This document shows positions 1 to 64,000 of a DNA stretch of 64,000 bases, one piece after another. Under the pieces are notes generated by a model. The model was not told where the DNA came from, ran no database searches, and was given only the letters and a program-made list of their open reading frames with translations. The translations under genes were made by a program, and so were the position numbers. Source of the stretch: Thuidium tamariscinum (taxonomy: Eukaryota > Streptophyta > Bryopsida > Hypnales > Thuidiaceae); contig OX344754.2 of the NCBI GenBank assembly GCA_947034885.2, forward strand, positions 12,569,501 through 12,633,500, written 5' to 3'. Position 1 is the stretch's first letter. Every line of letters begins with the position of its first letter.

Positions 1-809
1 AAATTCTGTCACTAGTTCTGGCAGCAGCATAAGCGGCATCCACGTGCACGTAGGAGAGGAGGAGGTTCTCATGGAGATGGTGTGGAACAAGCCTCGTCCG
101 AACTTCCAGAGCGCTGTGCTTCAAGCTGTGCAGTCGCTGGGGTTTGACGTGACACAGTGTTCATTTCTGAGGGTGGGGAAAGATTGCATACAATGCGTCG
201 TCACTTGCTCTAAGGTATGCTGCATGCCGATTTGAATGACTCAAGATATATTGGCATCACATGCATGCGTTTGGAGAGTTAGTGGGGAGTTAGTATCGTA
301 AAGTATATTTCACTAGCATTTGATTCACGAATTTCATCTAAAGAATCGGATCTACTTGCCTCTGCGCCGGGCCTCTGCGACCACCTTGGGAGTATGAGAC
401 GGCATCTGGGCGTAAATTGCAGATAAACCTTCAAGTGATCAAACGCATGAGAATTTCCTGAAAAGAGTATGTGTGTTCATTTTTCCCAGTGACTGGGAGA
501 GTGAGGGTGCGTGGGTGACTGGCTGGGTGTACCTGGGACGTCAATTCTAACAAGATTTAATTGCACCTCCCCCAAGATCATTAAGATGAAGGTGCAGAGG
601 GGACGATCAGTTGAGAGTGATGTGCGTCGAGATCCTTTTTCAGTGCTCATTGTTTGGAGTGTCTTTTAAGCAGTCCTGGATCTTATGAAGTGCTCGATGC
701 ATGTTATCTGCTCTTGCAGTCGCAGGCACTGTCGCAGAGAATATCAGAGATACAATCTTCTTCGGCCTTGATTATCGGAGCGTTGAGGAATATGCTCACA
801 CACAGCTGA
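1..809 (+). CDS. bHLH-ACT transcription factor, 3' part of gene (cut by window start)
   Basis: This is the 3' end of a gene of the same family as 19958-21942. Exon 2 continues from before the window (codon phase starts at base 2) to 214, where AAG is followed by a GTATGC donor. The last exon runs 720-809 after a CTCTTGCAG acceptor and ends in TGA with 29 codons. The visible exon 2 part holds the ACT-like domain (core GIHVHVGEEEVLMEMVWNK) and matches the complete copy almost base for base. It differs at SAVLQAVQSL versus SVLLQAVQML. The bHLH part lies outside the window, so intactness is unknown. ACT-like domains in plant bHLHs usually mediate dimerisation. The flank to about 2060 is also shared with copy 2. 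Confidence 0.82.
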
Positions 810-2060
810 TTTGAGTCCAGAAGATCGAGATCCTTGACTTCTCTTCCTGATCATTCTTTGAAGTTAGACATCGTCACCAAGGACGTAGAAATGATCAGTG
901 ACATCAACTTGTCGAGTTTCAGTGGTTCGTGCCGGCCGGTTACCGAATGCACAACTTGTACATGCAGCACGAAGGTGCTGAATTGGTTGACAGCTAGAGT
1001 ACTTCACTGACGAATCCAAGTAACATGGTGAGTAATCCTGTGTGCTACTGTGAAAACTGAAGTCTTTAATTTGCAGTGGATCTCGACGAGATGGATCGAA
1101 ATTAATGTTCGTTATTCTGTAATCTGAGTGTGACTCACGGACTTCTTTGCGTGGGAATAACAAACGGCAGTTTGTAGTTTCCACAAACTGGTACACCTCT
1201 ACGATATTGCCGCGTAGGCATTAAAATGCATCCGAAATGCACATGACCACATGCAGTTTTGTAACAGTCACTGACAATTAGGAGTTGTGTTGCATACCAG
1301 TGAAAGCAAAAATACAAGAGTACTTGGGGTCACATCCAGGGTCTCCTAGCCTTAAGTGAGAAATGGACCGGTGCATGCACATGGTAGTAAGCTTAGTGAA
1401 GGTGATATTACAGAGGTCTCATCTTAATTAAGTTCCTTTGTCAGTGCAATTCTGTGCTGCAATTCTGGTGTTGGCAAGGTATAAACGTCCCAAAATGTCC
1501 AGGGATTCCCCATTCTCAGTCCTTTAGCCTGTCGCAGAGAAGCTGTACGGAATCACATGTGACAGGATAACGCTGGATGACCGTTGTGTCCGACGCTTGA
1601 TCCTACAGCCTGTTCGCCTCGCCTCGGCCGTCGCCAAATGTGCCTATGCGTAATCTAATTTTCAAAGAATTGATGAAGGAAACTTGACATGGTCCACACA
1701 GCCAAGAAGAACTGAAAGTACTTCAATTCTGAATAATTAGCAAGCCACCGTCTGTCTCCTGAGCATGCAGACGATTGAACGCACCCACAGTTCATCTTGG
1801 CAGCATCTTTTCTGGCCATACCAGAAGTAATTTAATTACTTTTAGCAAGGAAATAGCACTCACTAGACCACCACCACCATGCACAGTCTACCAGCAAAGT
1901 CTGACCTTGGAGGTTTCAATCTTACTAAACCTGACCTCATAGCATGACCATGAGTGCAATTCAGAATGGCATAAGAGTGTCATTGATGGAGTTCAAGAGC
2001 TTGGAACCTAGCTGCTAGTAGCTCCAATAGGGATTCTGTATGTGCAACTGCAATTGAGTG
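810..2060. repeat. Duplicated 3' flank of bHLH copy 1
   Basis: This sequence aligns with 21943-23700 downstream of copy 2 and, more loosely, with 60770-62240 downstream of copy 4. It carries no gene that I can support. Relative to copy 2 it lacks a 400-bp TA-flanked insertion (22527-22926) and a block of about 150 bp near 1480. Some 3' UTR is probably included, but no polyadenylation site can be fixed by eye. Confidence 0.7.
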
Positions 2061-2718
2061 GGGGAATTGCAATAAGTAAAATAAATTTTTGTAAAGTTTG
2101 AGGTTCTAAAAAGGTACAAGATGATGAAGTTCCTTCTTTTTTGTAGTCTTGTCCTGGGTACGCAACTCTCATATTATATGGCCTTGATTATAATCACTTT
2201 TAATGCATTTTAATCTATTCTCAAAATATATAATTTGCTTTGATATAGGAAATTCTTGTAGCCCTTTTAACAAGGAATCCAAAAATGTAGTTAGATATAT
2301 GAAATGAATATTCTCAAAGTATATAATTTGCTTTGATGTAGGAAATTCTTGTAGCCCTTTTAGTTTTTTTAATACATGTATCATAGGCCAAGCTACCCAA
2401 CTTTGGGGGCTTTTTAATAAAAATTTAATTTAAATTGGAGATAACTTCTTGTATAGATTCTTAAAAACTATGAAAAGGTGTTTCAATTTTTCATATAATT
2501 TTAAGTTTTTTTCTAAGATATATGTAATGTGACGTTTTCTACATATAATTTTCTTTTAATTTGGCCTTCACCTAACTTCTTGGTCAAGATTTTTAATTTC
2601 ATATAATTTTAACAAAAGCCATCCTCCAAGCCATTTTAATACCAATGACCATTCGGAGCTTTGGATTGTTTAACTCCCCAAATTTCGAAGTCTTTGGGGG
2701 CTAAACCATACAATATAA
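2061..2718. other. AT-rich intergenic DNA with a short direct repeat
   Basis: No gene is seen. A block of about 50 bp at 2218-2268 recurs at 2311-2362 (93-bp spacing; core TTGCTTTGAT and TAGGAAATTC). The segment near 2080-2150 resembles 26745-26820, so it is a dispersed repeat. Confidence 0.5.
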
Positions 2719-3811
2719 GGGTAATTGCATGAAACACTTGTACTGCTATGTTGCATCATGTTTTGTAGTGACTAGTTTTTTAGCCATAACTTTTGTTTTT
2801 TAGCTCCAAATGATTCAAATTTTTTAAAATGGGTACTTATAATTATTATACATCATTCATAATTTTTGAGGATTTAAAAAAAATATTTTACTATTTTTAA
2901 ATAGCCCCCGATTTTTTGTCATACATTCCAATTTAGGGGTTTTTAGTACTATTTAAAACCCCAAAAAAAGAATTTTGAGTTGAAATTTTGAGAGGATGTT
3001 TTCTTAGTATAATTATAGTTTATCTCAAAAGGAATTTCAAAAATAGTCATTTTCATGTGGTGTAGAAGTCTACAAAGAGACCTTTTTTCTGCTTGCTTTT
3101 TGAAATGTGTAAAACATTTTTTTGGTGATTTTCTTGTTCAAGCCTTATCACCAAAAAGTCTTCTCAAATGGACTATTTTTATTTTTATTTTAAAAAATGT
3201 TTTTTATTTTTTATTAATTAAAACATTGAAGTATGTATTTTCTTCACCGGAATTCTATGTGTTCTATGTCCAAAATTCTAGTGAAGAAAAATACAACTTT
3301 AACATTTTAATTTGTAAAAAATAGAAAAAACAAATTTAATGAAATCCAAAAATTGTCCATTTGAGAAGACTTTTTGGTGATAAGGCTTGACCAAGAAAAT
3401 CACCAAAAGAATGTTTTATATGTTTCAAAAAGCAAGTAGAAAGAAGGTCTCTTTGTGGACTTCTACACATCAAAAAAATGACTATTTTTAAAATTCCTTT
3501 GGAGATAAGCTATAAGTCTACTAATAGAATATCCACTCAAATATTCAGCTCAAAATTCGTTTTTTTGGGTTCTAAATAGTACTAAAAACCCCAAAATGTC
3601 AAAGTGTGACAAATTAACAAAATTAAATTTTAAATATCAAATTATTTTTTAAAATTTGTAAAAAATAAGGATAATAATGTGAGTCAAGATATCTAGGAAG
3701 CCTTTTTTTTTATTTTGGGCACTTAGTTTTTTATTCAAAAGTTAGAGCCATCTTAAAGCGGTCAACCCCAAAAAATGCAACAAATAGTACAGGTGTTTCG
3801 TGCATTCACCC
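2719..3811. mobile_element. 4-bp-TSD family element, fold-back derivative
   Basis: The left end is GGGTAATTGCATGAAACAC and the right end, read inverted, is GGGTGAATGCACGAAACAC. Both sides carry the 4-bp direct repeat ATAA (2715-2718, 3812-3815). Other members are about 720-745 bp and not palindromic. This one is 1093 bp and nearly a complete palindrome: roughly 2900-3178 pairs with 3344-3610. Both arms match the right half seen in the 24392-25114 member, so it looks like two right halves joined head to head. The short ORFs inside lie in the arms and look accidental. Confidence 0.75.
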
Positions 3812-4747
3812 ATAATGCTAATTCAACGTTCGTCAATCGCTTGTTCAAAATAAAGTTGTGGCAATAGGGGGACGACTTTTCACTATTGCAAACCACCGAG
3901 CTAATAGAAAGGGAAGTCCATAGAGAAAGGGCACAAAGGTCATGTCCCAAACCTTAGTTTCTTGAATGGAAGAGTTTAGTGAAATAGGTTTGCCTAATTG
4001 CCTATAGTTTATGGATTGTTCAAGTTGGGCTAATTGGGTGGAATTCGAAGAGATCATGGTATCGAATTCGAAGAAGTCCTAGTCAGCGATAGCAAGTCTC
4101 CTCTTAGATGCTAGTCATTTCTTACTCCCCGCCAGCTGGTGAGCTTGTTCCATTTGATTTCTTTGCAATTGAGTTGCTACTTCTAATGTCAATTGATTTT
4201 GCAATTTATGCAAAAGTTGTTTTGTATTCATCCAAGCTTCACCTTTGCAATGAGATGCTTCTTTTTTATTTTCGTCCAACTACAATCCAACATGGCCACC
4301 ATGCTCTAAATTGTGTATGTTTCTACTTTCTACCTAACTAGTTCTTGTATAGTGTGTGTTTGTTTTGCTTTTTGAAATTTTGTTTCCTCGCTATGGTAGA
4401 AAGGGTCAAGATGTTCACGCAACTTAGGAAAGATGGAGTGACTTTCAGTCATAGGATTTATCTAGATTTATTCTAGCTATTTAAAAATTTCATCTAGTGC
4501 AACAATATTTGGGAATTCATCAATGGAAATATCCGGAAATTCGTAAAAGTCAAACATCCATCCCAAAAATGAAAATATTCAAAAATTATAATCTTATATG
4601 AGCGGCTAGCAAAATGAATTTAGCCCCAACTAAAGAATAAATATAGCCCCGGCTCATGGCACAAAAATGGGGCTAATTGGTTTAGCCCCCACTTTTTTCA
4701 GTTAGTGTTGTCAAAGGGGGCTGAAATTGAGGCTAAACCACTGCAGT
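3812..4747. other. Intergenic DNA, no gene seen
   Basis: Moderately AT-rich sequence without a supportable gene. Between 4600 and 4740 there are several imperfect AGCCCC / GGGGCT motifs in both orientations, perhaps a decayed small inverted-repeat element. No target duplication was found. Confidence 0.4.
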
Positions 4748-4751
4748 TTAA

Positions 4752-4996
4752 CCCCTGAGCGCCCAGAGCAAATTCATTGAAATCCAAACCTTTCTAAACT
4801 CATTCTGGACACTCAATCTTTCTTCTAAGAAGAAACCCACATAAACCAACCATACAGATTGGTAGTCAAGAGAGACCTAGAGGTTTGGGGAAAAGGACAC
4901 ATCCTTTGACTATATCACACAAAAGATTATAATAGTCAAACAAGAAAGTTTTTCAAATTGGAGAGGCCAAATTTTGGTCTCTGGGGCACTTAGGGG
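4752..4996. mobile_element. piggyBac-like miniature element
   Basis: The 245-bp element is flanked by TTAA on both sides (4748-4751, 4997-5000). The left end CCCCTGAGCGCCCAGAG pairs with an inverted right end CCCCTAAGTGCCCCAGAG. TTAA target duplication with ends beginning CCC is the pattern of piggyBac-type transposons. There is no coding capacity, so it would depend on a transposase elsewhere. Confidence 0.75.
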
Positions 4997-5000
4997 TTAA

Positions 5001-6678
5001 CCCCGACTGAAGCATTTAAAGTTCCCATGGACCCCTGTGTATAATACAAGAGTTGCATACCTGGGAGTCTTGCATTTTTGAGCTATAAATAGAGTTACAA
5101 GTAGAAGTTCTGCAGTTTGTTCATGGGCTAGCTTGAGCCTTGAGTGCCAGCTGACATGAAAAAAAAAATCCATCAACCATTGAAGAATTGGGCATTGTTG
5201 GCTGATAACACTGAAACTCATGGACTAACAATACATTGATCCACAAGGCACCCCTAATTTTATTGATGCCTGTTTTTTTGTTCAAGTACATTTAATTTTC
5301 AAGCTATAACCTCAAGTTCAATGATACCCTTGAAAGTGGATATCATAACCCATCTTATACCTCCAAAACCCAACCCACATTCAACACAGACTGCACAGAC
5401 AGACCGCGTATTTATACAAGGTCTCCCTCTCTTGCTTCCTGTGTCGTTTCTCATCACTCAGTTGGTGACCATGAACTGGGCCATGAATATGGGCTCACAA
5501 CTTCAATTCAGAGTCTGTCGCTTGTTTCCACAACATCTGGGTCCCCTCAAAATTCACAAGCAGATCGATATTTGGCACAAGAAAATGATGCTTCCTTCCA
5601 TTTCAAAATTAAGGATTAAAGGTCAATTTCATTGAATTGAGGTTATTCCTCAACTTTGGTACATTCAGGACATGCACCTCAAATGGAAATCTATACCTGT
5701 CCTAGTTTTGAGAGCTACAGATTTGTGTCACAATTTTGGTGATAAGTTCTAGTGATCCAGTCTTCCCGAACACAAACTTAAGGCTCTCTTGAATATACTC
5801 CACTGCCATTTCATCTTCATCATTGTTCATATCCATATCAACACCTCCAAAATTGTGGAAGTAACTAAAGTTTTCACTGCGTAACTATTTGAAACATGCA
5901 TAACGTTTTATGTCAAGCACCATTTCATTTCAATTTATTGATGCAAAATGAAGCAGAATTTCATTGCAAAGAGCAAAAAAACAAAGCTACCAGGCAACAA
6001 GTGGCCTGGTGGAGCAGATGTCATGCACCATTTCAAAGTTTCAAGTTTGCTATAATGTAAGTTAGCAAGCTGGTCAAAGTATCTTATGTTGCCTGGACCT
6101 GTGTGACCTTGAATCTCAGATAGATTTGAATGTCTGGGACTGACTTCTGAGTAGCTGGGGCTGCCATTTCAATCTTTGAAATGCAGGGCAAGTTGCAATT
6201 GAGGGTCATAGATTAAACACGCTTGTTCACACTCAAGTGCACAGGGCTCTCAATTCTGTGGGAGTCTGGTTTCAGTTGTTTCAAAACAAAAAAACAAAAC
6301 TGCAGTAAGATAGTACTGAACTGTACAAGGATGGCTCTGATGAGTTTCCAGATGGCCATAATCATCAAAGGAATAGTGCCAGGTTCTTGAGATTATGCCA
6401 TTAGCAAATACAACCATTTTAGTTCTTCAGTGGAATCTTGCAAAACTGAAGTGCCAGAACAAGGAGTCTGGCCATTGAATGCTAAGTTAATCTATTGAAT
6501 GTGTCCTGCACTGCACATGGTCATTCTGGAATGCAACATTATGAGAGCCTTGTCTCTTAAGCTTAAGAGTATTTGCAATGCTGTCCCAGTATGTGACCCA
6601 GTACCTGTATAACTAACTTGAAATATTTAGTTCAATTTTTTTTTTTAAATGTTAAGGTTTAGGGTTTAGGGTTTAGGG
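5001..6678. other. Intergenic DNA, possible exon relic on the minus strand
   Basis: No gene can be confirmed. On the minus strand, 5897-5718 holds an open frame of about 59 codons ending in TAG and containing EDEMAVEYIQESLKFVFGK. It has a gene-like look but no recognised homology. Near 5940-6025 a block with AATTTCATTGCAAAG and GTGGCCTGG resembles 63200-63260, probably a dispersed retroposon fragment. A run of three TTTAGGG units lies at about 6655-6679. Confidence 0.35.
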
Positions 6679-7759
6679 TTGAACTAAAAGAAGTTGGAGA
6701 ACCAAGTTAATGTTTATCTCTCAAAATTCGTTTCCAGGGATTTTGGAGCCTCATGTATGAGTTATGAACCAAATTTTAGAGGGTGTGGAAGGGAGATTTT
6801 TTTGGATATTTTCAAAGCCCCTCTCTAAAATTTGTCCATAATTTTTAGATGGAGTATTGAAATCTCAAATAGGTTTTTGGAAATAAAAGTTCACTTGATT
6901 CCCTAACTTTTCCTAATTTGAAGTTTTTTGAAAAAATATATTTTACTATGTCTAAATGAGGTTTGAATTTGACTTTTATCACAATTCCTGCATTAATGGG
7001 GAATTTCGTTAAAATGGCGGTATTCCACATGCCATTTTCACACCTTGACATCTAGGACAAGTATACATTGCTAATATCTAGGACACTTTTAGATTTCTGA
7101 AATCTATGACAAGCATAGATATTAGACCAAACAATCTAAAAAATCTAGGATTGGTATAGATTTCAGAAATCTAGGAATTGGTGTAGATTTCCAAAATCTA
7201 GTACAGGTGTAGATCCTAGGATAGAAAAAACGGTTCAGAGCGCGCAGTCTAAACTGCTCAAAAGCGCCAATTTAACGAAAGGGCGCCATTTTAACGAAAT
7301 TTCCCATATTATCACTTAACCATAAGTGATTGAGTGGTAAAGCTCTTCTTTGTCCTAATTCACATATCCCACATAGTTTGTTTCACCTACCACTATCCCA
7401 CTAGTATAAAGAGCTTCTCTCCTCTCCAAGCTCCTCACAAGATTGGCCAAGAAGTTCAAATGAGAAAGTGGATCAAGAAATGAAATATGTAGCACAAATG
7501 TCACTTCATTGGATTGTATTCTAGTTTGTTGCTTAGATGTATGGAACTATGGATTGACAACTTTTGGAGAATTCTTGTTGGTTGACATTACAGGAAAGGG
7601 TGTGCAAGAATGGAGAAAAAATCAATTGAAGGCAAAATAAAAGCAATTTCTGCCTGTATCCCAGCCCTACCCCGAAAAAGGCTCACTGCGTCAAACCAGC
7701 CCCCTGTAATAACACCAAAATATTTAAGTTACTAACTTAACAGCCGGTGTGCACGTACC
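6679..7759. mobile_element. Solitary right arm of a GGGTAC fold-back element
   Basis: This matches the right arm of the neighbouring complete element (10189-10939) from GAACTA at its start to GCCGGTGTGCACGTACC at its end. It is interrupted by the 312-bp insertion at 6996-7307. No left arm precedes it, so it is a truncated or recombined copy. It carries the same TATAAA box (7405-7410) within a conserved context as the other arms. With the left arm of the next element it forms a large inverted repeat centred near 7767. Confidence 0.65.
6996..7307. mobile_element. 312-bp ATGG-ended miniature element
   Basis: The ends are ATGGGGAATTTCGTTAAAAT and, inverted, ATGGGAAATTTCGTTAAAAT, flanked by ATTA on both sides (6992-6995, 7308-7311). 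The homologous arm at 10490-10520 lacks the insert and reads straight through (TCCTGCGTTTTCACTTAACC), which confirms the borders. A second member of exactly the same length lies at 51547-51858. The interior is a set of imperfect repeats of AATCTAGGACAAGTATAGAT. No ORF. Confidence 0.8.
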
Positions 7760-7775
7760 GTAAGTTACTAACTTA

Positions 7776-10700
7776 GGGTACGTCCCCACCGGCTGTTAAG
7801 TTAGTAACTTAACTATCTCGGTGTTATTACAGGGGGCTGGTTTGACGCAGTGAGCCTTTTTCGGGGCAGGGCTGGGATGCGGGCAGAAATTGCTTTTATT
7901 TTGCCTTGAATTGAATTTTTTCCCATCCTTGCACACCCTTTCCTGCAATGTCAACCAACAAGAATTTCCCAAAAATTGTCAATCCATACATCCAAGCAAC
8001 AAAGGAAAATCCAATCCAATGAAGTGGCTTTTGTGCCACATATTTCATTTCTTGATCCACTTTCGCATTGGAACTTCTTGACTAATCTTGTGGAGAATTA
8101 GGAGAGGAGAGAAGCTCTTTATACTAGTGGGATAGTGGTAGGTGAAACAAACCATGTGGGATATGTGAATTAGGACAAAGAAGAGCTCCACCACTCATGG
8201 TTAAGTGAAAACGCAGGAATTGTGATAAAACTCAAATTTTAGACCTCATTTAGACATAGTACAATATTCTTTTTCAAAAAACTTCAAACTAAGAAAAGTT
8301 GGGGAATCAAGTGAAATTTTATTTCCAAAAATCATTTTGATATTTCAATACTCCATCTAAAAGTTATGGACAAATTTTAGAGAGGGGCTTTGAAAATGTC
8401 CAAAAAAATCTCCCTTCCATACACCCTCTAGAATTTTGTCCATAACTCTTACATGAGGCTCCAAAATCCCAAAGTGGATTTTGGGAGATAAACATTAATT
8501 TTGAACATAATTCTTGCATTTTCACTTAATTATTAATAGCTGCATTTAATGTGAAAAAAATTGAAAAGTGTTTAAAATGGTACAATTCTAGAAGTAGAGA
8601 ATTCTCTACTTAAGTAAGTGAACCCAATTATGATCCACATATTAAGTTGATAGTCTTTACAAATTTTTATCTATTATGTAGAATACTATTGTAGGAACAC
8701 AGATTTCTTAGCATTGTGAATTTTTTTGTCCAGTCATACATTGTCTACAAAAATGCATTTTAGGATATTTTAGAGTACTCTATTGACTTCTACTAATATC
8801 CTACAAGAAATTGGTAGTTTCTATAGATGTGCAATTGCATATTTTGTCACATATAAGCATAATTACTTTATGAGAATATAAGTAGTGATGTTTTTATTGT
8901 CAACCCTCCATTGTAAATATTTGTTTCACATGTATGTGTAATGCATAAATTTTTTTCAATTACAACAAATTTTCATTCAAGCAATGAAATGAAAAATTAT
9001 ATTTTTCAAATATTTGAAAGGTAGGTGTTTTTCAATTCATTTAACAAAGACTAGTCATTGAAGATATTAGAAGCTTCATATAAATATTTTCTAATCATCA
9101 ATTTTAACATTCAAACAAATTAAGAATGTAAAAAACATTGTACAATATTATACACTATTAATAGCACATTTAGGTTTGGTATGAATTTACTTTCAGCATT
9201 TGGGGAATTAATCCCATTTAATTTGTAGTAAGTTTAGAATAAATAATTAAAATTTACCAAAAAATTAAATAAATATTTTTTTCAAAATTTATGCAATGAT
9301 TAGTATTGAGTACTTTGAAAAGAAAATACAAACAACATTGGTGTTGAATTCTACAAACACGTCCCTTCCAGCCCTTCTTTGAAAATTCTCTACCACTAAC
9401 ATTATACCATATTCAACAGTTTTCAATTTCATTTACAAAAAATGAAGTACTTCATAGTTACACCTCAAAGTTTCCTCCTTTCTTGTTTCATTGTTGTTTC
9501 AACATTTGGTGCAAGCTATTAGTGCACTTTTTGAAAGTAGTGAGAACAACTAAAAATTGGTCTATTGTTATTTGGAACACTCATGGAATATTTTGGGATG
9601 TTTATCTACTGGTTGAAACATATTAAAAAAAAAGTATATTGTTGCAGCGCATTGTAGTTAGACCATTAGAATTGAAATCAATCCATATTACCACAACAAC
9701 ATTTAGCCATTGTTAAAACAACGATTAGACAAAATATAAATTATGAGAGCATTCATCTATTATTGAAACAACAATGAGACATTTTTTAAGTAGAGAAACT
9801 TAAGCATCATTAATACAATTATGAAATATTGTTAAAGAATATATTTTTGTAACCATGCTTGATATAATATTGAAACAACCTTTCAAAAATTCTATTTACT
9901 GACAAAATAACAGCTTGGATAGCCAAAATGTTGGACTACTTGAATTGCACACAAAATTTGTACAACACTTACAACTTACAATGTACTCAAGCCTTTTCAT
10001 TTGCTTGACTTGTACTATAGACAAATTAGTAAGAAGTGACCAAGAGACTTCATCGAATACACCTTGTACAAGTATTCCAATAGTCTATAAATAACTTGCA
10101 AGACAAAGATTTCCATAGTAAATGAAGTGTCTTACTTTTTGATACCATGTTTCAATCAATTGTCTTTGTGCTTTCATTTGTAATAAAATTGAACTACAAG
10201 AAGTTGGAGAACCGAGTTAATGTTTATCTCCCAAAATCCACTTTGGGATTTTGGAGCCTCATGTAAGAGTTATGGACAAAATTCTAGAGGGTGTATGGAA
10301 GGGAGATTTTTTTGGACATTTTCAAAGCCCCTCTCTAAAATTTGTCCATAACTTTTAGATGGAGTATTGAAATATCAAAATGATTTTTGGAAATAAAATT
10401 TCACTTGATTCCCCAACTTTTCTTAGTTTGAAGTTTTTTGAAAAAGAATATTGTACTATGTCTAAATGAGGTCTAAAATTTGAGTTTTATCACAATTCCT
10501 GCGTTTTCACTTAACCATGAGTGGTGGAGCTCTTCTTTGTCCTAATTCACATATCCCACATGGTTTGTTTCACCTACCACTATCCCACTAGTATAAAGAG
10601 CTTCTCTCCTCTCCTAATTCTCCACAAGATTAGTCAAGAAGTTCCAATGAGAAAGTGGATCAAGAAATGAAATATGTGGCACAAAAGCCACTTCATTGGA

Positions 10701-10939
10701 TTGGATTTTCCTTTGTTGCTTGGATGTATGGATTGACAATTTTTGGGAAATTCTTGTTGGTTGACATTGCAGGAAAGGGTGTGCAAGGATGGGAAAAAAT
10801 TCAATTCAAGGCAAAATAAAAGCAATTTCTGCCCGCATCCCAGCCCTGCCCCGAAAAAGGCTCACTGCGTCAAACCAGCCCCCTGTAATAACACCGAGAT
10901 AGTTAAGTTACTAACTTAACAGCCGGTGGGGACGTACCC
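7776..10939. mobile_element. Long fold-back DNA transposon, GGGTACGTCC ends
   Basis: The 3164-bp element has inverted arms of about 730-750 bp (7776-8503 against 10189-10939) and TTA on both sides (7773-7775, 10940-10942). The outermost bases are GGGTACGTCCCCACCGGCTG. Three-base TTA duplications occur in PIF/Harbinger-type elements, but the terminal sequence is not a textbook one, so the class is tentative. The 1.7-kb centre is AT-rich with no ORF that could encode a transposase. Each arm carries TATAAA (minus 8118-8123; plus 10592-10597) pointing outward. Confidence 0.75.
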
Positions 10940-10942
10940 TTA

Positions 10943-11412
10943 GGACATTTCAAAATCCCAAAGTCCAGGAGTCCAGGAGTTCTGACCACAGAAAGGACAA
11001 ATTTATCATATGTGGCTCAGCACAGACCCGTCATGATTGACATTCAGTGCCTCTAACTGACCTAACACTGCCCTGCAGTCAATTGCAAATGGACGAACTT
11101 CCAAAATTGTTTGAAAGAGAAAAGTGCGGAGCAAAAGTATTGGCGAGCATTTGATTTGTTGGTGAGCCAAAGGAGTCCCTCATGCACGTGGGCTACAATT
11201 TTGACATCAAGCAGCTACAGTAGCCTTTCCGTCAATGCCACCAGTAGCTAGGCAGCATCATGAGATTCTATCATGTATTGCATTTCTAGGCAGTGTTGAG
11301 ATTTTGATTTCTCTCCTTTCCCCTCTGTTACTCTCTTTTTGCTTGAAATCTTGGTGTTTTGACGTGGAGATTGCACAGTCAAGCAAGGGACCAATTGGGG
11401 AAGTTACCCAGG
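10943..11412. repeat. Duplicated upstream segment of the bHLH locus (copy 2 unit)
   Basis: 10945-11020 aligns with 53115-53175 (shared TTTCAAAATCCCAAAGTC and ATGTGGCT), and 11355-11395 aligns with 54275-54310 (GAGATTG, CAGTCAAGC, AGGGAC). These blocks are the distal upstream parts of the duplicated unit, now separated from the gene by transposons. No gene inside. Confidence 0.55.
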
Positions 11413-11415
11413 TCA

Positions 11416-13621
11416 GGGTACCTTCCCACTTGCTCTTAATTTAAAATCCGGTGCAATAACAGGAGCACAATTAGCTACCGAGCCTCTGTCAGGGCAGGCT
11501 CGGAGGTGAAGCAGTTCCGTTCAGGAAGACAAATCTGAATAGCCGCATGATTAAACTTGATAAACACTTTTCCATGCTTTACCGCCAGTGATTTTATTTT
11601 TTTATTTTTTCACAAATGAAACTTACAACCAGTGTTATCAATTTTTCCTCATGTATACAAGCAAAAAGATATTTTCACTTGAATGATGAAGCTAGTTTCA
11701 TCCATGTGCATGAATGAAAAATCAATTTGACATAAGGATGAACCTTAGTTTATTCATCATTCAAAAATATTTCATTAGCAAAAATTTGAGGTCTATGGAT
11801 ACTATGGAAGATTGCAAATTCTTGGATTGTAGCAATGCTATGGAATACTAAGAATGCTACCACAAAAGCAATCGAATGTGGTTGTGCAACGGCCACATCA
11901 AACAACATTAACTAATTAATATTTAAGTAATTATTAAATATTCCTTTAGAGACAAGTGGAATTGACATCTAATCCAAGTCATTTCATATTTTTTTGGAGC
12001 TTTGTAAAATTAGTTATAAAATTTGAAGTTGAAATGGCATAGGGTTCTAAAATCGCCCATTTGATTGGGTGAAAGCATGACAAATCAACCAGTTTTCGTA
12101 GCATTTTCCACAATACTCATAATTTTTTCAAGAACATTGTATAATTAGAAAAATATTTTTTAGAAAATTAAAAAAGTGTTCAATGTGTATACCTTGAAGA
12201 AGAAGGTACCCTAGGAAGGAAAGCATAGAAAAAATCTTTAGGTAGGAGAAGCAGTAGAAAAGTGTAAAAGTTCATGGAAATAGGTACTTTGACATTTTAA
12301 TTTGTAAAAAATAGGGAAAAGAATTTTAAAACAATTAAAAATTAGAAATTTGGAAGAACTTTATGATGAAGATATTTCACCTAAGGATTAATCTCAAAAC
12401 TATCTTGAATGTTCAAAAGTGAGCACACAATGGAGGCCTATTAACTCACATGTAGAAGAAAGGAAATGATGATTTTAAAATTTTCCTTGAGTAGAAATAT
12501 GCCTACCTAGTATAGGAATAGACCGCAAAAATTTCAACTTTAGGTCTTCAATTTTGGATACTCTCCTATACTAAAAAACCCTAAAATGAAAAATGTAACA
12601 AATAATTAATATCTTTAGGAATCACAAGAATTAAAATTTTACATTTTACATTTAAAGAAAAATAAATTTTAAGGATGTTACAATTTTAATCAATCTACAA
12701 CTTGATTAGTTAATGTCATTTGATGTGGTTGTTGCACAACCACATTAGAATGTTTTTGTGGTAGCATTTTTAGCATTTTCATAGTATTGCTATAATCCAA
12801 GAACTTGCAATCTTCTACACAATCCATTGGCCTCAAATTTCTCCTAATGACATAATTTTTGAATGACGAAAAAACTAAGGTTTATCCTTATGTCAAATTG
12901 ATTTTTCATTCATGCACATGGATGAAACTAGCTTCATGACTCAAATGAAAATATCTTTTGCTTGTCCTAATGAGGAAAATTGAAAACATTGGCTTTAAGT
13001 TTCATTTGTGTAAAAACAAACAAACAAAAAAAAAACTGGCTATGAAGCATGCATTTTACACTCACATGAGAACTTTTTGATCTGGGTGGATTGGCCCCCT
13101 CGCTCGGCCTTCACATATTTTACCAGAGGTGCAATCAAAACAAAAAGCCCCCTAGTTTGGGCCGTGATCACCCCTACTTTCTTCACCCCCTAGCTAATTT
13201 GCGGTTTGTGATCGCAAACATGAATTCAAAATTTGCAAAAAAAAATCAGTGTGAAAAATAAAAAATTACAGTGTTTTACCCAAGTGGCCGAGCGAGGGGG
13301 TCAGTTCTCCCTGCCCAACTTTTTGGGCCTCAATCCACAATATCCAAGTTCATATCTTTTATTAAAAAACTTAAGCATCTCTAAAAAAAGAATTGAATGT
13401 GGGGCTATATGACACAGGATGGAGTCACTTCTTATGGTTGGCCAGCTCATGCTCTGTCAATTTATTTTGATAGCTCATTACGATATTTAATTAGCTTTGC
13501 TGATTTGTCTTCCTGAACGGAACTGCTTCACCTCCGAGCCTGCCCTGACAGAGGCTCGGTAGCTAATTGTGCTCCTGTTATTGCACCGGATTTTAAATTA
13601 AGAGCAAGTGGGAAGGTACCC
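11416..13621. mobile_element. Fold-back element with GGGTACCTTCCCAC ends
   Basis: The 2206-bp element is flanked by TCA on both sides (11413-11415, 13622-13624). Its ends GGGTACCTTCCCACTTGCTC are near-perfect inverted repeats for about 130 bp. A second pair of arms, 11590-11930 against 12700-13030, also pairs. The terminal motif GGGTACSTYCCCAC is shared with the element at 7776-10939, so both belong to one superfamily. The middle (about 12067-12640) is a decayed copy of the 4-bp-TSD family, and 13093-13301 looks like a later small insertion. No transposase ORF. Confidence 0.72.
13093..13301. mobile_element. Small nested inverted-repeat insertion
   Basis: The ends GGCCCCCTCGCTCGGCC and, inverted, GACCCCCTCGCTCGGCCAC bound about 209 bp that breaks the symmetry of the surrounding fold-back element. 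No clear target duplication could be read, so the exact ends are uncertain. Confidence 0.5.
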
Positions 13622-13719
13622 TCAGTCTTCCAAGGAACAGATACAGTATCACAAGTTCTTTTGAATAAGCTTACGTTGTCTCCCTTTTGTTCAGTGTCCT
13701 GAAAGCCACACTATACAGG

Positions 13720-13724
13720 ACCTG

Positions 13725-13763
<39 letters not shown>

Positions 13764-14110
13764 TATTTATTTTATTTATTTATTTATAATTTATTTTATT
13801 GGGAGAGAGATAAGGTTACAATAGTTGAAAGAAACAACCAAGAGCAGCCTCAGCAACTGAAGGCACTGGACATTAGAGCATCCATCCCACTGTGGCTGGG
13901 AGCAAAAACAGTCCCCACCCTGATGCGGGGGGTTGTTTTCGAATCACCAGCTGTTTTTTGCCCAACTGAAGGTATCTCAGCTTGGCATGTGCGGTGAGAT
14001 TCTTGGTGGAGCCCTGAGTTGATTAATCTTTGTGTACTATTCGATGAGCTTTTTATTTATTCTTTATAATGGTGAGCCAATGGAGCTCTCTATCTCTTCT
14101 CTATAGAGGA
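13720..14110 (-). repeat. ATT/ATTT microsatellite, possibly a retroposon tail
   Basis: 13720-13800 is a run of ATT, then ATTT, units. Read on the minus strand it gives (A)nT-type repeats after AACCTTATCTCTCTCCCAAT, which resembles the A-rich tail of a non-LTR retroposon whose body would extend to about 14110. No reverse transcriptase is present. The retroposon reading is weak; the microsatellite is certain. Confidence 0.5.
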
Positions 14111-16751
14111 AACCTACTTTTTTTTGTGACACATTTTGGGTGACATTCTTTCTTGATGTGAATGAAATGAAATGATGCATTGCAATTTGAAGCTGCTAGT
14201 ATCAATTTATGTTGACAAATAGCAACCATATGACACAACCTTGATTTCAACCTATTTCCATTGTTTACTATAGTTGATTTCTAAAAGTTGTACAATTTAC
14301 AAGACAATTTATCATTACCAATATTTGCTTACTTGAATGGAAAGGATGGGGTGTCTTTATACAATAAACTCTTCACTTTATTTAGTGTTGTTCCAAGAAA
14401 ATCATTCAAGGTTGAATCTTTTCATAGAAGAAATATTTACTTAATAGTTTTACAACATGATTGACATTGCTTGAGCTACCTTAATTATTATTTAATTATA
14501 ATTTTTTTTAAATGTTCAAATAACTTCATTTTGAAGTAATACTATATAAAATCAAGAATGTAGTTATATATTTTTAAATGTGACAAATATGAACAATGTC
14601 ATTGCACTTGAATTATCATAGTGAAATGGGATGATGGGCCTTTAAGGCATTGGAAATCACGCATCTTATTGATAGATGAGGTGATTGATGGATCATAAAA
14701 TGATTGATGCATCAATGTGTACTAAATATATTCAGGTGATTATTAATCAACTTAAAGTTCAAAGTGTAAAATAAGTTTTAATGATTAACTACCAATAGCT
14801 TCAAATTAAAGGTCACTTTGTTTGGTGTGTTTAAAGAAAATAACAGATCAAACAAAGTAGGATAGTAGTGATAAAACAATTCATGTGGGATATGTAAACT
14901 AGAATTAATAAGAATTCATTTGCTCATAGTTAAGTCAAAATGTTCATAGAAATTATCCTCAAAATTAATATTCAAATCTTGTTAGTAAAGTAGAATATAA
15001 TTATTCAAAAAAATTGAACTAAAAATAGTTGAAGAATCAAGATGAATTTCATCTCCAAAACTTTTGTTTGAGGGTTAAAACCTTCAATAACAACTTATGG
15101 ACAAAATTCAAAGAAAATGTTGAAAATGTCAAAAGAAATATGTCCCTTCCAATCCATCTTTGAAATTTGTTCATACCTTTTAGTTGAGTTTCAAAACCTC
15201 AACTGTATTTTTCACTTTTTGAAGATAAAATATAGCCTAATTCATGAGAATTTTCTTACTTCAAAATCTTTGAAAATAAATATTCTAGTATGCTAAAATG
15301 AGGTTTAAATTCTACTGTTTAGATACAATTCCTAAATTTTGACAAAAAATGGTTAAGTTCTCATCTTCAAATTATCTCGTACCTTTTGAAGATATATGAT
15401 GGATATCCAATTGATTTCATTATTAAAAAAACAAAAACCTTCACCCTTCATTTTCACTAAATCTTAATGAAGAAAATCTTTTACATTGCCACCCAAAAAA
15501 ATTCTTGATGGTAGATGGTAATTAGGCTATTTTAAACTTTTTTTGACAACTTGGTCGGAGTACAAGGGGCAATAAATTACAAGGTATTTAATAATAATAA
15601 AAGACCTCAAGTACTTAGGATGTTAGCCACTTTAGACAATAGCAACCATTTGACCAGCAATACGTAGAAAATAATAAATGTATATGATAAAATGTAGATT
15701 TAGGGCTCCAAATGCTAGATTTTTTCTCTAATTTCAAAATAAGATTCAAATTATTTTTCTAGATTGATCAATATCTGTAATACAATATAGATTATGACCT
15801 TGCTACCATGTGCAATGAAATAAAATAAATTTATAATTTACTTGCTACAAGCCCACAATAAGTTTGACACATTTGATTGTTAATTATTAATTTCCTAGTT
15901 TGATTTTATAGCATGCTTTCCATTTAGATATCAAGATTGCATCTTTATAAGACTTATGATTAAGGTCTACTCTAAAAAATGGTAGATATGCCTTGTGCTC
16001 TTCATTCTTTAGACCAGGTTTGCATAGCCCAAAATAGCATAATGTGATAGTAGCAAAGGCTTGAGTGAATTTTTGGTCTATGTTAATTAATGAAAGCCTA
16101 CCCTACAACCTCTCTAATTATGCCTGTAAATGACCCTACTATTACACAATAATGGCTTCAATCACTATTATGAATATGACATTGGTATAGGGCGCTCTAA
16201 TAATCTATTCTATTTGAATTCTATACATAAACAATTATTTCTATTACCATTGAGACTGTATTAAAGAGCACATGAGGCAAATTATCATCCAACAACTAAA
16301 GAGCAACAAATTAGTAGAACAACTGATTAATAATTTGCATGTCCAAATAGTTTAGTCAGTTAGAACAATGGGATCATAATTCACACACGAGGATTCAAAT
16401 CCTTCTTTTGATAGGAACATGAACTTCCGGATAAGAATTGAATCTACAACAAAGTAGAATTAGTCATTATCCTAGTAGCTTATGAATCATCATACATAAT
16501 TCATAAAAATATATAGAGACTCAAATTGCATAGATTTTGATTTTAAAGGTGACAATATGATGTAGCCGATGCGTGGCTTGTGACATCCATTATGTAGGGT
16601 CAAAGGGCTTTTCAAATTTTCCGTTAGGATGAAATGTTGAAATCAAAATAAAGGAAAGTTAGAAAGTCCTATAATTGGTGATTCTTGCCGATGAGCACTT
16701 GTGTAGTCTACTTCATTGAAGGTGGAAAACCTACGATTGAGCATCTTCCTT
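14111..16751. other. AT-rich intergenic DNA with decayed repeats
   Basis: No gene is seen. 14860-15300 is a strongly diverged relative of the arms of the 7776-10939 element (shared ATGTGGGATATGT and AGTTAAGT contexts). The block 15848-15965 (TAGCATGCTTTCCAT, AAGATTGCATC) recurs at 17440-17525, 54345-54400 and 57900-57960, so it belongs to the duplicated upstream segment of the bHLH genes. Confidence 0.45.
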
Positions 16752-16759
16752 CCCTTGTT

Positions 16760-17093
16760 CATGGTTATCATACCGGGCGGACGTCCGGTTCGCTCGTCCG
16801 TCCGTCCGGGACGTCCGGTAGAGCTCTCGCCCGTCCGGTAGGGTCAACACATAGTTGACTTTTTGATAATGGAAAAATAGGCCACGTGGCTGCCATGTGG
16901 ATTCCAGAACATGCAAGGTGCGGACGCGATCGTCAGGGTTTAGGGCGGGGACGCGATCGTCAGGGTTTATGAGGTGACGTGTCAACCCTAAAAAATTCCA
17001 CTACTTACTAAAATAAAGCCGTCCGGTCCAGTCCGGTTTGCCCGTCCGTCCGGGACATCTGGTGACCCTAACTCGCCCGTTATGACAACCCTG
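16760..17093. mobile_element. GC-rich hAT-type miniature element
   Basis: The 334-bp element has a perfect 8-bp direct repeat CCCTTGTT on both sides (16752-16759, 17094-17101). Its ends are CATGGTTATCATACCGGGCG and, inverted, CAGGGTTGTCATAACGGGCG. CAGGG-type ends with 8-bp duplications are the hallmark of hAT transposons. Inside each end sits a roughly 45-bp direct repeat rich in CGTCCG, and the element is far more GC-rich than its surroundings. The short minus-strand ORF across it has no recognisable domain. Confidence 0.88.
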
Positions 17094-17626
17094 CCCTTGT
17101 TAATTCTATTTATCAATCGCTACGCGATCCTGAACACTACTAATGGTAAGACATGAAAACACCCGATTCCATTCCAACCTTGAAATGTAAAATTGTTTTA
17201 CGTTATATATATATATATATTGATTTATCAATTTTAGGAAACATGGTCCAAACTTGAACAACATCCAATTTCAATTATTCTAAAATGCTATTAAAAGTTG
17301 GATTAACAATTAATTGCAAGACTAAAGGTTCTAGGGGACTAAGCTCTCTAAATAGTATTATGCAACACTTGGTGCCAACAAATGGATTATCATTAAGAAT
17401 TGCAAGAAAAAACCCACATATTTCTAATAAAGAATTCCACTTAATTAATTGCCTAGTTTGATTTTGTAGCATGCTTTTCATCTGGATACCAAAATTGCAT
17501 CTTCACAAGACTTATGATTAAGTCCAGTCCATTAATTAAACAAATGTAGGTATCATATAGAAAACTTTTTTGATATATTTTATTCCTTTTGTCCATGAAA
17601 ATCAACAAAAAGGTTACATTCATGTA

Positions 17627-19108
17627 AAGTGAATGCAAGAAACACTTGTACTATTTGTTGCATTTTACTATAATACTTATGACTTTTTCTAAAATACTTT
17701 AAAATTAAAAAATTAATTTGAAAAAAATTTGAAAAATATAAATAATATATACACCTCTAAGATGAAGGTTTTCACCAAAGAAAATTGATAGAAAAATTCT
17801 CTAAGTAGGAGAACTTAAAAAGTGCCAAACCTCAAGAAAATACATATTTTCATGTTTTAATTCAGAAAAAATAGTATAAATAAATAAATAAATAAAATAA
17901 AAAATGTCCATTTGCAACAACTCTATGGAGATGGTCATTCACCAAAAAATCCACCAAAATAATATTTTATATGTTTCAAAATTCAAGCAGAAAGAAGCTC
18001 ACTTTGTAGACTTCCACACTACATAAAAATAACTTTTTTCAAAATTCCTCACGTAGAGAGATGTAAATCTATTAGAAGACCATCTCATCCAAATTTTGTC
18101 TCAAAATTATTAAAAGAAGGTACTCTTTAGTACTAAAAACCTCCAAATTGTCATTTATAACATTTAATCACTAGTACTATTTTAGTATTAAAATATTTTT
18201 GAAAATTATGTAAAAATTAAGGAGAGGAGTATGATAATCATGAGTACGGGTGAATGCAAAAAACACTTGTACTATTTGTTGCGTTTTACTATAGTACTCA
18301 TGACTTTTTCTGGAGTACTTTAAAATTTGAAAATTAATTTGAAAAAAATTTGTAAAAAATGAATAATGTATACACCTCTAAGATGAAGGTTTTCACTAAA
18401 GAAAATTGATAGAAAAATTCTCTAAGTAGGAGAATTTAGAAAGCGCCAAACCTCAAGAAAATACATACTTTCATGTTTTAATTTGGGAAAAATAGTAAAA
18501 ATAAGTAAATACAAAAAATAAAAATTGGCCATTTGCAACAACTCTACGGAGATGGTCATTCACCAAAAAATCCACCAAAATAATATTTTATATGTTTCAA
18601 AATTCAAGCAGAAAGAAGCTCATTTTGTAGACTTCCACACCACATAAAAATAACTTTTTTCAAAATCACTCATGTGGAGAGATGTAAATCTACTAGAAGA
18701 CAATCTCATATTCTCATCCAAATTTCATCTTAAAATCATTAAAAAAAGGTACTCCTAAGTAGAACTAAAAACCTCTAAATTCTCATTTGTGACATTTAAT
18801 CACTAGTATTATTTTAGTATTAAACTATTTTTGAAACTTATGAAAAAATTATGTAAGGTGTATGATAGACATGAGTACCTTCTCTAAAAATCTTGAGTCA
18901 TTTCAAGCAAAGATCCAAAAGTTATGGCCAAAAAACAGATCAGCACTTAGCTTGTGACGGAAAATAGTATAAGTGTTTCTTGCATTCATCCGTACCTTTT
19001 TTAGAAATTTTGAATCATTTCGAGCAAAAATGCAAAAGTTATGGGCAATAAACAGATCAACACTTAGCTTGTGACAAAAAATAATACAAGTGTTTCTTAC
19101 ATTCACTC
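17627..19108. mobile_element. 4-bp-TSD family element, outer copy of a self-nested pair
   Basis: The ends are AAGTGAATGCAAGAAACAC and, inverted, GAGTGAATGTAAGAAACAC, with TGTA on both sides (17623-17626, 19109-19112). It is split by another member of its own family at 18248-18991. Without that insert and the inner duplication it would be 734 bp, the family's usual length. Inner and outer copies are very similar in sequence, so both are fairly young. No coding capacity. Confidence 0.88.
18248..18991. mobile_element. 4-bp-TSD family element inserted into its own relative
   Basis: The 744-bp copy has ends GGGTGAATGCAAAAAACAC and, inverted, GGATGAATGCAAGAAACAC, flanked by GTAC (18244-18247, 18992-18995). 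The target context ATGAGTACCTT is recognisable in the uninterrupted relative at its own 18870-18885, so the 4-bp duplication is read against a true empty site. Confidence 0.88.
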
Positions 19109-19176
19109 TGTAAATGTTTCATGCATTGATTGAATGCTTGATTCATAAATGAAAACCTTGAAATCAAACAAATCAT

Positions 19177-19520
19177 TGACAATTCTTTGCAAGGTGTTTA
19201 AAAGCTAGAGGCTCGAGTAAGTGAAAAGACTACAAGTTCTAGAACCCTTCGAGATAATAAATTGTGATTGCATCAACCTCATAATTGATGTTCAAGAAAC
19301 AAATCAGTGACAATTCTCTGCAGGGTGTTTAAAAGCTAGAGGCTCCAGCAAATGAGGAGACTGCAGATTTTAGAAGCTGCAGGGTGTTTAAAAGCTAGAG
19401 GTTCTAGCAAATGAGGAAACTGCAGATTCTAGAAGCTGAGGAGATCATAAACTGTGATTGCGGCAACCTCATAACTAGTGCTGCATATATCGACGTAGCA
19501 GCGGTGATAGACAGTCCAAT
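19177..19520. repeat. Triplicated upstream block of bHLH copy 2 (possible LRR-gene relic)
   Basis: A motif of about 70 bp (TTCTTTGCAGGGTGTTTAAA, then AGCTAGAGGCTC and a TGAGGAGACTGCAGA stretch) begins near 19177, 19307 and 19378. Single copies precede bHLH copy 3 (about 54521) and copy 4 (about 58303), and an inverted copy lies at 55400-55600. Some frames read like decayed leucine-rich repeats of the ribonuclease-inhibitor type (DEAGEAFATILSDCVSL in copy 4; AAYIDVAAVIDS here). Frames are broken and it is not a gene now; the LRR reading is only a suggestion. Confidence 0.55.
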
Positions 19521-19957
19521 ATCAGGCAAGCAAATCTCATCAGATCGACCGTTGTCAATCCAGAGCTGCAGCCAAACAATACAGCGTGATCCAGGACAAG
19601 TGTCGAATTCCAATCATCGTCGTAAATTATGAACCTTCAGGAAACCTAGAAAAGTGACGCCCCGCCCCACCGAAAGCGAATGAAACGCCCTTAGGAAGTA
19701 GAGTGACTTGAAACTGTAGCTAGATGCTATGAACTCTATCGAAGTGTCGTTTGGTTGCATCGACTTTGAAAAATTTCTGGCAGAGTTTGCCAGAGCTATC
19801 AATCCACGTACCTCCACCATGTATTGTGATCTCCAGAATGAAGCGGGCACGGTAGTACTAGTTTAAAACCGACAGCACAGAATTTCAATAGAGATATTAG
19901 GAAACATTTGATAGTGTTATCGTCCTCGCTAGAGCAGTCGAGCAGAGCGCTTTCGTC
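19521..19957 (+). promoter_or_regulatory. Proximal promoter / 5' UTR region of bHLH copy 2
   Basis: This stretch is conserved with 54730-55134 and 58510-58907 upstream of copies 3 and 4. Shared islands are GATCGACCGTT, AAACCTCGAAAAGTG, CACCGAAAGC and the last bases before the ATG (GCTAGAGCAGT, CAGAGCGCT). No clear TATA box sits at a sensible distance. Shared duplication alone explains the similarity, so function is inferred only from position. Confidence 0.5.
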
Positions 19958-21942
19958 ATGGAGCTTGTGGATTCATTGGACGAAATGTTCCAATGGCAAA
20001 CCCCATTCTGTGGCACCCTTCGGGACGACGTCATGGAACCCGAGGGAAGCAATCCCAGCCTGGATGCCATGCTAGTCGACATTGAGCTTCCGGAGATAAG
20101 CTTGGGCCCCATACAAGCGGCACCTGCTTCCCACCCGAACCCTTTATCACTATCTATATGGCCTCCGAATCCTGTGTCAGTTCCGCTCTTGCCTCCTCGT
20201 AGGAATAGGACCATTCCAGTAGCGACCTCTGTGATTGAAGCACTCGCTACCATTCGAAACCCCTCGGCGGTGAGCACCAAGCCTTGTTCTGTACAGACAG
20301 GAGCCAGAGGGTTTGAAATTCCAGCTCCCACGACGCTCATGTTTCCCGCACCGAATACTCCGCCAGTGGGGAAGTCGAAGGGATCACGCGGAAGAGGAAC
20401 GGCCAAGCCGAAGCGTCCTCCCAAGAAGAAGAAGGGTTCACAAGAGTTAGGATTGGATGCTCCACGGCCGAAACCAAAGGAGCAACGGGTGCCCACAACA
20501 GCGGAGCACATCATTCGGGAGCGGCAGCGTAGAGACGACATGTCTGCGAAGTACTTGATTCTGGAGTCTCTGCTGCCTCCAGCACCCAAAGTAGAGCTCT
20601 CTCCTCACTTACTTCACATTGATCGTGCTCTTAGAATTTCCATGTATCATGCAATTGCAGTGGCTTAAAGTATTAAAACATCTAGATGACTACAAGCTAC
20701 GAGATGCAATTGGGTTCCCGCTGGCACCTTAACCAATAATTAATACATATTTTCAGAAAACGCCAAATGATACGCGTCTATCGTCGCCGTCCGGTGTTGT
20801 TTATCTGAAACAGTGAGTTACGTTTTGGGGTGGCACCGTGGCAGAGGGAGAGGGCAGTGGTGGTGGAGGACGCAATCTCGTGTGTGCAAGCTCTGCGACG
20901 GAAGAAAGCCGAACTTCTGAATCGTCGTGCAGACTTGAAGTTAGTGGCGGCTTACATCCAGTCACCATGGAGCAAGAAAACGAGGTCCTTAGCTCCTCCT
21001 CTTGGACCACTAGGAGCTGTTGCCAACCCTTCCCAATGCATCATAACGAAGCAGCAGTCGTCGCCCGAGAATTGTAAGTCCGATTCTCCCTTCTCAGGTT
21101 CCTCAGATGGCGTCGTGGTGCGAGCTGATCCTGTAAATTCTGTCACTAGTTCTGGCAGCAGCATAAGCGGCATCCACGTGCACGTAGGAGAGGAGGAGGT
21201 TCTCATGGAGATGGTGTGGAACAAGCCTCGTCCGAACTTCCAGAGCGTTCTGCTTCAAGCTGTGCAGATGTTGGGGTTTGACGTGACACAGTGTTCATTT
21301 CTGAGGGTGGGGAAAGATTGCATACAATGCGTCGTCACTTGCTCTAAGGTATGCTGCATGCGCATTTGAATGACTCAAGATATATTGGCATCACATGCAT
21401 GCGTTTGGAGAGTTAGTGGGGAGTTAGTATCGTAAAGTATATTTCACTAGCATTTGATTCACGGGTTTCATCTAAAGAATCGGATCTACTTGCCTCTGCG
21501 CCGGGCCTCTGCGACCACCTTGGGAGTATGAGACGGCATCTGGGCGTAAATTGCAGATAAACCTTCAAGTGATCAAACGCATGAGAATTTCCTGAAAAGC
21601 GTGTATGTGTTGATTTTTCCAGTGACTGGGAGAGTGAGGGTGGGTGAGTGACTGGCTGGGTGTGCCTGGGACGTCAAATCTAACAAGATTTAATTGTACC
21701 TCCCCCAAGATCATTAAGATGAAGGTGCAGAGGGGACGATCAGTTGAGGGTGATATGCGTCGAGATCCTTTTTCAGTGCTCATTGTTTGGAGTGTCATTT
21801 GGGCACTCGTGGATCCAATGAAATGAAGTGCTCCATGTATCTGCTCTTGCAGTCGCAGGCACTGTCGCAGAGAATATCAGAGATACAATCTTCTTCGACC
21901 TTGATTATCGGAGCGTTGAGGAGTATGCTCACACACAGTTGA
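19958..21942 (+). CDS. bHLH transcription factor with ACT-like domain (copy 2, intact)
   Basis: Three exons: 19958-20590, 20845-21348, 21853-21942, all phase 0 with GT-AG introns, giving 408 residues. The first intron splits the loop of the bHLH domain. Reading through it without splicing gives only a truncated protein, and joining APK to RERAVVVEDAI restores helix 2. Order: acidic and proline-rich N-terminus (1-140), basic lysine-rich stretch KPKRPPKKKKG at 150-160 (likely nuclear signal), basic region with H184, E188 and R192 (the residues that read E-box/G-box DNA), helix 1 to about 208, helix 2 from 212, linker, ACT-like domain about 320-379, and a 29-residue tail. A DNA-binding nuclear dimer is expected. 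By layout it most resembles plant bHLHs of the tapetal group (bHLH10/89/91, EAT1/TIP2), which needs a tree. The start ATG is shared with copies 3 and 4 and followed by G. Confidence 0.88.
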
Positions 21943-23700
21943 TTCAAGTCCAGAAGATCGAGATCCTTGACTACTCTTCCTGATCAGCCTGTGAAGTGAG
22001 ACATCGTCACCAAGGACCAAAAAATGATCAGCGGCATTAATTGTCGAGTTTCAGTGGTTCGTGCTAGCCGGTAACCGAATGCACGACTTGTACATGCAGC
22101 ACGAAGGTGCTGAATTGGTTGACAGCTAGAGCGCTTCATTGACGAATCCAAGTAACATGGTGAGTAATCCTGTGTGCTACTGTGAAAACTGAAGTCTTTA
22201 ATTTGCAGTGGATCTCGACGAGATGGATCGAAATTAATGTACGTTATTCTGTAATCTGAGTGTGCATGACTCACGGACTTCTTTGCGTGGGAATAACAAA
22301 CGGCAGCTTGTAGTTTTCACAAACTGGTACACCTCTACGATATTGCCGCGTAGGCATTAGAAATGCATCCGAAATGCACATGACCACATGCAGTTTTGTA
22401 ACAGTCACTGACAATTAGGAGTTGTGTTGCATACCAGTGAAAGCAAAAATACAAGAGTACTTGGGGTCACATCCAGGGTTCTTTCCTAGCCTTAAGTGAG
22501 AAATGGACCGGTGCATGCACATGGTAAGGTAGAACCACCCATAAGCAATCAGAACCCCATTACCAACCTATCAATGGGTGCATTTCCAACCAAGGCCAGA
22601 ATGGTTTTTTGTCTACTTTTCAAAGTTGGGACTAAAAGTTCATGGAACATGTCTCAAAGTAGTGTACAAGAAAGTAGAAAAGAGTGAGTAAAAAAGTATT
22701 TTTTTACGTGATTGGAATTAGAATAGTCCACAGGTTGGCAATGGGTCCGGTGCACCTTTTGCCTTTTTAAATTTATGGTAATTTCAATTCATAAGATAAA
22801 ATTCTCAAAGCTTTTGCAATCCCCATCATTTCTATAGTTGCACCTCTCAAAATATTTGCTTTACCTTGCACTACATTAGATGATGTCTAGAATATCTTAA
22901 GTGATTGGTTATAGGTGATTCTACCTTAGTAAGCTTAGTGAAGGCGATATTAGAGAGGTCTCATCTTAATAATGTTCCTTTGTCAGTACAATTCTGTGCT
23001 GCAATTCTGGTGTTGGCAAGGTATAAATTATCCATTCTTTAATTTGTCAGAACGATAGTCTTGAGGTACAAGCAACTCAGGTGTGATGAACTGATGATTA
23101 CCAAAACCTTCAAGTGACGACATTTCTGGGATCATTAGGAAGAAATTAAACTGCATCAAATTGCCCAAGGATTTGGCATTCACAGTCCTTTTATTAGCCT
23201 GTTGCAGAGAAGCTGTACAGAATCACATGTGACAGGCTGAAGTGGTTGTCCGTTGTGTCCCAAGCTGGATTCCAGAGGCTGTTCGCCTCGCCTCATCGCC
23301 AAATTCGTGTGAGCGTAATCTGATTTTGAAATAACCAACAAAGGAAACTGTGGTCCACAAAGTGAAGAGAATTGAAAGTAATTCTTCTTCTTCTTCTTTC
23401 TTCTTTTTGACACAAAAGAAACGAGTTCAATTGCAAGGAAAGAAAGAAGAACTAAAAGTAATTCAATTCTTAATAATTAGCAAGCCACTGAGTGTCTCCT
23501 GCGGTCTCAAGTACATGCAGACCATTGAACGCACCCACTGTTCATCTTAATTGGCAATGTCTTTTCTGGCTACACCAGAAGTAATTTAATTACTTTTAGC
23601 CAGGAATTGGCAGTTTGGCATCACCACCGCCATACTCAAGCGACCAGCAGACCTCAGACCATTACCATGAGTGCAATTCAGAATGGCATAGAGTGTCATT
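21943..23700. repeat. Duplicated 3' flank of bHLH copy 2
   Basis: It aligns with 810-2060 and, in part, with 60770-62240. It contains the TA-flanked insert described separately. A short CT-rich microsatellite (TTCTTC units) lies near 23382-23405. The ORFs here are not conserved in frame with the other copies, so I do not call genes. Confidence 0.65.
22527..22926. mobile_element. TA-flanked miniature element, AGGTAGAA ends
   Basis: The 400-bp insert begins AGGTAGAACCACCCATAA and ends with the inverse of AGGTAGAATCACCTATAA, flanked by TA on both sides (22525-22526, 22927-22928). The otherwise matching flank of copy 1 (near 1380-1390) reads ACATGGTAGTAAGC with a single TA, an exact empty site. 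TA duplication suggests the Tc1/mariner group. A relative with AGGTAAAA ends lies at 44897-45336. No ORF of note. Confidence 0.88.
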
Positions 23701-23710
23701 ACAGTGGAAA

Positions 23711-23950
23711 CACCCAAAACCGTCCAAATAAGGAATTCAGCATAGTTGGAGGCACTGTTTTCTAAAAATGATATTTTTCTAGTATTAGCAAGTGAAAATC
23801 ATGAATATTCAAAAAGAAATTAGGTTTTTCAGATATAGTATGTAATTTCTACAAATTTTCAAAGTGTTGGTTCCCTAGACCTGTGGAACTGTCCTATAGG
23901 TGCCCCCTAAACTATGCCCCCTAAACTAAACCCTGCGAAAATCAGCACTT
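23711..23950. repeat. Dispersed repeat shared with 49118-49380
   Basis: From GGAAACACCCAAAACCGT to the CACTTAGCCAACCAAAT region this aligns with 49118-49360 on the same strand (shared CATAGTTGGAGGC / TATAGTTGGAGGC, TTTTCAAAGTGTTGG). The borders are not defined and no TIR was seen. Confidence 0.5.
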
Positions 23951-24048
23951 AGCCAACCAAATTTCCCTATGTGTCCTTTAGTTGTGTCAACAAATTACAA
24001 TCATACATGTGGCAAGGAACAGGTGTGGAATGGGTGTTTTGCCCTTAA

Positions 24049-24325
24049 GGTAGGTACACTCAAAATGGCTCTTGACCTTAAAGCACCATCTACAATGTGC
24101 ATACATTTTCAAAATCAGTCATGTACCCAGATTGTAGATGGCACTTTCAGAAACTGACTTTGATCATTAATAACTTTTGCATACGGTATCCCAATCCTAT
24201 GTTCTTTGGTGCATTGGAACATGCTTTCACTCACCAACAAGATTGCATGAAAATCTGAACAGCATGATGACAAGAACTAGGGACAGTAAGAATAAGTGGC
24301 GCTTTTAGGTGTACCCACATTAACC
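24049..24325. mobile_element. Possible TTAA-flanked miniature element
   Basis: TTAA lies at 24045-24048 and 24326-24329. Just inside, GGTAGGTACACTCAAAA faces an inverted GGTTAATGTGGGTACACCTAAAA, similar apart from a small gap. A second inverted pair (CACCATCTACAAT and ATTGTAGATGG) forms a stem at about 24083-24147. The end sequence differs from the CCCCTAA family, so the classification is uncertain. Confidence 0.4.
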
Positions 24326-24382
24326 TTAAATCCCTGATGCACCAAAATTCAATTTGGTTGTTTACAAAAGCTTTGAATTTAA

Positions 24383-26013
24383 CCCTTAAAAGGGTGATTG
24401 CAAGAAACACCTGTCCTATTTGTTGCGTTTGGCTGATTTTTTTTAGAGTACTTTAAAATTAGAAAATTAATTTTTTGTAAATTTGAAAAATATGAATAAT
24501 GTATATACCTCTAAGATGAAGGTTTTCACTAAAGGAAATCGATAGAAAATTTCTCTAAGTAGGAGAACTTGAAAAGTGCCAAACCTCAAAAAAATACATA
24601 TCTTCATATTTTAATTAGGGAAAAATAATAAAAATAGATATTTTCAAAAAATAAAAATTGTCCATTTGCAACAACTTTATGGGGATGGTCATTCACCAAG
24701 AAATCTACCAAAATAATATTTTATGTGTTTCAAAATACAAGCAAAAGGGAGCTCACTTTGTAGACCTCCACACCACATAAAATTAACTATTTTTAAAAAT
24801 CCTTCCTTACGGAGCTAGAAATCTACTAAAAGACCATTTCATCCAAATTTCATGTTAAAATCATTAAAAAAAAAGTATTCCCTAGTACTAAAAACCCGTA
24901 AACTACCTAGTGTGACATCCAATTGGGGTCCATTTTTGGATAGTAAACTATTTTTGAAAATTATGAAAAAATTATGGAAGGTTTAGAATAGTTATGAGTA
25001 CCTTTCATACAAATCTTGAGTCAATCAAAGCTAAAATACAAAAGTTATGGCCAAAAAACATATCAGCATGCACCATGTGACACAAAATAGGGCAAGTGTT
25101 TCTTGCAATCACCCAAAAGCCCATAGTCCCCTCGGGGGACAATTTGGAGTTCGGGTAGGTTCCGATGACCTTAATTTTTGGTGAAACTTTTTTAAACTTT
25201 CTCATAAGATAAATTGATTAGCTTTGTGGGAATATCATTATTAATTCAATTGGTTCCCGGGAGCAAAAGTTATACCACAAAAAGCCCAAATTTTCATTTG
25301 GCGAGCTGAAAAATAATTCTACAAGAACTTGAAATTAAATTTTTAAATTTTTTTGTCTTATAGATCATATTTTTGTCTATGTATAAAGCTTTGATTCATT
25401 CCATTTCAATTAGTTATGTGAAAGTTATTAACAATCTTGTTTTTGGGTAGTTTGAACATCTTCTTGAAAAATAACTTGTATGATTCATTTTTTAATGAAA
25501 TTTTCACATTTAAAAAAAAAATTGCTTAATAAGGTTAAATTTACTTACTAGAACAATCTCACCATTAGGATTATTGTGTTTCAATTTCATCTTAGAGCTA
25601 TTAACAATTAAATTTTTCTTTCAATCTTGGACCTGCCTCTACTTAATAATTTTTTAAAGAATAAAAATCAAGCATTTTTTTTTTGAAATTTTTTTCCTAT
25701 AATTCAACTCAATCCTAAAGACAATTAATTTTTAATTCAAAATCCTTGGTGTAAGAAAACTCAACAAATGGCAATCAAAGTCATCTAAATTTGCAAGATA
25801 GTGTCTAAGAAAATTATGTTTTCTAACTTTGAATGCTCATATCTTCCAATCTATATGGTCAAACTTCATTAAATTTTTACCACATGATCTCAAACAAATA
25901 AAGTAGAAGATATTATGGTTAGATTCTATAAAAACATTTTTTTTTAATGAATGCAGCAAAGATGGCAATTTTAAGTGGTTTTTGACAGAAAAATGGCCTT
26001 GGGCGTTTAGGGG
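24383..26013. mobile_element. piggyBac-like element, interrupted by a nested element
   Basis: TTAA flanks both sides (24379-24382, 26014-26017). The left end CCCTTAAAAGCCCAT is seen when the nested element (24392-25114) and one AAAA copy are removed. The right end inverted is CCCCTAAACGCCCAAGGCC. The interior from 25130 is AT-rich with no transposase. Length without the insert is about 900 bp. Confidence 0.68.
24392..25114. mobile_element. 4-bp-TSD family element
   Basis: The 723-bp element has ends GGGTGATTGCAAGAAACACC and, inverted, GGGTGATTGCAAGAAACACT, flanked by AAAA (24388-24391, 25115-25118). It is the cleanest member for defining the termini. Its interior matches 18248-18991 along most of the length. 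No coding capacity. Confidence 0.85.
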
Positions 26014-26017
26014 TTAA

Positions 26018-28136
26018 ATAAAACCTAATCAAGTTGCTATTTTTAGTAGTTTATATTTTTGGAAAGTTTTTTATGAAGTCTAGTTTAGCATCAAAAATTC
26101 AATTTTGAAATTGATTGATTATGATTTTTCTATTCAAAATATTGTCCAAGCTTGCAAGGGTATCCATTGCAATCTAGGCTTCCCATAGTACTGAGGATTC
26201 TTGGAAATGAGCCTCAAATACATTAGATTTAGGGGGAAAAAAAAACATTGAAAATTCATTTTTAAAAGTTTTAGAATAGATTTTGAAAAGCCACAAATTG
26301 ATTGGAGTTATGCATGATATGTCTTGCAACGTCATTTTTTTTATGAACAACTTTATAGATTTGGCATGTGAATAGAAGATTGAAAGACTTCAACTTACTT
26401 TCACAATTTTAACACCTTTGTGATCAAACATTATAATCTTTCAATCCATAAGTGATAATGTTAAGTTTTCTTTTCCTAAGTGATGTCTTACATGTCTAGT
26501 TTGAATTTGTAGGGTTACATTTCAAAAAAAAGTGATAAAACATATCAAAATGTTGTTTTTTTGTTCAATATTTTAGAGCAAATTAATTCCTAGAATCTCC
26601 AAAAAGCCTTGGATATTTAGGATCAAAATGTTGACTTTTTGTTCAATTTAGAGCAAATTAATTTCTAGAAGCTCCAAACAGTGAATGTATCTAGGTTTGA
26701 TTGCTTAGATTTTATAAATTCTAACCTAAGTCTGAATTTTTCTATAAATAAAATGAATTTTTGTAAAGCTTGAAGTTGCAAAAAGGTATGAAATCATGGA
26801 GTTCATTATTTTTTGTAGTGCAATGTTAGATTTTTAACCTATTAATATAGGTACAAGAATTGTTGCAATTTTTTCATATAGTCTAATAGATCAACTACTC
26901 AACAATTGAATGAGCATTGTTGGATGATAGCTTCATCTAATTCAAATAAGCACCTTATACAGGCCAAATTATACTCAAAGGTACCAAAAAAGGGGTTTGA
27001 ATCACTTGTGTGCCCCATTTGGTGATTATGAGGGCTTCCATAAAATGTTGATGGCATTTGTCTAGCTCAGCTTGGCTTAACCCCTAAATATAGAAGAAGA
27101 CCTTTTGGGTAAGATGAAATGACAAGGAATTCTTTTGTATAGGACAAAGTATAACTATTCATCTTCAAAATTGGGGATAAGAAGGAAAGATCTTCTATAG
27201 TACTTTGACTTCTAATGAGTGCTTTTGGAAATTTTTTATATGGATGATTCCCATGGTATCAAAATGAATGATTTTCATAGTGACCAACATCACTTGAATG
27301 TAGCTTCTTTTTGGTTATATGGTTTCTAAGAGCTAATCTATTAATTATAGGTAACTTAGTCTTTCTTGACTAGTACTTCAAGTCATGTTAAGCCTGCTTA
27401 GCTGTTTACTATTTTTTTATTCATCAAAAAATAAAAAATCCTTTACTAAAGTTCCAATTGGAGTTTGGATCAATGTGTTAGATTTTCTATTGGTAGAAAA
27501 GGACTCTAATTTCTAATGAATAATATTGTGATTTAATCCAAAAAAATTATACATATATATAATTATATGATAGAGTAGAAAAAGACTCTTTTGATACAAT
27601 TTGAATATTTTTTTGTTTTTTATAATATTCAAAAGTAAAAACATGTAAAGGTCTTTTTCAATATAAAAAATATTTCAAATGATTATTGTATTGAAACAAA
27701 AAATGTATATGTTATTCACATCAAGGTCCCTATATGGCTATATAAGCTACTTTTGGAATTGAATGTTTAATTTTTTTTTAAAATCAAGAACTTGTCCAAA
27801 ATCAAGTAATTAATTAAAAAATTACAATATTTTGTGTTCAAGATTTAATCACTAAAAATCCTTCTTAATATTTTTATGCTTAAGAAGTATTAAAAATTTG
27901 GATAAAAATATCTTTTCAAAGTGTTGTATAGTAAAATAGGCATTAAATTTAGCCTTATAGCTTGTGATTTATGTCCTTGTAAGGATTTTATTTATAAAAC
28001 TCTTTCTCCAACTTATTAAAGATATAAATTGCAATAATATTGATCTATAAATTTACTTAAAAAATGATAACATTAAAGTAATTTAGAACTATTATAATTC
28101 AAAAAAGGACTCAAGTCCTATCCTAGCAAAGTAATC
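26018..28136. other. AT-rich intergenic DNA, no gene seen
   Basis: Homopolymer-rich sequence without a supportable gene. A lone TTAACCCCTAAATAT at 27077-27091 resembles a piggyBac-like end, but no partner was found. 26745-26820 resembles 2080-2150. Confidence 0.4.
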
Positions 28137-28140
28137 TTAA

Positions 28141-28976
28141 CCCCTAAAAGCCCAAGGGGTTAGGACAAAACACAAATGTGCTATAAAATATAAGAATTAC
28201 AACTTTTCTGAAGTTGGTATCAAAGAAGATAATGTAAAGCACAACAAGTAGAAAGTATCCATACAGTCAAAGTAAAAAAAATGTTTTTAGATTATTTTTA
28301 AATGAATTTTGAAGATATAACTTCAAAAATTCACCAAAAATACAATTTCTATTTTTAGTATTTGAAATTTTTTTTGATTGGTCAAAATTGTGTTTTTTAT
28401 TGATTTATAGAAAAATGCAAAATATTCAACCTCTAAAAGCCCAAGGGATTAAGACAAAATACAAATGTGTTATAAAATATAAGCTTTACAACTTTTTTGA
28501 AGTTAGCATCAAAGAAGATAATGTAAAGCACAAAAAGTAGAAAGTACACATATGATCAAAATTTAAAAAATATTTATAGATTCTCTTCAAATGAATTTTG
28601 AAGATATAACTTCAAAAATTCACCAAAAATACAATTTCTATTTTTATGATTTGAAATTTTTTTTGATTGGTCAAAATTATGGTTTTTATTGACTTGTAAG
28701 AAAACAAAAAGTATTTACTAATGAGAGCATCAGTAATTCCCCCAAATAGTAAGTTTTTCAACACTAAGCAATTTTAGACACTTTGTACTATTTCTCCTTT
28801 TTTTTGCTATAACTTTTGTTTGACCGTACTGATCTTAGTTTTGAATATCAATGTTGAAAGAAAACCCAATTTTTTCAAAACTGAAAAAAAAAAAATTTGA
28901 AAAAAGTTTTTTTTGCTTGAAAATTCTACCCGAAGTCAGGCAGCGACCAGAAAATGGTCGCTTGAGCGCTTAGAGG
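28141..28976. mobile_element. piggyBac-like element with internal duplication
   Basis: TTAA flanks both sides (28137-28140, 28977-28980). The ends are CCCCTAAAAGCCCAAGG and, inverted, CCTCTAAGCGCTCAAGCG. The first 280 bp or so are repeated in tandem: the terminal motif recurs as CTCTAAAAGCCCAAGGGAT near 28431, 289 bp after the first. No ORF of note. Confidence 0.75.
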
Positions 28977-28980
28977 TTAA

Positions 28981-29650
28981 TGGTACCTTTGAATGTGGTT
29001 TGATCTACATGAACACTATAACATCCTTCAATGATTAGGGCAAATTAAATTTGAGAATGCACACAACATTATCATCACACTTTGTGTGTGATATGCAACA
29101 TTAATATAAAAATGATGAACTTTTTATTTTCAATTTTTGTGTGAAACCTTATAGGTTGAAAATTGCATTTACTATAGTTTCCCATAGGCTTGGTTAGATG
29201 ATAAATAATTAAATAAAATTCCTAAATTTTTGTGAAATTTTTGTTTCTCCCCATCCTATGTGTGTGTGTGTACAAATAAATAACTAGATTACCTATTTCA
29301 TAGACATTCAATTAAGATGGTACTATCAATTGAAACATCTCAAATTAATTCACCTATAATAATATTTAATAGTTGTATAGATCAATGTTCAATAATATCT
29401 CAACAATTGCATAATTATAAGTATTAATAGTAATATAGTTGTTTGAATAGTTGGAACAATGATAACTACAATTGTCAATATTACAATTGAAGTATTGAAT
29501 TGTTATATTGTTTATATTTTATACAATGTGTATCTTTTTAATAGCTTGGACGAATAGCTATCTTATTTTAATTAATTTAAAATTTTAAAAATTTAAAAAT
29601 TTAAAAATATTAACTTTTGGAATGCCTATTTTTTTGGACTTTTATTAAAT
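28981..29650. other. AT-rich intergenic DNA
   Basis: I see no gene and no bounded element, only a short TG run near 29262 and A/T-rich simple sequence around 29575-29610. Confidence 0.4.
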
Positions 29651-30392
29651 GGGTCATTGTAAGAAAGACCTGCCACAAAGCATAGTATTTTGCACAATAT
29701 TCATTTTTTTCTTTGGGAGTACAATATAATTAGTAAATCAAATTTTAAGAAAAAAAAAATATGTTTGATGTATATACCTTTAAGAAGAAGGTACCATAGG
29801 AAAGAAAAGCATAGGAAAATTCTCTAAGTAGGAGAACTAGAATAGTGCAAAATTTTATGAAAATCGTAACTTTCACTATAGTTTCACATTTTAATTTGTA
29901 AAAAATAGGAACTGAAACTTTTCTTAAAACTAAAAATTTTCCATTTTGTAAGACTTCATGGTGAAGAGATTTCACCATAATAATGATTTCAAAACCGTCT
30001 TGATTGTTCAAAAGTGTACGTGCAAGGGGGCCTGTTAGCACACATGTGGAGGAAAGAAAATAATGATTTTAAGAACTTCCTTCAATAGAAACATACCTGC
30101 CTATAGTAGGAATAGACCCTAGAAATATCAGCTCTAAACTGTTAATTTTAAGTACTCCCTAGTACTAAAAACCCCTAAACCGCAAAGTGTGACAAATTAG
30201 CTAAATTTTAATTTTAATATAGATTCTTTTTTGAATTTTTTTGAAAAATATAAGTTCTCATTAATATCAAGTTATCCATCTCCAATAAAAATTTCAAGTT
30301 CAAAGAGTTAATGCTTCAAAAGTTATAGCACATGACAACTCCGTCACTCAAATTGTGATGCGAAATAGTACAAGTGTTTCTTGCACTCACCC
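29651..30392. mobile_element. 4-bp-TSD family element
   Basis: The 742-bp element is flanked by AAAT (29647-29650, 30393-30396). The left end GGGTCATTGTAAGAAAGACC is somewhat diverged; the right end inverted is GGGTGAGTGCAAGAAACACT. Its interior also matches the decayed copy inside 11416-13621. The 98-codon minus-strand ORF inside is not conserved in other members and looks accidental. Confidence 0.85.
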
Positions 30393-30396
30393 AAAT

Positions 30397-31034
30397 ATTA
30401 GGCAAAACTATTCCTTAGCTAGTAAAAAGTTACCAGAGTATATTAATAAAAGAAATTTAGTTGCAATACAACCTTCATATAATTTTAAAAATTATTTTAA
30501 AAAGTTACAATTCTAATTATAGATTTATAAGACCTATACTCCTATAGTAAATCCAATATTTTATATGTCCAAATTAGGTGTTGTTAGCTTACTTGAATGT
30601 AGTTCAATTTTCTACTTGCAATAAGTCAGTAACATGAGAATCTTTTACATCTTGCTAAAGTATTTATGACAAATCAATTGAACAAATGGTAAATTTCATA
30701 AGAAAGGTGGTATTTCATGAATGTGCTATTCTAAACCATCTAGGAGTAGTTAGATTTAATTGGATATCTAAGATAGGTTTAGTTTTCAAAATCTATGATA
30801 GATTTAGATTTCAGACCACACAATTTGAATTGTAAAAAGTGTAAAAGTAACAAAAATTTGCCATCATTATTTTTAATTGAGGAATGACAAATAGTTCTAA
30901 CTTAAAAAAATTAGTAAGACCTTTCAAATCATGAGTTGTGCATATACTTTCTTTGATGGAAATTTTTACTACATTTGAGGATGTCATAGTAGATTGTAAT
31001 TGTAAGCTTGAAATTCTTAATAGAATCTACCACT
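30397..31034. other. AT-rich intergenic DNA
   Basis: No gene seen. A short stretch around 30745-30820 (ATCTAAGATAGGTTTAG, ATTTCAGACC) resembles the interior of the 312-bp elements, possibly a relic. Confidence 0.35.
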
Positions 31035-31474
31035 AGGTGATTGCAAGAAACACTTGTCTTATTTTTTGTCCCCTTGGCCTTAGATAGGTGGTTTTCCCTT
31101 CATAATTTTTGTGTCATTTTCTCATTTTACACTAAACTTAAAACAAAGGTACATATAATAGTTTTTAAAACTATGTAATTTTTTGAAATTAAAAATATAT
31201 ATTTTATTATTTTTAAATAGACCCTCACTATAAGGAACCCGTGTTTTTTTGGGTGTCAGGCCAAAAACATAACATGTTTCAAAAAACATTACATGTTTTA
31301 TAGAACATTGGGATGTCCAGTGAATGAAGGCTAAAAAAAGGGAAGATTTAATTAAATGTTATAAAAAGCATGCTAAATTATTGTCACAACAAATTGGTGT
31401 TATCCAAAACAATGATGTAGTTTAAAACATGGTTGTCAATATAAAAATGTTTTTTAAATCATCCAAGAAAACAT

Positions 31475-31690
31475 TCATAGCCACGTCATCATTGTTGGTC
31501 AAACTTAATTAAAGTAATTAGTAAAATATGAGTTCAGTCAGAGGTAAAATGACTGACCACGATAAAAAAGATGAAAACGGGCAGATGGTGTGGAAAATTA
31601 GGTGACATGGCATTTGACGTGGACCAATGACGTGGAAATTACGTGACGTGGACATGGTATGCTGACGTGGCATGCCACGTCAGCAATCGT
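31475..31690. promoter_or_regulatory. Left subterminal TGACGTGG cluster of the CACTA element
   Basis: TGACGTGG occurs four times between about 31610 and 31671, with inverted CCACGTCA at 31675-31682 and near 31480. 31663-31682 is a perfect 20-bp palindrome, TGACGTGGCATGCCACGTCA. By analogy with En/Spm these are candidate transposase-binding sites. The core also matches plant bZIP/G-box-like sites, so host factors could bind. Confidence 0.65.
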
Positions 31691-34600
31691 GACAGACCTA
31701 TGTTAAAACTTTGGATGTTTGTTTAAACATCATACTAGACATAAAGATGTTTTTAAAGATATCACTTTTAGCAGAATCATTATTTACTCTTTGCAATCGT
31801 AACATCAAAGCAAATGTTAATCACTGTGCAATTCATAACATCAAAAAAGATAAGCAAACCTTATGCAAGCTACTGGAGATGTCTTCTTTGATGTAAGCAT
31901 GAGTATAAAATGACCATCAACAAAGGCTTTCAAATATTGTGAACATCCATATTTTTTCTCTTTCCTTTTGTTGAGCATATTTTTTACTTGATAAAAACAT
32001 TTTTTTCCTTATAATTCTAATTCCAATAGTTTTTGGTAAAATAAGAAAAATTTTAATTTATTCATGACATTATTTCAATAGAATATTGTCATTAGGGAAT
32101 CTAGGACACTTATATTCTTTATATTATTGTAGTTTAATAATTTTCTTATTACAAGATTAGAAAATCCCATTTTCTCATTTTTGTTTACTACAATTGCATA
32201 CAAGGGCTCTAAAGAAGAATAACAACACAATTTGTATTTTTTGCACTATTAATTACAATTGCATATATTTCTTGCACTAATAAGAACACCTATATTTTTT
32301 TAAAATCAAAGGTAACTATTTTCTTCAATATAAGATTGGAGAATTTCAATTTTTTTGTTTGTTACAATAGAAAATTCTCTTCAAATGAATAAGCACACAA
32401 TTCATATTCTTTTCACTATTTGAAGTTCAATATTGTCTCTTTACAAATCTAAACATCCATGTTTTTATTATTGTTAATTATATATGAGTATTAGTAACAC
32501 CTACATTTTTTTATATGCAATAACTTTAGTTTATAAGATTAAAACTATGTATGCCTTTTTCAAAATTTCAATACATAAAGTAATTAATTTCTTCAAGTGA
32601 ATACAATAACACCTATATTTTTTTCTTTTTTAAGGCAATTTCTAGGACAATTGACCTTTTCTGTTAAAAGAATGAGGGGATCCAAATAATGTTTTCATTA
32701 TTGGAGTTTGGCTTTTCCGTTAGAAAATACCAACATTCATTTCTTTCTCATTGTTACAATTGGATATATCTTTACAAGACTAAGACAAACTTTCTTTGTA
32801 ATGAGGGTGGAATAGATTTTTTCTACAAAAAATAAAGACTTGCAATATTTTTTAGTCTCACAATTGATGAAATTTACCTTAATAAAATTATAACATTTTA
32901 TATTTCTTCCTTCTCTTAGATTTGACAATTGACTACAACTTGGGGAGTTGGAGGGAAGCATTGTTGAAAAACATAGGATCAATGTGTAATAAAATATAGG
33001 ATTTAATATATTCATTGCACGTAAAATTTGTAAAAAATTATATTTATCATAGGGTGCTTTAAAATTGTGAAATATGCATGATTATATAAACTATAGAGTT
33101 AGACATAATACAATAAATTATGTGAAGAGTACATATAAAATAGTATATACAAATGTGAGTAACTAAAAAAAGGATTATAGATTACCATATGAAGCTTAAA
33201 GCTTTAAATGTATTCATGAATGGGGTGATTTGTCATAAAATTTTGCCCATATTCTAAATAGAGTACTTCATTGCAAGGTACATATGGTATATGCAAAAAA
33301 CACTTTAAAATTTAGTATATAAGGGAAAAATATGGGGTGTAATCTTGAATAGATTGGGGTCTATAGGAAAATAATGAGGTATAATCCCTAGAGAACCGGC
33401 AAGGCCTTATTTTTTTGTTAAATTTTTTTTTTAAATTCTATTTCTGTAGCAAAGAGTAAAAAAATTTGAAAACTATTTTTTCTACAAATCTAACCATAGT
33501 ATTTTTACTATGAGAGCGTGCGGAATAAATTTCAAAATTTTGAACAACATAGAGTGCAAGATCTTTACATTTAAAGTGAAAAAAACAAGTTTTTTAGCAC
33601 ATTGTGAGGTTTAATTTTTTTGACTCTGAGCCTTCTTAACTTTATTTTTTTGCACTATAGAGTTTTGAGCTTCAAATCTTTGAAATGTATAATTGAGTTG
33701 AGACTCTAGGGGGATAAAAAGTACAAAAAAACTTAATTTTTATTCTTTAAAAAAGTATTGTATAGAAGTAGGTATGAAACGGAAGGAAAAGTTAAATAAT
33801 TAATATCTTGAAGGTGGAATTAGAATGCACTAATCCCAATGGTGGGATTGTTCTAGCAAAAAAAATAAACCATCTGGCAATTTTTTTTAAATAGTAAAAA
33901 TTGCATTTGAAATTGAATCCTACAAGTTATTTTTCTTTAAACTCAAATTTTCAAAATTTATTTTATTGCTTGATCTCCCTTATTTTGAGCGATTTTGAAT
34001 ATAACTTTTATTCCTAGGCATCAATTGAAAAAATTATATTTCCATGAAGACAATAAACATTTCTATCTTCAAATTTAAAAAAAAATCAGGATAAAATTTG
34101 AATTTGTAGGTACCTGCCCAAAATTCCATTTGTCCCTCAAAGGGAAATGGTCTTTTAGGGGATGAGTAACATATTCTATTTTAAAATGCCCACCAAAAAA
34201 ATTATAATTACCAATACGATGCAATTAATTAATCACCAACATTTATCTTTAATTTAAAAAATACTATGTCTTTTCATGAATTTTGTAAGGTAAATAGTCC
34301 CCTTTTAAATAAGTCATTATTGTAGGTGTATGCAAAATATAAAAGAGAGTGCCACTTCTTAGGACTACATAAGTCTTCAATAAGAATAGAAAAGTTCACA
34401 TTGTTCTCTTTTTTCATAATTATTTGGCAATTGATTTTTAATAGAGAGTAATTTTTTGCAATTTTTCATTCTTATTTATGACAATTTTTTATCTAACGTC
34501 GTAATTTATGAGTGTGATAGTAATTTTTAATTATATAGTGTATTCCTTTATTCCAAAACTTTGTAACTAATTACATTGAACAAATAAAAATATTGATAAT

Positions 34601-35370
34601 TCTAAACATAAACTTTCAAAGTTGTAAAATCTATTCATATATAGATATTTATTTACTTATATAGACTTATACATAAGGAATACATTCAAATGCTTGAAAA
34701 AAATATAAAGAGAATGTAATACTTTAAAAGTTTATGTTTAGAATTATTGACATTTTTTCTTGTTTACAATAATTAATTACAAATTTTTCAAGTGAAAAAG
34801 ATACTTATAAAGCTAAAAATAACTTCTTCATCCCTATATTATATAAGACAAAAATGTTTAAAAATTCAACAAAACATTCTAAAATGTAACTTCATATTGA
34901 AAGTTTATTTTCCTTAATTGTTGATGCAATAGTCATCTAAATGTGATCTCTATAACTATTTGAGTTAAAAAACATGCCATTTCAATTCATTTTTCAATCT
35001 TTTCTAAAATACATACCACTTGTTACTTGAGATGAAAGTTTTTGGCACTAGAAACTTATAATTATTATTAAATGAAGCTCAAAATTGTAGGTTGAAATTC
35101 ATATTTATTAAAAAGATATGTCTTTTAAAATGTAGAGATAAAATTTTAACACAAATGCCTTTGTCTGAATGTTGTGAACAACGTCCATTGAGACATCATG
35201 TACAACATTGTAACAAGGAATGCCATGTCTTCTACAACATCACTAGTTTTGAAAGGATGTTAGATTTTATGTCAATGAAAATGTAAAAATAAAGCCAAAG
35301 AAAATGCCCCTTCTAATCAACCTCTTAAATTTGCCCATAACTTTTAGTTAAAGACTTGAAATTTGAAACA

Positions 35371-35709
35371 AATTTTTGGAGATGAAACTTAGCTTAAATC
35401 ACCAACTTTTCTTAGTTGAAAGTATTTTGAAAAAAGTTGCTCTACTATGCCTAATTCTGGTCTAAAAATGCACTTGTAACCCCAATTTTTGGAGATGAAA
35501 CTTAGCTTAAATCACCAACTTTTCTTAGTTGAAAGTATTTTGAAAAAAGTTGCTCTACTATGCCTAATTCTGGTCTAAAAATGCACTTGTAACCCCAATT
35601 TTTGGAGATGAAACCTAGCTTAAATCACCAACTTTTCTTAGTTGAAAGTATTTTGAAAAAAGTTGCTCTACTATGCCTAATTCTGGTCTAAAAATGCACT
35701 TGTAACCCC
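35371..35709. repeat. 113-bp tandem triplication
   Basis: Three nearly identical units begin at 35371, 35484 and 35597 (each starts AATTTTTGGAGATGAAAC). The unit comes from a relic of the fold-back arm inside the CACTA element. The near identity suggests recent expansion. Confidence 0.9.
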
Positions 35710-36359
35710 AATTTCTGCATTTTAACACAATGTCCCATATGGTTTGTCTTACCTTCCACCCTCGAACATGTATAAAGAGCTTCAGTTTTCCTCCTTACAT
35801 ATTCAAAGGCAAATGCTTTTTGAGGTGAAATATGGTGTATATTGTAATGTGTAAATTGTATGAAGTATTAAGTATGATGTATGGCGTGTGTATGATGTAT
35901 TGTATATGATATATGGAATATTGTAAGTGATGTATGGAATTTTGTATGTAGTGTACAGTGTATTATATGATGCTTTAGTTGAAATGACATGCTTTAGTGG
36001 ATATTATACTTGCATTGCACATATACTTGGTGATTATTTTAAAATTCATATGTGCATTAGGGTGGAGAGATGGGACTATACATATTGACACCATGTTTCA
36101 CATTGAATTCAATGACTAGGATGTCAAATGTGACATCATTTTTTTTACCTAAATCAAACAAGACGATCCAATATGCATTTATAAGGAAATGTCAACATTT
36201 AAGTTAACATTGCAAAACATCTCAATGTTCAAGTTGATGTCTCAAAAATCATCTCATAAAATGTGTGGATGTCTAAGCTAATATCCCAAAAATCATTGAA
36301 ATTTCTAAGTTGATATCTCTAAAAACAATTTGAAATTTTTAAGTGGCACAAAATTGTGC

Positions 36360-36540
36360 TAACGTGGCGTGCCACCTCAACATATTTGGGTGCCACGTCA
36401 TCCAATTTATCATTACCACGTGGCATGCCATGTCATTGCCACGACATGTGCCACATCATCGACGGGCAATGGATGAAAAATCTTCCATGTTGGCATTCTC
36501 GTACTTAGGTGGCAGCCACATGGCAAACTTTGAGGCCCCC
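36360..36540. promoter_or_regulatory. Right subterminal ACGTGG cluster of the CACTA element
   Basis: It contains AACGTGGCGTGCCACC, TGCCACGTCATCC and ACCACGTGGCATGCCATGTC with several weaker variants, mirroring the left cluster. The 72-codon ORF across it is best explained by these motifs rather than by a protein. Confidence 0.6.
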
Positions 36541-37274
36541 GTTGACCAATGTTTTTTTTGATGTTCAAGGCTTAACATGTCATGTTTTCATTAGCATAGC
36601 ATGTTTTTGGCACATTAAAATTAACGCAAGTAAATCCATGTCCGTTTTGACATGATAAAACATCACACGTAACATTCCTATGTCAAATCTGTCGTTTTTC
36701 TTGACACCCAAAAAAACACGGGTTTCTTATAGTGCCTAATTGGATGTCTATTTTTGCCATTTTAGGGGGGTTTAGTCCTATTTTTCCCCTCCAGAAGAAA
36801 ATTTTAAGCTCAAAATTGGCATATAAGGAATTTTACTAAATTTTCACAATCCTAAGAAAAGATTTTCTACGAATAATAAATTGTCCAACTTCCACATGTG
36901 CTCAAAGTGCAATACTTTTGTGCAGATGCAGAGAAGACAATTTATTATTCCCATGGATGAAAATGGTTAAAGAAGAGAATCTTTAAGTTAGAAAAATATC
37001 TCTTTTTTGAAGAATTTTTTGAATTTTTTTCTAGTTTTTAAAAATCAAACATTGAAATGTCCATTTTCTTGGTATTTTCCATCACTCTTTAATTGTGCAT
37101 AACTTTTAGTAATAAATTTTTTTAGGCTTAAATCTTCATACATCTTAGTTTTTTTAATGATTTATAAAATATCCATATTTTATTTTATTTAAAAAAAATT
37201 ATCCCAAAAGTCACAAGACTCATTGAAATATGCCACTTTGAGCCAAAAATGGTGAGTGTTTCTTGCAATGACCC

Positions 37275-38172
37275 CTTTGAATCATCTTTATACAAAAAAA
37301 GTCATACATGATTGGAGGCTCTATTTACTCAAACCAAACCCCAACTATGTTGTGCAATGTGAATGTGATTGTAGATAGGATTTGAAGATTTAGATTTAGA
37401 AACTAAAAAGTCAATTGCAATGGTCTATATTCAAAGGATAGATCCAATAAAAGGACATCATCTATGACAACAATTCAATGTTGGCTCTCAAAGAAGAAGA
37501 ATGCTTGTGATGTTGTCACATCCTTGAAACATATTGACAAAAATTTTACTATATAATAACTATTTAGAACACTTACAACTTTCAAAGGCAAATTTCTTTG
37601 AAAGTAGAATGTTTTGTACACTACATAATTCATCAAAGTCTAAAGTAGAGTTGTTAAACATATTTTTGGGTTTCAAACTTCCAATGTCAAATTCTTTGTT
37701 TGACATCGCATGTCATCTAATTATGACATTTGTCAAGTATATGTGACAATTTTGTTTAATAACGCTTTATTGTAATAGCAAAGACAATTAAAAATCTTAT
37801 TTTAATTATGACCCAAATTTCCAAAATTTAGAATGTAATAAGTGTTTATTATATTCAAACACTTCAATAGAATGAAACTATTATATGTCAAGATTGAAAA
37901 TAGAGAATGCTTTTATTTAAAAGTCAACCTTGACATTGCCTTTATTAGATAGACAAGGGGTCTATTACACATTGTATTTGTTGTGTTGTCAATTTGCCAA
38001 AGTCTACAACCCTGGTCTAGAGTTCACAATTGAACATCCATTGTGAATTTTGTGTCATTGCAATTGATTCAAAGTCAAACCTCAACTTCAGTTGTAAAAC
38101 TGGACCTCATGCATGAGTTCCTATTTGGTCATGAGTCACTTACAGTTGCAAGTTTGATGATATTATAACTTT
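37275..38172. other. AT-rich intergenic DNA
   Basis: No gene or bounded element seen. The 70-codon ORF near 37534 has no recognisable feature. Confidence 0.4.
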
Positions 38173-38637
38173 AAACATCCCCACAAGCCCACACCAACGC
38201 AAAATAAGACGCAAATTGGGCAAGTGGCCGGGCCTGGCCATTTGAATTGCCCCACGGTACAAATGAGGAAGGAAAAAAAAGGCCAAGCCTGGCCAAATTT
38301 GGTGATGGCTTGGCCAAATGGTAAGCCATTACCAAATTAAGAGTCAACTCAACATGCCTTTTTTTTGCCCTTTTTTCAACTTCTGAGGCACTTGGGATTA
38401 GAAAAAGACTTTTTCAAATTCCAAGTGCCTCGGAAGTTGAAAAAAAAGAAAAAAGAAAGGCATGCCAAGTTGACTCTTGATTTGGTGATGGCTTGGCATT
38501 TGGTCAAGCCATCACCAAATTTAGCTGGGCCCAACCTTTTCTTTTTCTTCCATGTAAGTGCCATGGGGCAATTCAAATGGCCGAGCCCAGCTACTTGCCC
38601 AGTTTGCATCCTACTTTGCATTGGCGTGGGGATGCTC
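38173..38637. mobile_element. Hairpin miniature element, GAGCATCCCC-type ends
   Basis: The left end AAACATCCCCAC and right end GTGGGGATGCTC bound about 465 bp that is a near-complete palindrome centred near 38412 (arms share CAACTTC, GAGGCACTTGG, CATGCC, GGCTTGGCCA). The overlapping ORFs on both strands are by-products of the palindrome. Flanking triplets TTT and TTA differ by one base. Related ends occur at 38988-39330 and 53181-53587. Confidence 0.65.
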
Positions 38638-38759
38638 TTAGATAGCAAGCAAATCAAGGTACATTGCCTAGATAGTCACATATAACCTCAAATTGAAGAT
38701 TGCCTGGGTCCATTTGCTAAATTACGTAGCTACTTGGGGCTACCAATATTTCTTCTTTT

Positions 38760-38830
38760 ATTTTGATACAAATGAAATGGGATTCCAAGTTCCGTTTCAT
38801 TTGTGTCAAAAAAAATGGGATTCCATTATG
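38760..38830. repeat. Short inverted repeat around GGGATTCCAAGTTCC
   Basis: GACACAAATGAAAC-like and AAATGAAATGGGATTCC stretches face each other, giving a stem with the phrase TTTCATTTGTGTCAAAA. Similar phrases occur at 5940-5970 and 63190-63220, so it may be a retroposon end. Low certainty. Confidence 0.3.
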
Positions 38831-38987
38831 TTGGGCTTCCAGTACTTTCAATCTTTTGAAAAGCAATGTAGGACAAGTTGTAATTAAGGATTTGTCATAA
38901 TAGTTATGGATTACTTCTTCACATTCAAATGTTCAAATGCTCATAAGTTAGCAAGGCTCTCAATTCTAACCTATTGTCTATAGCTAA

Positions 38988-39330
38988 GAGCATCCCCATG
39001 CCAACACTCTAAAAGCCAAGAAAATCTTAATGTGGCATATCTAGTTTGTGGCATTGCCCCATACTAGACACGCCAAGCTAAAAACCCACCTAGTAAACAC
39101 TACAAAATAAGAAAGGCACCAAAATATTGGGGGTCTTTCTTGTGCCTCACTATCCTTTGTCTTGTCCTTTCAAATCACACTCCCTTCATTGTTGCACAAA
39201 ATTCAATCAAACTCCCATTCTCTAATCAATCCAAAACCTTTTGAGGCCCCCACCTAGCCTGACACTTGTAATGTACTTTACTTAAGGTGTGCTTGGTAGA
39301 TGGATTTTCAGTTCAGGCATGGGGAGCCTC
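38988..39330. mobile_element. Possible diverged GAGCATCCCC-type element
   Basis: The left end GAGCATCCCCATGCCAACAC matches the 53181-53587 element, and GGCATGGGGAGCCTC at 39316-39330 resembles the expected right end. Flanking triplets (TAA, ACA) do not match. 343 bp, no gene. Confidence 0.42.
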
Positions 39331-42300
39331 ACAAATAGAGGACCTTACAAAGTTAGAATCCCACACCAAACCCTCCTTTAGTGCCTTTGCTTGGAGTGTG
39401 TCACATAGGAATGTGTGGATGCTTTATTCTACCTTTGGAATAAAGCGAATACAACTGGGTTTTTTTATGTTATGTTTTGGGTGTCTACCTACGTATAATC
39501 CAAATTAGCCTTTCAAGCAATGGATCTTTCTAACATCTATTCCTACCTCATTCTACCTGTAATTGTTCTTTTTTGTTTAAGTAATATTTAAACAATGATT
39601 GCTTTGTATATACTAAGATCCTTAAATATGTTCTAATTTCCTTGCCTAAAGGTGATTCTATAATTTTAGTTTCTTTTGGATAATCGTACTCTAACTCTTT
39701 GATGCCTAAACTAAAGTAATCCACAAGAAATACCTTTCAAAGTTTAACCTTTGATCGGTAATATTTTTGAAGTTGGATTTTTACTCTTAATTGATTGGTA
39801 ATAATTTTTAATATTATTTTTATCTTTATTTTCACTCTTAACTTACTAATTTTACCTTAATTATGATTTTCTATAGATTTTATCCTATTTGTAAATGAAT
39901 CCTCTAAATTGTAATAATGGAAGAAAAGTTAATTGGATTCTTATTTCTATTTGATTGGTAATATTTTTTAATATTACTTTTATCTCTATTTTTACCCTAA
40001 ATTTACTATTTTTTCAATTTTATTTCAATTATAATTTTCTATGGGTTTTATTCTATCTGTAAAATAAAAATTTAAATTGTGATAATAGAAGAGAGGTTGA
40101 GTTTTAAAAACTTACTTCGATCATGGCAACCTCGAAATCTTCATGGCCTCCAAATACTTCTTCTCGGTACATCAACTCCACCTCTATTTTAATGATTTCA
40201 TATAAAAAGGTCATTTAAAGTATGTTCTTGCAATTCCTTGAGGGCTCCATATTACTCTTTTACTTGGCTTTTTCTCCTTTTTTTGTTGTCTTCTTTATCT
40301 TTTAAATCTTTCCCTTAGTCTTTTAGTAGGACTCTAAAGTCAAAGTATAAAAAATCCTAAGAAAATCTAATTTTTCATTATCAACTAATGGCTTCTAAAC
40401 TCAATTCTTCCTACAACTAAACTCTCTCAATCTTCCTCTAATTTAGCAAGCCCCTAAACCTCTCCTAAGTCAATTTTTTTTTCTTGTTTTTTTCTCTTTG
40501 TCCTCAATCAACTAAAATATTGATTCAAAAAGTCAATATATATTCTCCTTTATCTCTCTTTTTTACTCACAAGCATCTTCACTCTCCTACTCTCTAGTAT
40601 TCTATGTGTGTATGTGGAAGTATGTTTAAGTTTGAGAGAGTTTGAAAGAAAACAAGTTTTTGTACAAGACTGAGGTAGTTTTGTATTGGATTGAGGTAGA
40701 AGGAGGGGCTAAGGCCCCCAAATGAAGTTGAGAGGGTATTGATCTCTTATTGTGAGGTCAATTGAGTCAAAAGGGGGGGGGCAGTTACATTACAAGTGGA
40801 CTTGTTTTCTTGTTCGTTTTTGCGATACTAAAGACTTTGGTTTAGTTCTTGGCACTAGTGCACACCAAAGTGTGAAATTTTGGAATACTTGGGAAACCTA
40901 GTTCCTAATTTTGAGCGAAAATTGGCTTTTCAAAAATACTATATTTTTGCAAAATTTTTGTTTATTCTCTCTCTTCCTACTTCCCTAGCTTCAGGCTCCT
41001 AATTTTGCAAAGGGAATCTCAACATCGATTAGTTTTCTCAAACTTGTCCACTCATAAGTTACACTCAGTGTTCAAATTTCTCAAAAAAATAGAAAAAAGA
41101 GGCCGTCATAAGCATCATTTGATTTTAAAATAAGTGTCCAATTTTCAGCTCCAAACTAGATGCTCAATGATTTCTATTGGTCTTGTACCGGTTGGTTGCA
41201 GCCTAGCTGGCTGGTCCGTCTCACTGAACTAGACTGGTTGAGTTGCTAGTCGGCGTTTGTAAATTCTTGGCCATTGCTTTGCCACACTCTTGGGTCTTCT
41301 TAATGAGTGTCAACCCCAAATGCTCTACTTGTTTTTTAGTTGATTGGAAGTTAGCATACAAATTCTTGGTAAAGTTTCTTTAGAAATATTTAAAGCTAAA
41401 AAAAGAATATAAAATTTTTTTGATAAAAAATTAGTTGTGTGATAGTTTGTTTACTTCTTAATTGTCCAACAGCTACGATGTTTAATAATGCCTTCCAACC
41501 TAACCAATGTTAAATTTAAATTTAATTCATATTTATAAATTTTTTTGCGTTTATTTTTCTTAAACTAAGAGTAAAAGTTCACTTCACCTTAACATATAAA
41601 AAAAGAAAAAAAGATAAGAGAGCTTACCATTGTGAAAAGAGGGGCACCTGACCTCTTCTCATTCCAATAGGCTCCACAATCTTGTTTTAAGGCCAAATTG
41701 AGCTTGATTTGACTTTTGAGAATTCCTACTTACACTTTTTAGTTTCCACCAATTTTCAATCTAATACCTATGAGGAGTCAAAATATATAGAAGAAGAATG
41801 AAGGCTAAAAAATAAAAAAATCTACAACACAATCCATAATAGGAGTGTAGACTTCCAACCACTCAAACACTTATAACTTTATCTTACTTACTCTAATAGA
41901 ATCAAACTAGGTTTCTTCACAAACTTAAGAGCAATATTTACCTTTCCCACAAAGTTTCATTCAAAAAAATACACTACATAGGAAGTTATGCTTGCTCAAA
42001 GTCTCAACCAATGATACTCATTGGTAGTTGACCTCCTTCTACTAGAACTTGAATAACTCCTACAATACTTATCCAATTTAGGTGAATCTTAGTTTATTCA
42101 AAAGCTAAAATCTTGGTACTTTTACCCTCAAAATTTCATTTTCTATTAAAAATCTCTCTAGAAACTACAGATGAGAAAATATGAAGGAATGAAAGAAGGA
42201 TTCATTCACTTCCTAACTATAATATCTATTATCTTTAAAATGACTTTGGAATGAAGATGAGGAGGAAGGAGAGATAGAGTGAGTTAGTGGAAAAGCTATA

Positions 42301-44894
42301 TGATCTTCAATGTATATGTAAACAAGCTCTTTAGCATAGAAATTGTGTGTTTGTTATCTTTCTTCACTCTTTATATAGTTTTTGCAAATTTTCATCTTTT
42401 TTTTTAACCACATTTTTTTCCTTTAAGCCTTGACTCCAAGCTCCCATATTGACTTGAGCGATGAATTCTTTTCCCTTCTTCTTACATCTTACATCTTTCG
42501 TACACTTCTTACGCCTTACGCCATATACTTTACGTTTTACGTTTTACATCTACAAGAACTTTTAGACTTTGACTTCACTATCTCTCCACTCATTTTCTTC
42601 TAACCCTTCTTACATTTACACCTAATACCTCTTATATATTACATATAAGAGCTTTATATTTTAACTCACCTACTTCCTACATATTTTTTATTGCTCTTAC
42701 ATTTACACCTAATGCTTCTTACATCTTACATCTAAAAACTTTGGATTTTGACTTATCTACTTCTTATATACTTCATATGTAAAAAATATTTTGGGGTTTT
42801 AATATCTTCCTCTCTCTTAAGCTTCTAACTACACACTTTTATTCTACCTACCTCTTTTTAAATCACATTTTTCATCAAATTTACAAACATTTAGCTCAAA
42901 AGCCATTATTGATTTTTAGAACCACCAACTTACTAAAATACATAAAATTTATAATTACTTATGAATTTTCTTTTAAGATGTTTTGAAATGATAAAAAAAT
43001 ACTAAATTGAGTACTAATGATGGAATCTAGTGCTCACAGGACCCCTTAAATTAAAATCAAGATGGAGGAAATTCCATGAAATTAAGACTTGCTTTTCAAA
43101 GATGAATCAAGTTTTGGAAAAGAATCTATCCAAATTTTGGAGAAGAGTTTTACCTCAATTCCTTAAAAATTTAGTGATAGCTTTGCTGTAATGAAAAATC
43201 TACTTCAAATTCTAAGCAAAATTGGTAAGAACCTTATCTAAAATTTATTTACCTAGAGTTTTGCATCAACCCCAAATCCACACTTGGATTACAATTCAAT
43301 GGCTAGGCCCAAGGAGAATTCCGATAAACCAATCCAGGTTGTAAATCCAGCCAAAGAAACTAGTCATAAAGAATTATAATATAAAAAAACTACAACATCC
43401 ATGTGAATGATTAGTGAAATAGAATGAAACAATAATGCTTTAAACAATTAGTCTTAAACACAAAGAATTATTTAAAACACACCATTCAAAACAAGTGCAA
43501 GAAATGGGTAAGGCGTTGAGAGAGTACCAAACAAAGTTGTTGAAGTAGGGAGGCGTTGCAATGCTTGAAAATGAGTGCTAAATGAGCATGAAAGATGGTT
43601 GTGAATGGTCTAAAAGGAAGTGTATAAGATGGTGTAATGTAGTAGAAATGGTATAATGATAATAATATAGGAAAAATAATGGTATATATTGGTGTAATGG
43701 TATAGAGAATGGTGTGAGGTGAGGGGATGGGGAGTCCTTTTATACATTTCCAAGGCCTCCTCTCCCCTCAAATTACTTGCTAAACTACCTAAAAACTCAA
43801 ATTTAACCTCTAAAATTCTACACGACTACTGTGACTACTCTAACTTTTGGAGAAATGGTCCAATTGCCAAATGAATAGAGCTATTAGCTTCAAAATATCC
43901 AAATTAGTCTAGGATAACCCCTACCTCTTACTCTAGGAGCTTAATTGTGTTCAAAAGCTAACAATTACAACCTAGTGAAAAGAGTAGAAAATCTATCTTT
44001 TAGAATTGGTTATTCCAAAAGGTTTTCATTAGCCAAGGTTGTTGGGAAGGTCCAAGAATGTTAGAAAAGAGTCTAAGTTGATCCAAATAAGACACAATGT
44101 GCTCCCATACGCCGGTCAGCTCACAAAGAATTTGGTAAAATTATTAAAAATTGTAGCTGCCACTGGTTTAGGTACTTATTGAAGTGAGAATGTCTTGAAG
44201 TTTGGCATGGAACTTATTTATGCTAAAATACTCTATCCTAATTTTTAGTGGGATTTTACCATCACTAGGGAATTTTATACAAATCTCCAATTGCTAGTAA
44301 AAGCGGTTGACTTCCCATAGAGTCATTTTCGTAATTCAAAGAATTACAAACTTTTAGGAAAACTTTTAGGAAGCCTCTTAAAGCTAAGTGCAAAGTTTTG
44401 TTAAAAACTCACATTTTCTAAATAAAGTAGAAATTGTACTATAGTGGAATTAATTCCTCCGGGGAAGAATCATTCATGTACAAAGGAATCTCCACGAGTT
44501 AGCTTCGCCATGACACCCTTAGGAACCTATTGGATTCTCATGGTTGCTGCTTGAAACCCAAACTTGCCAGGTTTGCTCCTACAAATTCTGATGAGGTTCT
44601 TCTTTGGTACTTTCACACTAGTTGACTTCCCGAATACTAATTGATGCAACCTCCTTATAATTGCTTAAATCATGTTCTTTCACCTAATAATACTTAGAAA
44701 CTAGCTCTAAGGAGTCCTTTAGAGCACTCCGATACAATTCTAACTAATTCCTCGTGGTTATAAGGAATTGTATCAATCCTTCTACAAACACTCTTTTAAG
44801 CTATTTTTTAACCATAATAACCCTAAATATGAGCAATAAGCGGAAAAAAAAAATTTGAAGCCTCAGTGACAATGACGGGACTCAGAGGATGCTC
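39331..44894. other. Gene-poor AT-rich region with degenerate tandem repeats
   Basis: No gene can be supported. 39791-39950 recurs at 39951-40100 as an imperfect tandem copy of about 160 bp. 42475-42790 is built of degenerate CTTACAT, TTTACAC and ACATCT units on a pyrimidine-rich strand. 43590-43720 repeats GGTATAATG / GGTGTAATG. There is a run of eight G near 40775. The pyrimidine-rich 39900-42900 and the purine-rich 43500-43720 might belong to a decayed retrotransposon, but I found no reverse transcriptase, integrase or LTR pair. Confidence 0.4.
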
Positions 44895-44896
44895 TA

Positions 44897-45336
44897 AGGT
44901 AAAACAGCCCATTGTGGTCAAATGATCCATGGCAAACATGTAATGACTCCATGATGGGTTTTTGTGCCACAATCAATGTCTTACCTAACACTAATGGAAT
45001 GATTAGTGACCTCATTAGGAACATCGGACTATTTTAGTAAAAATCATTGTAGGAAGTGATTTTTTAAGGTCTTTTACAATAGAAAACATTGTGATTGCTT
45101 TAGAATAGTAAGGTGAATATTAGAAATAGTTGCATATTGATTTTGGGATAGTCTACAACTCTACATACTCTCTTAGATTGAACACTTTGAAAATTCATAG
45201 CAAATTCATATTTTGTCCAAAAATTATAATTTCAATTATTCTGGCACTTGTCTTTACGTGGGAATTTTTTTTTATAAAATTCAACAATGGCTTGAGGGCA
45301 GACATCTAATTCTGACCACAATGGGCTATTTTACCT
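44897..45336. mobile_element. TA-flanked miniature element, AGGTAAAA ends
   Basis: The ends AGGTAAAACAGCCCATTGTG and, inverted, AGGTAAAATAGCCCATTGTG continue to GGTCA. TA flanks both sides (44895-44896, 45337-45338). 440 bp, no transposase. The first bases resemble the 22527-22926 element, so both probably use the same Tc1/mariner-like machinery. Confidence 0.82.
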
Positions 45337-45842
45337 TAGTATGATGATGGATCTGATTGCTGTGTTTCCACCTGCGGACGGATATTACAGAGCCTGCATG
45401 AGGGAGCAGATTACCCAAAGTAATGGGGACAAAAGACTAAACGACATCTCAACGCAAAATGGCCTTAAATTAAAATTAGCCAAAAACTGTAGGCAACACC
45501 GATGAAATCCACTTTCATCCAGCTAACTGAAGTGGATGGCATAGTATTTGTACCCTTGCTCCACGGATCGAACACGAGTCGTGATCAAACTGTTTTTGAA
45601 AATTGGAAAAGAAACCATGTAATACAGGCCCAGAGTCACCATTTTTTAATGCTAATGTAGGAAGTCCTCGTTAGAGCGAGTTTATCATATCTGGGAAGAT
45701 AACAACAAGTGCCAATCCTTTCCAGTCTTATTATAAAAAACAGCCAAGTTTGTGGGTAAAGATACTTTCTTTCTAGAAAAAACAACAAGAAGTCACCTTG
45801 GATCAATTTATGACACGGATTTTCTTTTTTGAGGAAAGAATT

Positions 45843-46154
45843 TCCTACAGGAACATCAACAATAGATCCAGAGCGCTTGACAATGTCTCCTTCTTTAATA
45901 GCAGTATCACTACCAAATATAACAATTTCTACATTCTCATTTGCTAGATTCAAAGCCATTCCTTTCACACGGCTGGCAAATTCAACCATTTCTCCAACTT
46001 GAATCTTGTTTAATCCATAAACACGTGCAATTCCATCTCCAACTGATACCACTCGACCGATCTCATCCACTTGCAATTTGGTCTAATTGGTAATTCTTTG
46101 TTCTAATAATGTAGATAGTTCTGCTCCAGCCAACTTATTTCCAGTTAATTTGTT
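45843..46154 (-). pseudogene. atp1: Nuclear copy of mitochondrial atp1 (ATP synthase F1 alpha), N-terminal fragment
   Basis: On the minus strand the frame reads KLAGAELSTLLEQRITN, then a TAG stop at 46085-46083, then [20 protein letters not shown] and on to [14 protein letters not shown] and IVDVPVG at 45843. This is the N-terminal crown region of the F1 alpha subunit in its mitochondrial (atp1) form. About 100 of roughly 510 codons remain. The in-frame stop replaces a tyrosine position and one neighbouring codon is missing. Homology ends abruptly after VPVG, before the nucleotide-binding domain. No transit-peptide gene structure is seen. It is a dead mitochondrial insertion in nuclear DNA. 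The KLAGAELSTLLEQR start is typical of bryophyte-like atp1 as I remember it. Confidence 0.85.
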
Positions 46155-49100
46155 CGTAAAGTTAGTGCCAGGTTCTTGAGTGATTGTGCAAATGTGACCA
46201 TTTAACTTATTCAGAGGGACCTTGCAAAGGGCTTGTCTGCTGGAAGCCTGGAACAAAGCAGGCCTGGAACAATTTCTGAGAGACAGTCCATCCAATGCTA
46301 GTCTAACTTATTACAAGAGTTGAGGACCGCACGTGGGGATGCTGGACTGCAACAGGAATTCGTTATGAGTGCCTTATTCTCTCCATTGCAACCTGAATCA
46401 ACCAATGATCCAGTCTCATGTGGGGTCCAACTTTCAAGTATTCAACCGCTATTTCAGAAGGCTTTCACACCACAAAACATCTTTTGGTAATTGATTATGA
46501 TTGATAAAAGATAGAAGCCAGTTTAATACCAATATAATGTGTATTGCTAGTAAAGTAGTAATAAAATTTTGAAGTTGAGATGTTCAATATCAGTACAGTG
46601 AAAACCCAAAATAATGCTTATTCCTGTGGTGCAGGATACTATTTGAGAAAGGACAGTTTTTGGACATGCCATTTTCATTCCTTACTCATGACAAAAGAAT
46701 GCTGTTAGAACCAAGTTCAACCAAGGCGCCACTAATCTACGCTCCCCGTAGCTGCACCAACAAAAGTTTTCATCACTTTTCAACCCCCATCCACAACTCT
46801 TTCTGCTCTGGGCAGCCCGTGCATCTTCCTTGCGCAAAGAGAGAAAATATCCGAGCAAACGAGATTGTTGTGTTCATTTTGCTTATGATTTACTGCATTT
46901 GTTTACAATTTACCACATTTGTTGAGTCTGTGGTGCCAGCCTGTTTGTACACGTCTTCAATTTCATTAGGTATTACACAGTCTCAAAACTCCTGCTTGAT
47001 TTGGTGGTATTTTAAACTAAATAAATAATTTGTGCACAATAAATTCTGTGCTGGAACCTTTGACAAAAAAATCTGCATAATCATCATTCTTGCATCCACG
47101 AGTTTGCCTCACAGTGGCTCCTGCACTGCCTCAATCTGCTGTGTGATGCAGGGTTGCATGATGTCCTGATGAGGGTGACATTAATTCTGACCAGCCTTGT
47201 TGTTCAGGAAAAACTTGAAAATATCAAGCAGATGAATTTTCACTCCAGGCTCTGGATTAGAGGGAAAGGCACGGGCACTATAACAAAATATGGTCGAAAA
47301 AACCTGCGCAAAAAATTTTCTCTGGTTTTTTTTGCCATATTTTTGTGCGCATTTTTCTTTGCATGTTGTGCATAGTGAATAGTCAACTTTGGTAGTAATT
47401 TTCCACTGCAATTTTTGGAGTTAGGAAGAGTGTCATATATCAATGGAAAGGTATTTTGAATACATATTTTTTTAAGTAACAATGTTGAAACACAAAAGTT
47501 CTTCACTTTTTAAAACTACTAGAAAAGCCTACATTACTATTGACTATCGACCTTGCAAATTACAATCAATGGAGATGTTACTCTAACATTTTGATAGGAT
47601 GTATTTGAACTAGTTATCCAAAAATTATACAATTGAATTTTTTTTTGAAATATGGATGAAGAGTTTAGTCTTGCTTTGGAAACTAGTATTTTGAAGCTAT
47701 TTTGGGCCTCTAAATATGACAAAATTTTAGGAATTAAACAACACTATTGGAGAGCCTTGAATGGAGTATGATAATCTTTTAAGCTACTAAAATAATTAAT
47801 TTGCCATAAGTATGTTAATATGAAGGAAATAATGAATTTTTTCCTTTCCAAACCCAAAAAAATTTAAACAAACTCTTAGTTCAAGATTTTCTTAATGTAA
47901 AAAAATGAAGATTGGAACCATAGGATCTTGACTTTGAACCCTTTTGAAAAGTGTAAAACTCAAATTCTTTACAATTGGAGGGATTGAAGTGCTAAAAGCT
48001 GAATTTTTTGTATTCTATACCAATCCCCATGAGTAACTATCATCTTCAAAATTCAATGAAAATTTAGAACATAAAATTTATTTTGAAACCTTTATTATAT
48101 TGTATATGCGTAGGATTGTTGCAAAAAACACCTACAATTTTTGGCTCAAAACAACCTATTTCACTAAGTATTGATACTTGGGAATAAAAAATTTAAAAAC
48201 AAAAGAAATATGGATAACTTACAAAGCTTTGAAAATAATGTGTTTCCGAAATTGAATTGAGACCTAAAAAAACTTATCTTTAAGAGTTAAGCCCAAAAAA
48301 ACTTGGTTGAAAATACCAAAAAATTGGGCACAAATGTTTGTTTTTAAAAAAATAGTAAAATAAAAATTTTAAGTATTTTTTTTCTAACTTCAAGATGCTC
48401 TTTTGCAACCATTTTTTAGTTTAGGAGGGGGAAAATATATTCTTTGCACTTGTATAGAGGTAGTGCACTTTGAGCATGTGTAGAAGATGGAAACTTTACT
48501 ATTTTATAAAATCTCTTTGTGGACTCATGTTACTTTAACAAAAATAATAACTAATTTTAAAAAGTGAAAAAAATTATTCAATGTCTAAAATTACCACTTC
48601 GTCTATCTTCATTTCAAACTTTTATGTAAAATTAACAAGAAACACAAAAGCTATGAACATAAAACCACTTTTCCAAGGTCGAAGAGACAAAAAATAGAAC
48701 AAGTGTTTCTTGCAATTAGCCACTCAAAACTAGAATTTGAATTCAATACATGTGAAATGGATTTTATGCCAATTCCATCTAGTAGAAATTATAGCCAACG
48801 TAGATTTGTAGAACCACCAAGGCCTTAATTTCAAAAAGATTGCTAAGTGCCCACCCTTAAATCATTGTTGCTTTTCAATAATTCTTGGAATTGATTTTGT
48901 GGAGCTATTATACTTAATAGTGTGCAAATTTATTTTTTGCATTTGTAGCAAAAATCTACGCCATCCCCAAAAAATAGTTTGCACTTAAACAAGTCAAAAG
49001 TCTAATTGTAGTTCTAAACTATGTAGAAACTTAAAGTAGTATTTGATGAAGCTTTGAAAATCACAGATTCACAATAAGCTTCCAAAACATTTAAGAGACT

Positions 49101-49611
49101 AAATTTCAAGCCATTATGGTGAAAACACCGAAAAACGTTTAAATAAGGAATTTAGTATAGTTGGAGGCTTCTTTTTCAAAAAATAATATTTTCCAAGTAT
49201 TAGCGAGCAAAATCATGAATATAAAAAAAAATAGAGTTTTTGGACACCATATGTAATTTCTATGATTTTTCAAAGTGTTGGCTTCCTAAACCACTAAAAC
49301 TATTCAATAGATGCTCCAAAATCTGAACTCTACTAAAATCAACAATGAACCAATCAGATTTTGGTATGTGTCTTTAATATACATCAATGAATTAGAGTCA
49401 AGCATTTGGCAAACATAGTCATTGAAGTCTAGGAATGCAATTAGATGAGTCTAAGGTCCAATGCACGGTACATGTGTGGTATTGGGTATTTATCCCTTAT
49501 ACACTTTAATTTGCACATTACATTTTACTAATATTCCTATGGCATTTGAAAATTAAATTGCATGAAGTACCATAATCAATGGTTAGAATTGGCAAAAAAA
49601 ATATTTCTAAT
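46155..49611. other. Intergenic DNA with dispersed repeats
   Basis: No gene supported. 47276-47346 begins CACTATAACAAAATATGG and ends with a loosely inverted copy (CCATATTTTTGTG), perhaps a tiny CACTA-like relic. 49118-49360 is the dispersed repeat also found at 23711-23950. The ORFs near 46660-47500 show no domain. Confidence 0.4.
48113..48721. mobile_element. Degraded 4-bp-TSD family element
   Basis: The left end GGATTGTTGCAAAAAACACC and the inverted right end GGCTAATTGCAAGAAACACT fit the family consensus. The length (609 bp) is below the norm and the flanking 4-mers (CGTA, ACTC) do not match, so it is an old or deleted copy. It shares TTTTTGGCTCAAAA near the left end with the 56672-57402 subfamily. 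Confidence 0.62.
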
Positions 49612-49822
49612 CACTACAAGAAAAAGGGATGTTTTAAGTATAGTCCTAGAGATAAGATTTCAAGTAATGACCTTTTCAGGAGATTTTAAATAAGAAATAC
49701 GTGTCTTTCGAGTAAAATTTTACTAAAAAGAGATATTCTTTTTACTTAAACTCTTCTAAAAGGTCATTACTTAAAATCTTATCTCTAGGATTATATTTAA
49801 AATACCTCGTTCTCTCGTAGTG
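49612..49822. mobile_element. CACTA miniature hairpin element
   Basis: The 211-bp element has ends CACTACAAGAAAAAGGGATG and, inverted, CACTACGAGAGAACGAGGTA, with AAT on both sides (49609-49611, 49823-49825). Inverted similarity extends through CCTAGAGATAAGATTT, AAGTAATGACCTTTT and beyond, so almost the whole element folds on itself. Confidence 0.87.
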
Positions 49823-50120
49823 AATGTCATATTTTAGAATTTTTGGGATGTAATTTTTTTATAAATTTTACGTGAAAAAATTAACTTGTCTATTTTAAGC
49901 ATATGACAAATGATCACATTTGCTAACTTTGGTTAGATTATTTGGCAAGAAGTGGAAATTCATCTTGACTACTCAATTACTAATATGTACATTACTACCA
50001 ATGTATGTACATGACTTCTTTTGCACTATTTTGAATTGATTTGCACTACTTTGTTGCAAAGATGTCACTTGGTTGAGACACAAAGGTCAATTGTTAGCCC
50101 TAATATGAATAAGCCCGTAA

Positions 50121-50853
50121 CCCGTAAAGCCCTGAGGTGAGTTTTTTGGTATTATAATTTTTTGGGGCAGCTCACTACAAATGGAGTTTTTATTATTTTT
50201 CTTTTAAATTACTATACAAGATGTTCCCAAAGAGTAGATTTAAGGCCCAACAATTTTTGTAACTTTTGACTTTATGGTTAAAAAGTTATGGCATGATATG
50301 TTGTTTTCTTTACTCGGAGGGCAGTCTGGGCAGCTGAAAAAATTCTTAAATTTTTTTTTTTCAAAAGTGAAATTTCAAATTTATTCTTTAGGTTTCTAAG
50401 AACATGGGAAGCTTTGTTTCATTCCATTTGGATTAAGGAGTCAAAAGTTATGAGCAATTTTAGTTTGTGAGTAGGTATGGAATTTTTGAAAACCATACCT
50501 ACCTGCAAACTAAAATTGCTCATAACTTTTGACTCCTTAATCCAAATGGAATGAAACAAAGCTTCCCATGTCTGTAAAAACCTAAAGAATCAATTTGAAA
50601 TTTTACTTTTGAAAAAAAAAAATTTTAAGAATTTTTTCAGCTGCCCGGGCTGCCCTCGGAGTAAAGAAAATGACATATCATGCCATAAATTTTTAACCAC
50701 AAAGTCAAAAGTTATGAAAATTGTTGGGCCTTAAAGCTACTCCTTGGGCACATCTTGTGTAAAAATTTCAGAGAAGAAAAATAAAAATTCCATTTGTAGT
50801 AAGCTGCCCAAAAAATTTATAATGCTAAGAAATGCACCTCAGGGCTTTAGGGG
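50121..50853. mobile_element. piggyBac-like element, long near-perfect hairpin
   Basis: The left end CCCGTAAAGCCCTGAGGTG and inverted right end CCCCTAAAGCCCTGAGGTG lie next to GTAA (50117-50120, a one-base variant of TTAA) and TTAA (50854-50857). The 733 bp form two arms of about 360 bp with few mismatches around a centre near 50487 (GTAGGTATGG facing CCATACCTAC). No ORF of note. A transcript through it would fold into a long double-stranded RNA. Confidence 0.8.
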
Positions 50854-51098
50854 TTAAATTACACCACCCTACAAAAAAAATTGTATTAATTTCTCTCTTT
50901 GTTTGCTTTTTAATACCAAGATATCTATTATTGGATCCAAATTTGCAATACTACTTCCAATCCATTTTGCTAGATACAACTAATTCATCATCTGTATAAA
51001 ATTTTCAAGATCAATACCACTTGGAAATATTTAGGAAATTAATTAATTTTTTTAAAACACCTTCCATCCATCCAAAATGACTTTCTTGTATACCTTAA

Positions 51099-52152
51099 CC
51101 CTAATTGCACAATTGACCATATATATGATAAATCTGAAATTTTAGGCTCATTTTTGTGTGGGAAGTTAAATTCCTTTGACCAATTAAAAAAAATTTGAAC
51201 AGTCTTGAAGATTAACTATTGAAAACATTCAATTTTCATTGAAAAAAAGAATTATTTGATTTCTGAGAAGTCTTCAAAGGTACATATGGAGTTATGGACC
51301 ATTATTAGAGGAAGAGTAAAGCTTGCAAATTAAACTTCATTTTCTTTAGCCTTAAGTATAGTTTGCCAATTTTACTTGATTTGAAATCTAATTAATTGTA
51401 TTTATCTATTTGCATTGAAAGTGGTCCAATGGAAAGATTGAAGTGTTTACCATTACAAATTAAAACATGAAAATGTTGATTATTTGATTTAGAAGTGAAT
51501 TTTAGTGTAGTAACACTCTTTGTAGTTATTCATGTCACCAACAATTATGGTGAATTTCGTTAAAACGGCGAAATGCCATTAATTTGGTAGTTTTTACAGT
51601 TCAAACCACGTAGTCCAAAATCTAAACTTGTCATAGATTTTTGAAATCAATATATGTTGTAGATGACTGAAATCTATATCTGTCCAAGATGTTTCAGATT
51701 GCGCTGTCAAAAATCTAAATATATCATAGATTTTGGAAATATACGCAAGTCTTAGATGTCTAAAAATCTATACTAGTCCTAGATGTTAGCTTTTAGTTTA
51801 GACCGCGTGGTTTGAAAAATGGCATAGTGAATATCACTAATTTATCGAAATTTTCCATAATTACAAAAAGAAATTTAATTGCAAATTTCTAAAACATTGT
51901 GGACAAAGAATAGCTGATAATTAGGAGTGATAGCACACTTTTGATGCAAATTTTTTATTTTTTTTGTTATAATTTCACAATGATCATGTAGTTTTGCACT
52001 CAAAATTGATTTTCATACTAATAAGCAAGCTCTTTAAACATCTATACAGTTAGATTTTGAAAAAAACAACAATTAGCTTCATTTGAGATAACTACAAGCT
52101 AATGGGTTTTTTTATAGTGAAAACACAATTGGAAAGCTTGGGCTTTTAGGGA
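51099..52152. mobile_element. Possible old piggyBac-like element
   Basis: TTAA is present at 51095-51098 and 52153-52156. The right end inverted is TCCCTAAAAGCCCAAGC, typical of the family, but the left end CCCTAATTGCACAATTG matches only in the first bases. The 312-bp element 51547-51858 sits inside. The borders are tentative. Confidence 0.38.
51547..51858. mobile_element. 312-bp ATGG-ended miniature element, second copy
   Basis: The ends ATGGTGAATTTCGTTAAAAC and, inverted, ATGGAAAATTTCGATAAATT are flanked by AATT (51543-51546, 51859-51862). The length is identical to 6996-7307, and the interior shows the same imperfect AATCTA..ATAGATTT repeats. 4-bp AT-only duplications in both copies suggest a target preference. 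Confidence 0.78.
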
Positions 52153-52156
52153 TTAA

Positions 52157-53100
52157 TGTGATTACAATAAGTTTGTTACTAACATTTGAGAAGGGCTCAA
52201 AAATGCAAAGTTTTAAGATGATAGGAATGTACCAAACTCCACTTACAACCCAAAATTAGTTGGAACTTGAAATAACATTATTTCCAATAAAAAAATCCCA
52301 AATATTTGGTCCAATTAGAATTTGAAAGATCATTTTGAAATGGAGGGAATACAAAAGATTTAAAAAAAGTTTAAGGGTTTTAAGAATATTGTGATCATGT
52401 TAATTTATTGTAGAATGTAGATGCCCTAGAAATAGTGGTCCATACCATTTGGGGAAAAAGGGACATTCATTTAATATTAAAGCTGCAAAAATTTTATGAT
52501 ATATTTTTTCACTTAATTATTTATATTTCCGTTTTATTTTTCCATTGCAGCCATAGGATGACAAATTGACAATTGACAAGATATGAAATTGGATGCATCC
52601 CAGGGCTTTCAAATGTCTGGGCTAGACTGCCGGAGTCCCTTTCTATGGTTATTTTGCCTTATGTTCACATGTCTCTATGAGGGACATCTCAAATACTTAG
52701 GAGACATCTAGGGGTATCTGAGTACACTGCTTTTTTTTTTGCTTTTTTTTTTTTTTTTTTCATTTCTTGTGAACTGCCAAAGTGGCGATATTTCATTTTA
52801 TTGTGGAGCTTCAAATCTCAACATTCATCTATATATTGGATAGAAAATATCATATTAGCATGTAATACATATGTATCATTGTATTTTCATCCATTATTTG
52901 GTGATTTCATCCACTGTTTTAAAAAAATTTGAAGTTTATTGGCGATTTCATCCAAAATTTTACTGTTTTTTTCCTATAGGCTTGGTGCCAGGCAAAAAAT
53001 TTGGTGCAATTTTGCACAAAATCGTCAGAAAAAAAAACCTTGCACTGTAGGGGGGCGCCGGTACTACATGATACCCAAAACTTCCATGCTCAGTTTTCAA
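52157..53100. other. AT-rich intergenic DNA with poly-T tracts
   Basis: No gene is seen. Two T runs lie around 52732-52760. The ORF near 52939 has no recognisable domain. Confidence 0.4.
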
Positions 53101-53180
53101 GGTTATCTAAGTTACTCAGGCATTTCAAAATCCCAAAGTCTGGGAGTACATCCAGAGAAATGACAAATTTATGTGGCTGA
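53101..53180. repeat. Distal upstream block of the duplicated bHLH unit (copy 3)
   Basis: It aligns with 10940-11020 (shared TTTCAAAATCCCAAAGTC, GACAAATTTAT, ATGTGGCT). Together with 54225-54310 it marks the copy 3 counterpart of the segment at 10943-11412. Confidence 0.55.
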
Positions 53181-53587
53181 GAGCATCCCCATGCCACAGC
53201 CTTCAAACAGGGGCGTCAAATGAATTTTGACATGGGCTCATGGTTGGTGAAAGTGCTTCATGCCCCATGCCAACACTCCAAATAGACTCACTAAACACAT
53301 CCCCCAAGTAAAAAAACTACCTTTATCAAGCCAGTACAAGGTGTCAGGCCAAGTGTTGGGCCTCCAAGCTCCCAATGGCCGAAAATTCTTTGAAAGTGTG
53401 CCAGATTGAAGAAATCGAGATTTAGTGAGCCACGTTGAAGAAACACAACAGTAGAGTGTGGTTGTTACTTTGAAGTTTTTGCTGGGTAAATATTTGGTTT
53501 GAAGTACCTGGCATGGGGCAGTTTCACAGGGCAAACACTCCATATAATCAATTTGGAGCCCTTTGAAGAGCAGGCATGGGGATGCTT
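53181..53587. mobile_element. GAGCATCCCC-ended miniature element
   Basis: The 407-bp element begins GAGCATCCCCATGCC and ends GGCATGGGGATGCTT, with TGA on both sides (53178-53180, 53588-53590). Because 10940-11020 is homologous to its left flank, an independent locus shows the target without the insert. The ORFs on both strands inside are unlikely to be genes. Confidence 0.75.
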
Positions 53588-53715
53588 TGAGCACAAACAG
53601 ACTGCGAAAACACTCCATAGCCTGATCAGAGACATATTCCCGCCAACCGTGTACTGCACTGCAGTACATAACACTGAGTACTCTGCCACAAATTCAATAG
53701 AAAAAAGAGCAAAAG

Positions 53716-54187
53716 CATTATACTAAAATTGGTAAATAGTGTTGGCAATATTAATTTGCTGAGATAACATTAATTGTGATTAGCAAGCTTAGTGTTAGAA
53801 GATTATTTATTTATTCTAACACTATTTTAGCTCTATAATAAATTATAATTTTCTAGGAAAGGGATAGATTTTCACGGTGGAAAGTAAAAATCATAGTTTT
53901 GCAGGAAAACAACAGATTTTTGCGGTGGGAGGCAAAAATTACAATTTTCTTGGAAAGGGACAGATTTTCATGGTGGGAGGCAAAAATTACAATTTTGCAG
54001 GGAAGGGAAATTTTTTTATGACGGGGGTTAAAAATTACAGTTTTGTAGGGAAGGGATAGATTTTTATGGCAGCAATAGTAAGTGCCTCAACACTATTTAC
54101 ACATAAGTTGAAAAATAGTGTTGGGGGTAAAAAAAAGGGAACAACACTAATTATCATCCAACACTATTTACCAATTTTAGTGTAGTG
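53716..54187. mobile_element. CACTA-like miniature element with 57-bp tandem repeats
   Basis: The right end inverted is CACTACACTAAAATTGG and the left end CATTATACTAAAATTGG. Both continue TAAATAGTGTTGG. The flanking triplets (AAG, AGC) do not match. The centre (about 53837-54066) is four imperfect units of about 57 bp (AAAAATTACAATTTT, GGAAAGGGA, AGATTTT, GGTGGGAGG). This gives a 60-codon ORF with a 19-residue period (GGKNYNF..GKG), probably a by-product. Confidence 0.65.
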
Positions 54188-54224
54188 AGCACTCAATTTA
54201 AGATATTCTATACAGGCCATGTCC

Positions 54225-54720
54225 CTTCCTGGTCCTTATTTTCATTTCAACTGACAGATGAGCCATGCTATTATTTTGATGTAGAGATTGTGCAGTCAAG
54301 CTAGGGACATTGTAAGCCACAACAAGTCTGACAAATTTGATTGCTAATTAGACTACCAAGCTTGATCCTACAACATGATTTTCATCTAAATACAACATTA
54401 AGATAATGTTGTTTTATTCCTTTTGTTTATGATAAACAACATTAAGATAACGTTCTTACAAAATACTTCATACATCAATGAACGGTTTTGATTTTTAATG
54501 AATAGAAACTTTTAGATCACTGACAATTCTTTGCAGGGTGTTTGAAAGTTAGAGGCTCCAACAAGTGAGGAGAAGACTGTATGTTCTAGAAGTCATGAAG
54601 CTGTCTAATAATTACTGTGCATCAGACTCAGAAACAAGTACTACGTGTCAATGTGGCAGCGGTGATACACAGACAGTCTATGATAGCTTATAATTCAGTG
54701 ATCATAGGCAAGTTAATCTC
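54225..54720. repeat. Upstream segment of bHLH copy 3
   Basis: It contains the CAGTCAAGC block (54275-54310), the ACAACATGATTTTCATC block (54345-54400) and one copy of the possible LRR relic (from 54521), in the same order as upstream of copies 2 and 4. Confidence 0.6.
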
Positions 54721-54729
54721 ACCTGATCG

Positions 54730-55134
54730 ACCGTTCCCACTCCAGAGCTGCATGCAGCCTTACAATACAATCTAATCCTAGACCAGAACTTGTCGAATTA
54801 ATTCCAATCATAGCTGTAAATAGCGCACGATGAGAAAACCTCGAAAAGTGCCGCCCCACCCCACCGAAAGCAACTGAATCGTCTTTAGGAAGTAAGCGGC
54901 TTGAAACGAGATGCTATCTCTTTCGCAGTGTTGTTTGGTTGGATCAATTTTGAAGCATTACCTGCGGAGTTGCATTGTCCGGCGCTGCCAATGCCCCTGC
55001 GCCTGATATCTCCAGCATAAAGCAGGCACGGCAGTTTCAAACCGCTATCACCGAACTTCAATAGATCGATAACAGGAAATGTTTTAGAGTGTTTTCATAC
55101 TAGCTAGAGCAGTTGATCAGAGCACGCTCTCGCC
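54730..55134 (+). promoter_or_regulatory. Promoter / 5' UTR region of bHLH copy 3
   Basis: Colinear with 19521-19957 and 58510-58907 (GATCGACCGTTCCC, AAACCTCGAAAAGTG, CACCCCACCGAAAGC, GCTAGAGCAGTTGATCAGAG). It precedes a truncated coding stub, so any transcript would not encode a full factor. Confidence 0.45.
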
Positions 55135-55345
55135 ATGGAGCTCGTGGATTCATTGGACGAAACGTTCCAATGGCAAACCCCATTCTGTGGCACCCTTCTG
55201 AACGACGACATGGGACCCGAGGGAAACATCCCCAGTCTGGATGCCATGCTGGTCAACGTTGAGCTTCCGGAGATAAACTTTGGCCCCGAACAAGCGGCAC
55301 CTGCTTCCCACGCGCGCGAACCCTTTATCAGTATCTCAGACTCCA
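55135..55345 (+). pseudogene. bHLH-ACT copy 3, truncated in exon 1
   Basis: The first 65-70 codons align with copies 2 and 4 without a frame break (MELVDSLDETFQWQTPF, then SLDAMLVNVELPEINFG and a final PFISIS). Similarity stops near 55345. The rest of the N-terminal region, the basic region, helices and ACT domain are all missing, and an inverted piece of upstream sequence follows. The open frame runs on to a stop at 55399-55401 (89 codons in all), with unrelated residues at the end. It could make only a short acidic peptide. Confidence 0.82.
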
Positions 55346-55399
55346 TATGTCTAAAAGCTACTAGACTATCTATCACCGTTGCTACAATGAAATATATGT

Positions 55400-55825
55400 A
55401 GTACTAACTTAGTTCCAAGGCTGACGCAATATAGTGCACAATATGATCTCCAAGGCTTCTAGAACATGTAGTCCCCTCATTTGTTAGAGTCTTTAGCTTT
55501 TGAACACTTTGCAAAGAATTGGTAGTGATCTCGAGGTTTCCATTCATCAAGACCCAAAATCTTTGATTGATGCATGAAGCACTTTGTAAGTGTGTTGCTT
55601 GATGTTGACTAACGTGAGCAAAAAGAGTAAAATATAGTAAAAAAATCTTATGCACAATACTTTCATATGTTTACATCAAGTGGGTAACTGGGTACTGGGT
55701 AGAGTTTACTATAGGTCTTCTAAAATGCAATCTTTGTACCTTGATGAAAAACATGCTACATGATTAAGCTACGCAGTCTAATTAATAGTCACATGTGTCA
55801 GATTTGTTGTGGCAAGTGTGTTTTG
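55400..55825 (-). repeat. Inverted copy of the bHLH upstream segment
   Basis: Read on the minus strand it has, in order, the CATGTAGCATGTTTTTCATC block with AAAGATTGCATTTT (near 55740), then the CAATTCTTTGCAAAGTGTT block (near 55517) and a TTGCGTCAGCC stretch (near 55425). These are the same blocks that precede copies 2, 3 and 4 in + orientation. With 54345-54690 it forms an inverted repeat that flanks the copy 3 stub. The frame reading LEITTNSLQSVQKLKTL, then SLGDHIVHYIASALEL looks like decayed leucine-rich repeats. Confidence 0.65.
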
Positions 55826-56671
55826 TTACATTCATTGCAAGTGCCGATTAAGTCGTCCATCTAATGTCATAGGCAGTGGTCAAAGGAAAATACACTACTG
55901 GACCTAGTTTTGAGGGGTGGATTACCTATTTGCCCCGTCTGTACAATACATTATTTTATGTACGAATTGATTATAGATCTCTTATTATTCAAAAGCAAAA
56001 TGTATTTTTGCCAATGCTAATCCAATGAACTGATTATAGAGGAAAAAGTGGTTTTGATCCATTGAATTAATCATTTGCTGGAAATGAAATTTTGGACAAA
56101 CCTAAAAAAATATTTTGGAGGTTGGGATATATGTTAGTTCACTTAAGTAGCTGCACACTTCTCATCCAAGAGCAAGACCTACACTGAATAGTAGTCTTAT
56201 AGGATCAAAAAATTGAAGGGATTGATCATGAAAAATTGTAGATTATTTTTTTGTTGACATTGTAAATGACTTCATTTCATTGTCATTTGGTAAGTATGGG
56301 GTTGTGATGGGAAGCTCTAAGTTATACAATTCAAGTAGGATAGTGGTAGCATTTACAATGCATGTGGGATATGTGATTATATGAATTGGAAGGAGAAGGA
56401 GCTCCACCATTTAGTGAAGGGAGATTAAAAATAGTATTAAAATTCAAATTTTGTGATTCATTTAGGTATAGTTGTTAAATTTTTTTGGAAAAACTTCCAA
56501 CCACGAAAAGTTGGGGAATGAAGCAAAATTTCCAACCCAAAAATTGGTTTGAGATTTCAAATCTTTGTGAAAAATTTAGGAACAAAATTCAAACCGAAAG
56601 TTTGAAAGAACATTCCTCACTTAAGGGGACTTATACTAAGTAATTGACATTCCTCACAATATAGATATCCA
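55826..56671. other. Intergenic DNA with a fold-back arm relic
   Basis: No gene is seen. 56335-56640 is a diverged relative of the GGGTAC fold-back arms (AGTAGGATAGTGGTAG, CATGTGGGATATGTGA, GGAGCTCCACCA). Its outer end is missing. Confidence 0.45.
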
Positions 56672-57402
56672 GGGTCATTGCAAGAAACACTTACCGGTTT
56701 GGGCTCAAAATGGCTCAAAATCAGTGAGTTCTGTGAATCCTGTGACTTTTGGAATAAATTTTTTTTAAATTGAAAAAAATATGAATAATTTGAAAAACAA
56801 TGAGAATATTATGTCTCTTGAAATTCAGACCTAAAAATTTTTTCCTCTAAATGTTATAGACAATGGAAAAGACAATGAAAATAGCTCTTTTTTCACTAAT
56901 TTGGTAAAAATGGTAAAGAAATTCAAAAAATGAAAATAATTTTTTTTTTCTCCAAGTAAAGGTCTTTCTTTTCCAATAAATTTCATCTTCGAAAAAAATT
57001 AATTCTATTCTCTACACTTATACAAAGTCAGCCACTTTGATGACATGTGGAGGTTGAACAATATAGTATTTAAAAAAAATCTCTTTGTGGTCTTGTGTAA
57101 CTTCAGGTGAGGTCCTTGCATGCCAATTTTCAACTCAAAATTTGCATTTTTGGGTCAAAAATAGGACTAACCCCCCCCCCCCCCCCAAATGGCCAAAGTA
57201 GACACCCAATCGGGGGCAATTTAAAAATAATAGACTAATTTTGAAAAAATTGAAAAAATTACACAAAATGTAAAAATTTTGTAGGCACCTTCATTTTAAG
57301 TTTCAAGTCAAATGAACAAAAGATGCAAAAGTTATGAGCAAAAAAATACCTACTAAAGGTCAAGGGGACAAAAAAAAGGACAAGTGTTTCTTGCAATCAC
57401 CC
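56672..57402. mobile_element. 4-bp-TSD family element, second subfamily
   Basis: The 731-bp element has ends GGGTCATTGCAAGAAACACT and, inverted, GGGTGATTGCAAGAAACACT. The flanking 4-mers TCCA and TCTA match at three of four bases. It shares TTTGGGCTCAAAA at one end and TTTTTTGTCCCCTTG at the other with 31035-37274 and 48113-48721. A run of about 18 C lies near 57171-57186. Confidence 0.78.
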
Positions 57403-58066
57403 TCTAGCCTTTCTAAACATCAATAGTTATTGAAATGTCTGGGGGTTATATATCATGTTTTAAGAGGCTAAAACATCTCAAATCTAAATTAATCACAAAG
57501 TTTTTGAGATCCATCACTTGTAAAAGTCTTTGTTAATTAAAAACTGGTAGTCTTTAGGAAATGGAAGTATTATTGCTCTTAAGTGTGTAGCACATCATAT
57601 GCCACCTCAGTTCGTTGGACATTCCACAACACATGCAAATGGGAACATTCTTCCATTTCCAGGTCACTTAGGACAAGTCCACAACAACACGCCTTGGAAT
57701 TTGGAAATAATGTGTACATAACGTTCACCTTCCTTTGTCAAAGAAGATCAACGGTACAGAACATTTACAGGGCTGCTTCACCGTGTCACAGTGGGGTTGT
57801 CCCGTTACACCTCAAAGGCTCAAACTGAACGCCCCCATAAAATTAGGTGGGAACATACCATTATTAAGCCACACTTATGACTTATGACACATTTGGCTAT
57901 TAACTAGCTTGATCCTGTAACATGCTTTCCATTCTGAGTACCAAGATTGCATCACTATGTAACATCTGAAGCTACAGAGTAGAGGATTTCTTGTTTTACT
58001 GTACTTTTTTAATGACAGGCAACACCCTCATAAGGTGCTTCATGAGACAATCAAAGGTTTTGGTTC
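57403..58066. repeat. Distal upstream segment of bHLH copy 4
   Basis: 57880-57965 carries the CTTGATCCTGTAACATGCTT block found upstream of the other copies. The rest, including the ORF near 57583, shows nothing that I recognise. Confidence 0.45.
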
Positions 58067-58266
58067 TTTTGTCCACTACAATCCAAGTAGAGGCACCACC
58101 TCCATGCTCGATCAAACACAAGGAGATTACTTGGGTTTGCTCGGTGGTAAACTCACTACCATTACCACTTCGGAAGTGAGAAGGGGTAATGCTATTGATT
58201 TTCTTACTTCCGAAGTGCTAATGGTACTGAGTTCACTACCTAGTAAACCCAAATAATCTCCTCGTG
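58067..58266. mobile_element. 200-bp insert with a hairpin and 15-bp flanking repeats
   Basis: CAAAGGTTTTGGTTC occurs on both sides (58052-58066, 58267-58281). Inside, 58121-58178 and 58202-58262 are inverted copies (GAGATTACTTGGG facing CCCAAATAATCTC; CACTTCGGAAGT in both arms). The copy 3 upstream region has the surrounding sequence without this insert. A 15-bp duplication is longer than usual for DNA transposons and fits a retroposon insertion, although there is no long A tail. Confidence 0.6.
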
Positions 58267-58302
58267 CAAAGGTTTTGGTTCCTGATGATTGAAAAGGGCT
58301 CC

Positions 58303-58500
58303 AGATCACTTGCAATTCTTTGCAGCGTGTCAAAACGCCAGAGGCTCGAGCAGGTGACGAGGCTGGAGAAGCCTTCGCGACCATATTGTCCGACTGCGTC
58401 AGCCTCAGAATTAGCACTGCATATCAATGTAGCAGCAGCCGGTGAGAGTAGCTTAGATCAGTGAGACTACTAGCTTAGATCAGTGATAGGATAGGGAAGT
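58303..58500. repeat. Upstream block of bHLH copy 4 (possible LRR-gene relic)
   Basis: A single copy of the block triplicated at 19177-19520. One frame contains NSLQRVKTPEARAGDE and continues AGEAFATILSDCVSL, which resembles ribonuclease-inhibitor-type leucine-rich repeats. A shifted frame continues ALHINVAAA. The frameshift and the absence of flanking domains show it is not a working gene. Confidence 0.45.
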
Positions 58501-58509
58501 TTAGGCCAC

Positions 58510-58907
58510 CTGATCGACCGTTTTCATTCCAGAGATGCAGACAAACAATATATCTTGCGTTGAGGACCAGTGTCGAATTCAAGTGATCGTTAATTGTAAA
58601 CTAATTACGCACCGGATTGAGAAAACCTCGAACAACCGAAAGCAACTGTATCGCCTCTAGGAAGTGAGAGACTTGAAACTAGATGCTAGAGTTTCTTTCG
58701 AAGTGTCCATCGATTTTAAGTAGATATTATCAGCGGAGTACGTTGGCCGGAGCTGTCAATCCACCTCCACCTTGTGATCTGCAGCATGAAGCGAGCACTG
58801 CAGTACTAGTTTGAAACCACCAGCACCGAACGTCAATTGATTGAGAATAGGTAGCGTTTGAGAGTGTTTTCGTATTAGCTAGAGCAGTTAATCAGAGCGC
58901 TCTCGTC
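58510..58907 (+). promoter_or_regulatory. Promoter / 5' UTR region of bHLH copy 4
   Basis: Colinear with the regions before copies 2 and 3 (GATCGACCGTTTTCA, GAAAACCTCGAA, GCACCGAACGTCAATTGATT, GCTAGAGCAGTTAATCAGAG). It lacks the C-rich CCCCACC run found in the other two. No obvious TATA box. Confidence 0.5.
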
Positions 58908-60766
58908 ATGGAGCTCGTGGATTCCTTGGACGAAATGTTTCAATGGCAAACACCATTCTGTTGCACCCTTCTGAACGACGACATGGGACTCGAGGGAAGC
59001 ATTCCCAGCCTGGATGCCATGCTGGTCGACGTTGAGCTTCTGGAGATAAGCTTGGGCTCCGAACAAGCGCCACCTGCTTCCCGCCCAATTGCAAACCCTT
59101 TATCACTATCTCTTTGGCCTCCGAATCCTGTGTCAAATCCACTCTCACCTTCTCATAGGAATAGGACCATTCCAGTAGTGACCTCTGCGATTCAAGAACT
59201 CGCTAGCGTTCGAAACCCCTTAACGGTGAACACCAAGCCTTGTTCTGTACAGACAGGAGCCAGAGGGTTTGAAATTCCAGTTCCGACGACGCTCCTTTCG
59301 TCCGCACCGAATACCCCGCCAGTGGTGAAGCCGAAGAGATCACGCGGAGGTGGAACGGCCAAGCCGAAGTGTACTCCCAAGAAGAAGAAGAGTTCACAAG
59401 AAATAGGACTTGATGCTGCGGAACGGAAACCGAAGGAGAATCGGGTGCCCACGACAGCGGAGCACATCATTCGGGAGCGGCTGCGGAGAGACGACATGTC
59501 TGCGAAGTATTTGATTCTGGAGTCTCTGTTGCCTCCTACGCCTAAAGTAGAGCTCTCTCCTCACTAACCTCACATTGACCTTGCTCTTAGAATTTCAATG
59601 CATCATGGAATTGCAGTGGCTTAAAGCATTAAAACATCTACATGACTTCAAGCTAGGAGATGCAATTGGGTTCTCGCTGGCACCTTAACCAATAATACAT
59701 ATTTTCCGAATTGAACGTCGCCAAATGACACGCGTCTATTGTCGCCGTCCGGTGTTATTTATTTGAAAACAGTGAGTTACGTTTTGGGGTGGCAGAGGGA
59801 GAGGGCAGTGGTGGTGGAGGACGCAATCTCATTTGTAGGATCCCTGCAACAGAAGAAAACCCAACTCCTGAATCGTCGTGCAGATTTGAAGTTGACTGCG
59901 TCTTACAAGGAGTCACAATGGAACAAGAAAACGCGGTCCGAGAATCGTAAGTCCGATTCTCCCCTCTCAGGTTCCTCAGATGGCGTCGTGGTGCGAGCTG
60001 CTCCTGCACTTGTCACTGGTGCTGCCACCAGCATAAGCGGCATCCACGTGCACGTAGGAGAGGAGGAGGTTCTCGTGGAGATGGTGTGGAACAAGCCTCG
60101 TCCGAACTTCCAGAGCGCTCTACTTCAAGCTGTGCAGTCGCTGGGGTTTGACGTGACACGGTGTTCAATCCTTAGAGTGGGGAAAGGGTGCATACAATGC
60201 GTCGTCACTTGCTCCAAGGTATGCTGCCGATTTGAATGACTAATGGTTGGCATCAAATGCATTTGGAAAACTAATATTATATAAGTCATTTGCGTTGGTT
60301 GAGGAGTGTTATCTTGTAAAGCAGGTCTGTTTTACCTCTGCGACCACGTATGCTGCCACCATGAGACAATATCTGGGCCCAAATTCCATTCAAACCTTCA
60401 AGTGATCAAACGCATGAGCATTTCCTGAAAAGCATGTCTGGAACTGTTATTTGGGGGAGGGTTTTCGGTGCACCTGGTACGACAAATTTAGCAAGATGTT
60501 TCCCTCCCTCAAGCTCTTTAGAATGAAAGTGCAGTCAAGTGTGAGTGATGCGTCGATATTTATTTTGATGCGCATTGTTTGGAGTGTCTTTTAAGCAGCC
60601 CTGGATCTTATGAAGTGCTCCATGTTATTTGCTCTTGCAGTCGCAGGTACTGTCACAGAGAATATCAGAGATACAATCTTCTTCGACCTTGATTACCGGA
60701 GCGTTGAGGAATATGCTCACAGTCTCACACCCAGCTGATTCAAGTCGAGATGATCGTGATCATTGA
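58908..60766 (+). CDS. bHLH transcription factor with ACT-like domain (copy 4, intact)
   Basis: Three exons: 58908-59546, 59796-60218, 60641-60766, phase 0, GT-AG, 395 residues. Domain order is as in copy 2: lysine-rich PKKKK stretch near residue 160, basic region with H186, E190 and R194, helix 1, helix 2 from residue 214, and an ACT-like domain near the end. Differences from copy 2 are informative. The linker between helix 2 and the ACT domain lacks about 26 residues (KKTRSENRKSD against KKTRS, then a long insert, then ENCKSD). The last exon has a 10-bp insertion relative to copies 1 and 2 that removes the usual stop and adds about 12 residues (ending SSRDDRDH). The DNA-contacting residues are kept, so DNA binding should be retained. 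Family placement is as for copy 2. Confidence 0.87.
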
Positions 60767-61702
60767 CTTCTCTTCCTGATCGACCATCCTGTAAAATGAG
60801 ACATCGTCACCAAGTGAGCATGATCAGTGACATCAAAATGTCGAGTTTCAGTGGTTTGTGCCAGTAACCGAATGCACGACTTGAATAGTACACGAAGGTC
60901 TTGACTTGGTTGACAGCTAGAGTACTTCACTGACCACTGTAAGTAACATATATGGCCGGTGAGGTGAGAGATTTACCTGCAGTATTCCTATGGGCTTCTG
61001 TGAAAAGTCTTAATTTGTAGCAGATCTCGATGAGATGGATTTAAATATTGTGTCCGTTATTCTGTGAACCGACTGACTCACGTCGTTTCTTTGCTTGGGA
61101 ATAACAAACGGCAGGTTGTAGTTTCCCCAAATTTTTACTCATCACAGCCTTGCCATCCTAAATTAATGCACATGATCACGTGCAGTTTTAATTTGTAACA
61201 CTGATAATAGTTATCAATTGCTTGTGATAGCGAAATATAAGAGTACTTGGCATGGGGTCACAGAGTTCTTTCCTAGGAGTGAGAAAACAGTGGATGTGGT
61301 ATTAGTGCAATTCTGTGCTGCAATTCTGAGTAACTTTCGTCGGTTGTGGTGCCAGGATATCAATAATCCATTCTTTGTCGATCAGGACGATACTCTTGAG
61401 GAACAAGTGACTCAGGTGTGGTGATCATAGAAACCTTCAATGAGATTTTTGAGATTAGGAACAATACTGCACCGAATTGTAGACTGTCACAGAGAAGCTG
61501 TACCGAATTACATGTAACAGGCTAAAGCTGGATGTCGATATGTCCGAAGCTTGATCCCAGTGCCTGTTCGTCTTGCCTCGTGGCCATATGTGCCGGGGTG
61601 TAATCTGATTTTCAAAGAACCGACAAAAAAAACTTAGTGTGATCCAAACCCGGGTTCAAATAACAGAGAGAACTGTAAATAACGTACACAATTCTTAATG
61701 AA
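60767..61702. repeat. Duplicated 3' flank of bHLH copy 4
   Basis: It aligns in pieces with 810-1700 and 21943-23300 (for example GGGAATAACAAACGGCAG, GTGCAATTCTGTGCTGCAAT, TGTCACAGAGAAGCTGTAC) but is more diverged than those two are from each other. The ORF at 61218-61424 is not conserved in the other copies. Confidence 0.6.
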
Positions 61703-61706
61703 TTAA

Positions 61707-61927
61707 CCCTGAAGCGCTCCGACGTCCATATTCTGGACGATGAACAGAGGGCTTCAAGGCACTGTTTCATCCAATTAACTTCTCATTTATCAAATGTAAC
61801 ACTTGAATCTAGAAGAGACAACCTTCCTTAATGACCAAATTCATTAAATTCTGGTAAATGATATATCTGTACAAAGCTATAAGCAAAAATGCGCAAAAAT
61901 TCAAAAAAGGATTGAGACGTTTCAGGG
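61707..61927. mobile_element. piggyBac-like miniature element
   Basis: The 221-bp element has TTAA on both sides (61703-61706, 61928-61931). The ends CCCTGAAGCGCTCCGACG and, inverted, CCCTGAAACGTCTCAATCC resemble the 4752-4996 element. It sits in the duplicated 3' flank of copy 4 and has no counterpart at the matching place after copy 1. Confidence 0.78.
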
Positions 61928-61931
61928 TTAA

Positions 61932-64000
61932 AGCAATTGCAATCCACCGTCTCTGTCTCCTTTAATCTTCAAATGCGTGCAGACGATTCAGCGCATCCAC
62001 TGTTTATCTTGGCAACGTCTTTTCTTATTGTACCAGAAGTACTTAATTAGTTTTAGCGAGAAAATCAGCGGCACGCACCTTACACAACAACCGCCGTGCC
62101 GACAGCCGACGAGCTGAATCTGCAGCCTCGTAGGGACTTAGAAAGAGAATTGCTTCAGATTCGGAGTCTGACACGTTAGCTTAGTAGGATTCATTACAAT
62201 AGCATGAGTTCCATCCAGACGAAGCGTTCGACAATTTGTCTAGCTTGAAATTTAAATTGTAAGATAAAAAGTTCGATATTTTTATTCGTAAATCAAACAG
62301 TAATACATGTAAAGTTCTTTTGTAAAGGCATATAGTCGATCTAAGTGCGATCTAAGTGCGCTGGCAAGACGCTAGCAGCTAGCTAGGTTTGTAGGCTCAC
62401 CGAAAGTGCTGGTGTAGAGCTCACCAGAAGGACATTCAATAGCGTCGTGCTGGAGAAAGATTTTACTGAATTATACCAAATTTGTGACTGATTTTAACTT
62501 TGGAAGTTCCAGTCGTATTTGGATTTGAATTACAAGCTGGTCCAAAAGAGCCACTCCTAGTACATTCAGATTGAGATAGGATTAATTGTTCCTTGTACTT
62601 GTATGCATAAGAGTACAGCAATGATCTTTCTCCAATCATGAAAATTGATGGGGAGGTAACGGAGGTTGCATGTACAATGGAACTATGGAAGGATATCAAA
62701 AAGTGCATCGTAAGGAGGATTTAAAAAAAAAAAAGAACAGTCAAAGAGAAGACGATGCTTCAATACAATCAAAGCATTTGGTAAACTTTTGGTAAACCTG
62801 AACAGAAAAGCAGCAAGAGAACATGTTAAAGATTAGCCTCTTTGGCTTAAAAAAACTCTGTCGGATGTACTGGGAACAGCGAAACGAATATCTCTGTAAC
62901 CCACAATCATGTATACTGCAATAAGTTATGAAACAAATGCTGAATACATTTCATTTCCATGTCAGTTAGTGTACGAAAAACAGAAAAGTCTGTCTTTGTC
63001 GTGCAGCGATCAGGTGATACTGATGACATATCAGCTGGTGGGGAACAAAGACTGGCTCCAGCATTGAGACCCTACACTGCAGGAAATAAATTCTTTGTCT
63101 CGAGTACCCGAGCAGAGAGGTGCAGGATATGGGAGATCAATCGCAAAACAGTCGCACGGGACTACAGTAGGTTTTTTGGTTTTTTTGGGAAACAAATGAA
63201 ACGGAATTTCATTGCAAAGGAGAGAAAACAAGATCGCCAGCCACAGGTGGCCTGGCGGGAGACAGACCGACCAATAAGCTAGGACTACAGTAGGTTGAGA
63301 ATTCCATCACAGCAGACAACACTAATAATTAAGACCAGAGTTCTTCATCCGCGAAATCAGGTTAAAGACTCAGGATCACTATTCACCATTTCCCGTGTTG
63401 GCCTTGTTACCCTGTTCAGGCTGAATGCTGGATACAGCGTAAACTTTCACCACACAGAGCCCAAACTTACTTTTGGAGATTAAATCAAAAAGAAATCTGA
63501 AAGCACAGCACAGGGTCATTCACCACCTTGAATGTAAGTGTGCTTTTGTTCGACAGCTCACATATATGCTTCGCCGAAGATCTCCAAGAAAGCAATCATG
63601 TCATCATTGCTTCGAAATTCTTTGGACCTACCAACCAATTCATTACTGACAGCGCGCAAGTGCAAATTGATTGGATTCATCTTAAGTTTTTCTCAAGCAT
63701 TCGATCACTTGTCCCAAAGAGAAATTCCTGGCTCATTCCACGGGAATGCTGGCAACTGTAGGATGAACACTCGTGGACAACTACTCGGTTGATAATTTTT
63801 CTAATAAAACGAAGTCAACTCTTGATGTTCAACAGGGAACCAGTTAATTGACTGAAAGTCCCTACCCAAATGAAGTCGTCATGGTGAGATTCTGCAAATT
63901 AAACTTAAAGAAAAGAACATCTAATCCAAGCTAGGAGTCATTTCCCCAAAACATGCTAGCTATTTTAAGCTGAAACTAAATGTGATAACAAGACGCATTC
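61932..64000. other. Remaining 3' flank and unassigned sequence
   Basis: To about 62240 the sequence still resembles 1740-1960 (bHLH flank). Beyond that it is less AT-rich and looks unique, with several open frames (62959-63282 is the longest, 107 codons), none with a recognisable domain or convincing splice pattern. 63190-63260 resembles 5950-6010 (AATTTCATTGCAAAG, GTGGCCTGG). An exon of a gene extending past the window is possible but not shown. Confidence 0.35.

Follow-up and report, generated by a model that had tools for sequence, protein, structure and literature searches.

A very numerous family of non-coding, MITE-like DNA transposons with variable 4-bp target-site duplications in the moss Thuidium tamariscinum

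Introduction

Plant MITEs of the Tourist-like and Stowaway-like kinds are short, non-coding, AT-rich elements with terminal inverted repeats that occur in thousands of copies and are flanked by duplications of TAA/TTA (3 bp) or TA. To our knowledge a 4-bp target duplication is uncommon among plant transposons. Ginger elements have TGT ends and CACTA/CMC elements have CAC ends; the latter are described, in the excerpts consulted, with duplications of 2-4 bp.

Of the systems with 4-bp duplications, Sola elements vary widely at their ends, with inverted repeats of 11-1,124 bp, and have been reported in the moss Physcomitrella (PMC10741241, in part), and the Sola2 elements of slime mould have AT-rich 4-bp duplications (PMC3627910, in part). 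According to excerpts of a further source (PMC10045372), 4-bp duplications also occur in Ginger1/Ginger2 and IS481EU, the ends of IS481EU being TNT..AYA or TGT..ACA; piggyBac/IS1380 ends are 5'-CC..GG-3'; and the PHIS group with its bacterial kin has duplications of 0 to 4 bp overall. Within PHIS (PIF/Harbinger, Pangu, Nuwa) the ends often start with G or GG and the duplications are described as fixed motifs, e.g. ANT, CWG or TNA.

Results

The window, that is the whole stretch of 64,000 nucleotides that was analysed, contains eight copies of a non-coding element with a typical length of ~730 bp and terminal inverted repeats of ~23 bp, GGGTGATTGCAAGAAACACTTGT (Table 1). These repeats, which start with GGG and give ends of the form GGG..CCC, were present on both sides in 8/8 window copies and in 26/26 copies sampled elsewhere.

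Table 1 Copies of the family in the window
Positions	Strand	Copy	Target-site duplication
2719..3811	-	1,093 bp; orientation opposite to most	ATAA (2715-2718 / 3812-3815)
12095..12603	+	Partial copy without ends, within the unrelated element 11415-13622	
17627..19108	+	734 bp (nested copy excluded), interrupted by 18248-18991	TGTA
18248..18991	+	744 bp, nested; uninterrupted site visible in sibling elements	GTAC
24392..25114	+	723 bp; perfect 19-bp ends	AAAA
29651..30392	+	742 bp, divergent	AAAT
31035..31225	-	191 bp, one end of the CACTA-split copy	
36738..37274	-	Remaining 537 bp of the CACTA-split copy 31035-37274	Gone
48113..48721	+	609 bp, degraded, short	Gone
56672..57402	+	731 bp	Flanks TCCA/TCTA, 3/4 matching

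An initial annotation had listed copies with these ends, five of them with exact and differing duplications (ATAA, TGTA, GTAC, AAAA and AAAT), and all of these were found where it had placed them. The full length of 723-744 bp that it gave is correct for the copies of 723, 731, 734, 742 and 744 bp, but not for the copy at 2719-3811, which contains an internal inverted duplication (2915-3254 / 3274-3613, 340 bp, 83%), nor for that at 48113, which is degraded as had been claimed. The supposed long element running from 31035 to 37274 had to be abandoned as a long or autonomous copy: it is a single copy of ~728 bp divided by a CACTA element of 5.5 kb (31226-36734) with CCT on either side. A copy had also been placed inside 11416-13621, and a partial one is indeed there; the enclosing element (11415-13622) is a different one, with 129-bp terminal repeats (98%) and AGGGTACCTTCCC ends, and these different ends rule it out as a long family copy.

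In the moss's own genome (363 Mb, 19 contigs) the ends were found 19,917 times (9,901 + 10,016) with at most two mismatches, and the reversed ends, used as a control on the same 363 Mb, gave 0 + 1 matches, so that the occurrence of the ends is far above chance. An estimated 13,000-14,000 copies make up about 2.7% of the genome. The sampled copies were 676-756 bp long (median 728, n=26), and in 30/31 copies the longest open frame was in the range of shuffled sequence, the exception being the 29651 copy, whose frame of 107 codons exceeds the longest one from shuffling, 83 codons. There are several subfamilies, with groups ~90-94% alike and long inner branches between them, and nested insertions are present among the copies. 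With inverted repeats at both ends, a duplication of fixed length and many short, non-coding copies, the family has the marks of a MITE, and its very numerous members are almost certainly non-autonomous, MITE-like DNA transposons.

For the analysis of the flanks, the first 29 of 100 listed end places (8 loci, and 21 in 20 stretches) were taken and gave 24 two-ended copies; the places without one were L074, L079, L082, L087 and the listed end of L088. Addition of L077 9070-9817 and L088 3426-4158 brought the sample to 26, L073 having been entered by hand. Three pairs were dropped as apparently broken or mispaired, L079 1249-1652 (2/4 matching), L081 4950-5962 (2/4) and L081 6024-7621 (0/4), as was a false pairing at 17627-18991 of the window. 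Well-kept copies are over-represented in this sample, because a perfect 19-bp end led to 24 of the 26 and a single contig, C1, supplied all of them. Degraded copies without two recognised ends also occur in the sampled stretches and are outside the 4-mer count.

Identical 4-mers were found on both sides in 26/34 two-ended copies (the 26 from contig C1 and the eight of the window), or in 26/37 if the three dropped L079/L081 pairs are kept, compared with 11/1,122 matches for mispaired flanks. The number of exact matches by length (n=34) was 6 for k=1, 6 for k=2, 1 for k=3, 26 for k=4 and 0 for k=5 to 8. Agreement at the four duplicated positions was 32, 32, 29 and 30 of 34, and fell to 2 to 8 of 34 at the four positions either side, where the flank is compared with fixed element letters. 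The 26 exact duplications comprise 22 different words (counted by hand), AT-rich like the genome, and TTAA is not among them (0/26). This bears out the initial reading of a variable 4-bp duplication unlike TA, TTAA, or those of 3, 8 or 9 bp. The same annotation had named the lack of a matching-4-mer excess in a genome-wide tally as grounds for giving up the family; as far as the one contig goes, the excess is there and strong, in 21/26 of the sampled copies.

An uninterrupted site matching the joined flanks was found for 6/32 copies. The clearest were that for L070_1501, at 26150-26018 of the window (84% over 134 bp, one gap), and that for the nested 18248 copy, with many siblings. The flanks of the CACTA insertion were joined ~2 bases off the true junction in this test, which left the match unaffected.

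In the 298 kb read in addition to the window (~0.1% of the genome), no autonomous element with the family ends was recognised. Nineteen atypical ends were listed genome-wide. Three stretches with one end only were considered as long copies and rejected: in L082 the family match spans just 194 bp, and in L087 and L088 the common stretch, whose frames are all of 154 codons or fewer, continues past the family end. The open frames compared with Pfam were two from L080, one from L077 and one from L096. An exact scan of viral contigs for the inner end gave 68 stretches with a 15-base match, which were taken as chance. Five end strings were absent from the literature searched by string, which says little, and among the matches listed in a literature search, as far as their excerpts go, no paper was recognisable as dealing with such a moss family.

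Discussion

The family is like the Tourist- and Stowaway-like MITEs of plants in its short, non-coding, AT-rich copies, its terminal inverted repeats and its copy number, but differs from them in having variable 4-bp duplications in place of TAA/TTA or TA. It has the 4-bp duplication in common with Ginger1/Ginger2 and IS481EU as these are described in the excerpts consulted, but its ends are GGG where those of Ginger are TGT; CACTA/CMC elements differ likewise in their CAC ends. The G-rich starts are like those given for PHIS (also ISL2EU and Spy), whereas the absent or short, fixed-motif duplication of that group is not seen here, with 22 words among 26.

The copies are presumably mobilised by a transposase acting with a stagger of 4 nt. 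A DDE/D-type transposase would bind the terminal repeats and join the ends to the target at two positions separated by 4 nt, and gap repair would then leave the 4-bp duplication. The copies would thus move in trans by cut-and-paste, where movement in trans is inferred because no transposase has been linked to the family ends. The coding partner may be rare, diverged at its ends, or lost.

It is quite possible, if still a tentative assignment, that a Sola-type (DDD) transposase drives the family and that the short copies arose by deletion from a Sola element in the moss genome. Among the named superfamilies Sola fits best by elimination, and it is the likeliest candidate where duplication length is concerned. 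The 26 exact duplications are 4 bp long, variable and AT-rich here. Sola1 and Sola2 have 4-bp duplications as well, their terminal sequences are variable, and the superfamily is known from a moss. Against this, no Sola transposase was identified and no coding copy found in the window and the further 298 kb.

A less likely account is that the family shows one half of a two-part transposon system, with an enzyme that is in no described superfamily, or is a relative of piggyBac/IS1380 freed from TTAA, and that this system has kept a gene-less lineage of ~730 bp multiplying in several waves. Taken alone, a transposase superfamily not yet described is a rather unlikely driver. None of the named superfamilies checked fits both the ends and the duplication, and no coding partner was found in the window and the further 298 kb; this is absence of evidence only, from ~0.1% of the genome.

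A piggyBac/IS1380-type transposase, from a lineage that kept the 4-nt stagger without TTAA specificity, is improbable. Its genes are abundant here: of 659 candidates for PF13843 in the genome, 116 were scored as matches, many with long open frames, and ten of them have one common score and a frame of 1,023 codons (counted by hand). The 4-bp duplication is alike, but the target of piggyBac is TTAA, which is absent from the exact duplications, and the family ends, GGG..CCC, are unlike CC..GG. When positions were compared by eye, 0/19 atypical ends came to within 10 kb of any of the 116 matches listed, and the stretch with a degraded piggyBac gene, L080 (frames 5621-7939), is free of family ends from its position 1967 to 9901.

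The DUF7869 protein, of ~1,000 aa and very numerous here (PF25273: 150 scored matches from 853 candidates in the genome), may carry RNase-H-like motifs on our own reading of its sequence. Its gene is adjoined by a family end (2 mismatches in 23) in one of six loci (L098/L103), and 13/43 other edge matches start inside the 23-bp end, the earliest at its base 10 (the copy at C11:1520359). However, the whole 23-bp end was found in 0/43 of these matches, 21/43 start at the first base past the family end (one with 93% identity), and the flanks of two relatives diverge from that base onward. A second class of the element terminates in AAGGCC[T/A]TATTC, unlike the family, and a family end would be expected about every 18 kb in any case, the six loci spanning ~21 kb. 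The DUF7869 element, promising at first, was judged very unlikely as the driver from the start points of its other copies, and the gene at L098/L103 probably belongs to another element that abuts a family end.

With ~20,000 recognisable ends in a genome of 363 Mb, this family of MITE-like transposons is a major repeat of the moss. These ends offer a clean bait with which to find the enzyme. Any coding element bearing them would settle at once where the family belongs, whether it turned out to be a Sola of plants or something new.

Results and discussion

The end sequence GGGTGATTGCAAGAAACAC was found at 16 places in the window (G+C 34.5%) when up to four mismatches were allowed, and these were assigned to eight copies. 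An initial annotation had proposed copies at seven starts, a degraded one at 48113 and another within 11416–13621; end matches placed copies at all eight starts, and the last was recovered as a partial copy. A seventeenth match, at 33285, had five mismatches, lay within a CACTA element (see below) and was left out of the copy count. The inverted repeat (GGGTGATTGCAAGAAACACTTGT) spans about 23 bp, and in the first 20 columns of 31 aligned copies the commonest letter averaged 96%.

Copies of the short-element family in the window
Feature	Position
Family copy	2719–3811
Partial family copy	12095–12603
Family copy, interrupted	17627–19108
Family copy, nested in 17627–19108	18248–18991
Family copy	24392–25114
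Family copy	29651–30392
Family copy, interrupted (CACTA)	31035–37274
Family copy	48113–48721
Family copy	56672–57402

The copy at 56672 was matched in order, on the opposite strand, by 36739–37274 and 31036–31224. Between these two parts is an insert of 5,509 bp (31226–36734, CACTATAAGGAACCCG...CGGGTTTCTTATAGTG) with the ends CACTATAAG and CCT at both flanks; 3-bp duplications are usual for CACTA-type elements. Uninterrupted sibling copies matched the joined flanks. The insert is a CACTA-type element nested in a family copy, and contains tandem repeats of 113 bp (35371–35717). Since it splits the window's only long end pair, that pair was ruled out as an autonomous copy.

Other features were also seen. 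The stretch 11415–13622 is a different element: its inverted repeats measure 129 bp and are 98% alike, its ends are AGGGTACCTTCCC, and more inverted repeats lie inside; a clear duplication was not seen. A 727-bp inverted repeat (7772–8498 and 10217–10943, spacing 1,718 bp) is 100% complementary, being either recent or held alike by conversion. Pieces of a helix-loop-helix gene are repeated at 19893–22264, 55070–55313, 58843–60721 and 1–1132, as two longer copies and fragments, one copy scoring above the Pfam cut-off and one just below. A gene with DUF4218, a domain known from plant CACTA elements, was also found; alongside the helix-loop-helix genes it points to a plant, perhaps a moss. On the minus strand, 45636–46082 holds an ATP synthase alpha fragment (about 85 codons, then unrelated sequence) with best matches of mitochondrial type, perhaps organelle DNA in the nucleus.

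Target duplications and abundance

Copies were sampled at the first 29 of 100 listed places, every one of them on contig C1 and showing a perfect 19-bp end; 8 were taken as loci and 21 lay inside 20 stretches of 9.9 kb. The 29 places gave 24 two-ended copies and the stretches two more, so that with the eight of the window 34 were tested, three pairs that looked broken or wrongly paired (L081 6024–7621 among them) having been left out beforehand. Identical 4-mers were present on both flanks of 26 of the 34 (21 of 26 sampled copies, 5 of 8 in the window); boundary 3-mers were identical in one copy and 5-mers in none, and a control pairing left flanks with right flanks of other copies gave 11 identities in 1,122. 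The exact duplications comprised 22 different words (hand count), AT-rich as the genome is, with no TTAA among the 26. This confirms the variable 4-bp duplications of the initial annotation, and the excess of matching flanks that it had suggested tallying was found on C1. The four duplicated positions agreed in 32, 32, 29 and 30 of 34 copies. In the four preceding and four following positions, where flank is compared with fixed element letters, 2–8 of 34 agreed, and further inside the element, at its A or T positions, 11–16.

For 6 of 32 copies the joined flanks matched an uninterrupted stretch across the junction. The clearest were the sampled copy L070_1501, whose empty site lies at 26150–26018 of the window (84% across 134 bp with a single gap), and the nested copy at 18248, whose uninterrupted site is present in siblings.

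In the assembly (363,211,507 bases, 19 contigs; the window is C6:12569501–12633500) ends with up to two mismatches numbered 9,901 forward and 10,016 reverse; the end pattern read backwards gave 0 and 1. Scaling these counts by the share of ends within two mismatches (12 of 16 in the window; for the sampled copies, 18 of 26 when the worse end of each was scored) gave an estimate, by arithmetic from small samples, of 13,278–14,385 copies, or 2.7–2.9% of the genome at 730 bp per copy. The family is real and very large; its members are short, non-autonomous transposons flanked by 4-bp duplications.

Candidate transposases

No coding copy, and so no longer copy with a transposase as sought by the initial annotation, was recognised in the window and 198 kb of sampled stretches, the search covering elements up to 8 kb whose ends had at most 6 mismatches in 23. 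The longest end pair besides the split one (L081 6024–7621, 1.6 kb) is mostly family pieces, with a 134-codon frame. The end followed by three non-T letters where short copies mostly have T, a pattern that misses autonomous elements with T at any of the three positions, occurred at 19 places in the genome. No two of these faced each other at a distance of up to 10 kb, and a comparison by eye placed none of them within 10 kb of the listed 150 DUF7869 or 116 piggyBac matches. Five end strings had no occurrence in the literature searched.

Sola elements are described as having 4-bp duplications and as occurring in a moss (PMC10741241). By this description, Sola shares its duplication length with the family. 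Sola2 ends begin GRG. The genome contains piggyBac-type genes: of 659 candidates for PF13843, 116 were scored. Many of these have long open frames, and ten matches had the same score and frame length. The 4-nt stagger of piggyBac fits the 4-bp duplication, but its TTAA target and its ends, given as CC..GG in PMC10045372, do not fit the family.

A profile search for DUF7869 (PF25273), which we take to be a possible transposase domain, gave 150 scored matches out of 853 candidates. At one of six loci (L098/L103) a family end with two mismatches adjoins a 1,069-codon frame, and 13 of 43 other genome matches to the edge of this element start inside the family end; a match at C11:1520359 starts at base 10 of the end, with 93% identity. 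Homology to two other DUF7869 elements likewise starts within the end. The 13 partial matches slightly raise the odds that a DUF7869 protein moves the family, but the whole end was present in none of the 43, 21 matches start at the first base past it and nine later, and a second DUF7869 class has the end AAGGCC[T/A]TATTC; such a driver is highly improbable. L098/L103 is taken to be a place where a different element abuts the family end: at L103 553–576 a family copy has its 23-bp end, and the DUF7869 element seemingly starts directly behind it. This element perhaps inserts at family ends, or has a decayed end in common with them.

Over 6.1 kb, two elements of the second class (L106 and L108) are 99.5% alike, which implies recent copying; a third, L107, adjoins a tandem repeat of about 176 bp. 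Of the scored matches, 47 of 150 for DUF7869 (hand count) lie on contig C11 (17.5 of 363 Mb), as against 0 of the 116 for piggyBac.

Length and history of the family

Sampled copies were 676–756 bp long (median 728). The longest open frame fell inside the range of shuffled sequences in 30 of 31 copies, copy 29651 having a 107-codon frame against a shuffle maximum of 83. Identity to the nearest copy was 90–94% in several groups, with means to all others of 54–69%; in the tree, tips are short within those groups and two inner branches are long (0.35 and 0.55). From these 31 copies we infer that the family may be a long-lived, gene-less lineage that has multiplied in several waves while keeping its length.
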